This document shows, piece by piece, positions 1 through 64,000 of a stretch of DNA of 64,000 nt (the first letter of the stretch is position 1; each line of letters begins with the position of its first letter). A program made the position numbers and the translations under genes. The stretch covers positions 18,696,922 through 18,760,921 of the forward strand of contig NC_092678.1 in assembly GCF_964355755.1 (NCBI RefSeq), read 5' to 3'. Source of the DNA: Antedon mediterranea. Lineage: Eukaryota; Echinodermata; Crinoidea; Comatulida; Antedonidae. Under the pieces are notes generated by a model. The model saw only the letters and a program-made list of their open reading frames with translations. It had not been told where the DNA came from and did not search any database.

Positions 1-267
1 TAGAGGATTGTGTATTTGATATAGAGTTAAAAAAAACAGAACAAAAATCTAACGAAGGTTGAATAAGACTTTCATAGAGGGCAATTTTTGGTTGTTTGTA
101 TTTAATATCTATAATTTTAACACATTTAAACATGAATTACAATTATAAACACACATATTTGCGTTGTTCACCAGGCCTATATGAAAAGTAAATGCATTTA
201 GATTGTAGGTCAAATAACTTTGAATTTAAAAATTAAATGGTAGATGTTGATACTCATTATTACTAAT

Positions 268-370
268 GCTTGATTCCCACTAGAGAGAGGCAACGCAGAG
301 ACGTCGACGTAAGCGCAACGCCATTGGTCAACTCACTTGCGTTACGTCATTGCGTTACGTCTCTAGAACT
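268..370. mobile_element. Partial MITE of the GCTTGGTTCCCACTAG family
   Basis: The left end reads GCTTGATTCCCACTAG, followed by the GCAACGC/GCGTTACGTC-type internal words of the complete copy at 61314-61491. The right terminal repeat is degraded after CGTCTCTAG. It lies upstream of the first visible exon of gene 1. Confidence 0.5.
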
Positions 371-572
371 TTGGTAATCCGTATGTACAGCGCCGTGTAT
401 ATAGTCTATAACCGTTTTTCAATTCAAGTATAAAAAAAAGACTAAATTAGGCCCAAGGCATACTATGTATAGATATTGCTTGCTCAACGCTGTTTGTAAT
501 AATTTATCATTATTTTCTCAAAACACTAGGACTTTTAGTAACTTTAATGTATTTATTCTTCTATCAATTTAG

Positions 573-728
573 ATATAATTCCATGTGAAGAAATGCCATG
601 TCAAAACGGTGGCGAGTGTTTTGGACGACAACCACAGCGCCGGAAACGTCAGGAGTTCGAATTATTACCACCTACGCTAGCTGGCTGTTCTTGTTTGATC
701 GAATATACCGGTTTATATTGCGAAACAG
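573..728 (+). CDS. Gene 1 exon: EGF-like domain 1 with polybasic loop
   Basis: Phase 1-1 exon. Six cysteines fit EGF spacing (CEEMPCQNGGEC, then GCSC and a final YTGLYCE). An unusually long loop between C3 and C4 contains RRKRQ, a furin-type site. It is flanked by a polypyrimidine-AG acceptor and a GTATAC donor. This is the first exon I can support in the window. Confidence 0.75.
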
Positions 729-2313
729 GTATACACATTTACGTGTACATCGTATTATTTATTCATTCACAAATATTGTTCAATAGTATAGTAAACGAAT
801 ACCTGCAGCCCTATAATACAAAAACAAATAAAAATTTGTTACCGTAGCTATGTTTGAAACACTGTTACGTCGTCGGTTCCCACTTTACGTAATACAACAT
901 TTTGGGTCGATACGTCACTGCGTTACGTTGCGTTGCGTTCTAGTGGAAAGCACGCTTTATGATTGTTCAAATCACATACGTTGCATTACGTCCATGTGCT
1001 GTGTCTCCAGTGGGAACGAAGCATATTAATTACGTCTTCATTTAACTTTAACTTCCGTAATCTGTAGTCTTATGGGCCTCACATCAATTATTACAGTGGT
1101 AAAACCAGTCTTCTTATATGCCTATAAGGACTATAAACAGTGGTTCAAAGAATCTAGTACATGCTTAAACGAGAGGGAGATTACCCCGGTGAATAATGAA
1201 TAATTTGCGCTGTAGTTGGCAGCACCGACTTGACCCTTAGGAGAAAGCATTTAATATTGAAAGGTAGAAGTCCACATTGAGACAACATTAAACAAAGTAC
1301 TATAGGCCCATGTGCAATACAACACCCCACAATCACAAACGATCGATTTGTTATTAGATATTAATTACCTTGTATTACGTCATTGTTGTTAGGCGTATTG
1401 TGAATCAATTTTACTTACTCTTGGCCTATTGTTTTTTTATTTTTTCATTATTATTTGAATTGTTGAGAATATCATAACGCGTTACATTCTATAACCAGAG
1501 ATTTGTTATGTCATGTATATTTAGGATGATTATTGATATTGATAAATACTATATACTGTTTATTTTTACACTGAAGAACGACCGCCGTGTGAGTTGGAAT
1601 GCCAAAACAAGGGAAGATGCGAACTAAGTCCAGAATCATTCGATTATATTTGTCAATGCTCTAACAGGAACTATTACAGTGGCGAATTGTGTGAAGGTAA
1701 GTATAATGATAATTGTTATTTTCTATCGATTCTACCTTTTTCATATAAAAATATTCAATAAATTCACATAAAATAAAAAATTCACACTTGCCAAACAAGA
1801 CAAAAAGATCAATATCACTTGGCACTCATTCGAACCGGTCTTAAAATAATGACCCTTGTATACACGGGACCTAAACTTTATAATTATCTACCCTTTCTCT
1901 ATTCTATTAAACAATAAGGTAAATGTTCTTTATTTAAACATAAATTTAAACTATTATTGGTTGAAGGTTCTTTGTAATTTATTTTTACATATTGGATATT
2001 ATCTTTTATAGTCTATACTTGTTTTAATATGTAACCTTTTAAAAATATGTGTTAGCAGAGAAAACATAATTAGTTAGTAGGAAAACAATCTTCATTATTA
2101 TATGAAGTTGTTTAATTTTGTAATATTATTTCATATTTTTATTTTATTATATTATTCATTACAAGATATGCTTTTATTTATGCTCCTCCTCTATTTTATT
2201 TAAGTTATTAGTAAAGTGAAATAAATAAAATTAAATATTGCGGAACAACGTCCGGTTATTTTTCAGACACATTCTATTAATCTCTATACATTTCTTTATT
2301 ATTTGTCATAGTA

Positions 2314-2402
<89 letters not shown>

Positions 2403-5400
2403 CAATACATATTTAATATGATATCATGCTTTACTTACAGTGGCTTAACAAAATGCATTCATTACATTTTAACTGTATACGCAATGATATACATGCATAC
2501 ACACATATACAAACACAAAGTCTTTTAAAAATCATTTTTATATTTTGGACATTATTATCTAATGTATATTTTCTACAAACAGTTGTTGCACTTTGCTTTG
2601 AAATCGGCTGTGAATTTAATGGTATCTGTGATGAACAAGGCAAGTGTGTCTGTCCCGATGGGCGATACGGAGCATTTTGTGAACAAGGTACGGTAGTCTT
2701 CTTAAAGTCATTCAATTATGTGATAGTATCCGCTGCAATCCATTCTAATACTGACAAAATTTAAAAAATGTGCTATTGGTAACAGTCATTTGTGACTTTA
2801 ATTCATTAGGCCTATTACCCACTTGTTAAAATCACGTTCGCTGGCCATCACTCTCTAACTGTTTGTATTGGATGGAGTGTTTCGGAATACTGTTTTTTTG
2901 GTTTCAATCCTCACTTTTTTTTAGATTCTGTTGAAATAATCTTCCATCTCAGATTTAAGAGATCCTCTTGATAAGTTTCGAGAATTTGACATAAGTCTTT
3001 GTCAACACAATGTTCATACCTGAATTGTCATTTCCTTGGCTCTCGTATATGATTTTCTTTGTAATTGCATTTTTGAGAATTATGATTTGAAAATGTTAAT
3101 CATAATTGTTATTTCTTTAAATGATTTAAAATTATATTTTATATTTATTTGTAATTCTGTTAAAGGAAAGTCTTCCTATCGTGATTTAGTTCGCTTTTGA
3201 AAATTCTTGACATCGTGTTTACTTTGTTGTTTTGTAATTTTTCTGTATTTGTTGTTGTTCCAAAATTAAATAAATCAAAAAAAAAATTAATCAAACAATT
3301 AATGAATTATGGTTGACATTAAATGATGAGTATTTTATTTTATAGACATCTGTGACACAAATCCTTGTGCAAATGGAGGAATCTGTTTTCAGCCTACTGA
3401 AGCGTTTTCTGAAATTCAAATTGTTACCGATGAATTTTACTGCGCATGTGCACCGGGTTTCAGAGGTCCTACATGTACAGGAGAAATCGGTTTGTTTTAA
3501 AAATTATTAGTTTCAGTTAAATCTGCATTTATTCATTATGTATTCGTTATTCTGAAAATATAGAGTCAATCAACAACGATAGTGTAAGATTGGTGAGTGA
3601 AGTTAAAAATGCAGAAGTAGGCCTAGTAATTTTCTAGTGCGTATGATACAAGCCAACGCTTCTTTCTTTCGTCGTTTATCTACTGTGAATCTTTAATATG
3701 ATTTACCTTTAGTTTAGTATGATGGAGACAATCCTGATTTGAAATTCTATAAGGACCAAACAAATATAGACATAACTGTACCAGACGCCAGGCATAAACA
3801 GTGATATTTTTTCTATTGATATTCTAATTTATGTATTTCTACAAATGTATATTGATTATTTTTATAGTTGAATGTAGTCGTAATGAATTCGCCTGTGAAA
3901 GTGGCGAGTGTATCTCACTTAGCAAGATGTGTGATAATGTACCGTATGACTGTGCAGATAACTCAGATGAACCAGACGAATGTCAAAGTAAGGAGAAATA
4001 TAAATAATAAGTATGGTTAATTCCGACATAGGCGAGCACAATGTAAAAACTTCGGGATAAATCTCCGCCTTGGATACATACCTTATCTATCTCAGATGTA
4101 CCGCGAAACGTATATTTGATAACATTAGTTTCCACTATTACAATATTTTTCCATATTTCTATCTTAGAAAGATATTATAAAAGGTTTTGAAAAAAATAAC
4201 TGATTTCATCGGTAGATTTTCAACTGTGCCTGCTAGAAGTAATTTCCGGGTTCACGGTCGGTCCACGGATTCACATTGTATTAATAATTTTACATCATAT
4301 GCACAAACATTGATAAATTAGTGAAACACTACAAATTGGAATATGAGCTTGCCAAATAAACCACTTTTAGCGAAGCACAAAATGCGCAACATGGCTACAA
4401 CAATGAAATGTAATGTTTACGCATATTTATAATATTATATATATAATTATACAATCTGCAAAACAGTAACTGTCCCGCCAATAATATGTAGGCATATTTC
4501 TTAATATAGGCTAGTGACATAAGCAATCATAACGTTAAAACTTTGTAAACATATTGTTGTACTTACAAGGCATATCTAACTAATATTCAATTACATTTAT
4601 CCAAACTGCTATGACACACCGTTTTATTTTACTTTATTAGAAGCAGAATGTGACGACTTATTGCAACTTCTGAACGCTTTGACAGAAAGATGTGGGGAAC
4701 TCCAAACACTTGGAGCCTTTCCTACAGACAGTTTAGAATCGCAAAACGTATTTCAATTCAGTTTCGGAGGATCTGATTTTCCAGACGCTCCGACTATAAT
4801 AGCAAAGGTATAGAATTATTAAATTCATTATCACTGAGAATATAATGTACACAATTGCATTGTAACTAAATAACAATCATCGAACAAAACTGAGCTTTAG
4901 TGAGCAATATAATATAATAAGCAAACTAGCCTTATATAGTTTGGAGGTTTGCATGGCGAAATCAAATGTTGACTCCTGAGGACGATCAAAGCATATTGAT
5001 CGAAACGTCGAGAAACTCAACAGTTATTTTCAGAACTAACATACGTGGTTTACCGCAAACTTTATATCAACAAAATAACCTTCCTTTATAACAACATTAT
5101 GATTACTATGGTTATATATGTAATAATGATAATGACAATGTCGAATTTAATTTGAATGAAAGATTGTAAATGTACAGTCTGTCAATGCTTTTCAAAACTG
5201 TTATAGTAGTATGTATTTTAATCACATTATATAAAATATTTTGTTGTAGATTGAGATTGATATCTCTGAATACTTTGGAAATGAGATTAGAGAAACTGGA
5301 ACGCTGTTTGTAGCATTACTTTCATCGGATCCAACTGTTATTGAAATACCTGTTATTCATTTCAGGGTAAGATTATTTTTACATTCTTTTTATTGTTATG

Positions 5401-8400
5401 TAAGTATATGGTACAGTAATTTAGTAAATGCAACATTTTTAGCCTTGTGGCTACTTGCTGTAAGTTTTATACCAGAATAAATAAATAAATAAATAAATAA
5501 ATAAAAATACGCAATTACTACTCATTACGTCTTATTGTATCATTGACATCGTCCACGTCATTTTGTTGTGCTTTGTTTTTTTTCACCCGTTTCTCGGCAA
5601 CGAATCTAAATTTCTCCCAGTATCACCTAGTACCATGATACCATAACCTAACTCTTAATCTAACGTCGCATGATTCAGGCAGGCACACAAGTGATACTGG
5701 TACACATGGAATTCTGCATATTATTGTATGTAGATCTACATCTCTATAAAGATGCACATATATTTTTTGTTTTTTTTCTCCAGACACAGCTATATTTCTT
5801 ATTATTTCCATTATAATACTACATAACTGTACATAATTCTTGTTTTCTGAATTAATAAAAGCAAGAAAAGTCATTATTCCACTCTTTGATATAAAGCTGA
5901 TTAGATTCTGATTTTATTGAAATTTAATTTTCACTGTGTAATGAGCCCTATGTTATTATAATCTATATATAAATTTACGTAAGGGCAAAATTCGGTAAAT
6001 CGCACCTTACTTTTAGAATTTTTACTCGATGGTATATAAAGTTGGTTCGTACTTTTGATACTGATTTTAACCACCTGATGTAGCCCTGTTTACTAATTAA
6101 ATTATGTTAGATAATTAGTTATTGACGATTAAAACGAATTTAGGTTCAACGATTTGCCCCAAATAGGGGTGCTTTCCGATCGTGGTATACACTGTCTAAT
6201 GGATGTCCATCTTGAAAAATACCCGCCACAAAATTGCGAGGAGGCTTCGCATTTTCCTATCTCCTCCTACGATAATTGTTTTTAATAGCTGAAAACCCGT
6301 TGAACAGCTCGAGTACAGTATCATAATGTTGAAGACAGGCCGATTTTCTTAAAAAAATACTATTTTGATAGATTTAATATACGTTTATATAAATGTATTG
6401 ATTTGCAATGAATGGAACATCATTCCAATCTCTGTGTCGTTCCACAAGTGTCTATTCCCTCAGGCGTCGTAAAGGAAAGTACTGTATACTCATAACAGAA
6501 ATTCGATCCATTTTTTGTTTCAATCTGTGCTGCAGAGGTTGGATATCAAATCTTTATTATTGCAGTTAAACCACCCATAACATCACCCTTCCCTCTCACT
6601 GGCATGAGTAGCGTTGTAAAGACATAGTAGAGCTTGATAGGCTTACGGTGCATCATATGCCCTAAACGCAAAACAACTTTGGTGGGTAGGGTAGGAACCA
6701 ACTTAAGTATGACTTGGCTCTAAGAAACAATTAAAAACCATTAGGCCTACTAATTCAGTTGAATTAGATAATTTAATATTTATTGACGATTAAATCGAAT
6801 TTATGATTTTCCCCGAATAGAGGTGGTTTTCACAAATTGTTTTACATTATATAAACATACACGTCGTAGTGATGTATCGTTACATGTACTGCTATTTCAA
6901 TCTACTAGGACGGTGATACTGATATTTTCCAACAAAGTATTACATCGCAATGTTTTACTGTGTTTAGTGGTATATTATTTGTAAAACATGAAAACAATTA
7001 ATATTTTGTTACTAAATGGATAAAGAATATATTTAAAAATTGTTCCTCTTTGCACCCATCCTCTTCCCCATCCCTCACCCCTAATGTTAAATTACTATTA
7101 CAAAACACAAATTAAGTTTGTTTAAATTTGACTTAACAATTGGTCTCATTTTTTGACAATCTCTTTCGGAAGTAATTCCCAGGGTGCTAATTTTAGTTGA
7201 GTACATAAATCAGTGTCTATTTATTCGTTCCTGTGTAAACGACATGTATTATTGTACGTACATTTGAAATCGTCAGTTTTTTAACGCTGAAATTATTATA
7301 TATTCGAGAACCATCTGTGGGCACGACCTAGATGATACGCGAGCGAAGCGAGCGTACCATCTAGTATTAATAATTTATTAATATAATAAAACCAATATAT
7401 TTTTCAGGTATATTTTGAAAAAGAGGTGGAATCAATGATCTTAGAGAAAAACCTGTCTGATATATTCAGTGTTGTTCAAAATGAGCCTCAAGACGTCTGG
7501 TTATCATTTCTTCCTGATGGCGACACAGAACACATTCTACTACCATCGTTCTCGTGTTTCATTGAAGAATCGTCTTGCTTCACCATGACAACAAGGTTAT
7601 TTATTCCGCACTGTGATGATCTTGATTCTAAATGCCTTGACATATATGCAGAATGGGTACAAGCCACTGACGACTCGAGAGATTACAATTGCGGGATAGC
7701 TTCGATTGATACTGTTGTTGAACCATTGTTTGACCAGTGTCTTGGTAAGTAGGCCTAGGCCTATATCAAACACCTGTTGCATAGTTCAATCATTGTCTAT
7801 TGCCGTTAATTTGTACTGCTGTTTCTCTCTGAAATTATTATTATGATACTTAAAATTATACAAAAATTATATCTCCCTAGATTTAAATAAGCACGCACTA
7901 AAATTATAATGAATGTCATTTACTTCACGATTATTTACATTTCTGCATTTATAGGTAAATTTAAGAAAATTTAGTGGGCCTATAAGCAAAATGTACGTAC
8001 AAAAGTGTCGATCTTTAACAAATGTAAAACGCTGCCGTGTAATTTGCATATTGAATCGTCCCAAGCTTTACTGGCCTCAACAACACGTGCCTCAACATAC
8101 AGAATAGGAGTTGTTTTGCTTGTTAATGTTCGAATGTAATTACTTACTGTATCAAATGATTGCCTCGAACTGCGCCCCGTAGGCTGTATAATAATAATAA
8201 TAATAATAATAACAATAATTGTTCACGTTTTTTTTCTGTTGATAAATATATCTAACCATGTATATTCTTAAAACACGTTTTGTAATTATATTGTTTTTTC
8301 ATTAGTTGCACCAATTATTACATCCGTCAGTGGCTCGATGAGCATCAGTTTAGAAGAAAGTGTCACATTATACTGTGTGGCGTCTGGAGTTCCATCAGCA

Positions 8401-11400
8401 ACTGTCCAATGGGCAACGGTTACTGATTCAGGTGAATACGTACCTGTTACAGCGCCTTCTACCGCTCAGTCAGTGTACGAAATAATGGATTTTTCTGAAA
8501 CAACGTAAGTGTGGTTTTTTTTAGTGAATTGTATTTCTAATATATTTAATGTTAAAATATTTTTTTTTTAAACTATCGATAATTTGCTTTACGTTATGTA
8601 AAATTTAATTTGTTGATATTTTTCGTGTTGACTTCCTCAATAATTTTATTTTAAGAAATTTTAAACTATTTATATCAATTTCATTAAAATAGTTACTATC
8701 ATCATGACTTGAACATATTTTAATTAATAACTTTTGGTTATCTTACCTTGCTGCTATTTTGTAGATATGTAAATGTTAATGCATTTATATTCTAGATATG
8801 TGTGTCAAGTTGGAAATATAGCGGATACAGAACAAAGTGAAAATGTAATTATTTCAGTAGAAGGTAAAAATAAAACCGTATGCGATTCTAGTGGAAAACA
8901 AAGGCGCTTTAAAACTGGTTTTGATTTAAATAAGATGGCCTCAACTATTTGATTACAAGTAAGCGGCTTCTTGGAAGGATGGCGGCCTGTACTGTTGTAT
9001 TGTTCTTTTCTGTACTGTTGTGCATGCGTAAAATGTTAAACTAATGACAGGGCTACTATTATTCATTTTAGTATTTATGCTTGTGCATACTTACATCATC
9101 ATAATCAAAAGTTTTTTTTCATCCAATATTTTCAGACGGTTCCTGTACAAATTATTATGCGGCAACTCGAAGCTTTTTCCAATCCATGCCAGAATGCTAC
9201 AATATGACTATGACCTTTATCCCGCCAACTAGTCAACGTGGAGGTTCTCTTTACATTAATAATTTTGTTCAAGGATCTGTTTTATACAGTGTTTCATTCC
9301 CATCGTCTAATATTGTCATCGGTAGAGGACTAGAGTTTGGAGAGGGCTCTTTCAGTTCTAGAGTAACAGTCTATGAAGACGTCATTACCTCCATAGAAAT
9401 CACTATATTGAATCTAAATACAGGTGTTACTATCTATGCTGAAACCTTTGACGGTATAATAATTACTCCTGAACCAGACATATTTCAAATTGACCTGACA
9501 TTTGATCAACCAATCAAAATCAACAGCACGTCTACGTATGAGATAGAGTTGTCTATTCGTTCGGAACCAGACGTTGGCCTGTCAAACGAGGCAATCTCAG
9601 TGAATGGTTTTACTTGTGAAAAAAGCTCACCCGAATGTTTGCAATTCTTAAGTGACTGGAACAGACTCGTGCTAGACCAGGTTGGTGCTGGTTGCAGTCG
9701 GACAGACGTCGAATTTCCCTCACTTAAACTTTGCTTCGGAGAGTTCTTTGAAGGTATGTTTATGCGCGTTGTTTATATAACTAGGCCAACTATTTAAAGA
9801 TATTTAATATGACCCCTGTATGTTGAATATTATTTTAATGTTACTAGTTATTCATTCTGACCAAAATGAAAACTGCAATAAAGCAAAACATAGTCAAATT
9901 GACTTCCAGTCAATTTTTTTTTGGTTGAATTTAACGGTTTATTTGTCTTTTTATAAATGAAAACATTAGTTAGTGTTTTTTAGTACTTGATTAAAACTAA
10001 GAAATGTCCTATTCAAAAACTTTTTTTTAATAATCTTCATTTTTCTTGTTTTTTAGACAATACATATTTAAAACATACATGATTACAAATACACCCTCCC
10101 CCCTCTTTTTATTAACTTACTGTACGTTTGGTACAGTTTATGACATTTTTTTATCAATAAAAAAAACCCATTACACTACTTTACAATTTAAGCCTGTTTT
10201 CCTAAATGCAATATTCATTTGATTCGATACATTATTTGTGTGCGCTCATTCGTTTATTAATATTTCATTCCACTTCATGTGGTGCAAAATTGCATAGCAA
10301 ATCAGAGTTCGTGAATGTTCGCCTAGTACATTATAATGCTTAATACATTTAAAAACAATTTTGTTAATTTGTGTCAATTTTATTTTCAGATCCTGAAGTG
10401 GTACGTCATCCTGAATCGCAAGCTGCTGAAGTGGGCATGGCAGCTATATTAGAATGCAATATAGAGAACGTTGAGTTTTATGAATGGTTTAAAAACGGCG
10501 GCCGTATCGCTAGTGGTGCTGATGGTCCTGTTTACAACGTACAGCTAGACCAAGGTCAGAATCAGGGCGACTATTCCTGTTTTGGATATAGATCTCAGGA
10601 TAGGAAAGATGCAAAATCAAACTCTGCAACCGTTCTAATCTCGGGTAAGTCTGACCTACTGCTAAATAATAAGATTATAATTACTTTAGGTTTCCGTATA
10701 CTGCACTTAAACACAAATCAGAAACGAGTTATGATGTTATTAGTGAGGTTTTGCAACCTTACAAATACGATATCGAAAACGGATACGGTTCACATTTGTG
10801 AAAGTTTTGAGCTGATCCCCATATCATATTCGTAAAGCGTATTCGTGTTGACGAATATCACCAGTCATATTCGTAAGTACAAAACAAGTATAGTTTTGAT
10901 CTATTTTGCATTTGAATCAGGAATTTATGATTATAATATAATTATAGATTTATTAAAAGTAATTTACTAAAGTAATTTACTAAAATGATGCCAGGTCAAT
11001 TTTGATAAATAGCAGTTTTAAAGTCCTTACTCGCTTTGATGTTACGCTATGCCGAGGCAGTCAAGAAACATGTACATGCGCTTTGCCCTCAATATTTCTT
11101 TGCCATGCGAAACAGATTTTTACTGGCTTACGCGTACGAAAACGAATACGTGTGCGTGACGTATCCGTTTTCGTTATCGTATTCGTAAGATTGTGAAACC
11201 TCTCTATTATCGTAAATGTAAGTCAATTGTCACATGCTATTCTAAAGTTTGAAAATATTTACTATTCATTTTTCTATCGTTCCTACCTGAACAAAAAACC
11301 TGACATACTTTATATCAATTGTAATACCGTAACAACTATTTATGTATATACGAAGCAATAGTGTTTTTATAAAACATTACCACTTTCTTTCTGGCTGTTC

Positions 11401-14400
11401 CATTATATCACTTGTTTATGTTTATTTTATTTGTATTTACATTGAGATCAGCCACTGATACCAACATCATTTAATAACTAACATTATTATGAACTATTTA
11501 CTTGGGCGTTTCTAAGAATAATTATTAATGACACTGTTTTGATATTAAGTATATTGTATTCTTCGTCTTCTTACATTTTCATTCTCATTCAATATTTTTC
11601 ATTAGGTCTGGCTACTTTTAGAGCACTCGCTAGATTCAACATTCCTTTCGAAGATGACTATGCAGACAGAGAAAGTCTGGCATTCAAAAATTTCACAGAT
11701 GCGTTGGAAGCTACTGTAAGTACATTTGAACGGTTACCGGTTTTGGCTCTTCATCAAAATACTATTGTCGACAAAAAATATAAATAATAAATATGCAAGA
11801 TGTTTTATAGATAACAATCAAGAATATTAATGGTAAATGATACTTGACTGTACAGAAAATAATATTCTTAAACTATACAGAACAAAATTATGTTAAAAGG
11901 TGTTCAGCAAAAATTTAGTTATAGACAAATAAGATATATGAATATACATTAACTACACATTTAGTAGATAGTAAAATAGATAGATAGCTAAATAGATATT
12001 AATAGAGGGCAGCCGACAATCTCAATGTTTGCGCTGTCCAACTTTCATCACGTCTAAAAATGATTGTGTTTTGAGAAAGTACTGTGCATACATTTCCGAT
12101 TCCGATAATGTTTAGAACAATTTTGGATCAAAAACATAGTATTTACTATTTGTGTAATGTATGTATTACTTATTGATAGTAACGAATACAAATATATTTA
12201 TTTCAGTTGTCTGCAAGCCTGCCTCAATCATTTGAATTCTTCGTCACGAGTCTGGAATCCGGGAGTGTCATTGCTAATATGGATTTATACTTCAACCAAG
12301 CCCAAAACGCAACCACTTACAGTTCTATGATAAATGATTCCCTAACTACATTGGAAGGGTATGAGACGGACCCTGAATCTGTTGTTGTTACAAGTATATG
12401 TAAGTACATATTAGGCCTATAAGGTTGAAGATAAAGTAATGTATTATATAAACATGTTGTAACCCAAAACACTATCGCATAATAATATTGTATTGCCACA
12501 TGATTTAATTAATTGTCACTATGCATGTAGTAACATTGTTTATTTCCAAATTAATATAATATTCAATATTTTTAAGAGTGCTGTTTCTATATTATAATGG
12601 TTAGTACATTAAGTTTTATTTATGAAAAAATCTTTTTTGAAAATGTTAGATATTTTGTCCCCAAAACATGAAAACAAAATTTAATTCAAAAAACTTTCAA
12701 TAGGTCATCTTAATTCACTTCGACCGGAACAAATATTTGTTAATGAAAATATGTTTTTTCCGATTCGACCTCTTCTATTGTCAGAATCTGTCGTCTCACT
12801 TGGCGTCTCATAGATAGAAATAGAATCTGTCGTCTCGCTTGGCGTCTCATAGAGAGAAATTAATAATGCAAAATATATAAAATATTCATTCTAATTATGA
12901 AATGTTTTCTTTTTTTTAATTAAGCATCTTGTGTTGGAGAGGACATTGTGATTGATGGCACTTTGTACACTTTTGAAGATGCTCCACTTGGTGTCACTGC
13001 AGATTCGTTACAAGATTGTCCGCTATATTCAGACCAAGGTAAATAACAAGACTATTAAATGCTGTTATTCTATAATTGTAACTTAGGAATATCATGGAGT
13101 AATAATAAGTTTATTATCAATAGTATTATGCCTACTCCATGGTAATATGCCACGTTATCTCTACTGAATGCGCACAGTACATTATTGCATACAATACAAT
13201 ACAATTTTTGTTTTCATTTTGTTTACATTAGGCAAAACTGTTTCTCTTGCGACCCGATACTGTGGTGGAGACTTCGTATCAGGAGCTCTATGGGAATCCA
13301 TCGTTATCACAGACTGTTACATTGGAACGACTTCAATGCAAATACAAATGATAGATGAGGTATCAATAACTTTTTTTTAAATGTATAGATATAATAGAGA
13401 AGTTTGGATAATATGTTCTTTTCTACATTAATCAACTACATTGAGTACGGTTTTTGAAGGTGTTGATTGTCTCTGAAATGACAAATCTTTCTTTCATTTA
13501 CTAACAAAGTTATTCACATTTTAAATATAAATAAAACATAATATATCAAGGAAGAATAATAGTTAATAAACGAGGGCAACCTTTCTAAACTTAATAATAT
13601 ATAAAACATTTTTTAAACTTCTCAAATATAATTCACTTTTGAAACACGAAAATAATTACCTTAAACAAACACATAATATTCTTTCTTTTTTAAATGCTGA
13701 GTTTCATAACAACATTAATTCCACATCTTTGCACCAGAATACCATTCCCATAGAATTTTGTTCGATATTTTGGTATAGGCCTACACAAAATTGTGACCTT
13801 GTTGAATAATGAAAATTAATGAACAAAAATATTGAAAAGTTGGAGGTTCACCATGTATACTTTCATGACAAATAAAGTAGTTAAATACTGATATTGTTGA
13901 TTTATTCTAAGTTCTTTAAATAATAATGATGTGGATGCTAATCTATCCGAATAACTCAATTTGCGTAGATGTACTGTTTCCTCAATCTTCTAATGCAAAT
14001 GATATATGCGGTAAAATAAATTATATAAAAGCACGAGAATGGTTGTAGTAAGATTGTTATAATGAACTTTCCCTGTAAGTTTATGTCTATATCTCCTCTG
14101 GAAAATTGTTCCAATACGTAATCACTTCACGTAATAACTTCTAGCTCAGACCGGTGCTTATTTATTTATTTTATTTTATTCAATCAAAACCAACAGCGAT
14201 GATTACCGCCACTAACAGGTTTTATACAAACAAAGTCAGGACTGTTTAAAGCACCTTGATCGGTCCTAACATTGATCAAGGGCTTCTCTCGTCCTGTGCC
14301 CACCTTGACCAGAGGAAAGGCATAAGCCAATACGTCTGAGACAGATACTAGATGCAGGGCCTGCCATAAGAGTCAGCAGTGCTGATTTCAAACGCCTAAC

Positions 14401-17400
14401 GGTACCCCCAGCTTCATATACAGAACCCGATATTCCCAGATGGTCTCCCATCCAAGCTCAGTAACCAGGCCCAACGTTGCTTAACTTCGGTGATCTGACG
14501 AGAACCGGTGTTTCAACATGGTAAAGCCGTACTTTGAGAGTAGGTTTGACTTGATATGTCAAATTGTATTTCACAGTGTTGGTAGCATTTTTAGGAAATT
14601 ATGTATTTACTGATTTTGTAGATTGAAGTTACAGAAGAGAATGGCGGAGACGTAGCCGAGGCTCTTGCAGAAGTCACCAGCAATACGGAAGATCTCGATG
14701 AAGAAGCGGTTGATACAATTGCAGATATTTTAGAAGACATTGTTGATCTTGAGATGCCTGACGAAATGGTATTTATTTTTTTTTGTATATCAAACCTTAA
14801 GAAGTAGACGGCCACAACTGGATTAACATTCTTTGAAAATAGGCCTAGTGGTGACCCAATAGGCCATAATGAGATTGATATACCACCTTGTAAAATATTC
14901 TTCACTATGACATAATTATTACAATGGAATTTGTGAATCTAAACATTATTATTTACAGATAACATTAAATGTTGTTGAAGTTGTCGATAACATCATCGAT
15001 TCTAACATACTCGATTCATCAATGAGGGAAACGGCATCGTCATTTGTGACGTCATTAGAAAGACAACTTGCAACAGTGGCAGCAGCAGGCATGAACTTCA
15101 CCAGTGTACAACCACATGTTGGCGTGGTGACTTTAGCAGTAAGCCCAGAATCTCTAGTAAACGGGCTAGCATACGTTGCTTTCTCTGACGGCGACTCGCT
15201 CAAGGACGCTTTTGAACCAGACGATGTAAAAACGTATTACGAGAAGACATTTCCTTTTGAAATGGTGGGGGCGTCAATCGCACTTCCGCCTGAGATCGTC
15301 TCACTTAGCCAAGAACAAACAGGAGAAGATGAGATCAGAGTATATTTTACAGTGTACCAAAACAGTTCGTTGTTCATTTCAAACAGCTTAGGTAACGCGT
15401 CTGGAGAAGGATTTACGCGCCAAGTTGGCAGTCAGATTATTTCAGCCACAATAGAAGCAGTCAAGATTGATGGACTGTTGACACCAATAAAAGCCGCTTT
15501 TCTACCACGCTTTGTAAGTGCTTTATACACACGCTTACTTATAATTTCATATTACAAGAGATGTATTAGTAAAGTATTTTACTAATTTACTAACTAATCT
15601 ATTTCTAAAGTCTACTTCTCTTTCTTTCAGTTGTGTTTACTTTGACAAAAACATTTCAAATCTTTTTACCGATTGGAGATTTGTAAATTCATATTTTTAT
15701 TTTCTTTTAGGAAACTGCTAATAATACAGAATGTGTATTCTGGGATTTCTCACTTGATAATGGAATAGGCGATTGGTCAAGCGAAGGATGTGAGCTAGAT
15801 GGAACAACTGACGACCGTGTTGTATGCTTATGTGATCATCTTACAAATTTTGCTATTCTTGTTGTAAGTCACTATTATTTTTTTTTACCATTAAGTGACA
15901 TCATTTAGCTTATCTTTTGCATTTGGGCGCAAACACTTGGCCTTTATTTTCTTTTATTTGAAAGATATTGGTTTTACACGTCAATCACGGTCAATGTTGT
16001 ACGATATTTAGCATGAGACAAGAATGTGGTCGACTAGGCCTACGTTTATCCATGGATAATTCTCCATGATTGAACATATTGTTTTCCCGGAAAAATATAG
16101 AAAGTAAAGAGCAAGATCAATGGGAATATCTAAGATCTTGAAAAATCACAGAACAAATGTTTACTTATTAGTATGTGATAAAGAAACATCAGTATCAATG
16201 TATTTTTCTACAACATAACAGGTAAATAATTAAAAATACACCTGCATCGGATCGGTTATTGTACCAGAGATCGTTAAACGTGATTAAAGAATTTAATGTA
16301 TACGTATGGAAGGCAAAAAGGGTCTTTGAATACATATTTCTATTGGAGGAATAGCATATCTAAAAGTATTCTACAGTAATATTGCAATAATATGTTAACG
16401 AATGCTTTCTTTTACAGGATTATTACGAACCTAAAGATTCTGCGTTTCACGATGCCTTAACTATCATCAGTTTAATCGGATGCATCGTGTCTATTGTGTG
16501 TTTAGCAGTTACAATAGCTACGTATTTATACTTTAAGTAAGTATTCCGCATGAAAATACAGTATACAATGTCCTTCAGGCGTGTCACTTCAATAGTGGCA
16601 TTTCCAACGTAGTAGTAGTAGTGTAGTGTTTTCCGGGTATCTCTTATTAGAGATTCCTTCTTAAATGTCTTAAGTAAGTGTTTCTACTGTATGTGAACAT
16701 GAATACCATTTTTGTAAACACATACTAGTTCATTGGTATAGTTCTCTGGTTAATAGTAATACATATTCATTTTAATGTTCTTGCTTTATTGCAGACAATT
16801 TCGAAGTAAACGTCCTCAGAAGATCCTCATAAACCTGTCACTATCTTTGCTACTCCTTTACCTCGTGTTTGCAATTGGTATTGAGCAGACAGGTTCTAGA
16901 AATGGATGCATCGCTGTAGCAGCGCTGATTCATTACTTTGGACTGGCCTCTATTTTCTGGATGTCAATCGAAGCTGTAAACATGTACCTTATGTTCGTCA
17001 AAGTTTTTTACGATGATATCGAACACTTTATGCTGAAAGTATGTTTAGCAGGATACGGTAAATGCTTTTTTTAATCATATTCAATGATTCAAGCAGAATA
17101 TTGTAATGTAGTGATATAGATTTATAATTGAAAAAATCAACCTTAATATCACAATTCAATTGAGTTCACCAATTTGCCCCAGAAAGGTCCAGTGAAGAAA
17201 TTGTACAGATGTTTAAATGTCCATTAGGCATAATAATTAGTTCCCCAAAGAAAACAGTTGACTTGACATATGATCTTTTTTTAAGCACATATTTGACAGG
17301 GCCAATTTGTCATTGTAACCACCCAGATACAATTAATCAATCTTTCTAAAAGGTACCTAGATAAACTTAGGACCAATGGTTAAGCTCAGAGATAATTTAA

Positions 17401-18628
17401 TGACATATGCTAATGACATATGCTAATGAGCAGAAGACGATATACCCCCAAGTTTCAGAAGAGCCCAGACACAACACCTAACAGACATTTCTCGGAACAC
17501 ACACTTTACAGACACTTCATCAGAAGCACATCTACAGCCATGCCTCACTTACAGCATCACTTATACTTTGTTCCTGTTTCTTTATTACCGTATTATCCTG
17601 TGTCATGTTATCCTGCATTATCCTGTATTATATCGTGTATTATACCGTATTACTGAATAAACAACTGTGATATTTCACTCAACCAAATCAATATAGCAAA
17701 ACCTCACACATTATATAACAATATTGACCAAATTGAATAAAACATGCCGAACACTCGTAGATTGTGTCTTTTCTAAATATTTTTCTTTCACCAATATTTA
17801 TGTTCTGTTGTTTTTAGGATTTCCTCTGGTGATTGTTGCAGTTTGTTTAGGTGTTGATGTTGATCACTATGCGAATGAAAACTAGTAAGTATCACAAATC
17901 AACGTATAGTAATAAACCGGTGGATAAAACCATCAATTTAGCGCCATTTTAAAGACTGGATCCCACTTCATGGAGGAAACCCAAGAACATAACCCAAACT
18001 CAAGTACTGTAATTTAATCACAAGTTATAAAGCAGGCTATAGGTCTTCAATCATCTTCTTCGTTTGATAAACATATGTTGCTTTTTTAAATTAAGTAACA
18101 ATCATTCTTTTTTGCAGCTGTTTCATTCCTTCTGGGAATGTTCGCAACTATGGCTTCATTCTGATCATCGGCATACTACTTCTGTTTAATGTCGTTGTAT
18201 TCATTTTAGTAATGCGTACATTGACATGCGGAAGAAAGATTGCCAAAACAGTTGATCAAACGAAGAGAGAGATAGTCATGAAACGTCTGCAGAACGCTAT
18301 CGCGGTGTCTGTACTTCTAGGCCTAACATGGGTTTTTGGATTCCTCGCAATCGATGCAGATTCGACCTCTCGCGACGCGTTTCAGTTGTTATTCTGTATC
18401 TTTAACTCTCTGCAAGGCCTCTTCATTTTTCTGTTGTTCTGTGTTCGCCAGAAAGATATTCGTGACGCGTGGAAGACATGTTGCAAAGAAAGTGACAGAG
18501 CTAAGCGAGCTAAGTACGCTACCGATACTAGTAACAGCAAGGGTAAAGTCAAAGACCAGAGTATTCCACTGACAGGAGACTCTACACACAGTACAAATAC
18601 TGCTAGTAAAAACATCGAGAATGTGTAA
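573..18628 (+). CDS. Gene 1: adhesion GPCR with EGF, LDLa, Ig, SEA, HRM, GAIN/GPS and 7TM (5' partial)
   Basis: Spliced model with exons 573-728, 1577-1696, 2583-2687, 3346-3489, 3868-3987, 4641-4807, 5250-5366, 7408-7744, 8306-8504, 8796-8863, 9136-9753, 10390-10644, 11606-11715, 12207-12399, 12925-13038, 13232-13359, 14622-14768, 14959-15513, 15711-15863, 16418-16536, 16795-17057, 17818-17884 and 18118-18628. All introns are GT-AG. The parts give an open frame of about 1587 residues ending in TAA. The first exon starts in phase 1 and no signal peptide is visible, so the 5' end lies outside the window. A surface receptor is expected: extracellular modules, a self-cleaving GAIN/GPS unit and a seven-helix membrane domain with a short cytoplasmic tail. 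The 7TM sequence looks most like the vertebrate ADGRG group from memory; orthology is not established. The paralogue at 21315-40508 supports every exon from the fourth EGF onwards. Confidence 0.88.
872..1024. mobile_element. MITE copy, GGTTCCCACT family
   Basis: The left end CGGTTCCCACT and right end AGTGGGAACGAAGC form imperfect terminal inverted repeats. The interior carries the GCGTTACGTTGCG words typical of the family. It sits in the first gene 1 intron (729-1576), which otherwise shows nothing recognisable. Confidence 0.55.
1577..1696 (+). CDS. Gene 1 exon: EGF-like domain 2
   Basis: Phase 1-1 exon of 120 nt with six cysteines: CELECQNKGRC, then ICQC and a final GELCE. The acceptor CTGAAG is weak but has a pyrimidine-rich tract; the donor GTAAGT is strong. 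There is no in-frame methionine, so ATG-based ORF searches miss it. Confidence 0.7.
2314..2400. repeat. (AT)n microsatellite
   Basis: About 85 bases of nearly pure alternating AT in the intron between EGF exons 2 and 3 of gene 1. The rest of that intron (1697-2582) is AT-rich with nothing else recognised. Confidence 0.95.
2583..2687 (+). CDS. Gene 1 exon: EGF-like domain 3
   Basis: Short phase 1-1 exon of 105 nt. The protein LCFEIGCEFNGICDEQGKC continues to CVCPDGRYGAFCE, a compact six-cysteine EGF. It is bounded by an ACAAACAG acceptor and a GTACGG donor. I see nothing in the following intron (2688-3345). Confidence 0.78.
3346..3489 (+). CDS. Gene 1 exon: EGF-like domain 4
   Basis: Phase 1-1 exon with six cysteines: DICDTNPCANGGIC, then FYCACAPGFRGPTC. 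It is closely matched by gene 2 exon 27996-28130, which makes it the first exon of the block shared by genes 1 and 2. Confidence 0.85.
3868..3987 (+). CDS. Gene 1 exon: LDL-receptor class A domain
   Basis: Phase 1-1 exon of 120 nt. Six cysteines and the acidic calcium site DCADNSDEPDEC are the LDLa signature. It is nearly identical to gene 2 exon 29372-29491. In LDLa domains these acidic residues bind calcium and stabilise the fold; the ligand is unknown. It is missed by ATG-based ORF calls in this gene. Confidence 0.9.
4641..7744 (+). CDS. Gene 1 exons: unclassified extracellular module A
   Basis: Three exons, 4641-4807, 5250-5366 and 7408-7744, give about 207 residues that I cannot assign to a family. 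Landmarks are AECDDLLQLLNALTERC at the start, VIEIPVIHFRVYFEKE across the second junction, DVWLSFLPDGDTEHILLP, and a cysteine-bearing end. Gene 2 has the same module with identical lengths for the first two exons. Gene 1 alone has an insert with two extra cysteines (SCFIEESSC). The outer boundaries are phase 1, so the whole unit is exchangeable. The large second intron holds a Helitron-like element. Confidence 0.72.
4971..5013 (+). ncRNA. Degenerate hammerhead-like motif
   Basis: CTGAGGA (CUGANGA core), then a stem pairing GATCAA with TTGATC around AGCATA, then GAAAC and GTC. GACTC and GAG can form a short stem I. One extra base (C at 4983) lies between core and stem II, and stem III has no proper loop, so activity is doubtful. 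It lies in the gene 1 intron 4808-5249, probably as a retroelement relic. Confidence 0.3.
5476..5506. repeat. (AAAT)n microsatellite
   Basis: About seven tandem AATA units in the intron between the second and third exons of module A in gene 1. Confidence 0.9.
5962..7364 (+). mobile_element. Helitron-like non-autonomous element, copy 1
   Basis: It starts TCTATATATAAATTTACG after an A and ends ...ACCATCTAG before a T. That is the Helitron pattern: 5'-TC, 3'-CTRR, insertion between A and T. Just before the end is a GC-rich palindrome built on GCGAGCGAAGCGAGCG. No transposase or helicase coding is seen, so it is non-autonomous. It fills most of the 5367-7407 intron of gene 1. Copies at 55269-57412, 55774-56965 and 61077-62221 share both ends. 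Confidence 0.8.
8190..8213. repeat. (TAA)n microsatellite
   Basis: About eight TAA/ATA triplets in the gene 1 intron 7745-8305; nothing else is recognised in that intron. Confidence 0.85.
8306..8863 (+). CDS. Gene 1 exons: immunoglobulin-like domain 1
   Basis: Two exons, 8306-8504 and 8796-8863, joined by a phase-2 intron inside the domain. The Ig hallmarks are TLYCVASGVP, VQWATV and YVCQVGN, giving the two disulfide cysteines and the core tryptophan. The same split Ig is in gene 2 (31995-32199 and 32330-32397). Its place between modules A and B fits an extracellular adhesion role. Confidence 0.85.
9136..9753 (+). CDS. Gene 1 exon: unclassified extracellular module B
   Basis: One 618-nt phase 1-1 exon encoding about 205 residues. 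The sequence is strand-rich, with SLYINNFVQGSVLYSVSF, TVYEDVITSIEITILN, NTGVTIYAETFDG and LTFDQPIKINSTSTYEI, and ends in a cysteine-containing tail. NMT and NST are N-glycosylation sequons. I do not recognise the family; a beta-sandwich is a reasonable guess from the alternating pattern. Gene 2 has a clear homologue (32939-33595). Confidence 0.8.
9899..10066. repeat. Fragment of the TTAA-flanked MITE family
   Basis: Words such as ATAAATGAAAACATTA and AATCTTCATTTTTCTTG match the interior and end of the MITE at 57928-58256. The copy is partial and lies in the gene 1 intron 9754-10389. Confidence 0.4.
10390..10644 (+). CDS. Gene 1 exon: immunoglobulin-like domain 2
   Basis: A 255-nt phase 1-1 exon encoding one Ig domain: AILECNIENV, FYEWFKNGG and GDYSCFGYRS supply Cys, Trp and the DxYxC motif. 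Gene 2 exon 34459-34713 has the same length and close sequence. Confidence 0.88.
10745..11202. mobile_element. MITE with about 45-bp terminal inverted repeats
   Basis: The left end GAGGTTTTGCAACCTTACAA and the reverse complement of the right end GAGGTTTCACAATCTTACGA continue in parallel through CGAAAACGGATACG. It occupies about half of the gene 1 intron 10645-11605. No clean target duplication was found by eye. Confidence 0.65.
11606..12399 (+). CDS. Gene 1 exons: SEA domain
   Basis: Two exons, 11606-11715 and 12207-12399, encode a SEA domain: ATFRALARFNIPFEDDYADR, then FEFFVTSLESGSVIANMDLY, ending DPESVVVTSI. GSVI sits where SEA domains self-cleave between G and S in the GSVVV-type turn. 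SEA next to HRM/GAIN is also known from vertebrate ADGRF receptors. If both SEA and GPS cleave, the ectodomain would be held by two non-covalent junctions (inference). The intron between the two exons shows nothing recognisable. Confidence 0.82.
12925..13359 (+). CDS. Gene 1 exons: hormone-receptor (HRM) domain
   Basis: Exons 12925-13038 and 13232-13359. The protein runs SCVGEDIVIDGTLYTFEDAP, then DCPLYSDQGKTVSLATRYC, then GALWESIVITDC. The ATRYC...W...C pattern is that of the HRM domain found just before GAIN in many aGPCRs. The second exon ends in phase 0, the switch from exchangeable phase 1-1 modules to the fixed receptor chassis. Confidence 0.82.
14158..14535 (-). mobile_element. SINE with a 5S rRNA-derived head (SINE3-like)
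   Basis: Read on the minus strand, about 14535 to 14412 follows eukaryotic 5S rRNA, with the words CACCGGTTCTCGTCAGATCA, CCGAAGTTAAGCAACGTTGG and GGATGGGAGACC...GGGAATA, which include the internal pol III promoter region. An unrelated body and an AT-rich tail (AATAAAATAAAATAAATAAA) follow to about 14158. A 5S head, unrelated body and A-rich tail define SINE3 elements. It lies antisense in the gene 1 intron 13360-14621. A plain 5S pseudogene would not explain the body and tail. Confidence 0.75.
14622..15513 (+). CDS. Gene 1 exons: GAIN domain
   Basis: Exons 14622-14768 (147 nt) and 14959-15513 (555 nt), both phase 0. The first is helical and acidic (DLDEEAVDTIADILEDIVDL), as in GAIN subdomain A. 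The second begins with helices (VVEVVDNIIDS) and continues into strands (EIRVYFTVYQNSSLFISNS) ending at FLPRF. GAIN folds around the GPS and catalyses its cleavage. Sequons NFT, NSS and NAS are present. Confidence 0.88.
15711..15863 (+). CDS. Gene 1 exon: GPS proteolysis site and tethered agonist start
   Basis: A 153-nt exon with the canonical GPS: CVFWDFSLDNGIGDWSSEGC, then VVCLCDHLTNFAILV. Both tryptophans and four cysteines are present, and cleavage is expected at HL|T. The new N-terminus TNFAILV, continuing into DYYEPKDS from the next exon, would be the tethered (Stachel) agonist. Confidence 0.95.
16418..18628 (+). CDS. Gene 1 exons: seven-transmembrane domain and C-tail
   Basis: Exons 16418-16536 (TM1), 16795-17057 (TM2-TM4), 17818-17884 (TM4/ECL2) and 18118-18628 (TM5-TM7 plus tail). 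Landmarks are ALTIISLIGC in TM1, LINLSLSLLLLYLVFAIG in TM2, HYFGLASIFWMSIEAVNMYL in TM3, the TM6 toggle region LGLTWVFGF and LQGLFIFLLFCV in TM7. The tail is short and basic, then Ser/Thr-rich, ending IENV, which fits a class III PDZ-ligand pattern. The large introns are non-coding and hold only repeats. Confidence 0.92.
17350..17680 (+). repeat. Dispersed repeat with GACACTTCATCAGAAG-type units
   Basis: From GGTACCTAGATAAACTTAGG to GAATAAACAACTGTGATATT this is homologous, in reverse orientation, to 23745-24078. The middle contains imperfect 30-36 bp units (ACAGACATTTCTCGG / ACAGACACTTCATCAGAAG). It lies in the gene 1 intron 17058-17817. Confidence 0.6.
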
Positions 18629-21314
18629 AACCCACGTAGTAACATTTTTGAATGATATTCTAGGCCTAAATTTCTGCCATAACTGACTTGTAAATTATGG
18701 GCCTTGCATGATTTATGTTTGGTTACGTAAATGCACGATGTTCTCGTGTCAATCTATGACCTTGAACGCCTCGCTAAGTAATACGCGTAGCCGTTCAGTG
18801 AGATGAGAGCGTTTAGTTGATGGAACCTTCTAGATATACGCATATCACGTGTACTTAATACGCACTACACTTGACTAATTCCCGTGGGGTTTCTCTGTAT
18901 ATGTACACAAGAATGTATTTCTTTTCCGCTTGCCCCTAACGAACAAAATATGGGAAACAAAACTAATACGATTTGGCGTAATCGTAATCATAATATTCTA
19001 TAATTGAAGGTACAGTATGGTTTTTTTCTCGTGTGTACTGATTTATTTGTCGTTTTAACACAATGTTATGTAAACTTATAGGCGCACAATGTATATTTTA
19101 TTAGGGAACAGTACCGTAGTAAATCGGATTGTTTTTGTCAGAATTAATAGTTTAACATTACTGTATAATTATACTGTACCATTTTAATTTATAATAATAT
19201 CATTGTTCTTTGAATTTTAGATAGTTATAAATAGATGTACATATATTCCAATATTTACCTCTTAAGGAATCTTCCATTTTATTTCATAACTATTAGATAC
19301 TATTTTCTATATAATTTTTTAAAGATCATTGTTTTATAAATACACATTTATAGTCTTTGTAACTAATTATGACGTCATACTAAACTTTTATATGCATATA
19401 ATTATATTCTGTTTCATGTTTGTCTACAATCATTTCTTTTAACTTTTCTTTCATTATTTAGATGTATCTAGTCTGTGTATGTAACACATTATTCACTATG
19501 TTGACGTTTTAAGATCATTGTTGTGTACATCATAATCATTGTAATCAATGTGTGACGTAATACTACATTTGTAACCTAAACAGGTCACCATTGTCTTATA
19601 ATTATTGTTATTTTTAAATAAATTGAATAAAATGTTAAATAAAGAACAGTATGCCTTCTTGTTCGTCAAACAAATCGTGTTCCAGTAGCCAAAACAGTGT
19701 TCGTTATACTTTCGATTTTTAAAAAATTCATTAAAGATGTATTGCGATCCCCAAAGACTTGAAAAATGAAGATTAATAAAATAAGACTTTGAATAGATTT
19801 TTGTAGTTTTAATAAAGTTAATCCATTTCGTAGACAAAAAAAAACCGGAACAAATAAAATGTTTTCACTTATAAAATGAAAAAATAAGTGGTTAAATTCA
19901 AACAAAAACTCATTGACTGGCAGCCAATTTGACTACATTTTGCTTTAAATGACAGTTTTTTAGGTAAATGCAGTTTTTTTCGATCCAACGTTTGGTCAAA
20001 GTGGATAAATATTATGACATTAAAATGGCATATTCAACAAAAAATTGTTTAAGAATTATTTTTGCAGGGGGACAACAATACATCTTTAAACAACAACAAC
20101 AAAAGAAAATGAATCAACGAACTACACGCTGTGTCATTACACACAAATACAAACAACATTTATGTTTGTTTATCTACGCAGACTTTTACGCGTGAATATG
20201 GAACTCTCACTATTTTTAACATTTCAGTTACGTGCGTAGAGAACCTTATTTCTGAAAATTAGGCCTTACTAAGGTTTTGAAACTTAGAAAAATCAAGGCA
20301 TTCCCATATTTGTTTTAAAGCAAGTGGCGTAGGTTTCGTGCGCGACACATGCGAATTTCAAAATTAAGTGGCTAACGCTGTTAAATGACTTATATTTATA
20401 TGATCTAACAAACTTTCCATTTTGGCTTCATATTTTTCCATTTTAACACAAATTCATTATACAGTTTTAAGCTCTGTCTACAATATCAAACCAGTTTGAA
20501 AACAAAGAGTGATGTTCCCAAATAGAGTAGTGATATTCCCAAATATGGAGTTGACATCACCATATTCATATAAATATAGGCACATCACATAAGGTTCGAT
20601 AGTGTAGACAGAGCTTTTTCGGACTTGCCCCAAGTCTGTTTATCAGCATTTCAATTTCTGTCTTGTTTGTGAGCTCAAGTGCGTAGAAAACTCCATATTT
20701 CTCAAACAATGTATCGTTTACTAATATTAAGTTTTCGAAACCATACTCTAGATTACTAAAAGTTTATGAAGGAAGTTCAATATTCAAAAAGTTATCTTTT
20801 TTTGTTTAGTAGTTTGATTGTTTACCATTTTATATTTGTTTTATATCTTTAAAATCAAAGAACAGGTTCTTTAATTTGTCAAAATGTGTTTTGTAATAAT
20901 TATACTTTTTTGTTTGTCATCGTTTATTTGTTTATGTTTATGTTTGTTTTGTTATTTATTTTTTTTGGATTAACACTGGCATGTGGCCGTAACAGACTTC
21001 TGAATCTAAACGTATTTGTACAATCAATATTTTTTCAAGTAGTAAACGTTTCTGGAACAGACTCCTTTAATTTTATCTACAAAGCCATTATAAGAAAGTG
21101 GATGTATTTAAAGCTAAAACACGGATCTTGCTTACTAACGGTTCAAGGTAAGGTTCACTTTAAAATGTTTGTGTTTCCGGATTCACAAAAAAGGGTGGCT
21201 GCTCAACTTGGCCTTATCCTTTCATTTCACACACTGTTGATGTCTTACACACCAGCCAGTTGAGAGTGCTTATAAAATACTGTTTGTTTATATACTTACT
21301 GTAGGACCTAAACG
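18629..21314. other. Intergenic region between genes 1 and 2
   Basis: This holds the gene 1 3' UTR and presumably the gene 2 promoter. AATAAA occurs at 19617 and 19626, candidate polyadenylation signals. A TTAA-flanked MITE lies at 19731-20089. The part from about 20700 onwards is one copy of a segment duplicated at about 24900-25925. No convincing gene is seen. Confidence 0.6.
19731..20089 (-). mobile_element. MITE with TTAA ends (piggyBac-like)
   Basis: The left TTAAAGATGTATTG and right CAATACATCTTTAA ends are inverted repeats bounded by TTAA. Internally it matches 57928-58256 in the opposite orientation (AATTTTTTGTTGAATATGCC, ACTTTGACCAAACGTTGGATC). TTAA ends suggest piggyBac-type mobilisation (inference). 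The length is about 360 bp with no coding. Confidence 0.65.
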
Positions 21315-21785
21315 ATGTGTGGTACAAATATGTTTTGGAGAAAGTGGACAATTTCTAAAACTATTAACAGTATCAGCTTAGTTTATCTTATAGGATTATG
21401 TATTGAAAGCAGTAGATGCCAATTTGGTACAGGTAAAGCGTTATGGTTATACACAATATTAATGTTTTGTGTGGATCTTGATTAATTGTCTCTATCTAAA
21501 ATTACGTCAGCAAAATTCAGAAAATTGCTCGAAAAATACGATCGGTTTTCAGCGATGTTTGAGACCCTATATTTAGGGGACTACAAGTAAGATTGCCATA
21601 ATCTTTTCTTTATTATAAAGTGCATAATTTGATTTAAAAATATTAACTTTTAAGTTTCCATCGTTATCCTTAATAGAAGAAACGAGCCAATCAATCATTC
21701 CCAGTGGCGTTTCTAGAAAAATTAGCAGGGCAAGTTAAGCCGCCGCCAGAAAAGCATTGAACTTTTTATTAGTTCTTTATTAATT
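20700..21785. repeat. Segmental duplication, copy A (includes gene 2 exon 1)
   Basis: This aligns by eye with about 24900-25925 over most of its length, for example ACTGGCATGTGGCCGTAA, ACACACCAGCCAGTTGAGAG, AGTAGATGCCAATTTGGTAC and AGCAGGGCAAGTTAAGCCGC. It continues past the transposon at 21797-22642 to about 22800, matching about 26535-26740. The two copies flank the lectin exons of gene 2. Confidence 0.75.
21315..21432 (+). CDS. Gene 2 exon 1: signal peptide
   Basis: The ATG at 21315 opens MCGTNMFWRKWTISKTINSI, followed by the hydrophobic stretch SLVYLIGLCI and ESSRCQFG. A basic N-region, hydrophobic core and small or polar residues fit a secretory signal. The exon ends in phase 1 at a GTAAAG donor, compatible with the lectin exon at 22941. 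Met-6 is an alternative start. A decayed copy with a stop lies at 25483-25545. Confidence 0.6.
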
Positions 21786-24700
21786 GTACCCCGGCCGCGA
21801 TTTTTTTTTCGTACATAAGTTGGGGACCCCTCATGAAACGTCACAAAATAGACATGAATAATTCATCAGTTAAAATTGTTGTTCCGTGTGCACCCAAGCG
21901 TATAGCAACAAGAAGTGATTACACAACTGCGATATACGATTCTTTCTACAATAGGCCTAGGATTCTAGGTCAATTCACGTGATTGCCTTCGCGCACTCTT
22001 CTTCACACACACGTCCACTATGCAAAATGTGTCGAGGCCAATCGACAGCTAGGCAAGACATTAAACTAAGTAGTAATTGGACATAGCCCAAAGAAAGCTT
22101 AGACCCACTATTTTATTATCAAACAATATGCATGTACTCAAAGGAACTTTAAAAATGCGCGTATATGAACACATGAGATGGGAAGATTAGACCCACGAGA
22201 ATAAAAAATGTATTTTTGAGTAATGTTATTGTTTAATTTTGCTGACTTATTACTCGGACTGTGTCATACCTAACTATGCTACTACTAGAATAGACATGGG
22301 TTTAGAGACTAGTAATTAGGCCTAATAGTATCAATAGAAACTATAATTTTAACACGTAATTCTTTAGTAATAAATTATATTAAAAACACCATAAACTAAA
22401 GGCTAATTATTTCGTCAATCCACACAAAACGCCGCTATTCTAATATGAAATCGCACGCGGCAACCACAGCGGAGATAGGCCTAGAATCGTACCGCACTTA
22501 ACTTGTGTAAACTGTAATCACTTCTTGTTGCTATACGTTTGGGTGCACACGGAACAAGAAAATTTAACTGATGAATTATTCATGTCTATTTTGTGACGTT
22601 TCATGAGGGGGTCCCCAACTTATGTACGAAAAAAAAAATCGCACCCCGGCCATTGAAATTCCATTGTCACATAGGCCTACGTTATTATCCTATTACCAGA
22701 ATTGTTCAATGTTTCATTTTAACGTTGCATTCAGGCTGTCGTGAAGGTTCCTTCTTGCGGTTAAAAGTAAAGAAAACCGGAAAATAGCATTGGTTTGACT
22801 TTGAGGCTGGAATTTGCAAATTGTTTGGCATTGAGTATTCTGTATGCATCATAGTGTAGCAGTAATGTAGTTTAGTTTTGGATTTGCCATGTAAGACTAA
22901 CCATTAGTTATATTTTATCCACACCCTCCAAATCATACAGTGTCGGATTCCTGCCCAGAAGGATGGTTTTTGTTCGAAGGCAGTTGCTATTCAGTTGAAA
23001 AAAGAGCTAACTGGACAAGAGCTAGAGACAAGTGTCTTGAAATAGATGCCTACTTGGTTGTGGTCGGAAATCAAAACGAAAATGACTTTCTTGTTACTCT
23101 AAAATATTCAGATGCAAAAATGTGGATAGGTTTGTCAGATATGAAGAACGAGACAGATTATATTTGGGTCACAAATGAAAGCAGTCAGTATAGAAGTGAG
23201 TGTTAATGTCATATTTGTATCACTTGTAAATGGGTATCACGGTGAATAGTTGGCATTTCACGAGACACACGGAGGAGGAATCATTGATGGCATTGGTTTT
23301 TATTAATTCAAATAATTTTTCTTTTGGATGATCCAAATGGAATAAAACTGTAAGTTTAAAACCGTTACTTTACTTGAGTAAAAACGTACGTTTTACGGTT
23401 TTATTCCCTTTGGATGATCCAAAAGAAAAATTATTTGAATACTATACAGAGATCCAGATGAACCTTTTTACTAAGGTTTTTATTAACGTGCGATAAAACA
23501 TGACTTTGACACAGAGGGTCATGTGGTCATACCCTACACCATCATATGGTTAGCAATTAGAATAGGCACATAGGCCTAACCTCCGATATTATATTAACAT
23601 AAAATAAGGTGACAAATTGGACAGGTTGGCAAGAGCTTGAGATACTGTAGGTTTATAAAATATACATGAAAACAAACCTCTAATTGGTGTAATATAGTGT
23701 TGCGTTGTTATACTAATGAAGACTCTTACTCGCTTAACTGTCGTAACACATATTGTTTATTCAGTATAAACTTCAGTACAATATACAACTATAAGTATAG
23801 ATAAGGAACGGAGGATTAGTGATGCTGTCGGTGAGGTGTGAAGTGTGTAGGTCTGCTTCTGGAGAAGTGGCTGTAAGGTGTGTGCTCCGTGAAGTGGCTG
23901 TAAGGTGTAGATGTTCTTCTGAAGAAGTGGCTGTGAGGTGTAGATGTTCTTCTGAAGAAGTGGCTGTGAGGTGTGTCTGGGCTCTTCTGAAACTTGGGGT
24001 ATATTGGCTTCGGTTCATTTGCATATGTCACTACGTAATCTGTGAGGGTAACGATTGGTCCTAAGTTGATCCAGAGGTGTTTAAGTGGGAGTGATTGATC
24101 TTATCTGGGGAGGTTACAATGATGAATTGGGCCTGTCGAATCTCTGCTTCAAACTGTCAATATCTAATTGTTTTACGATGGGAACAGTCACAAAATTAAG
24201 CTAAGTGTTTTCTTTAGGGATTCTATTATAAACTAAATGGTCATTAAAACATCTGGACAAACTCTCCTCTGGACTTTCTGGGCCAAGTTCGTGAACTTAT
24301 TATTTAAATTCTGATACAAAGGTCGATTTCTTAATTATAAAAGTATTTCGTTATATTACATTGGCAATGATAAAATGTAATCTGATGTGTTTTGTTTGTC
24401 AACAGATTTTGATTCTGGTGAGCCAAGTAATTCTAGAAATGAAAACTGTGTATGGATTAAGCCCGGAGAATCTGGAAAATGGAATGATGTCAGTTGTGAT
24501 GTTGAAGCGAGCTTTGTATGTGAACGTAAGTGAAGATTATTATTTTCAAACACATTAACAGGTTAACAACTATCGCGGTTTTACTAAACAAACAATAACG
24601 TTGGTTACTAGTAAGTAATAAACTAAACTAAATTTATTGTAGTCTTCGCAAATATTGATGGATTGAAACTAATACTAATCTAGAAAATATAGCAAATAGT

Positions 24701-27700
24701 TATTTAAAACATGCTTTAAATAGTAATAGTTTCTGACAATTTTATTTTCAACTTTTGCCTGATGTTGTTGTTATTGTCGTCCAGATCATTTCAATTAGTA
24801 TTTACTCTACAACTGGTGCCAACAACATTTATTCAGAAACAGTTCAAAAGATAAAAGCAGCATACAATAATTTACAATAACTTAAAATATGTCAAACAAG
24901 TTATCATTTTACTAATAAAACTTGTCGAAAAGCTTTCTATACTCTAGACTACCTACAGTTTAATAATTCAATATTCGAGAAATTATCTTTAACAAAATGT
25001 TTTCTTTGCTGTTTACCTTGATTGTTTACCATTTTATCTCTTTTTTTTAAATATTGTAGTTTGTTATCGTATATTTGTTCATGTTTGTTTTGTTATTAAT
25101 TTTTGTTTGGGTTAACCTTGGCATTTTGCCGTATTGGCCGTCCATAACACACTTCTGAATCTGAACGAATTTTGTACAATCAATCTTTTTTCAAAGTAGT
25201 ACAAGTTTCTGCATTTTATTCATAAAGGCCATCATTAAGAAAGTGGATGTAAAACATGGATCAGATTTATTTTAAAATGTTTGTGTTTCCGTATTCACAA
25301 AAAAAATGTTGGCTTTAGGCCTACCGGAAAACATTTTTCTTGTGGCGGCTCAACTTGGCCTAATCCTTTCATTTCACACCATGTCTTGCACACCAGCCAG
25401 TTGAGAGTGCTTATAAAATACGACTGTTCTATACTTACTGTATGAACATTGTGGTAGGACCTGAACATTGTGTGGTACAAATATGTTTTGGAGGAGGTGG
25501 ACAATTTCTCCAACTATTAACAGTATCAGCTTAGTTTATCTATAGTATTGAAAGCAGTAGATGCCAATTTGGTACAGGTAAAGCGTTACGGTTATACACA
25601 ATATTAATGTTTTGTTTTTCTTTTATTTAGACCATTAAAAATGTCTCTAAATGTCTATCTAAAATTACGTCATCAAAATTCAGAATATTGCTAGAAAAAT
25701 ACGATCGTTTCATTGATGTTTGAGACTCTATATTTAGAAAACTATTAGGAAAGTATGATTGTCATAATACTTTTCTTATTATAAAATGCATAATTTGATT
25801 TAAAAATATTAACTTTAAATTTTCCATCGTTATCCTTAATAGAAGAACCAAGCAAATCAATAATTCGCATTTGGCGTTTCATAGAAAAATTAGCAGGGCA
25901 AGTTAAGCCGCCGCCAGCTTGTCCTGCTTTACAACACTTTTTAGATATTTGCTGTAGGACCTGACACACATGTGTGGTAAATATTGTTGGAAAATTCTTA
26001 ACAATTAATGTTATCATTCTGGTTTATCTTATAGGAGGATGTCATGAAAGCAAATGCCAAGAAGAAGAAGTTACACAGCCAACAGGTAAAGCATTTTACA
26101 ACAATTTATGTGGATTTGTAAATTTGTATGAAGACTTAATTCTTATTATTTTATAATACAATTTTAACTTTTCGATGAACCAATTGTCAAGTAGGCCTAC
26201 TTACTTGCTACGTTTAGTCTATATTCTCAAATGACCCTGAGATGATCTTCTGTCAGTCGTCATGGCCCGGTGATTTGCGCCATCACTCCCCTGGTGTTCA
26301 ACGTTCTGCTGTTGTCCCCCTCTTAGTATTACCAAAACCAAAGAGATAATAATAAGATTTATTGTAGTAGAATGTATAGACGATTAAGGGAACTGAGGTT
26401 AAAATAATCGCCCAATATAAATATTTGGGTAGTATAATAAAGTGGAAATCTAACTCTCTTGATTTTCAAGAAAGCATTTTAAAAACATTTTAGAAAACTC
26501 AAGGAAATTAGAGTTGAATAAAATGTTTATCTTTTAGCATTGGCCTTTTTATTAGTTCTTTATTAATTGTACCCCGGCCATTGCAATTCCATTGTCACAT
26601 AGGCCTACGATTTTTATCCTATTACCAGGATTATTCAATATTTCAATTTAACGTTGCATTCTGGTTGCCATTTATTTTCATGAAGGTTCCTCTTTGCGGT
26701 TAACAGGGAAGAAAACCGGACAATAGAATTGGTTTGACCTTGAGGTTGGAATACACCTTATAACCCGTTATGGTTGTGTTTATCAGGTTGTTCCTGGTAG
26801 TTAGGACTTAGTAGGCCTATTAAATTCGTATTGGAAAGTAGGTCTATTGGTAAGGGTTAAGAGTTCCCAAACAAGAATATGTGTCCAGTTTGCTATACTA
26901 GCGCTAGCAAATATGATTACAATTTTCCAGGAAAGACCAGGGGTGGATTGCTATAAGCGGTCTATAAACAGTCTTAGCGCTTAGCCGGCTATAATTCGTG
27001 ACGTAGAAAGTAGTCTTTAATATATACCACGGTCTAACCTGTAAGTGGTCTTTAAAATTAAAGCCTACTTGAAGGAGTCTTAAAACAGTCTTAAACCTCT
27101 TTTTTGTTGATTTTACGTCTTATTAGACAACCAATTAAACGAGTTGTAAATGTTAAATCAAATACTTACGTTGAATTAATTCTTATAAAGGCCTAGAATA
27201 GATTTTCTCGAAATGAAATGTATGTAGTGTTTTTTTATTGCGATTTGAACAAGCGTGACGAAAATTACCTTATTTGGTATTTTACGCGCAATGTACGCCC
27301 TCAATTTGTTACTTTACGTGGTCTTAGCTAAGACTGTTTTATAGCAATGGTCTAACAGGGTTGGCTTTAGTAAGACCGTCTATCTGATCAAGTCGGCTTT
27401 AATCGGAGAGTTAAGACCATCAGTTAAGACTGTTTTATAGCAATCCGCCCCTGGTGGTGTAACTTAAAGAAAGAAGAAAATACTCTACATCAAAAACATT
27501 GCTCCGTGGCATTTTAATTCAGATGATTATAAGTAAATCAATTTTTAATAGCAGGATACTAAACGGCTCCGGCATCCTGAAAAAGGTAATCCACTTTACA
27601 TACAAATGTTACACTGTTGTAGGCCTACACAATAGCTTTTTGCGGACACCGTCAGTTCCCATTAAATATCAATCATCTACTATACTGGGAAGAGGTTTTG

Positions 27701-30700
27701 TAGCACAATTTTAACATACTCATTACACTGATATGTCCGATTCTCACTTCCGAGGTAAAGATGTGATAGGTTTTGTACAGTATATATACCAATTATATCT
27801 ACTTTAAAGGGAAACAAGGTTGTTATGTATACTTTGCTTGTTAATGTGTATATTTATCAGTTATGTCTTATTAGCGGACAAAAATGACAACATGGAAATT
27901 ATGTTGATATCTTATCTATTTCAGTATTTAGTAATTATGTGTCTAAACGCACTTAAATGAACTTACTAATCATGGATGTATGATTTATTTTACAGATAAT
28001 ATATGTACCACAGATCCTTGTGAAAATGGTGGCATCTGTTTCGAGCTTTCTGATACTCAAACTGTAACAAATAACTTTTACTGCGCATGTCCTCCTGGTT
28101 TCCGAGGTCCCACATGTACAGGAGTAATCGGTTTGTGTGTTTTTTTTATATTATCATTTAAAGGACAACATTACCAACAACCATATTTTGACAACGTAAA
28201 AGAGATGTACATTTAATTTCAGAACAATTGCAAAATTTACGATATCGCCGCGTTCGCTCGCCGTACAGCCGTCGCCGTAAATTGATGTGACGTCAAGTGT
28301 GATTAGCAAAATCTACTTCATGAGTTTCAATGTTTTTATCATACAAGAGACCGTTACCCGTCATTTCAATTTCTAATTTTACCTGCATTAGGCTTACATT
28401 TACCAAAATATTCAGTATGTTATTTTGAAGAAACACTTTAATATCCAGAAAATGTACAATAAAACAACTTAGCATTTGCATCTTTTACGATTTATTTAAA
28501 AATTTGCAAAATATGGTTCTTTGTAAAGTTTTCCTTTAACAATTTATTATCTATTTAATACTGACTCTGAAGTCTAAACTATCAAACAACAACTTTTAAA
28601 ATACTGCGAAGATACGATGGCGACCAAAGTAGACTCGAATATGACTCGACTCGGAATCGCGAAAAGTATAATGTCGGTACAGGTACGTTATGAATTGGTA
28701 CATTACAACTCAGGTGTATGACTTAGGTACAATATTACTCGGGCAGAGTATTACTCGGGCAGAGTATTACTCAGGCACAGTATTACTCGGGTGGGTACAG
28801 TACTGGTACTGTATGACTCGGGTGTATGACTTCGGAACAATATTACTTGGGTTATTACTCGGGTACAGTATGCCTCGGGTACTGTATGACTCGGGTGTAT
28901 GACTCGGGTGTATGACTTAGGTACAATATTACTCGGGAAAATTATTACTCGGGCACAGTATGACTAGGGTACTGTATGACTCAGGTGTATGACTTAAGTA
29001 CAATATTACTCGGGTACAGTATGACTCGAGTACTGTGTGACTTCGGTACAGTATGACTCGGGTACAGTATGACTCGAGTACTGTATGACTCGAGTACTGT
29101 ATGACTTGAGTACTGTGTGACTTCGGTACAATATTACTCGGGTACAGTATGACTTGGTACAATACAACTCAGGTACGACTTCGGAACAAAATGACTCGGG
29201 TATAGTATGACTTGGTATAATACGACTCAGGTACGACTTCGGTACAGAATTACTCGGGTATAGATGACTTGGTATAATACGACTCGGGTACGATATCGGT
29301 ACAATTATGACTTGTTTAAAATGTTGATTAAATTATTGCTTCTGTAATTATTATTCAAATTGTTATTATAGTTGGATGTGGTCGTAATGAGTTCGCCTGT
29401 AAAAGTGGCGAGTGTATCTCACTTAGCAAGATGTGTGATAACGTGCCGTATGACTGTGCAGATAACTCTGATGAACCAGACGAATGTCAAAGTAAGAAAA
29501 ACAAATGTTAGACCTGACTCTACGAGTGTTATTTTATTAACTTGTCTATTACCAATGGTACCTGTTTCAGAAATCCTGGATCTGCCACTGAAACCTAGAT
29601 GCTATAAATTTAAATATCTGTTTCTTTAATAGAAAGAGAATGTAAAGATTTAAGTCAACTTCTGGACACGATGACAGCAAGATGTGCTGATGTTAAAGAA
29701 CACAACGTCTTTACATTTGAAGGCTCAGACTCTCCACACATATTTCGTTTCAATGTCAGAAGATACTATTTTCCAGAGGGTCTAAATACAATAGGAAAGG
29801 TATAGATTTAAATTTGTTCAATTACATTTTCGAAACATTTTTTGGATATCCAAAAAATGTTCATATCTGTAAAATTACACTCGTTTCACATGCACAGCAC
29901 ATCGACATTCTCCGGGATAAACCCGAGACACAACGCTCTTTTCATCCGGCAGCTAAAGAAAAGTCTTCTGCAAACAAATTGTATCGCTAACAGTAAAGGC
30001 CAACCTAATTGTTGGATTATTGTTTTAATGTGTTTATGTTTTTTGTATAGTACATTATGAATAATGGTATTTTAAATATTGCAATTTTTTCAATAGATAG
30101 ATTAGTTTATATTATGTAATGCTCATTTGTCTTTGAACAAATACAGAGATATTTAAATTTCAATTCAATCAGGATAAATTGAAAATAATGAAATAGTCCA
30201 CAGAGCTCTGATCTTCATGAAATAGCGCTATAATGTCGCATTACATTACATTATGATTTTAAATTCCTACTTCCATTTATTTAATGTAACCTACGTTTTT
30301 TAGTCAATAATAAATATTAAAAAAAAACAGTAAAAAATTATTTTGATTTCACAAGATTGAAGTTAATATTTCTTCATCTGTTGGGAATAAGATAAGAGAG
30401 GACGGAACACTGTTTGTAGCCTTATTGCCATCTGAGCCGAACGTCTTTGAAATACCGGTTATTCATTTCAGGGTAAGATAATTATTAAGTAATTGTATTC
30501 TCTATAAAGTATTCCACAAACTGCATGGTTTGTTTTATATTCTTCGTCTACTGTCCTGAAGCGACAGCTCGTTACAGGGGAATGAAACAAACCATCATAT
30601 TCCGATTGATGTTATATTTTTTCTCACCTGACTGTTTGTTTAAGTAGTAGAGGTTTTTAATTTTACAATAACAACAATAAATAGGTTATACCAAGGAGGA

Positions 30701-33700
30701 AAATGTGTTTTTCCTCCTTGATTATATCCTATTTATTCTCAGATAACACATTAAAATATAATGGATTAGGTATGAATGGTTTTTCTCTTCTACATTTATT
30801 TAGATAACCCTATATATTGTAACGATAATGCTAGAAATTGGAGGAAAAATCTAAGTTTTTTACACATTTTGTTTTACTATTTTCACTTCATTACCGCTAT
30901 CATAATCAATATATTTATATAAATACTAATTGTTTAAATATACCGTAAAGATAAAGCGAGGAAAATCAGAGTTGAACTCTTTAAACTTAGTTTTATCCAA
31001 ATGAAAATTAAAAATAAATGCTATGTTTTACATGTTGCTAAAGGACTAGTGATGAATATATGCCTACAGTGTTTCTGTGGTTTTTTTTTCAGGTATATTT
31101 GGAACACGACAAGAAAGAAACGGTCTTCGAAAAATTACTGTCGGACATCCACAGTTTTGATCGAGATGGAGTACAAGATATCTGGTTTTCATTTCTTCCC
31201 GATGGCGGTACTAAGCACATATTGCTTCCACCGTTAAGCTTAACCCTGACAACAAGGTCGTTTATAGCGGACTGTAATGACATTGAACGTACATGCCTTG
31301 ACAGATACGCGGAATGGGCGCAAGTCAGTGAGGAGTTAAAAGAATACGATTGTGGAGTGACTTCAATAAACACTGCTGTTGAACCGTTATATAAGCAATG
31401 TATCGGTATGTACAGGTAGAAGTTACATTTCAGTATTCTACTGTCTTTGTTCTCTGTATTATTACAATAGATCCACTCAATTTGGTCACCCCTATTAATG
31501 GGAAGCTTTACTGCAAAACTAGGGAAAATATATGTTAACAGTACGGCTAACAAGTACTAAAGGAGCATTCATATAAATAGGATGACGGCACTCGTGTGTG
31601 TGAACAAATTGTTGATTCAAACCCTTATAAAGGACAATATATTCATGGTTTATATGGATATAAAACGGGTCTTCATAATAATTTTATACTTTCCCTGGTT
31701 TTGTCCAATGCTTGAGAGATTTCGTGGGGATGAGCCAATATATAGGCCTACACAAAAAAACAAATTTGGCCCTTGAGTAGTCATTGACATTCGTATCTTC
31801 CTAAATTAATATTTTAAGTGCAAGGGGAATGTCCCTGATGCTTTCCCCAATATCACCATATTTACCATTTGCTGTAGGATCAACAGTTTGATTTTATGTT
31901 AATATAATAGCTATTTTGTTTTTTTTCCTTGAAAACAAATTGAATTGAATCAATGTATGTTATTTACTACATAACTTCTATTTTCTTATATTAGTTGCAC
32001 CAATTATTACGTCAATCAGTAGTTCCATGATTATCAATATCAAAGAAAAAAGCATCATATTATTGTATTGTGTGGCGTCTGGAGTTCCAGCAGCAACTGT
32101 CCAATGGGAAACAGTTAATGATGCAGGCGAATACATACCTGTCACAGAGCCATCTAACACTCAGTCAGTTTACGAAATAACGGATATTTCAGCAACAACG
32201 TAAGTGTTACCAGCGACATTATTATGCGGTTTAATCCATCCCGAACATACATTTAACATTATTTAAATTTAAGTTTTTGCTATATATTTTTGTCCACAAG
32301 TAATTGTTTTTACCGTACCATTATTCTAGATATTCTTGCCTTGTTAAAAATTTAGCAGATACAATACGCAGTGAAAATGTAGATATTTCGATAGAAGGTA
32401 AGTATAATTACTTAATTCATTTATTTAACAAAAACGATACAAAAAATAAAAATAAAAATACATTTTTTTTACTCTTTACTTGATGCTTTTTTCCACTTGT
32501 TGTTTGTATGAAGTGAACAATTATGAGCCTTTGATTTGCAACGACAGGAGACCTAGAACCAAAACAGTTTGTGTTAGTGTTATTTGCTCAATGAATTACG
32601 CCAAAAAGAATACGCGAACGTTTTTGTGACGACCGTAAACTTTTAAATTTGCTATGTTTGAAAAACATAATCCAATGTCGTCATCTAGACCAACACAATG
32701 ACAAAGTTCGATCTGACTACAACCAACAACTTGATAACCATTGTCAAACAAATCCAAAACGCATGTACATAGCAAAATATCACGGTGTCATAGGTTATAA
32801 GCTGAAATCTCTCTAAAGTAATAATAGTGACGAACTATCAATATTCGCGCGTAAAACACCACCATCAGCACATTTTAAATCAGTTTTATTCAAGTGTACG
32901 TCATAATACAATTACCTCATTCATTATACCCTTTTCAGACAGTTCCTGCACTGATCGCAATGCAACAACTCAACGTTTTTCAGAATCGTTGCCAGAATGT
33001 TACAATACGACTATTGCCAATATCATACCAACGCCTCAACCAACGCCTCAACCAACGCCTCAACCAAATGAACTTGGAGACCTCCCTAAATTATACATTG
33101 ACACTTTTGTTCAAGGCTCCGTTTTGTACAGTATATCATTTTCTTCATCTAACATTTTCATTGTTAAGGAACCCGCCTTAGAATCTGAAGGGGGTTCTGG
33201 AGAAGGAAGTGATTCTGATTACGTAATTATCTCCTTAGATATGACCATATTGAGTAAAAATACAGGCTTTGCCATTTATGCAGAAACGTTTGGCAGTATA
33301 ATAATTACTCCTGAAACAGAAACCTTTCTAATTGAATTGACGTTTGATCAACCAATCAAAATCAACAGCACGTCTACGTATGAGATCAAGTTGACTATTC
33401 GTTCTGATACATACGTTAACATGTTAAACGAAGCAATCTCAGTGAATGGTGTTACTTGTGATAAAAGCTTACCAGAATGTTTGAGATTCTTGAGTGACTG
33501 GAACAAAGTTGTACTAGATCAGGTTAGTGCTGGTTGCAATCAGACAGACGTCAAATTTATAGCATTCACACTTTGCATTGGAGAGTTCTTTGAAGGTATG
33601 TGGACAAATAAATAGTATTTTTTTCTAAAAAAGAAATGACTTTCTTGTATTTGCAATTTTTTATGTTAATACACGTTACTAAATGTTTTAAAGGCCATGT

Positions 33701-36700
33701 GCGGACAAAACATTTATATTGATCATACATTCCAATAATTATCGATCTATAGTTTCCACTGTGTTTCATAATTTTTGGGATTTTATTTGTGTTACACGAG
33801 CTTGTTGAAAATAAGCACTTTCTTATCAGTGTGGGGATAGTTCAAAATACACAATAAAATCTCAATTTTTTCGTACACAAATTTTGTAAATAGAGAAGCA
33901 TTTTAAAAAGCTATGAAAAATAAACAGTGTGGTAAAAAATGTTATCAGATGACTAAATAATTATAGGTAATATAACTTGAATTTTACATTTCTGGTAATT
34001 TTATTCAACTTCAGATTTTTATTTTCATGCTATAGCAAAAATTATCCACCGTATATCCACCATATTTTTTCACCTTCTAGGGAGTCACCAGACATGTTAT
34101 TACATTAGGTTAAACTACCTAACTACTGAAAAAAAGTCTTCCTGGTTTTTATGTCAGAATTTTGCCAAATTTTTTATTTGACCATATTAAGGGAAATTCA
34201 TGTTTTTTCGTCTTGATTTCTGTTACAAATATTTGATTTATGTACAATTAAACAAATATTATATTTAAAATTCATGCCTGTATCTGAGCTTTAAAAAACA
34301 AACGCATGCGCATGCTTATTTATTATTTCCTTCTACTATTTGTGATTCAAAATAATACGTAAATAACAAGAGCTCAGTAATATTCGCTTAGTGGAAAACA
34401 GTTTAATCAATATAGTTGATATTAAGTTTGTATTTTGTTTCAATCAATTTTATTTTAGATCCTGAACTCGTTCGTCACCCAGAATCACACGTTGCTAATG
34501 TTGGAAAAACAGCTACATTGGAATGCAATATAGAAAACGTAGAGTTTTACGAATGGTTTAAAAACGGCGACCGTATCCCCAGTGGTGCTAATAGTCCTGC
34601 TTACAACGTACAACTAAAACAAGGCCAGAATCAGGGTGATTACGTCTGTTTTGGATATAGATCTCAGGATAGGAAAGAGGCAAAATCAAACCTTGCAACC
34701 GTACTAATCACAGGTAAGTCTAGTGTTATGCAATGTTTCTAAACAAATCCGTTTTCTATATACCGTAGGCCTATTAAAACTTAAAAAGAGAGATCAGTGA
34801 ACATATCATTATGTAGGCCTAGGTCCACTTGTAAATCCATTTAAACTCAATGCTATTTTCACACTGCTATCTCTTATTACTTTTTCCTGCTCCAGTGCAT
34901 TATAAAAATTGAAGATCGTGTTAACGGTAATGATGTAGCTCATATATTGTATGCCCATTGTTTTACAAAAATGAGGATCGTGTAGGCCTTTTACCCAGAC
35001 CAATCTGCTCGAGGCGGGAACAATTGACCGCACAATTTCGGAACTGCGTGTACATCACGTGCATATTCGATGAAACTGCTTCTTGTTTAACATTCCATTA
35101 CTCGTTGGTATTAGTATCTTCTTATATGGTTGATCTTGACATATCTTTCGTACATTTTCATTAGAGTTGTCAACTTTTAGAGCACTTGCTAGATTCAACA
35201 TTGTTTTCGAAGATGACTTTACAGACAGAGAAAGTTTGGCGTTCAAAGGATTTGCAGATGTGTTGGAAGCTAATGTAGGTTTCCTACAATTTCCTAAAAA
35301 TAATTATTACTTACTTTATTTTTAACTTTCGTTTTTACAAAAAAAAATGACGTAACGAATTCCTGATTCTGCTAACAGTTTATTTATTTTATCGATAATA
35401 GTAAAATGCAATTATTTTTGTGTCAATTAATAAAAATATAAAATGGGAACTACATTACAACTAATAAATATTTTTTAGATATTCATTTTTATTGGTGGTG
35501 TTGGAGGGCAAACTATATTTTGGCTTAACTATTTATCTTACAATACTATAGTAATATACAAAATGTGTGCATTAACATATTAACGTAATGTGTTGTATGT
35601 GTATTGTAATTTTTAAGTTATGTGTCTATCTTATTTGTAATTTGTAATTTTTATCTTTTATTTTAAAATGTGTGGAGAAACTAATAAAACAAAGAAATAA
35701 AACAAACAAACAAACAAACAAACAAACGTAAAACATGAATAAAATGTATTTCAGTTGTCTGCAAGTCTGCATCAATCATTTGAATTCTTCGTCAAGAGTC
35801 TTAAACCCGGAAGTGTTATTACAGAAATGGAGTTATACTTCAACAAAACACAAAATGCGACCACATACAGTTCGATGATAACCGATGCTCTGCGAGTGTA
35901 TAATACGGACCCTGAATCTATTGTTGTTACAAGTATATGTAAGTACTTAAATGTATACAAATAAGCTAACGACAGACTATATAGCATATATTAGAACAAT
36001 AATATACAAAGGCTAGAGCAATAAGATAAGATTAGATTTTTACTGAAAAACATTAGATCAATTAGTCAAACTTAAACTAAACATAGGTCATAGTTCATCA
36101 AGGACATACTGCAGTCAACCTTCTGGACGTCTGAAATGGATAGCAGGAATAATGCATGAGATATCAGACCTTTTTCCTAAATATAAACAAAAATACCATA
36201 TCATGAGCCAAGCCGTTTGCAGATACCCTTTGGTTGGCCCTATAACTTGTTGATCTCTGCCTCATGCTCTATGTATATATAGCGTCCTCTAAAATGTCCT
36301 TCCCATATTATTTCATGAATTATTCATATTAATTTCTACTTCAGACGTCTAGAATAATAAAAAAAATCGCATCCGAGCTTTCATATATAATTACAGTAAA
36401 TCTTAATAATTATAAATATGTTTCTTAACAAAGCATCGTGTCCCGGAGAAGACATTACAGTTGATGGCATTTTGTACAGTTTTCCAGATGTCCAGCTTGG
36501 TACAACCGCAGAATCACTACAATACTGCCCTCTATATTATACAGATCAGGGTAAATCTTTTAAAAATAATAGTAAATGTTCTTCTTACAAAATTATATTT
36601 TTGAAAATCTTTAAACTTTTACAGTAGCTAGTACAGCAGCTAGTACAGTAGCTAGTACTTCAGCCACTACTGCAACATCAAAGGTTTTTTTTTTAAATAT

Positions 36701-39700
36701 GTACATTTTTTTGTAATAAAGGAAAAGCTGTTTCACTTGCGACCCGATACTGTGGAGGAGATTTCGAATCAGGAGCTGTATGGGGATCCATCACTATCAC
36801 AGAGTGTGACATTGGAACAACTTCAAGGCAAATACAAAGGATAGATAGGGTAAATGTAATTTACTAACTTCAATATGTGCTAACTTTAGTAAAAACCTTT
36901 ATCTATAAGAACCTTTATCTATTATGGCACCGCTATAGACTTTTAGAAGATGAATATACTTTACTGATTTTGCAGGTTGAAGTTACAGAAGAAAACTGTA
37001 GAGAAGTTGCCGATGCTCTTGCAAAAGCCACCAGTAATGTGGGAGATCTTGATAAGAAGGCGGTTGAATTAGTCGCAGGCATTTTAGAAGACATTGTTGG
37101 TCTCGAGATACCTGATGAGACGGTAATTTGATATATTTATATATATATATATATAAAATAATACTTATATTAAATGAATGCAATGCTATTTTTTTCAAGT
37201 AAGATTTAAGTGCTAATTGTACCACAGTAAAACAGACATCTTGAGAACAGTAGGATTTTATAATGTTTTCTGTTGTAACGATATCAGAGCACCATTTTCT
37301 TAAAAGCTGAATCAAAAAATAAATACACATTTACAATCATATCTAGGGCATTTGCAATGTATAAGACCAGAACATTTAGTTTTCGAATAGAGAAATCTAG
37401 ACAATAAGGTAAACCAATAGTTTCTGAAATTAAGGTTTGAGCACAATCTATACATTATCTACATTATTACTTAAAGATAACCTCAAATGTGGTTGAAGTT
37501 GTCGATAATATCATCGAATCAGGTATACTCGACTCATCAATGAGGGAAACGGCATCGTCATTCGTGACGTCATTAGAAAGACAACTTGCAACAGTGGCAG
37601 CAGCAGGTATGAACTTCAGCAGCGTACAGCCAAATGTTGGTGTTATGACTTTAGTAGTGAGTTCAAAATCTCTGATAAACGGGCTAGCTTATGTGACTGT
37701 CTCAGATGCTGACTCGCTCAATGAAATCTTCCAACCAGACGATGTAAAGACGTATTACGAGAATGAATTTCCTTTTGAAATGGTGGGAGCGTCAATCGCA
37801 CTTCCACCTGAGATCATCTCACTCAACAAGGTTCAAACAGGAGAAGATGAAATCCGAGTATATTTTACCGTGTACCAGAATAGTATGTTGTTCATTTCAA
37901 ACAATTTCGGTAACGCATCCGAAGAAGGGTTTACTCGCAAAGTTGGCAGTCATATTATTTCAGCTTCAATTGAGGCAGTCAAGATTGATGGACTGATAAC
38001 ACCTATAAAAGCTACCTTTCTACCCCGCTTTGTAAGTATTGTATACACATGCATAACCATTGTGTTGATATTGAATATCTAGTTATCAAGTAAAACCATA
38101 CTGCATTGTAAGCTAACTTTCATTGTATTTTAACAGACACAAGTGATTAAAATTCGTTGTTCTTGTTTGTGTAAATACAGTTTAGGCTAATCGTACAAAT
38201 AAAGCATACGTATCCTTACGTAGGTTGTCTAAACTGCCTATTATTACTTTTTAATTGAGGAAGATGGTCTTTTTAATCTCACATTACATTCAAAGGGACG
38301 AATTCAGTAAAGAGTTTTATTATATATCACGTTCAATTTGTTTAAAGTTATCTATCTTTAGAAAGTTTATAGGCATATATCCCGTTAGTTCCTCCTTTGT
38401 TATTGGTTAATCACTCGGCAACATTTCTACCCATAATGCAGTACCATTGTTACAAAGAACCATCCTTTCTTACAATTTCTGATATCTTTTGGCAGAAAAC
38501 TACAAACAATACAAAATGTGTTTTCTGGGATTTCTCACTTGATGATGGAGTAGGTGATTGGTCAAGCGAAGGATGTGAGCTAGATGGAACAACTGACGGT
38601 CGTGCTGTTTGCCTGTGTGATCATCTGACAAACTTTGCTATTATTGTTGTAAGTCATTATTATTGTTTATTGACCTTGTCGATCAAAAGAGTCGATATTG
38701 TGTGTTTAATCTAAGGACATAAACAAAATCTACGTAACTAAAGAGTTATAATTAGAATAGTGGAACACAAGAAAAATACTAAAAGCTTTATCATGATTTT
38801 AACACATTGGATACCTACATTAATAAAATAAAATATAATAACAATAATGCTTATTCATTCTTACAGGATTATTACGAACCTAAAGAATCTACGTTCCACG
38901 ACGCCTTAACTATCATCAGTTTAATCGGATGCATCATTTCTATTTTATGTTTAACAGTCACCATTGCTACATACCTTTACTTTAAGTAAGTTGGAGTAAT
39001 TTTTCATTTGTGAAAAACATTAATAAGTTTCGCGAGCAAATAATATAAAACAAAGATTAAAACATTCGTATTGTTTTGAGATAATTGTACAATATGCCAC
39101 TGTAAATATGTTAATGGTATTATTATGGTTTTATTGTAGACAATTTCGAAGTAAACGTCCTCAAAAGATCCTCATCAACCTGTCACTATCTTTGCTAATC
39201 CTTTACCTCGTGTTTGCGATTGGCATCGAGCAGACAGGTTCTAGAAATGGATGCATCGCTGTAGCAGCGCTGATTCATTACTTTGGACTGGCTTCTTTTT
39301 TCTGGATGTCAATCGAAGCTGTAAACATGTATCTTATGTTCGTCAAAGTCTTCTACGAAAATATTGAAGACTTTATGCTGAAAGTTTGTGTAGCAGGCTA
39401 TGGTAAATATAAACATGCTGAAATGGTTTTATTTAAATTATTGTTCCACTGTGCAATCTATTACTTTTTGTAAACAATTTACAGTGTGATTTACTCAATT
39501 TTGGTTGTTAAATTTCAAAACTAATATTGATTTGTGTTTTTAGGGCTTCCTCTGCTGATTGTTGCAATTTGTTTGTTCGTTGATGTTGATCACTATACGA
39601 ACGAACATTAGTAAGTATCACATAATTATAATAATGCATATAATAATTTAATAATAATATTATAATAATACAGGGTAATACCAGCACGTAATCATTTACA

Positions 39701-40508
39701 ATTAGATAAAATCAACAACAGTGTTTTCCCTGTCCAAGCAAACACGTAGATTGTTAGTTATTTAACTCATCAAATAGTCGATGGAAGCCAATCTCTGCTA
39801 ACTATGTAACTCAATAATCGACAAAATGCCTGAAAATACGTCATTAGAGTTTTTTTATGGTAAATTCCGCCCTTAACTGTAAGCATGTCTATATTGCGCT
39901 ATCGTCAATTGACATAGTAATTTTCCTCCACCAACAATAACACCAACATTGTATTGAGTATAGACGCTATCATTAATTTTTATTATTTCAGCTGTTTCAT
40001 TCCTTCGGGAAATATCCGCAACTATGGCTTCATTCTTATCATCGGAATACTACTTCTGTTTAATGTCGTTGTATTCATTCTAGTAATGCGTACATTGACA
40101 TGCGGACGTAAGATTGTCAAAACAGTTGATCAAACGAAGAGAGAGATAGTTATCAAACGTCTGCAGAACGCTATCGCGATTTCGACACTTCTAGGCATAA
40201 CATGGGTTTTCGGATTCCTCGCAATCGATGCAGATTCGACCTCTCGCGACGCGTTTCAGTTGTTATTCTGTGTCTTCAACTCTCTGCAAGGCCTCTTCAT
40301 TTTTCTCTTGTTTTGTGTACGACAGAAGGATATCCGTGACGCGTGGAAGACATGTTGCAAAGAAAGTGACAGAGCTAAGAGAGTTAAATATGCTACTGAT
40401 ACCAGAAAGGGTATCAAGGGTAAAGTGAAGATGGATCAGAGTATTCCATTGACAGAAGAGTCTACTCGTGCTACAAACACTGCTAGTGCAATCAACGAGA
40501 ATGTGTAA
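21315..40508 (+). CDS. Gene 2: adhesion GPCR with C-type lectin head, EGF, LDLa, Ig, SEA, HRM, GAIN/GPS and 7TM
   Basis: Spliced model with exons 21315-21432, 22941-23195, 24406-24525, 26035-26085, 27996-28130, 29372-29491, 29633-29799, 30356-30472, 31093-31405, 31995-32199, 32330-32397, 32939-33595, 34459-34713, 35165-35274, 35755-35938, 36434-36550, 36722-36849, 36976-37122, 37477-38031, 38496-38648, 38867-38985, 39140-39402, 39544-39610 and 39992-40508. The sum is an uninterrupted frame of about 1646 residues plus stop. From exon 27996 on, every exon matches gene 1. The 5' part (signal exon, lectin exons, small linker exon) is joined by compatible phase and proximity only. It could instead be a separate lectin gene, or reflect alternative first exons, so the N-terminus needs transcript evidence. 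Confidence 0.82.
21797..22642. mobile_element. Long-TIR DNA transposon relic with 9-bp target duplication (Mutator-like)
   Basis: The ends GCGATTTTTTTTTCGTACAT and the mirrored ATGTACGAAA...ATCGC begin inverted repeats that run about 150-190 bp, through GGGGACCCCTCATGAAACG and GTGCACCCAAGCGTATAGC. ACCCCGGCC flanks it on both sides (21788-21796 and 22643-22651). The duplicated segment has the empty site once, at 26571-26579. A 9-bp duplication with long TIRs suggests a Mutator-like element. There is no transposase ORF. Confidence 0.88.
22941..24525 (+). CDS. Gene 2 exons: C-type lectin domain
   Basis: Exons 22941-23195 and 24406-24525, phase 1-1 overall. The domain runs CPEGWFLFEGSCYSVEKRAN, WTRARDKCLEIDAYLVVV, MWIGLSDMKN, then GEPSN, WNDVSC and FVCE. 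WIGL, an EPS version of the EPN calcium/sugar motif, WND and four conserved cysteines mark a complete long-form CTLD. EPx rather than QPD suggests mannose-type specificity if calcium is bound (inference). The intron between the exons holds a hairpin MITE and a reversed dispersed repeat. Confidence 0.92.
23306..23440. mobile_element. Fold-back hairpin MITE, copy 1
   Basis: ATTCAAATAATTTTTCTTTT...GGATGATCC on the left is mirrored by GGATGATCCAAAAGAAAAAT...TTATTTGAAT on the right, so the whole 135 bp folds on itself. The related hairpin at 44132-44228 is followed by the same ACTATACAGAGAT-CAGATGAACC stretch. Confidence 0.75.
23745..24078 (-). repeat. Dispersed repeat with internal 30-36 bp tandem units
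   Basis: This is the reverse complement of the family at 17350-17680. The centre (about 23855-23975) repeats units such as TGAAGAAGTGGCTGTGAGGT three to four times. Open frames across it are artefacts of the repeat. It lies between the two gene 2 lectin exons. Confidence 0.65.
24900..26740. repeat. Segmental duplication, copy B, with dead signal exon
   Basis: This is the counterpart of 20700-22800. The signal-exon copy starts with ATG at 25483, but a small deletion brings in TAG at 25543-25545. At about 25925-26530 copy B contains extra DNA holding the small linker exon 26035-26085. Single-copy ACCCCGGCC at 26571 is the empty target of the transposon in copy A. Confidence 0.75.
26035..26085 (+). 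CDS. Gene 2 small linker exon (third copy of the signal-exon end)
   Basis: A 51-nt phase 1-1 exon encoding GGCHESKCQEEEVTQPT. The upstream DNA (25955-26034) resembles exon 1 of gene 2 and keeps a hydrophobic frame (INVIILVYLIGG) but has no in-frame ATG. It could be an internal linker joining the lectin to the EGF, or the remains of an alternative first exon. Confidence 0.45.
26937..27454. mobile_element. MITE with CCAGGGGYGGATTGCTATAA inverted repeats
   Basis: The left end CCAGGGGTGGATTGCTATAA is mirrored by TTATAGCAATCCGCCCCTGG on the right. CAGTCTTA-type words recur inside. The CAGGGGYGGAT start is like many hAT termini, but no 8-bp target duplication is visible, so the class is uncertain. 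It lies in the gene 2 intron 26086-27995. Confidence 0.75.
27996..28130 (+). CDS. Gene 2 exon: EGF-like domain
   Basis: Phase 1-1 exon with six cysteines: NICTTDPCENGGIC, then FYCACPPGFRGPTC. It is the direct counterpart of gene 1 exon 3346-3489, down to the GTTTGT donor. Confidence 0.87.
28683..29310. repeat. Minisatellite of TATGACTCGGGTACAG-type units
   Basis: About 630 bp of imperfect 14-18 bp units (TACAGTATGACTCGGG, TACTGTATGACTCGAG, ACAATATTACTCGGG) fill the intron before the LDLa exon of gene 2. Gene 1 has no such array at the same intron. Open frames on either strand here are repeat artefacts. Confidence 0.92.
29372..29491 (+). CDS. Gene 2 exon: LDL-receptor class A domain
   Basis: A 120-nt phase 1-1 exon with six cysteines and DCADNSDEPDEC. 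It differs from the gene 1 copy at only a few residues (VGCGRNEFACKSG against VECSRNEFACESG). Confidence 0.9.
29633..31405 (+). CDS. Gene 2 exons: unclassified extracellular module A
   Basis: Exons 29633-29799 (167 nt), 30356-30472 (117 nt) and 31093-31405 (313 nt). Shared landmarks with gene 1 are ECKDLSQLLDTMTARC, EIPVIHFRVYLEH, DIWFSFLPDGGTKHILLP and DCGVTSINTAVEPLYKQC. It lacks the two-cysteine insert of gene 1. Conservation of exons while introns differ supports real coding; the fold and ligand are unknown. Confidence 0.78.
30679..30735. repeat. Near-perfect 57-nt stem-loop
   Basis: AATAGGTTATACCAAGGAGG AAAA, a short loop, then TTTTCCTCCTTGATTATATC CTATT form a stem of more than 20 pairs in the gene 2 intron 30473-31092. 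It could be a tiny fold-back element or a small-RNA hairpin; nothing else supports a function. Confidence 0.6.
31995..32397 (+). CDS. Gene 2 exons: immunoglobulin-like domain 1
   Basis: Exons 31995-32199 and 32330-32397 with the same intradomain phase-2 intron as gene 1. Hallmarks are LLYCVASGVPAATVQWETV and YSCLVKNLADT. Confidence 0.85.
32939..33595 (+). CDS. Gene 2 exon: unclassified extracellular module B
   Basis: A 657-nt phase 1-1 exon homologous to 9136-9753 in gene 1, with LYIDTFVQGSVLYSISFSSS, IIITPETETFLIELTFDQP and INSTSTYEI. It differs by an in-frame 12-bp tandem repeat near the start encoding PTPQ three times (33028-33067) and by an acidic Gly/Ser insert near EGGSGEGSDSD. Confidence 0.82.
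34459..34713 (+). CDS. Gene 2 exon: immunoglobulin-like domain 2
   Basis: A 255-nt phase 1-1 exon with ATLECNIENVEFYEWFKNGD and GDYVCFGYRSQDRK. It is the same length as, and about as close in sequence to, gene 1 exon 10390-10644 as the other shared modules. Confidence 0.88.
35165..35938 (+). CDS. Gene 2 exons: SEA domain
   Basis: Exons 35165-35274 and 35755-35938. The protein runs STFRALARFNIVFEDDFTDR, then FEFFVKSLKPGSVITEMELY, to DPESIVVTSI. GSVI again falls at the SEA self-cleavage turn. A (CAAA)n tract (about 35700-35727) lies just before the second exon. Confidence 0.82.
36434..36849 (+). CDS. Gene 2 exons: hormone-receptor (HRM) domain
   Basis: Exons 36434-36550 and 36722-36849 encode SCPGEDITVDGILYSFPDVQ, then ATRYCGGDFESGAVWGSITI and ECDIGTTSRQIQ. 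Between them, 36625-36683 is a short Ser/Thr/Ala stretch with splice-like ends that does not fit the frame and is not included. Confidence 0.8.
36976..38031 (+). CDS. Gene 2 exons: GAIN domain
   Basis: Exons 36976-37122 (147 nt) and 37477-38031 (555 nt), exactly the gene 1 lengths. Helical subdomain A contains ELVAGILEDIVGLEIPDE. Subdomain B contains EIRVYFTVYQNSMLFISNN and ends TFLPRF. In subdomain B its DNA is more divergent from gene 1 than gene 3 is, although it lies between them. Confidence 0.88.
38496..38648 (+). CDS. Gene 2 exon: GPS proteolysis site
   Basis: A 153-nt exon with CVFWDFSLDDGVGDWSSEGC and AVCLCDHLTNFAIIV. The HL|T cleavage triad and the TNFAIIV tethered agonist are intact. 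Confidence 0.95.
38867..40508 (+). CDS. Gene 2 exons: seven-transmembrane domain and C-tail
   Basis: Exons 38867-38985, 39140-39402, 39544-39610 and 39992-40508, same structure as gene 1. TM2 LILYLVFAIG, TM3 HYFGLASFFWMSIEAV, TM6 LGITWVFGF and TM7 LQGLFIFLLF are clear. The tail ends NENV, keeping the E-N-V terminus of gene 1. Stop TAA at 40506-40508. Confidence 0.92.
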
Positions 40509-42183
40509 AACGATATGAACAGTTTTTGAATGATTATTTTAGACCTACATATTTGCCATAACTGGACGCGTATACATGAATGTGATCTCGACAACTACTA
40601 GTTAAACGTTAGATCCACATGGTGAAGTTAGGATCCTCTATGTTGATCTCTTCGCCCTACAAAGCCCAGGTAAATTAAAATTAAACTATCAGGAATTTGT
40701 TTCAAGTTTCATTAATATCAACATACTGTATAAGTTTCAAGAAAATATGTTGAACATTTTTTTTCCTGAATGTAGGAGCTCCTCTTAAGCTACCAGATTG
40801 GTGATATACGTACTTCCTCGACATGATTCACTCAGTTATTATGTATGCCTTATAACTTTCTAACCTCGGCTCTCTAATATTTTACCATCACTACCACATA
40901 GTTAGCAATGTTTAATATTTGACGAGTGATGTTTTTGTTTTTTTAGTGACTCATCCCACTTTCTAACAAAAAATCTTGTTTTTAACACGTAAACATAATA
41001 TTTTAATATGTAACCAATCGATAACTGTATTGTCTTTTATGGTAGTTTTAGATAGTGTATGTTGTCTTTTATAACATTATTGTTCCTTTTTAATACCATT
41101 TTAAAGCAAAATAGGAATATGTGAATTTGTAATCAGTACACATTTCATTTCAATAGAAAATGTCTTTTTAGCAGCTCACTATGTTGGTCGGTCGGTCGGT
41201 TGGTCGGTAAACACTAACTTGAGCACGCGACTGCAGTATATGGCCTTGTTATGTCATTATTTACTAAGAGCACTCTTATTATAAGTACTTTTATTCAATA
41301 ATTCATTGTAATGTCAGATTTAATTTTCCACATGTTATCATTTAACTGTGATATTAATATACTTCTTTGTAAATCGAAAGTTAAACAGTAAGAATAAAAT
41401 CCCGAACGGCTTTAATCTTCGTATTCTGTAAATTATATTATGGTATGTTTACATGGATAGTAATGTCGCCTTTCTAATTTTTCTAATTTTATTATCTAAT
41501 GAATATCATTAAAAATCGTATTACAGTTTAATTTCTGTCATCTAAACGATGCATTACGTGTGGAGAACTCGACAATAAACTAATATGCCAACCCTACCTC
41601 AAAACGATGTATTATGTGTGAAAAACTGGTCAAAGAGCCGATATGTCCACCCTACCTTAAGCGATGCATTGCGTGTGGAGAACTAGCTCGGTAAAGACAT
41701 ATGCCCATCCTACCTTTAAGCGATGCATTATACGTGGAGAACCATTTGAAGAGCTAAGATGTCCACCCTACTTTCAGACGATGTGTGTGTGTTTGAAGTA
41801 ATCTGTACAAATGTAAATAAATATATGTTTGCACTTGTGTTTTATTTTTTCTTTAAATAATTTTAAAACCATCCATGGTTATTCAAGCTATTAACTGTTT
41901 TTCGGTTTAGTAATAACTGTATAAAACGAATATTTGTGGTTTAAGCTTTTAGGTTCTTAAATGATCAGTTATTATAATTTATTCAATATGAACAATATGA
42001 AATATTTTATGAACATTATTTTCCGTTTTACTGAAAATATCCAACAGAAATCAGGAATTCTTGAATTTGATTGGCTACTCGGACACACCTAATTCTAAGA
42101 AAACTCAATATAATACATTTTTCCAAATAAAAGATCCTTGTAGGCTACAATCAGGTATTATTTTAAAGACTAAATCAGGAAAC
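40509..42183. other. Intergenic region between genes 2 and 3
   Basis: This holds the gene 2 3' UTR and gene 3 upstream DNA. A 58-bp tandem repeat lies at 41544-41790, and AATAAA occurs at 41393 as a possible polyadenylation signal. No gene, TATA box or other promoter element could be supported. Confidence 0.55.
41544..41790. repeat. Tandem repeat, four units of 57-59 bp
   Basis: Units start at about 41544, 41602, 41659 and 41718, with a partial at 41776. Each begins AARCGATGYATTRYGTGTG and ends near TGTCCACCCTACCT. In translation the units give echoes of KRCI-C-GEL...IC-PYL, but stops and non-triplet spacing break the frame. Confidence 0.85.
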
Positions 42184-42432
42184 ATGAATATTTTCAGTTC
42201 AACTATGGACAGGTCCCGGCTCGCAATAGTGACCATAGGCTGTATATTGGTGAGTAAAGACATTAGGAATCTTGTCAATTTTTATTCTACAGCAACTAAG
42301 TAACATATCATTTTCCTGTTGCTGTGTCTGTGTTTCAACGTAGAAGTTTATCAGTCAATAAAAAAAAACCTGAGTTAATTTTAATTACAATATTTTTTTC
42401 CTTTCAGATTTTTCCATCTCAAGATGTATTTG
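42184..42432 (+). CDS. Gene 3 exons 1-2: signal peptide
   Basis: The ATG at 42205 gives MDRSRLAIVTIGCIL, continued by the 25-nt micro-exon 42408-42432 (IFPSQDVFG). Charged N-region, hydrophobic core and SQDVFG end fit a signal peptide. An in-frame ATG at 42184 would add MNIFSST. The start choice cannot be settled by sequence alone. Confidence 0.65.
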
Positions 42433-45400
42433 GTAAGATACGCATGTTTAAATCTACGATTTAGATTATTTGAATCGAATTATAGGAGATCGTAATAATT
42501 CGAATTCAGAAAAGTTATAAATATTAAGTTCGTCGCATAAAGTTTAACGCTAAAAATATTACAAAATTTATAAAGTCATTTATTAGTATTTTTTTAATTT
42601 GGAATATCGTAATCAAATTATTGGCATGAATCCAACTTACAGTATAGTAAATCTGCCAATAAGATTTAGCGAAAAAGATTTCTGATTTAAAAGATGTACT
42701 GTAATTGCGTAGGCGGTTTACTAAATAATAAAAAAATGTATTATATAATTATTATAATATTGACATTAATCCAATCAAAAATATATTCATTAGAAAATGA
42801 TTTGAACATATTTATTTTATTTCAACTAATTACGTCCTAGAAACAAGAATTATAGCAACCTAAATGTAGACGAAAATATTTGATAATAATATTTATGGTA
42901 CAATTTATCTTATTACAGCGGGACTAGTCGGAATTCAAACGACTTCTTTCACTACCCAGGAAAAGAAAGGTAAGTCATATTTTGTTTATTATAATTCTAT
43001 GTTGCTGTTACTAAATACAATTAAACTGACTATCGCAAGTCATCCAGAAAGTAATTGTATTAAATGCCTTAATACATATTATACTTAACCACTATGTTCG
43101 TATGTTACTATGTATAATTATTAATTTTCATAATGCATTTTTTTCTATATACGTATTTGCAGGACTTAAATGTATTGAAAGTACTTAAATCTTTTGTACA
43201 GTCATGTATCTATTTGTTTTTTTCTGAAATGTATATCATGTCTTATAATATGTTTGGCATCATTCCAACTTACAGTGTATTAAATCTGCCGATGAGAATT
43301 ATTACTTAACATTTGGTATTTCTTTATTCTCTATTTCAAACCAACAGTGTAAAACACCAATAACAGGTTGACATTCAAGTTCAATATTGAATATCGAAAC
43401 GTGGCAGGCTATAGGCGCTTGACCTTTGACAAGATCGCCTAAAATTTATAAATTAAACTTACGATACTTATTATTATATATTCAGGAAACAATACATATT
43501 TAAAAAAATATATATATAATATTATTTATCGCATAATATACAGTCTAGGATAATTATTTGATATACAAAATCATTACACCCAACTACTATCTTCATCTCC
43601 TATATGCGGAACATCATTTGGATAATAGAAGAAATCACATATATACACATAATCAAACATAGTATACTCTATCTCTAACAATATTTCAATCTTATATCGA
43701 CTAAAGCTGAAGTATAGTCGTTATCTCGGGACCGTTCTATGGTCACTACCAGGTAGTCTTACTTCATCAAGGCTTCTATGAATGGATGTAGGCCTACTGG
43801 TGTGGAGCAGAAAAGCTAGTAGACCATACCCAGTACCGTTTTGATTACGATCAATCGGGAAATTACCTCACGACGTACAATACACTAAAATAAAACAATG
43901 GTAATACATAATAATGAAACAATAAAATAAGTAGTTTTAAATATTTTTCTTACGAGAAGTTGAGAGAGAGGAATTGTTAACAATACTGGTATCGAATTGA
44001 TTCCATATTAATTATTCTGATTCAAAAGAAGTTTACAGCACATGCATATATTTTTACTAAATAAAAAAAGATAAATCGTATTATTATATTATTAACATTA
44101 TTCCAATCAAAATTATATTCAATTGTGTACTATTCAAATAATTTGTCTTTTGGAGAATCTAAAGTCAAATAAAAAGTTTTACGATTTTTATTTGACTTTG
44201 GATCATCCAAAAGACAACTTATTTGAATACTACTATACAGAGATTCAGATGAACCATTTTACTAAATTACAAGAAATCAACCCGTGAGAATGAGGAAAAC
44301 ATGTAAAAGAAAATATTTCATTGCCATGTTAAAGTTATTTTAATAAACGTCCAATAAAAAAATAATATGAGGCATGGCATCACAAAATCGGCGTAGTGTT
44401 ATGTCGAAAATATATTATATTATATAGGCCTATTCGTAATCTATATTTAATAATCTTTAAAATGTGCCGCTGTTTATTAAAATTGGTTAATTATAATATG
44501 AAGAGTTATTAATGAAAACATACAAGTCACTTTCTAGCTCAGGAAATCGTCATTTTGAGAAAATCAACAATAAAGTAGCGACGTCGATTAGCTTGTCCTA
44601 GCCTAGCCCGCCGATCAACGCGACAAGACTCTCTGTTCAAACTTGCTACTTTCTTCTCAATAACGGCAAACTAGTCGAAATTATATCACTGTGTGGTACA
44701 TAATATTAACATTTTTGTTATTTTTAAAAAAAATATGGATAAAAATAACGATTATCTTTCTAAATATTCACAGAATGTTAAAACGTTCATTTGAGAAACT
44801 ACGATGGAAGCCATGCTGTTTCATCGTAAACAAAAGCGTCAGTCAATCAGAGAGCGTAATTTATCTCTATAGCCAATCACATTCAAGGATTCACAAATTC
44901 TTGTTAGAAATTACAGCAACCTAACACCTTAGTAAAACCAATTTCCATTGGCTAGATTAAAATAAATCCCTTGGGTTGTTAAAAATTATGGTAGCTGATA
45001 TTATTTTCGAACAGATAGGTACCAAACATGACGTGATTCGGGTTAGCGGTTTGTTTACAAAAGCGCCGTAAAGATGATTTTTGAGTGAACAAAAATACAA
45101 TTTCCTAATGATTTTCAATGGAAACGACTTAAATAATTGCAAAATACACATACTTGTGATATTTTTTTATGAACAAGATATGTGTTGATATGTTAAAGAT
45201 AAGTGTTTATAGTATCGTTTTTTATTGACATTTTAAAATGGATAGGTTAGGCCGTTTTTCGCATTCTGAACTTCAAGGCTAAATATCTCAACAGTTCGGG
45301 TTGCGACTCTGCGCCGCTTTTGTGATGCCAGGCCTCATATAGCAACATAAATTAAAATGAAAATATTTGAACAATGCTTATTGTACAATTCATTTTATTA

Positions 45401-48400
45401 CATCAGAAGAAATTCAAACGACTTCTTTCACTACTCAGAAAAAGACAAGTAAGTAATAATTTGTTATAATACTTTATGTTGCATATCTGTCACTAGATAC
45501 ATCTTGACTGACTATCGCAAGTCATCTAGAAACGAATCGTGTTTTGAATGTGATTAAAAGTACTTGTAACTTGTGATGGTCAAAAGTTAAGATACATCTA
45601 GTGACAAAAACAAAAACCAGGTGTTGTTAACAGTAAGTTTTGGTTTAGGAAAATTCTCAATTTTTGTCCTGTAATTTTTGTTATGGCTATGGGTTGAAAA
45701 AAACTTAATTAAGTTTCATTATGTACATTTCTTTGTTAAATATTAGCATATGACTGTGATGGTAAAGTACACGGAAATTATTACGCCGTTCCAGACGACC
45801 GTTCTAAATTCTACACTTGCCTCAATTCAATCCCACAAATTCAACAGTGCCATCCAACTACTCTGGTGTATAACGAATTAACAGGAGTTTGTGATTACCA
45901 ACGCAATATTGCAACAGGTAAATAATGATAATGCTGTGTCTTGTGGCTAATATAGTAGATAAGCAATGAATGGAAAGAAGCCGTTCTTTTGGTTTGCAAA
46001 ATTAATCTTCAAAAGAAGCCGATCTCAAAATTAAGCCACCTTCTTTATAAAACAGTATTAGCTTATGGGCTTTTTAGAGGTGAACTGTACGTAAATGTCA
46101 AGAAATAGAAATAAACAATACAGATGGTCATCTAGTTGGATGGCAGACTGTAGACTGATGATAATATGGCTGATCATAGTGTGTCAATATTAATGACCTT
46201 AACTATCTCAACAATCAAGCATCGTCCATTTATGTTTTTTGTTGGCAAATAATGGAAAATGTCTTATTATTGTCGTATCCAAATATTAACTAAATTGACA
46301 GCATTCATTGTGCAAAAGTAATCTCGAAAAAAAAAGCCCAACAAAGATTTTGAAAAGCATGTGCTTCTTTTCGATGTTTTACTTTACCGTAGTTTGTGAA
46401 ATCAAAGAAAATAAAACAAGTTACTAATGAGAACATCTAGGCTACAATGGTTAACACCTGTAGTAATCAAACGTTCATAATAAAATGTCTCCTATTATGT
46501 GTATTTAAAGTCGGTGTAACATAATCATGATTTTCCGAGTTTATATGTGCATAACTTAACAACATCAGGCGCTTTAAAACTGTTGGATACAATGTTTTAT
46601 TATAAAATGATTTTTTTTTAAAGGTAATTTAATTGTAGGCCCATTCGTTATACCTGTCACTAACAGTTCCTCTGTCTTATGTATTAATGGTTCAAATAAT
46701 CTCCTATTTTTAAAAATTGTATGTATATATATATATATATATTTGTTCAGATCATCCCAGACCATCACAAGACCAGGTTGTGTTTTTCACTAGAACTGTA
46801 ATGTATCGCTGTGGTGGGAGTTTGGTTGTAATCAATGGCACTGAGTACAGTTTTCCAGGTGCTGCAGTTGGTGAAATTATAAAGTCTAACCAAAAATGTC
46901 CACTTTATTCGAATGAACATGGTAAATATAATAATTATCAATGTAGCGTTACAAATGTATTATATAGATGCATTTTTAGATCTGCAAAATTATTTTTCTG
47001 AAACAAAATAACGTCATAGTAAAACATGCTCATGTATATGCGTGCATACTCATATGTATTCATTGTGATGGTTTCGTCAAGGAAATTTATAGAGGACGTA
47101 AAATTCGATAATCATTCGTTGTCATTGTTACTAGTGACCAATTATAAGACGGCACTCTATATCGCGTGATCGTTGGAATGTTTGGAATGAATTGATATAG
47201 GCCTACATGAAGAGGCACGCTGTGGCGCATAAACAAACCACTTATCGTCTGTGGACGATACCCTGTTATAGACCATATATTAGTATGCACATCTGAAACT
47301 TACTAATATCTACTGCGTTAAAATACGTCCACGTCACAGCGGTGAACAAATTATATACAGTCTAATATACACTAATGTGTTGTTTTTCTAGTTTCGCTTG
47401 CAACACGGTATTGTGTTGGAAATTCCGCTTCATGGGCTGAGCATGGTCCACTCAATTTTACAGAATGTGATGTTGGAACAACTTCAAGACAAATACAACG
47501 ATTGGATGAGGTATCAACATGCATCATTTCACAATAATTAGCTTTCGATTTTGTGACGTACTTGACTTTTGACGTCATATTCACATGAGTTTGGTCAATT
47601 GTAGGTTCAGTTAACGACCGTGAATTCAATTATAACATATATTCACACCTGGGTCATTACAACAAATTTACAGAGCTGGGCGGGTAAAATTTATTTATAA
47701 ACTTATTTGACTTAAAAAGGAAAGACATTTACAATGCATAATTTAGTTACAAATGGTTCATAGTAAAAAAAAAATATTTAAAAATATAAAAACGAATATA
47801 CATATTGCCATGTTATGTTTGTTTTTAAATATGTGTATTCTAGCATAAATAAAGTTCTGCTTTGTAATTTTATTTCAATATATTCCAAAAGGGAGCCTTC
47901 TGTGTACTGATATCGGAAGGTTATTCCAACATTCCTTTGGTTTAGATCCGAATTCGCGGCATAAAATCCGGTTCCAGGCATCAAGTCGCGACCCAAATGC
48001 CCAGATGTAGCAATGCAAGGAAGAATATCAAATAGACCGGCACGTCAACCCCAACAGGTAGTTTAGAAATACAATTTCATTGGAATTTTGGGGGTTTTTT
48101 TTGAGAAAAAAATAGCGCTGATGATCCACCAAAAATATTCAGCGCATCCCGACGCAACGTTCCACAATTGCGTTTTTGAACGTCGTCAACGTTAGTGCCG
48201 TAGTTTTACTTGATTTACTTCACGAGTTGTAAAAATAACGTTTTTCTTTCCGGATTTCTTGCTTCCCGTTACTGTGTGAAATCCAGATGATTTGATTTCA
48301 TGTAGCGATGTTTGCACTGTTGCGTTGTGATTACGCAAATACGTCGTTCTTTGGTCTAGAAACTACATTTAAGGCAAATAACGCAAGTAGGCATACATTA

Positions 48401-51400
48401 TCGTTTGTTATTATAGGCCTATAAGATGCTCTATCCCGTTTAAACGTCTTTCTGTCGATAAAACAATGGTTACTGATTTCTTAGATTGAAATTACACAAG
48501 GAAACGGCAAGGATGTGGCAGAGGATCTTGCAGTAGTCATCAACAATGCAGAAGATATCGATAAAGTGGCGGTTGAGTTAGTTGCAGGTATCCTGGAAGA
48601 TATTGTTGACCTTGGAATTCCTGATGAAACGGTGATTTGTTTGTACAATACATTTTCATTATTATTATTTTAAATATTGTTTTCTTGTAGTGAGTTAGCT
48701 AAATATATTATAATGAAAATTATATTATGTTATTGTGTTTACAGATAGCATTAAACGTGGTAGACGTTATTGATAATATCATCGAATTTGACATAATTGA
48801 CGCATCAATGAGTGAAACAGCGTCATCATTTGTGACGTCATTGGAAATACAACTTGCAACAATGGCCAAAGCAGGTATGAACTTTTCCAGTGTACAACCA
48901 AATGTTGGTGTGATGGCATTAGCAGTAAGCCCAGAATATCTAGTAGATGGGCTAGCATACGTTGCTTTCTCTGACGGCGACTCGCTCAAGGAAGCTTTTG
49001 AACCAGACGATGTAAAAACGTATTACGAGAAGACATTTCCTTTTGAAATGGTAGGAGCGTCGATCGCGCTTCCACATGAGATTATCTTACTTGGCCAAAA
49101 ACAAACAGTAGAATATGAGATCCGAGTATATTTTACAGTGTATCAGAACCGTTCGTTGTTTATTTCAAACAGCTTAGGTAACGCGTCTGGAGAAGGATTT
49201 ACGCGCCAAGTTGGCAGTCAGATTATTTCAGCTACAATAGAAGCAGTCGAGATCGATGGCCTAGTAACACCTATAAAAGCTTCTTTTCTACCACGCGTTG
49301 TAAGTACTTTATACAAAAAAACCATTTGTACTTGTGATGCCATATTGTATATTACAATGACAACTTTTCTTTTCTCTCAGAGATGTGGAAGAAAATTATA
49401 ACATTTATACAATATGTCGCCGAATATAAACACACGATGAAATTGAGATTTGTAGTTTCGTTTTTTACTCTTTCTACAGAAAAATGGTTATAACACAGAG
49501 TGTGTATTCTGGGATTTCTCACTTGATAATGGAGTAGGCGATTGGTCAAGCGAAGGATGTGAGCAAAATGGAACAGCAGATGGTCGTGTTGTATGCTTAT
49601 GTGACCATCTGACCAACTTTGCTATTCTTGTTGTAAGTTATCAATTTTATCTCTTACAATATTACAAATTATGTATGCTTATTATCCAAAATACCTGAGA
49701 TTAGTAAGTTTCAAAATGATTTGTAAGAGAAAAAAAATACAATCAACTCTCTTTTCCCTGACCTTGCTATTTTTTAAAACACTGATTATTATTTGAAATA
49801 TAGTAGACGTATAGACAAAGTAGAAGAAATGAAAAAAAAGTTGAAGACTAAATCTAGTTTTAAAACAATTTTGAGCAGAGTCAAACAAAAAATGTACCTA
49901 GTACTATACAAAAAAATCTGTAAACATTTTATTAATAATTACTATTATTAATTATATTCAAATTTACAAAAAAAAATTAACGTTTAATTTTGAAAGGACT
50001 ATTACAGACATAAAGATGGCCAATTCCAAGATGTCTTAACTCTTATCAGTTTAATCGGATGCGTAGTGTCTATTGTGTGTTTGGCAGTTACCGTAGCAAC
50101 ACATTTGTGTTTTAAGTAAGTAGCAGTAATTGGAAAAACTGTCCCAGTGAGATGGGAATTTTTTGTTGTATTGATGGTATAATAGATCCATATTTTAGAT
50201 TAAAAAAACATACCATGAATTTACTTTATTTGTTGAAAATATGTGTTACTTCCATAATCAATTGTTTATGATAAATAATTTGTGGAATAATTATACATGA
50301 CATTTCTATTTGTTTACATTATAGTTTTTGCTCACTGGATTATTTTATTTAAATAAAACGATTGATGTAAGATTGTTGTACATTGTTAGTTATGTAATTA
50401 AAAGTGTTGGTTGTTTCGGTGTAGCAAACCTCGAGAATATCGTAGTACTGTATAATTGCTTTATTACTTGACTGTCTCTACTAATTAATATTATGTTTTT
50501 ATTGTAGACAATTTCGAACAAAACGTCCACAAAAGATCCTCGTAAACCTGTCACTATCGTTGCTTCTCCTCTACCTCGTGTTTGCAATTGGCATCGAGCA
50601 AACAGGTTCTAAAAATGGATGCATCGCTGTAGCAGCGCTGATTCATTACTTTGGATTGGCCTCTATTTTCTGGATGTCAATCGAAGCTGTAAACATGTAC
50701 CTAATGTTCGTCAAAGTCTTCTACGATGAAATTAGATATTTTATGCTGAAAGTTTGTATAACGGGCTACGGTAAATATTGTTAAAAAACACAAATTGTTC
50801 TTGTTTTTAAAAACTAATAATTTATGATTTCACTTCACTTGACTATGGTGCCTTAATATTTCGCTCGATCTTAAAGATGTATTTTCCCCCAAAACATAAA
50901 TATTGAAGATAAAAGAAGACTTTAAATAGGCCACTTCGCAGGTTTAACAAAGTTAATCACTTCTGTATAAAAAATCCTAAAAAGTAATGTTTTAATTATA
51001 AAACCCCACTGACTTTTTGCTTTCAATTACAGTTTTTCAGGTAAATATAACTTATTTTGTCGACCTAATTTGTTGTAAAAGTGAATAAGAACAAAAACAT
51101 AAAACAAATATCCATGGTTATTTGCCAATAGTTATTTCTTTTAAAATTTCGAATAAATAAGCATCGAGTTATTCGACTAAACCATTATATTGTGTTTGTT
51201 TTTTAAGGCGTTCCTCTGGTAATAGTTGTACTTTGTCTGGGTGTTGATATTGATCACTATGCAAAAGAAAATTAGTAAGTACAAATATCAATATTATAAT
51301 AATGAGACATTGACACGACAAAGCTCGTGAACTATTTTATCAAAGAGTATGACGTAGAGGCTAACCTAAAAAGCTAAACTGTACATTATTTATGAATTCT

Positions 51401-51905
51401 TTTTTGCAGCTGTTTTATTCCTTCGGGAAATGTTCGCAACTATGGCTTCATTCTGATCATCGGCATACTATTTCTGTTTAATGTTGTAGTGTTCGTTTTA
51501 GTTATGCGTGCATTGACTTGCGGACGAAGAAAGGTTGCCAACAAAGTTGATCGAATCAAGAAAGATATAGTCATCAAGCGTCTTCAGAACGCTATTGCGG
51601 TGTCTGTTCTTCTAGGCCTAACCTGGGTTTTTGGATTCTTTGCAATCGACCCCGATTCGACCTCTCGCGACGTGTTTCAGTTGTTGTTCTGTGTCTTTAA
51701 CTCTCTGCAAGGCCTGTTCATTTTTCTGTTGTTCTGTGTTCGCCAGAAGGATATTCGTGACGCGTGGAAGACATGTTGCAAAGATAGTAACAAAGCTAAG
51801 AGAGTTAAATACGCTACCGATTCTAGTAACAGCAAGGGTAAAGTCAAGGACCAGGGTATTCCTTTGACAGGATATTCTACTAATGGTAAAAATACTGCTA
51901 TTTAG
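42184..51905 (+). CDS. Gene 3: adhesion GPCR with CBM14 chitin-binding-like head, HRM, GAIN/GPS and 7TM
   Basis: Spliced model with exons 42184-42249 (or start at 42205), 42408-42432, 42919-42969, 45407-45448, 45747-45917, 46751-46921, 47392-47510, 48485-48631, 48745-49299, 49480-49632, 49997-50115, 50508-50770, 51208-51274 and 51410-51905. The total is in frame, about 807 residues from the 42205 start. It lacks the EGF/LDLa/Ig/SEA series of genes 1 and 2 and is complete in the window. The expected role is a cell-surface receptor that may sense chitin-like or other glycan ligands and signal through G proteins (inference from domains). Confidence 0.85.
42919..45448 (+). CDS. Gene 3 duplicated linker exons
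   Basis: Exons 42919-42969 and 45407-45448, both phase 1-1, encode IQTTSFTTQEKK and IQTTSFTTQKKT. Flanking intron DNA is also shared (GACTGACTATCGCAAGTCAT against AAACTGACTATCGCAAGTCA), so exon plus intron was duplicated. The peptide is Thr/Ser-rich, as expected for an O-glycosylated spacer between signal peptide and CBM14. Confidence 0.6.
44132..44228. mobile_element. Fold-back hairpin MITE, copy 2
   Basis: ATTCAAATAATTTGTCTTTT GG on the left mirrors CCAAAAGACAACTTATTTGA AT on the right. The centre also folds (AAAGTCAAATAAAAAG against TTTTTATTTGACTTT). It is the partner of 23306-23440 and lies in the gene 3 intron 42970-45406. Confidence 0.75.
44366..45340. mobile_element. TIR element, about 975 bp
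   Basis: TATGAGGCATGGCATCACAA AATCGGCG at the left is mirrored at the right by CGCCGCTTTTGTGATGCCAG GCCTCATA. TA flanks both sides, consistent with a TA target duplication. No transposase-like ORF was recognised. It lies between the two duplicated linker exons of gene 3. Confidence 0.7.
45747..45917 (+). CDS. Gene 3 exon: CBM14 (peritrophin-A-like) chitin-binding domain
   Basis: A 171-nt phase 1-1 exon. The sequence YDCDGKVHGNYYAVPDDRSK is followed by FYTC, then QCHPTTLVYN and GVCDYQRN. The G-x-Y-x-x-P-D-D, FYxC, LVYN and CDY landmarks are those of CBM14. Only four of the usual six cysteines remain. The two missing (before KFY and after CDY) are the pair normally joined to each other, so one whole disulfide has been lost. 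Chitin binding is plausible, not shown. Confidence 0.82.
46751..47510 (+). CDS. Gene 3 exons: hormone-receptor (HRM) domain
   Basis: Exons 46751-46921 and 47392-47510. The first carries an extra N-terminal linker (DHPRPSQDQVVFF), then YRCGGSLVVINGTEYSFPG and KCPLYSNEH. The second has ATRYCVGNSASWAEHG and ECDVGTTSRQIQRLDE. A (TA)n tract lies just before the first acceptor. Confidence 0.8.
48485..49299 (+). CDS. Gene 3 exons: GAIN domain
   Basis: Exons 48485-48631 (147 nt) and 48745-49299 (555 nt). The second is strikingly close to gene 1, with long identical runs such as GGTAACGCGTCTGGAGAAGG and TTTACGCGCCAAGTTGGCAG, more so than either is to gene 2. It ends FLPRV rather than FLPRF. Confidence 0.88.
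49480..49632 (+). CDS. Gene 3 exon: GPS proteolysis site
   Basis: A 153-nt exon with CVFWDFSLDNGVGDWSSEGC and VVCLCDHLTNFAILV. HL|T is intact. The agonist peptide continues DYYRHKDGQFQD in the next exon, differing from EPKDS/EPKES in genes 1 and 2. Confidence 0.95.
49997..51905 (+). CDS. Gene 3 exons: seven-transmembrane domain and C-tail
   Basis: Exons 49997-50115, 50508-50770, 51208-51274 and 51410-51905. All seven helices are present (TM6 LGLTWVFGF, TM7 LQGLFIFLLF). The stop TAG at 51903-51905 comes before the region matching the last codons of genes 1 and 2, so the tail ends KNTAI instead of ENV. The homologous AACGAGAATGT remains just downstream, out of frame. Confidence 0.92.
50871..51120. 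repeat. Partial TTAA-flanked MITE
   Basis: It starts TTAAAGATGTATTTTCCCCC and shows family words ATTACAGTTTTTCAGGTAAA and GTAAAAGTGAATAA. The other terminal repeat is missing. It lies in the gene 3 intron 50771-51207. Confidence 0.5.
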
Positions 51906-52909
51906 AAACAACGAGAATGTTTAAAACGTTAAAAGAAAATGTTGAATGATTAGTGTAGGCCTGTATAGTTTTCTAGATCTACTAAAACTTAGATATTGAA
52001 ATCGATTCTTTCTAATTTCATTCTTAAATAGAAAAAAAAAACGTATCATAAACAAAATCATTCCCTTATTAATCACAGACATTGATGATGCACTATATAC
52101 CAATATTACATATAGGCCTACTTCTGATGTTATAGGCCTATGTTTGATTGCATGTACTGTAAACCTACATTCAAAGAAATAAGAATCATTAGGCCTATCT
52201 GTGTTTTTTTTTTTGGGTTTTTAATTGAAGAAAGAATCTATAAAAGTCTTGGAGTAAAAACATTAGGTTTATCTGCGATCGTTGTTTTCTAAATCTGAGT
52301 TTTCTAGACATTGCAGATAGGACTGATGCTATTATGTAGATTTGCTTAACTGCTGGGTCGTTCATGATAGGCAGGCTATTAGTGTGAAGTTTGAAATTCC
52401 CACCTCGATCTAGGATCGTTGAACGACCGGTTTAGTTCTATGTCTGTCGTAGGTTTACGTCTTTCGCTGTAGATACGCTCTACAACAATTATTGATGTAG
52501 CATACTGTAAGACTGTCCTTCTCAATTGGATACTTTAGCTAACAACGTATACCAGACTTTCTCCGATATTTTATTGGTAAGACATTATTGCATACCATAA
52601 TTACTTGAAGATCATTGTTTTGGTAATACTTGTTTACATTATATCTTTTAACTCATTTTTTTGCGATCAGCCTTCTTTCTGTGCGTTGTTTTCTACTTGT
52701 AACCAGCTTTTTCTTATTATTTTTTTATTTTTGGGGTTATACACCAGTTTTGCTTCTTTTATTGTTCTTTGTTCTCTTGTGTTTTTACATTTATAACATT
52801 ATTACATTGTTTTTTTTTTAGCTATGCCTATAGGACCATTGTTATATAGATGTAAATAGCATTAACTAACGTTGACGTGGTACTATATTTTTATTCTATA
52901 AGTACCGTA

Positions 52910-53330
52910 TTTTCAATTGTGACGTCATTAATAAATTATTCATGTTCTATTACTTTGTAGAACATAGTTGTTATGTCATTCATGTATATTCATTGTAATC
53001 TATTGTGATGTCATACTATATTTGTTATTCTATAAGTATTTTTCATTGTGACGTCATACATTGTACATGTTCTATTTCTATTTCTTTGTTAAACATCGTT
53101 GTTATGTCATTCATGTATATTCATTGTAATCTATTGTGATGTCATACTATATTTGTTATTCTATAAGTATTTTTCATTGTGACGTCATACATTGTACATG
53201 TTCTATTTCTATTTCTTTGTTAAACATCGTTTTTAAGTCATTCACGTATATTGATTGTAATCTATTGTGATGTCATACTAAATGTTTGTTATAATAAGAT
53301 TATTTTATTGTTGAACATCGTTGTATATCA
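52910..53330. repeat. 131-bp tandem repeat with TGACGTCA (CRE-like) sites
   Basis: CATGTATATTCATTGTAATC recurs at about 52981 and 53112, and in variant form at 53243, a period of 131. Units include ATTGTGACGTCATACATTG. TGACGTCA occurs at about 52920, 53049 and 53180 and again near 53454. Similar isolated text lies 3' of gene 1 (ATGACGTCATAC near 19368). Confidence 0.85.
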
Positions 53331-54363
53331 TCCATGTAAATTTTGTTGTATTTGATTATAATGACGTAATATGAATTGTTCATGCTATTATTAGACTGGT
53401 TACATCATGACGTTTAATGTGTTAAATGTAAAATCATTTTTTTTTTCAATTGTGACGTCATGCTAAATTTGTTCATGCTATTTTATTTGTTAGACATCAT
53501 GTATACGCTTAATGTGGTGTTACACGTACATTAATTATATATCAATTAATGAATTAATGCTGAACTGCTCTTGCTAACAATACTGTTATTTGTGAGACAT
53601 CCTATAACATGTAGCTGAATGTGTTAAACCGTGAATAAATAACTTGTGACGTCGTGCTAGCTGTTCATCAATAACATTATTCACTATGTTTGCTTAAATC
53701 ATGGACCTATAAATTAATTAAAAGTATTAAAAATACAGTTACAAACACTAATTGTTTGTATTTTTGTGTTGTTGACAATTAATATGTGTTTACTGGATGT
53801 CGATACCGGTGCCGTCTGCCCGGAAGGAAATTTGCGCACCCTTTGATTATTTTATAACTTCTTGAACAATTTACCTACATTATTTTATGTTTGTTTCCGC
53901 CTTTTCTTGCCCTCGCGTATTTCTGATAAATTGATTGCTTTTATGCTATATTAAAACCTATTCATGTGTAATGTGAAGGACTTATTTTCCCAAATTGGAC
54001 ATTTATATTGAGCCGTTAATCAATGATACATAAATACGTCATCTACAATAAGTATTTGAAAACAAAGTTTTGAAAAGCTGCAGATTATTGTTTGTATCCC
54101 TAAACCTGTTTACACAAGGCGAATTAGTTCGCACCAATCGAAAGCGTCAATATATACGCATGCGTATTAATATTTCTACCTTCCAACTTCTTTTGTGCGA
54201 GTTTTTCGCTTCGGCAAAATTACTGTAGTAGTTTGAAATGTTTCTAAATGTTACAAAGCGAATAAACAATTAGAGCTCAGGAAATGGGTTCCTGAACGTT
54301 TATGAGAGCACAAACACAGTGCGACGCGCAATGAGCTTTTGATATATTTTTTAATTGGCGCTT

Positions 54364-54401
54364 TATATATATATATATATAATATATATATATATATCCG
54401 A
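54364..54401. repeat. (TA)n microsatellite
   Basis: Two runs of alternating TA interrupted by AATA, just before the Penelope-like remnant. A similar short run lies at 55032-55051. Confidence 0.85.
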
Positions 54402-54487
54402 TATAAGTTTCCGAGGTGGATTTGTCTTTGCGTGTTACTTTGGCTTGGTATATTACAGATGATTGTAAGCAATTTCCGCTTAGCGGG

Positions 54488-54796
54488 CTAACTGAAAAAG
54501 ATTTTAAAACAGGATACAGAAATCACACCTCATCATTCCGTAATTCACGTTCTAGAAACTCAACTGAACTCAGTAAACATATTTGGACACTCAAGGACAA
54601 TAACACAGACTATACAATCTCATGGCGCATCTTGACATCTACTAAAGCATATAGTAGCGCAAACAAAAAATGAAATCTCTGCCTCAAAGAGAAATTATTT
54701 ATCATCCACCACCCTGAATTATCGACATTAAACAAACGTAACGAACTTGTGTCCGCCTGCCGGCACAGAAAGAAAGCATTGTTACATAACAGCTGA
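54488..54796 (+). pseudogene. Penelope-like retroelement remnant (C-terminal GIY-YIG region)
   Basis: The frame reads LTEKDFKTGYRNHTSSFRNS, STELSKHIWTLKDNNTDYTI, SWRIL, then an in-frame TGA at 54671-54673, then [20 protein letters not shown] and a final stop at 54794. This matches the conserved end of Penelope-like element proteins, where the GIY-YIG nuclease lies. The TGA replaces an expected Cys codon in the zinc-like C-x2-C pair. It is a broken, truncated relic; the reverse transcriptase part is absent. Confidence 0.75.
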
Positions 54797-54881
54797 CATT
54801 CCAAAACATATCACCTGTAAATGCTAATTCTACAAGTAAATGTGCTTATAAGCAGCGTTGTAATTGATTCTTCTCATTATA

Positions 54882-54930
54882 GTCTCCTGATGAGTGAGTT
54901 GCACGACTCACGAAACAAGCCTGTAGAGAC
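54882..54930 (+). ncRNA. Hammerhead ribozyme (minimal type, Penelope-associated)
   Basis: Stem I GTCTC (54882-54886) pairs with GAGAC (54926-54930). The core CTGATGA is followed by stem II GTGAGT/ACTCAC around loop TGCACG, then GAAA, then a 2-bp stem III (AC/GT) around AAGCCT. Cleavage is predicted after A54925. All invariant core bases are present. Such short-stem-III hammerheads are known from the terminal repeats of Penelope-like elements, and this one lies just after a Penelope-like coding remnant. Confidence 0.82.
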
Positions 54931-55268
54931 CAAACTGTAGTTTTTACTTATTTTCCAGACTTAACGTATATATTTTAGCTCTACTTTACCGTATTGAGCA
55001 CTTTCTAGACGGTTACATTGAACCGAACATTTATATATATATATATATATCTTATTATAAATGTGATGTGCTGATGTGAAACCTTTTTTGCTAAAACTTA
55101 ATTCGCGTAGTGGCAATAAGAGTTAGGCAAGAGACTTCCGTTGGCGTGCCTCATCCTCATGATGAGACATAAATATGGGTCCCGTGTACACATTTTATAC
55201 AATTAGTAATATTTTATTGTAGAAGAGCGTTATATAAGAAAGAGCTATCTCTTATGTAATTATAATTA

Positions 55269-57412
55269 CTAGATGGTACGCTCGCTTTGCTCCCGTACCA
55301 TCTAGGTCGTGCCCACAGATGAATATGCCGACATAGTAATTTCAGCGTTATAAAACTGGCGATTTGAAATGTACGTACCGCAAGGAAAATTATACATGTC
55401 GTTTACAGGAACGAATAAATAGACACCCTGATTTATACACAACTAAAATTAGCACCCTGGGGAATTCTGCCGAAAGATAAACTTGTCACAAAATGAGACC
55501 AATTGTCAAATTTAAACAAACTTAATTTGTGTTTTGTATGTAACATTAGGGTTGAGGGATGGGGAAGAGGGTTGGTGCAAAGAGGAACAATTTTTAGATA
55601 TATTCTTAATCCATTTAATAACGAAATATTAATTGTTTTCGTGTTTTACAAATACTATAACACTAAACACAGTAAAACATTGCGATGTAATACTTTGTTG
55701 AAACTGTCACCGTCATAGTCGATTGAAATAGTACAGTGTACATGTAACGATACATCACTACGATGTTTATATATCTATATATAAATTTACGTAAGGGCAA
55801 AATTCGGTAAATCGCGCCTTACTTCTAGAATTTTTACTCGATGGTATACACAGTTGGTTCGTACTTTCGGTACTGATTTTAACCATCTGATGTAACCCTG
55901 TTTACTAATTAAATTGAGTCAGATAATTAGTTATTGACGATTAAAACGAATTTAGGTTCAACGATTTGCCCCAAATAAGGGTGTTTTCCGATCGTGGTAT
56001 ACACTGTTTAATATATGTCCATCGTGAAAAATACCCGCATACAATAATACGAGGATGCTTCGCATTTTCCTATCTCCTCCTACGATAACTGTTTTTAATG
56101 GCTGAAAACCGGTTGAACAGCTCGAGTACAGCATCATAATGTTGAAGACAGGCCGATTTTCTTAAAAAAATACTATTTTGATAGATTTAATATACGTTTA
56201 TAGAAATGTATTGATTTGCAATGAATGGAACATTCCAAATTATTGCATACCTCCATGGTTTAACACAAGTAGGTCAATTTATAGACCCTTGGAGAATAAA
56301 TAAAAATAGTATTGTAATGCTATACAATACTGCAAATAGGTATTAACCACTTTTGATCGCCATTTGAATCAAAAGTGTGTTGGTACTGTTAGATATAATA
56401 TAAACAAATATACTAATAAACGTTATCACAGTGAGTGTGGGTAGCCCCTACATTTAGATTATAAACACATAATAATATGTACTTTATTACTGTCAGTTGT
56501 TTCTCAACGTTTGTATTAATTAATAATTACAAAAATATAAACGTATTAGTGGTCTTTAAATGTACTTTACTATTTCAATCGACCATGAGACAGTGACAGT
56601 TTTAATAAAGTACGGTATTAAATCGGAAATGTTTTACTCTATTTAGTGGTATATTATTAATTATAGGCCTATATAAAAAAAAACATTTCGTTACTGATTG
56701 GATAATAAAGAAATATAAAGAATAATTTAACAAAATTGGGTTTGTTTAAATGAGTCCAAATAACAAATTTCGACTCATTTTGTGACAAGTTTCTAGGTGC
56801 TAATTTTGGTTGACTACATAAATCATTGTGTCTATTTATTTGTTTCTGTAAACATTCTGTACATTTGAAATTGCCAGTTTTTTTACGCTGAAATTACTAT
56901 GTATTCGAGAACCATCTGTGGGCACGAACTAGATGGTACGTGAGCGAAGCGAGCGTTCCATCTAGTATTTTTAAATTACAGTATTAATTAATACAAACGT
57001 TAAGAAGCAACTGTCGGTAATAAAGTTTATTTGTATGTATATATAATGTCATTCTGTATTCGATCTGTTCAACCGGTTTCAGCTATTAAAAACAATTATC
57101 GTAGGAGGAGATAGGAAAATAGGAAACATCCTCGTAATATTGTGTGCGGGTATTTTTCAAGATGGACATTCATTAGACAGTGTATACCACGATCAGAAAA
57201 GACCCCTATTTGGGGCAAATCGTGGAACCTAAATTCATTTTAATTGTCAATAACTAATTATCTAATTCAATTTAATTAGTAAACAGGACTACATCAGGTG
57301 GTTAAAATCAGTACCGAAAGTACGAACAAACTTTATATTATACAATCAAGTAAAAATTCTAGAAGTTAGACGTGATTTACCGAATTTTCCCTTACGTAAA
57401 TTTATATATTGA
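55269..57412 (-). mobile_element. Helitron-like element, outer reverse copy, split by a nested copy
   Basis: On the minus strand it starts TCAATATATAAATTTACG (57412 leftwards) and ends ...ACCATCTAG at 55269, with the GC-rich palindrome next to that end. The sequence is interrupted by the forward copy 55774-56965. Joining 55773 to 56966 restores continuity with copies 1 and 4 around ATATAAACATCGTAGTG. Confidence 0.8.
55774..56965 (+). mobile_element. Helitron-like element, nested forward copy
   Basis: Begins TCTATATATAAATTTACG after A55773 and ends TTCCATCTAG before T56966, with a 3' hairpin around GTGAGCGAAGCGAGCG. It is inserted precisely between A and T inside the reverse copy, the expected Helitron target. 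About 1.19 kb, without coding potential. Confidence 0.85.
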
Positions 57413-57818
57413 TATGCCTACATTAAACCACTAAGTTTCCTGTTCTACTTATTATTATGTTATTTTCCCCTGATTGCATTGCTAACCGATATTATGTAGG
57501 CCTAGGTTCATTATGCGACTTTCAAGGAAATTTAAAATAAAACAAAACACAAGATATTGTATATTATAAGCGATGTATTTTTAAAATGAAACTTCCAAAA
57601 TTCTATAAAACATATTTAGCTATTATGATCTAGTTTTATTTTTATTTAAACTGAAAGCTAAAAAAACATTATTCCAAGAAATTACATGACTGTTTATTTG
57701 TTCTCATTAAGGAAATAAACTTTAATATGATAAAGTAAATAAGTCAATATTATAATGTTTAAGTGCATTTATGTGAACATTTTTAAAGAAGAAACATCTC
57801 TTCATTAAAACTGAGTAA

Positions 57819-57903
57819 ATGTATACCAGATTGATAACCGTTGTTATTCTTGCACTTCCATGGGTTGCATGGTCATTTGATCACCAGGTTTATGAGCAAT
57901 GCT
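57819..57903 (+). CDS. Gene 4 exon 1: signal peptide
   Basis: MYTRLITVVILALPWVAWSF, then DHQVYEQC, ending in phase 1 at GTAAGT. A short basic start, strong hydrophobic core and AWS|F-like cleavage region make a convincing secretory signal, and the ATG is the only sensible start. Confidence 0.85.
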
Positions 57904-60900
57904 GTAAGTAGGACACTTATTATTTTCTTAAAGATTTATTGTCCCCCTGAAAATTGGTTCTTAACAACATTTTTGTTGAATATGCTATTTTAATGTAACA
58001 TAATAGTTATCTACTTTGACCAACACTTGGATCGAAAAAAATGTATTTACTGGAAAAAACTGTAATTTAAAGCAATTTGGCTGCCAGAAAATGGGTTTTT
58101 TGTTGAATTTATTTTGTCATTTTATAAGTGAAAACATTATTTTTGTATGTGTTTTTTCTACGCAAGTGTTTAACTTTATTAAAACTACAAAATAACATAT
58201 TATTCAAAGTCAAATTTAATTAATCTTCATATTCATGTTTTTGGGGACAATACATCCTTGACCAAATAAAATGTGATTCTAGCTAATATTCAAATTTGTG
58301 ATGTGACTGTACGATCATTTCATTTTATTTATTTCGTCTCATATATAACAAAAACTAACAAACAATAGAGAGAGACAGGATTCCCAAAAGCGAATTAAAT
58401 CAAAAATTAACTTTAAATTTAATAACTATTTCAATATTTTCACTGAGATCCAGCCACTTATGATACCCACGGTATTACAATTGTTCAGTAATTTTACTTT
58501 TGATTTTGTAGGTCGTATATTTGATGAACAATTTCCAACCAATGAAAGTTCAACACGGTTTGGATACATAAAGGCTTCCCCTGCATTTGATAATGATACG
58601 GGTCCACGACCAGGAAAACGAGGTGAATCTGTTTGTTCACATACAGACGAAGAAAATGGTAAGAATGATATTGTTACTCAAATATAATGCACGTACGTTG
58701 GTACGGTTGGTAAGGTTTCAACCTGACCACTTTTTGACAGAGGTTTTTTCGGAATCATGTGGCCCACATGGGACAATGTGTATTGTAATTTTGGGTGTAA
58801 TGAGTATTACCAACATGAAATTCATGATTGCATATAAAATACATTTGCAAAATTAGATTACAAGAGGGAGTAAAAAAATCATTCTGCTACTTAGGTAATG
58901 CCTTCACCATAACTAGTACACCAATCAATAATGTAGGCCTTTGGTGGAACGACTCACGACGACAAAATGCAGATGCCGATATCAATGTCTTCACAAATAT
59001 TGATCATGCACACAATTTCTTTCAACAAAAATAATGTTTTTAACTAATTTTACTATTTGTTTGCTTTAAATTACAATTTATTTCAGGTATACATTTTTAG
59101 ATCCAATTTTGGTCAAAGTGAATACTTATTATGTAACCTTCTTAAAATACCATGTTCAACAAACAATGAAAGTGTTCAGAGGGACAGTTATATCTAATAA
59201 AAATAGGCAAAGTAGATTTATTTATTGTTTTTTAAGCTATTGGAACTTTCTGTTTTCTGAAAATATACATTATGCCAGGGAAGAGTGTATGCTTCTCAGT
59301 TTCATAAGCATTGTAACATTGATGTACATGGTCGCTGCAAATGAATATGAATAACATGGGTAAATTCCCAACAACATATGGCGATCCATCCCCACACTGC
59401 GGTTGTATAACCACGGTAGTCATAAAACGTATACAATCTCCTTTTAGATACTGCTTAGTGTGAGATTATTCAAATTTGATAATTTTGTCTATAGAACCGT
59501 GGTGGTACGTAAATTTACAAGATAACTACGTGATTGAATATGTTGTTCTATTCAACCGTCAAACAACCCGTAAGTTAGCACAAATCTATCTATCTAGTTG
59601 AAAATCGATTATAATTAATTACGTTATTACATGCGATTTAAAATAATAATGTACGATGTTTGTAGTACAAACCTAACCTTATTATCACCAATGTTATGTA
59701 TTTACTGTATTGTAGGCCTATCCATTTGAAAGAATATGATTATCACATAATATAGGCGCGCCTAATAACAATTGTATTACCATTATACCATAATGATTCA
59801 GTATAACATTATTATCTATCCTGTTATAAATAATTAATTTTCTATACGTTGGACCATTTATTTTATATTTATACTAACTCAAGTGTACTCGTGGAACCAA
59901 ATCAAAGTTGTTTGTGTCGAATTGTAACAATACAGTTTTATTGTATCTTAGAAGACCGCCTGGAAGGTGCGCAGGTACGAGTCGGAACCAATACAAGACG
60001 TTTAAAGAGCAATGACGCGTGTGGAAAACCAGTATCCTACAAGGATGCGATGGTACCAGCTGGGATAATAGTGGTAGAATGTGAAAATGGCACAGAAGGC
60101 AACATTGTATCAGTCCAATTAGAAAACCAGACAAACTTTCTTACATTGTGTGAAGTTAAAATATACGGCAGTCTAAACAATGGCAAGTATTGCGCAGGTT
60201 ACTAATAGTGCCAAACAAATACACAATGAAAAATATATTTTGAAAATATCAAATATTATAAGATAATTTCTGTCACTGTATTTATCTCAGTGATGCTTGC
60301 CCAGTCTGTCAAAGTACATTTCATAGGCCTACCAAACTTGTGTTTTCAAACTTCGTGTTTACCATCGTTTAGAGAAGTATATGTTGTCTGCCTATATTAC
60401 TTAGGCCTACTAGAGGCTGTCAATTGTTCATGTGCAGGATCACATTACCGCAAAGACTTTTATTTAAGTTTAAGTTCACACATCAGAGAACTAGTTTGCT
60501 ACAACAGCGTAAACTGTTTATCAAAGGTCTACACTAGCAAACTTTAGTGAACCTTTCTTGCAAAACGCGTTTTTTAGTGTAGAAGTGAACAATAGACCTG
60601 AAACATTTTCATTTATTTTCAGAAGCAGATCTTGACATTCTGACTACTGTCGTCACGGTTACCGATGATATTACCAGTCCTTCTTCTATTTGTATTGGAG
60701 AAGACCAAAATGTTAATGGTACTACGTACAGTTTTCCAGATGTTCCACTTGGTACAACTGCAAATTCAATACAAGACTGCCCTCTATATTCAAACAAAGG
60801 TAAACATTTAACAACCATAATCATAAGGTAAATCTATCGACGAGTGTATTCATAGAAAAGAAAATTGTTGAAATCAAGTTGCTTACAGAATACAAACCAT

Positions 60901-63900
60901 CATGGCGTCGCTACGAGTGTAAATACGTGTTACTGAATAATATGTGTGCAAATCTGATGGAAGTTGGAAGAAAAGAAAAAAAAACAAATGCGGATATAAA
61001 ATAAACACGCTAAATGCACGAACATAGTCCTACTGCGTATAACCATTTCTAAACTTGCCTTTAAAGTGATATATAATCTATATATAAATTTACGTAAGGG
61101 CAAAATTCGGTAAATCGCTCGTTATTTCTAGAATGTTTACTCGATGGTATATAAAGTTGGTTAGAATCTCGGTACTGATTTAAACCACCAGCTGTAACCC
61201 TGTTTACTAATTAAATTGAGTTAGATAATTAGTTATTGACAATAAAAACGAATTTAGGTTGAACGATTTGCCCCAAATAGGGATGTTTTCCGACCGTAGT
61301 ATACACTGTCTAAAGCTTGGTTCCCACTAGAACGTAACGCAAGGACGTCAACGCAACGCAAGCGTTTAACCAATGACAAGCGAAGTTATAGACAGTTAGC
61401 AATCACAAGCGAATAAGCCATCGCTTGTGATTGGTCAATTCACTTGCGTTGCGTTACGTCCTTGCGTTGCGTCTCTAGTGGGAACCAAGCATAATGGATG
61501 TCCTCTTAAAAAATACCTGCACACAATAATACGAGGATGCTTCGCATTTTCCTATCTCCTCCTACGATAATTGTTTTTAATAGCTGAAAACCGGTTGAAC
61601 AGCTCGAGTACAGTATCATAATGTTGAAGAAAGGCCGATTTTCTTTAAAAAATACTATTTTGATAGATTTAATATACGTTTATACAAATGTATTGATTTG
61701 CGATGAATGGAACATTCCAATCTCTCAGACTCTCAGTTTGTAGGTAAATTTATGAGCCCTCCATGGTTTAACACAAGTAGGTAAATGTATGGGCCCTTTG
61801 AGAATAAACTTAAAACTGAGATATAGCATTGCAATACTTTAACAATATTGTAAATACTGTACGTAATAACCATTTTTGGTCGCCATTTGAATCGAAATGT
61901 TCTTACTGTGAATGTGATTACTGTTTATTAAATTAATTAGTAATTATAAAAAATATAAACGTCGTAGTGGTGTATCGTTACATGTACCTTACTAATTCAA
62001 TCGACTATAATAGGGACAGATTTATTTTTTTGGACTCATTTTAAGACAAGTTTCTCCTTCGGAAGTAGGCCTAATTCCCAGTGTGTTAATTTTTGTTGAC
62101 TACATTAATCATCGTGTCTATTTATTCGTTTCTGATAATGTATTTATAGTCCTGCGGTACGTACATTTGAAATCGCCAGTTTTTTGACGCTGAAATTACT
62201 GTGTATTTGAGAACCATCTAGTTAATATTAATGAACTGTAAATAAATGGATAAAAATTATTTATATTTTTGTAATACAGGAAAAAATGCTTCTCTTGCGA
62301 CGCGACACTGTGCTGGAGATGTCTTAACAGGAGCTGCATGGGGATTCATCATTGTAACAGACTGTGGAATTGAAACAACATCAAGCAAAATACAAATATT
62401 ATATGAGGTAACACAATGTATCATTACTATTTGGTACCACATGTACTTAAGTATTAGTACTACTACACGGTAAAATGTTATATGCATTGGTAGTATTAAA
62501 ACGTTCTAGTGCACTTTCAAATTTCAAAAATTGTAGTTGCGAGCCTGTAGACTACTGTATTTTAATTCGAGTCCGCGCCTTGCAAAATATAACTGTCAAT
62601 ATTTTAAAGCATAAACTGTTTTCCCCATTAAACTCATAAACTTTCAATATTTATCTTTTTATTATCTTACTGTTAACAAACTACACATAATGCAATAATA
62701 AAAATGGATAGATAATGAAAACAAAGAAACATTCAAGTGAAACAAATACATTCTCCTTAAGCAATACCGGAATCCTGTAGACTTTCTTAAATGTTTTTAT
62801 TTCCTTTTTGCCAGACTAAAGTTACTGAAAATAATAGTGTTGCTGTAGCCAATGATCTTGCATACCTCACAAATAATACGGAAGACCTTGATGAAGAGAC
62901 GGTTCAGTTAGTTGCAGAAATTTTAAAAGATATCGTTAATCTCGAACTACCTGATGAAAACGTAATTTATCTTTTTTAAACCAATCATGATGATGCTTTT
63001 TAAATAGAATGTAAAGAAATTACTTATTCTCTCCATTTAATTTATAAGCAATATTACTTTATTTTATTTTACATAATTGTTCTTAAATAAATGTATTACT
63101 TAATCTGCTGCTTCTATCTTTCATCAATGTCAAATGTTAGGTGGAAGACTAAAACAGAACAGTTATAGACGAGGCACAATAGGCATATATTTTGGTTTTT
63201 CCAAGCCTACAATCCACATCATTTCGTTGAAAAAACGTCTCAAAAGCTTACGAAAAGCTAAACAGTCAATAACTTTCATTATCAAATCCGTTAGTAACCA
63301 AGCAAATTTCACGGAAACATATAGTTGTTGACACATTTGCCTTACCAAAACCAAACTATTCTTCTTCTAGATAACATTAGATGTGGTTGAGGTTGTTGAT
63401 AACATAATCGATTCTGGTGTGTTTGACTCCGAAACATCAATGAGAGAAACGGCATCCTCATTTGTGACATCACTAGAAAGACAACTCGCAACAATGGCAG
63501 TGGAAGGCATTAACTTCACCAGTGTACAACCACACGTTGGTGTGATGACTCTTGCCATCAACACGGCATCTCTTGTGAATGATTTAGCATACGTTTCTAT
63601 TTCAGACGGTGACTCGCTCAAGACATTATTCGAAGCAGATAATATAAATGCACATTATGAGAAGACAATCCCTTTAGAAATGGTTGGTGCTTCCATCGCA
63701 CTTTCAACCGAGGTCATCTCAATTGATCAGAATAAGACGAGAGAAGACGAGATCCGAGTTTATTTTACAGTTTACCAGAACAGTTCCTTGTTTATTTCAA
63801 AAATGTTGGTTAATGATTCTAGCGAAGATTTACCGCCTCAAGTTAATAGTCACGTCATTTCCGCTTCAGTAGATGCAATTGAAATTGACGGGTTGGTAAC

Positions 63901-63931
63901 CCCAATAAGGGCTGCGTTTTTACCACGTTTT
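57819..63931 (+). CDS. Gene 4: adhesion GPCR with fucolectin-type head (3' partial)
   Basis: Spliced model with exons 57819-57903, 58512-58658, 59495-59569, 59952-60182, 60623-60799, 62280-62407, 62815-62961 and 63371-63931, about 517 residues in frame. The last exon ends at a GTAAGT donor, and the GPS and 7TM exons lie beyond the window. One intron (60183-60622) uses a GC-AG donor. The head is an FTP/F5-8C lectin domain; the HRM and GAIN exons match the other genes. The assignment as an aGPCR rests on the GAIN and HRM homology. Confidence 0.85.
57928..58256 (+). mobile_element. MITE with TTAA left end (piggyBac-like family)
   Basis: The left TTAAAGATTTATTGTCCCCC and right TTTTTGGGGACAATACATCC form inverted repeats. 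The interior matches 19731-20089 in opposite orientation. The right TTAA is mutated. It lies in the first intron of gene 4. Confidence 0.65.
58512..60182 (+). CDS. Gene 4 exons: fucolectin/FTP (F5/8 type C-like) domain
   Basis: Exons 58512-58658, 59495-59569 and 59952-60182 give about 150 residues. Landmarks are VCSHTDEENEPWWYVNLQDN, YVVLFNR, DRLEGAQVRVGTN and a final CEVKIYGS. The HT...PWW-V-L, NR and RL-GA-VRVG pattern is that of fucolectin/tachylectin-4/pentraxin-1 domains. The usual R-x-D-C-C stretch after FNR is changed (RQTTQDR) and lacks the vicinal cysteines, so fucose binding may be altered. Exon 59952 ends at a GCAAGT donor. Confidence 0.88.
59033..59165. repeat. Fragment of the TTAA-flanked MITE family
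   Basis: TTTAAATTACAATTTATTTC...AGATCCAATTTTGGTCAAAG...CATGTTCAAC matches part of 19731-20089. It is a partial copy in the gene 4 intron 58659-59494; nothing else is seen in that intron. Confidence 0.45.
60623..62407 (+). CDS. Gene 4 exons: hormone-receptor (HRM) domain
   Basis: Exons 60623-60799 and 62280-62407. The first adds a linker (EADLDILTTVVTVTDDITSP) before SICIGEDQNVNGTTYSFPDV and DCPLYSNK. The second reads SLATRHCAGDVLTGAAWGF and DCGIETTSSKIQILYE. The intron between holds a Helitron-like element. Confidence 0.8.
61077..62221 (+). mobile_element. Helitron-like element, copy 4, interrupted by a MITE
   Basis: Begins TCTATATATAAATTTACG after A61076 and ends GAGAACCATCTAG before T62222. 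The 3' GC-rich hairpin is missing: a deletion joined two ACCATCT words. A 178-bp MITE sits inside at 61314-61491. Confidence 0.8.
61314..61491. mobile_element. MITE with TAA target duplication (PIF/Harbinger-like)
   Basis: The ends AGCTTGGTTCCCACTAGA and TCTAGTGGGAACCAAGCA are inverted repeats, with TAA on both sides (61311-61313 and 61492-61494). Sister Helitrons have TAA once at the same place (CTGTCTAATGGATG in copy 1), proving the insertion. A 3-bp TWA duplication is typical of PIF/Harbinger. The interior is a long palindrome rich in GCGTTGCG. Confidence 0.88.
62815..63931 (+). CDS. Gene 4 exons: GAIN domain
   Basis: Exons 62815-62961 (147 nt) and 63371-63931 (561 nt). The second is six bases longer than in the other genes because of two extra residues near FDSETSMRE. 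Markers are ELVAEILKDI-like helices (QLVAEILKDIVNLELPDE) and EIRVYFTVYQNSSLFISKM to AAFLPRF. The GPS exon should follow beyond the window. Confidence 0.87.
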
Positions 63932-64000
63932 GTAAGTACTGTATAATATTACATAATTTCAAGCCATAATTACCTATGCTAATTAATACTATCCCCAACT

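Follow-up and report, generated by a model that had tools for sequence, protein, structure and literature searches.

Introduction

Evidence that the outer parts of adhesion GPCRs have been shuffled comes mostly from cross-phylum comparison. Among the vertebrate receptors, ADGRG6 (GPR126) has the order CUB-pentraxin-SEA-HormR-GAIN; together with ADGRG2 and ADGRG4, it resembles the crinoid genes described here in the HormR-GAIN-GPS-7TM core and, for genes A and B, in a SEA-like domain before HormR. The crinoid stalk differs from ADGRG6 by its EGF, LDLa, two Ig and unknown modules. As neither CUB nor pentraxin was matched in A-D by the Pfam search, and the SEA-like domain of A scored 24.1 bits, below the cut-off of 26.4, orthology with ADGRG6 is not supported.

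In amphioxus, unusual heads of adhesion GPCRs, Lectin_C, LDLa and Ig among them, are ascribed to domain shuffling (PMC2246102); the cited sections describe a receptor family and a ten-gene expansion with Kringle and Somatomedin B. The crinoid set differs from that portrayal in being one tandem array, in which alike cores carry different heads. For the HRM-GAIN-7TM receptors of choanoflagellates and early animals, which have the same core module as the crinoid genes, duplication followed by domain shuffling is proposed in the cited sections of PMC12716839; there the shuffling is inferred over deep time, whereas the crinoid copies stand at a silent divergence of about 0.1-0.9. Four echinoderm proteins of the same receptor class (P0012, P0014, P0016 and P0018, with HYR, Sushi-LDLa, IgGFc-binding and HYR heads, respectively) come from classes other than the crinoids, as single annotated proteins; along 82-87% of gene C they show 33-39% identity to it.

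Domain shuffling in adhesion GPCRs is already known; what is new is the repeated replacement proposed here within one array. A literature search, with subscription papers mostly outside its scope, listed among its matches neither adhesion GPCR arrays in crinoids nor heads exchanged within such an array. The locus is a good place to watch animal receptors gaining recognition parts: with nine close copies in one place and much the same core, one can study directly where the breakpoints lie, where the modules came from and how a head acts on an unchanging signalling core.

Results and discussion

Four receptor genes with one core

The window, i.e. the whole stretch of 64,000 nucleotides that was analysed, contains four tandem adhesion-GPCR genes of the feather star Antedon mediterranea, all on the plus strand: A (573-18628, 23 exons in the window, 5' end open), B (21330-40508, 23 exons), C (45747-51905, 10 exons, the first exon not being found) and D (from 57819 to beyond the window end, 8 exons in the window). 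Each gene model forms one open frame. Splice sites were picked as AG/GT pairs that keep the frame, so that their agreement is by construction; the real tests of the models are the open frame, the equality of phases between copies, and conservation. Between A and B, DNA similarity falls into 21 blocks covering 20 shared exons, the introns being mostly unaligned.

The core exons have equal phases and nearly equal lengths across A-D. In A, they comprise the HormR (HRM) exons (12925-13038, 13232-13359), the GAIN exons (14622-14768, 14959-15513), the GPS exon (15711-15863) and the 7TM exons (16418-16536, 16795-17057, 17818-17884 and, with the stop, 18118-18628). Their counterparts in B are HRM 36434-36550 and 36722-36849, GAIN 36976-37122 and 37477-38031, GPS 38496-38648, and 7TM 38867-38985, 39140-39402, 39544-39610 and 39992-40508; in C, HRM 46751-46921 and 47392-47510, GAIN 48485-48631 and 48745-49299, GPS 49480-49632, and 7TM 49997-50115, 50508-50770, 51208-51274 and 51410-51905. 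Gene D has HRM 60623-60799 and 62280-62407 and GAIN 62815-62961 and 63371-63931 in the window, with GPS and 7TM just past it (C9:18761037-18764398). The GAIN1 exon is 147 nt long in all four genes, and in the order A/B/C/D the HRM2 exon measures 128/128/119/128 nt and GAIN2 555/555/555/561 nt; GPS (153 nt), TM1 (119), TM2 (263) and TM3 (67) are of equal length in A-C, and TM4 varies (511/517/496 nt).

With Pfam, 7tm_2 was found at 154-160 bits in A, B and C and at 135 bits for D via its annotated protein P0005, and GPS at 58.6-62.1 bits in A-C and 59.5 bits in P0005. A-D are adhesion GPCRs, having both a secretin-type 7TM and a GPS within GAIN. The GPS exon of A carries HL|T, which we take to be the cleavage motif, and TNFAILV, presumably the tethered-agonist segment; over 29 aligned rows, H488, T490 and F492 around the motif are invariant, and L489 and A493 nearly so. 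ADGRG2 and ADGRG6 top the profile search with the core, the GAIN region of the predicted structure of P0005 was matched to 6v55 and 4dlq, and the HormR-GAIN structure of ADGRG6 (6v55) shares first place when this model is compared by fold. Residues 1-127 of the model, the head, have a pLDDT below 50, so that it is uninformative on the D head.

The initial annotation had described four adjoining genes with common HRM, GAIN, GPS and 7TM exons and four different N-termini, and both descriptions hold: the former by the gene models, with the last exons of D just outside the window, the latter by domain matches. Most domains of the window genes (7tm_2, GPS, Lectin_C, CBM_14, LDLa, Ig_3, EGF) exceed their Pfam cut-offs, but HRM does not: when pieces of A (with GAIN), B and D were searched, PF02793 was listed for B only, at 15.3 bits against a cut-off of 26.2, and it was not listed for whole A-D. 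Support for the HormR assignment comes from profile matches and from fold matches with HormR-GAIN structures, which cover the HormR region.

Different outer ends

The outer ends are EGF in A, C-type lectin in B, CBM14 in C and fucolectin-type in D. Gene A has in fact nine EGF modules. Its EGF exons at 573-728, 1577-1696 and 2583-2687 have a counterpart in the Anneissia protein P0084; five modules lie upstream of the window (C9:18691608, 18692741, 18693922, 18694964 and 18695508), as does the signal-peptide exon (C9:18681556).

The head of B (22941-23195 and 24406-24525) is, by its Pfam match (Lectin_C, 72 bits) and its calcium-site residues, a predicted C-type lectin domain, with PDB matches to DEC-205 and the mannose receptor; it retains EPS, NEN and WND, which we take to be the residues of the second calcium site. 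The head of C is a CBM14 (peritrophin-A-like) exon (45747-45917; CBM_14 37.1 bits, cut-off 22.1; PDB 6so0, E 0.0016). A chitin-binding CBM14 domain has six cysteines; this one has four only. In D, three exons (58512-58658, 59495-59569 and 59952-60197) encode a domain that by sequence belongs to the fucolectin (F-type lectin) fold family. F5_F8_type_C_2 scored 22.6 bits in a first rough piece, 28.2 in P0005 and 42.3 with the first exon (cut-off 27.8), and PDB matches are FBP32 3cqo (E 1.1e-29) and 1k12 (E 1.8e-6). The fucose motif of F-type lectins is His-Arg-Asp-Arg; in alignment to 1k12, D keeps both Arg, has Glu for His and lacks Asp (2 of 4 positions lost).

The survey of the flanks proposed in the initial annotation brought the number of close copies to nine (A-I), on one strand over about 0.3 Mb, with six or seven head types, those beyond the window adding FN3, HYR and MAM-CUB-HYR. 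Lectin-like heads are present in four of the nine copies (three of the six or seven types), F, one of these four, being a pseudogene; the other five have general adhesion modules (EGF, FN3, HYR or MAM-CUB-HYR).

Genes A and B further have in common a stalk of EGF-LDLa-Ig-SEA-like layout, made up of eleven exons. In A it consists of EGF4 (3346-3489), LDLa (3868-3987), e6 (4641-4807), e7 (5250-5366), e8 (7408-7744), Ig1 (8306-8504 and 8796-8863), e11 (9136-9753), Ig2 (10390-10644) and the SEA-like pair (11606-11715 and 12207-12399); in B, of EGF4 (27996-28130), LDLa (29372-29491), e6 (29633-29799), e7 (30356-30472), e8 (31093-31405), Ig1 (31995-32199 and 32330-32397), e11 (32939-33595), Ig2 (34459-34713) and the SEA-like pair (35165-35274 and 35755-35938). 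The stalk is present in six of the nine copies (A, B, E, G, H and I), which differ distal to it; in C, D and F none of the eleven exons was found and the copies differ from HRM1 outward. The swap point is EGF4 in B and HRM1 in C and D, and the earlier idea of one constant part for all copies has to be abandoned.

Exon phases and the joining of heads to cores

All 17 exons of the head or HRM1 kind in the models (EGF1-4 and LDLa of A; CTL1, CTL2, EGF4 and LDLa of B; CBM of C; FTP1-3 of D; four HRM1) are phase 1-1. In A and B, the phase 1-1 rule applies to the stalk only when it is taken as one block, with other phases inside it (e6 1-0, e7 0-0, e8 0-1, Ig1 1-2-1, SEA-like 1-0-1). In E, G and H, phase 1 sites flank 15 of 15 chosen head exons, this being the sole phase listed in 12; the view of the heads as phase-compatible, exchangeable modules is supported in A-D as in these copies.

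It could be imagined that the array is one gene complex with exchangeable first exons, the head of one copy being spliced to the core of another, since the heads and cores read so far lie on one strand and in phase 1. This is very improbable: every head is followed immediately by a core of its own, genes A, B and C end in terminal exons that contain a stop, and A, B and D each have their own signal-peptide exon. That of B (21330-21432, phase 1 donor) lies about 55 bp behind a TATA-like box, counted from its ATG, and is similar to that of A (52% over 31 aa); that of D (57819-57903) has a weak phase 1 donor (score 8), was found by a relaxed rule only and is backed by its likeness to that of F, which none of 2000 shuffles equalled. 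Under the strict rule, the window has two hits on the plus and one on the minus strand; a lone match therefore means little, and B is backed by its likeness to A. In C, the relaxed search gave weak candidates only.

Between the lectin head and EGF4 of B, copies of its promoter and signal-peptide block occupy 25059-26060; copy 2 (25059-25917) is frameshifted and copy 3 (about 25940-26060) has no in-frame ATG, and the sole intact signal-peptide exon found for B sits 5' of the lectin exons. Phase and position suggest that the lectin exons of B, like the CBM14 exon of C, would be spliced to the receptor. It is unlikely, in our view, that some heads are instead small secreted proteins (a signal peptide with C-type lectin before B, and with CBM14 before C), the B and C receptors starting downstream. 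The frame of CTL2, its donor unused, does read only two more codons before a stop, that of CBM14 stops soon past its donor, C yielded no signal-peptide exon, and the matches listed held no annotated protein joining the head of B or C to a receptor. However, the donors ending CTL2 and CBM14 score 11, a value reached 0.64 times per kb, in the needed phase 1; no intact signal peptide was found that the B receptor could then use, since the two copies behind the lectin are broken; and in D, of like layout, P0005 joins the last two head exons to the core. That heads might be separate genes, a possibility the initial annotation had raised, is contradicted for D by its annotated protein; it may still apply to C and, with less likelihood, to B. 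Among the matches listed, from length-limited protein searches, five copies have annotated proteins (A, D, E, G, I) and B, C, F and H have none; only that of D links head to core, those of A, E, G and I beginning inside the stalk or GAIN.

Origin of the array

The best explanation, to which we give a probability of roughly three in four, is the repeated duplication of one ADGRG-like receptor with replacement of the distal part in most copies. The EGF form is probably the parent form because it recurs in another crinoid, Anneissia, where P0084 joins an EGF head to the stalk and HRM1, and P0010 runs from the stalk through HRM, GAIN and GPS into the beginning of 7TM (a structure model of P0084 was discarded, mean pLDDT 35). 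The remaining heads appear to have been substituted once the genes had duplicated. Gene A, whose LDLa-Ig-SEA-like stalk bears many EGF modules, would be nearest to the parent; B, E, G, H and I would have kept the stalk under another distal head, and C, D and F would have lost it, a CBM14 or fucolectin-type head being placed directly on HormR. A new module would enter the intron after the signal-peptide exon with the frame unbroken, replacement being easy because head exons start and end in phase 1. Each protein would be cut at the GPS, the head staying tethered. As the tethered agonist and the 7TM used for signalling would be common to all copies, these would differ in what they grip and not in how they signal.

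More tentatively, the locus may be a standing workshop for heads in which the promoter and signal-peptide exon on one side and the stalk or core on the other stay fixed, being copied locally and to some extent homogenised by gene conversion; the phase 1 intron between them would be the landing site where unrelated modules were inserted repeatedly in one lineage.

In the tree, the nine copies form a moderately supported group (81/96 and 74/90) that excludes those of Anneissia, and A has the shortest branch. Most of the branching order inside the group lacks resolution, so that several counts of head replacements would fit; the clade of G, H and I has HYR throughout, and the heads of these three may be one. 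Topology tests neither established nor rejected a C+D+F group with one stalk loss (p-AU 0.417) or D+F (p-AU 0.447).

The moderate support for the group would also suit old head types, whose lineages predate the crinoid split and whose cores were kept alike by gene conversion. As conversion would give, the core shows less silent divergence than the stalk in the pairs A-B, A-E and B-E (for A-E, 0.40 against 0.71; 95% of the difference 0.17-0.45), but no clear difference was seen in A-G, B-G, E-G and G-H, and H-I is reversed. Moreover, the core is 82% identical to Anneissia P0004 in A and 64% in D, showing that it was not evened out across the whole array. We consider such an origin doubtful, and repeated replacement after duplication the better account.

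Recognition and selection

An immune pattern-recognition array, with heads selected for binding microbial glycans, is suggested by the C-type lectin, CBM14 and fucolectin-type folds, by the calcium-site residues of the B lectin and by a dN/dS of 0.89 in the HRM exons of the pair A and D; ADGRB1 is also named as bacteria-binding in the part of a review consulted (PMC13197933). We regard this as unlikely, and the case for microbe sensing is weak, given that only four of nine heads are lectin-like, five copies carrying general adhesion modules, that the fucose motif of D is altered, that C has four cysteines and that dN/dS stays below 1. The earlier emphasis on glycan or microbe recognition, on account of three heads in four, is due to which copies fell in the window. 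The data neither establish nor reject a role in immunity or gamete recognition. Positive selection, or a rapidly diversifying immune array, found no support in the pairwise average dN/dS values, all of which are below 1; the highest, 0.89, is from one pair and 79 codons. Over the stalk, GAIN plus GPS or 7TM, the pairwise averages do not exceed 0.41: the stalk gave 0.33-0.41 in eight pairs, and 7TM gave 0.17-0.22 in seven of the eight and 0.37 in H-I, the youngest pair.

Heads, stalk and core in the window

The four tandem adhesion GPCR genes of the window (A-D) combine a common core, composed of the hormone receptor exons HRM1 and HRM2, GAIN, GPS and 7TM, with different distal modules, or heads. 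Four EGF exons make up the head of A, the last of which opens the stalk defined below, and five more EGF matches lie upstream of the window; by eye, protein P0084 of the crinoid Anneissia has eight EGF modules ahead of LDLa. B carries a C-type lectin domain on two exons, C a CBM14 domain on one exon and D a fucolectin-type domain on three exons. The first fucolectin exon of D (58512-58658) was identified through its counterpart in copy F, further downstream, and its addition raises the Pfam score to 42.3 bits, from 22.6 for the rough piece and 28.2 in the annotated Antedon protein P0005. A signal-peptide exon was identified in B, in D and, outside the window, in A; none was found for C.

The initial annotation described one constant chassis with exchanged heads. 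The core is indeed common to the copies, but A and B carry eleven extra exons between the head and HRM1, the stalk, which comprises EGF4, LDLa, e6-e8, Ig1 (two exons), e11, Ig2 and a SEA-like domain (two exons). None of these eleven exons was found when they were sought in C, D and F. Since the stalk is present in A and B and none of it was found in C and D, the exchange point lies before EGF4 in B and before HRM1 in C and D. Exons e6-e8 (4641-7744 in A, 29633-31405 in B) and e11 (9136-9753 in A, 32939-33595 in B, approximately 205 amino acids) have no Pfam match in either A or B, and are retained in six copies and in Anneissia; divergence between A and B is greatest in e6 and e8. A 12-bp repeat (33027-33067) lies in frame in e11 of B, encoding Thr-Pro-Gln-Pro repeats, and is not present in A.

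Support for the gene models

The window corresponds to G000:C9:18696922-18760921 of the 354-Mb assembly (the C9 prefix marks contig coordinates), and the models of its four plus-strand genes were built from splice sites and similarity. As the choice of in-frame AG/GT sites is inherent in this procedure, independent support comes from the open frame, the phases and the DNA similarity between A and B. A single open frame runs through 23, 23, 10 and 8 exons in A, B, C and D, respectively, phases are equal between gene copies, and A and B share 21 blocks of DNA similarity over their 20 shared exons, with introns mostly unalignable. The annotated Antedon mediterranea protein P0083 matches the translation of A at 100% over 83% of the model, and P0005 that of D from the second fucolectin exon onward.

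A dispersed repeat of approximately 1.4 kb, which looks like a mobile element, occurs on both strands in introns of the array and in intergenic DNA (5956-7376, 55767-56978 and 61072-62219 in the window; C9:18626916, 18658213 and 18815051), its pieces being 69-96% alike. Minisatellites occupy part of the EGF4-LDLa intron of B (28697-29304).

Evidence for joining of heads to receptors

That the heads are spliced to the HRM and GAIN exons, as first proposed, is supported to a different extent in each gene. For D, the annotation itself makes the junction, P0005 being continuous from the second fucolectin exon to the 7TM. For A, the link comes from Anneissia, where EGF and HRM1 are joined in P0084, a relative of A, and P0010 extends from the stalk across HRM, GAIN and GPS into the first part of the 7TM. 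The evidence for C consists of phase, strand and the distance of approximately 830 bp from the CBM14 exon. For B it is indirect: the lectin exons are flanked by EGF4 and by the sole intact signal-peptide exon found (21330-21432). A lectin gene separate from the receptor would agree with the stop codon situated two codons beyond the lectin donor; such a separate gene would, however, leave the B receptor without any intact signal peptide found. Against joining in general, of five annotated proteins in the close group, those of A, E, G and I begin inside the stalk or GAIN, without a head. The block containing the promoter and signal peptide of B is present in three copies around the lectin (20912-21748 and two within 25059-26060), and the two that follow the lectin are both broken, through a frameshift in one and the lack of an ATG in the other. 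This triplication may be a trace of the way in which the lectin exons were acquired. A piece of approximately 90 bp, 86% alike, is found both in the lectin intron of B (23390-23474) and upstream of the CBM14 exon of C (44176-44265), each adjoined by inverted partial copies.

The array beyond the window

Further copies with other heads are present in the flanking scaffold, and the close group comprises nine array copies, A-I; copy and match counts from this genome search are lower bounds. Directly after D lies D' (C9:18766667-18769875), a fragmentary copy with partial GAIN2, GPS and TM pieces that looks like a pseudogene. Copy E (C9 18772-18793 kb) has eight FN3-like exons ahead of EGF3, four of the five given to Pfam scoring above the fn3 cut-off. 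Copy F (18795-18802 kb) has a D-like fucolectin-type head and, as the GPS and most of GAIN2 are missing, is a pseudogene. Copy G (18875-18894 kb) has an HYR exon, and no H-like MAM or CUB was found at 18871-18892 kb, with 4 kb upstream of HYR read. Copy H (18911-18940 kb) carries MAM, CUB, LDLa (by eye) and HYR exons, and copy I (18961-18984 kb) MAM, CUB and HYR within the 6 kb read; both have a second partial stalk (e6 or e7 to e8) ahead of EGF4. Two consecutive GAIN2-like exons occur in I (C9:18977779-18979056), each 77% identical to that of A. The head types number six if the head of G is the end piece of that of H, and seven otherwise.

In shuffled extracellular proteins, modules of phase 1-1 are a known rule. 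Candidates of phase 1 were found at both ends of all 15 head exons chosen (7 in E, 1 in G, 7 in H), a set that leaves aside two each of the FN3-like exons in E and the MAM pieces in H, as well as the exons of F and I and the five upstream EGFs of A; for 12 of the 15, no other phase was listed.

Off the array, on other contigs, partial matches to the close group were found at C4:13802163-13803593 (63-77% identical, with stops) and at C2:26694183-26695208 (64-67% identical). Upstream, four distant copies, W1-W4 (C9 18602-18672 kb), have cores 40-45% identical and group with Anneissia P0011, their nearest core. By eye, they have outer exons in common (WIPVFKGVSG..., not seen in W1, and GWTVVV...), and neither of the two pieces submitted to Pfam gave a match. 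Long open frames between W1 and W2 (C9:18614034-18617056) resemble, by eye, the endonuclease and reverse transcriptase of a LINE-type element.

Probable direction of change

A tree of 23 core sequences places the nine close copies together and separate from those of Anneissia, with moderate support (81/96, and 74/90 when 16 sequences were used). The shortest branch among the nine is that of A (0.019), and the core of Anneissia P0004 is 82% identical to that of A. P0084 has the EGF head, the stalk and HRM1; since the contigs of both have the same length (90,869), P0004 and P0084 are probably two halves of one A-like gene. Most simply, the EGF-stalk form would be the parent and the other heads later arrivals. 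No number of replacement events is given, because G-H-I is the sole clade resolved among the nine.

Function and novelty

GAIN cleavage, a tethered agonist and partner-binding outer domains are established features of the adhesion GPCR class (PMC13197933, PMC12716839). From these class features, all copies would give the same output, while the partner or anchor would vary. The lectin of B appears capable of calcium and sugar binding, the fucose motif of D is altered and the CBM14 of C has four cysteines. Lectin-like heads are found in four of the nine copies, the rest carrying common adhesion modules. Microbe sensing is no more likely than contact with several matrix or surface partners.

Adhesion GPCRs are already known to have undergone domain shuffling, which gave C-type lectin, LDLa and Ig heads in amphioxus among others (PMC2246102), and duplication followed by shuffling is proposed in PMC12716839. 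Among the papers listed in our literature search, none showed a single array with alike cores bearing this many heads. What appears new here is the number of heads on alike cores within one array, shuffling itself being known.

Selection and possible gene conversion

Pairwise dN/dS values (Nei-Gojobori) were 0.33-0.41 for the stalk in eight pairs, and 0.17-0.22 for the 7TM in seven of eight pairs, with 0.37 for H-I. The HRM exons ranged from 0.11 to 0.89, the maximum being that of A-D over 79 codons. The 95% range of the stalk-to-core ratio lay at or above 1 in seven of eight pairs and did not resolve the ratio for H-I; constraint is stronger on the core. These pairwise averages, which may miss single sites, give no sign of an arms race. 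For A-B, A-E and B-E, the core showed less silent divergence than the stalk; for A-G, B-G, E-G and G-H the two did not differ clearly, and for H-I the order was reversed, a pattern that patchy gene conversion would give.
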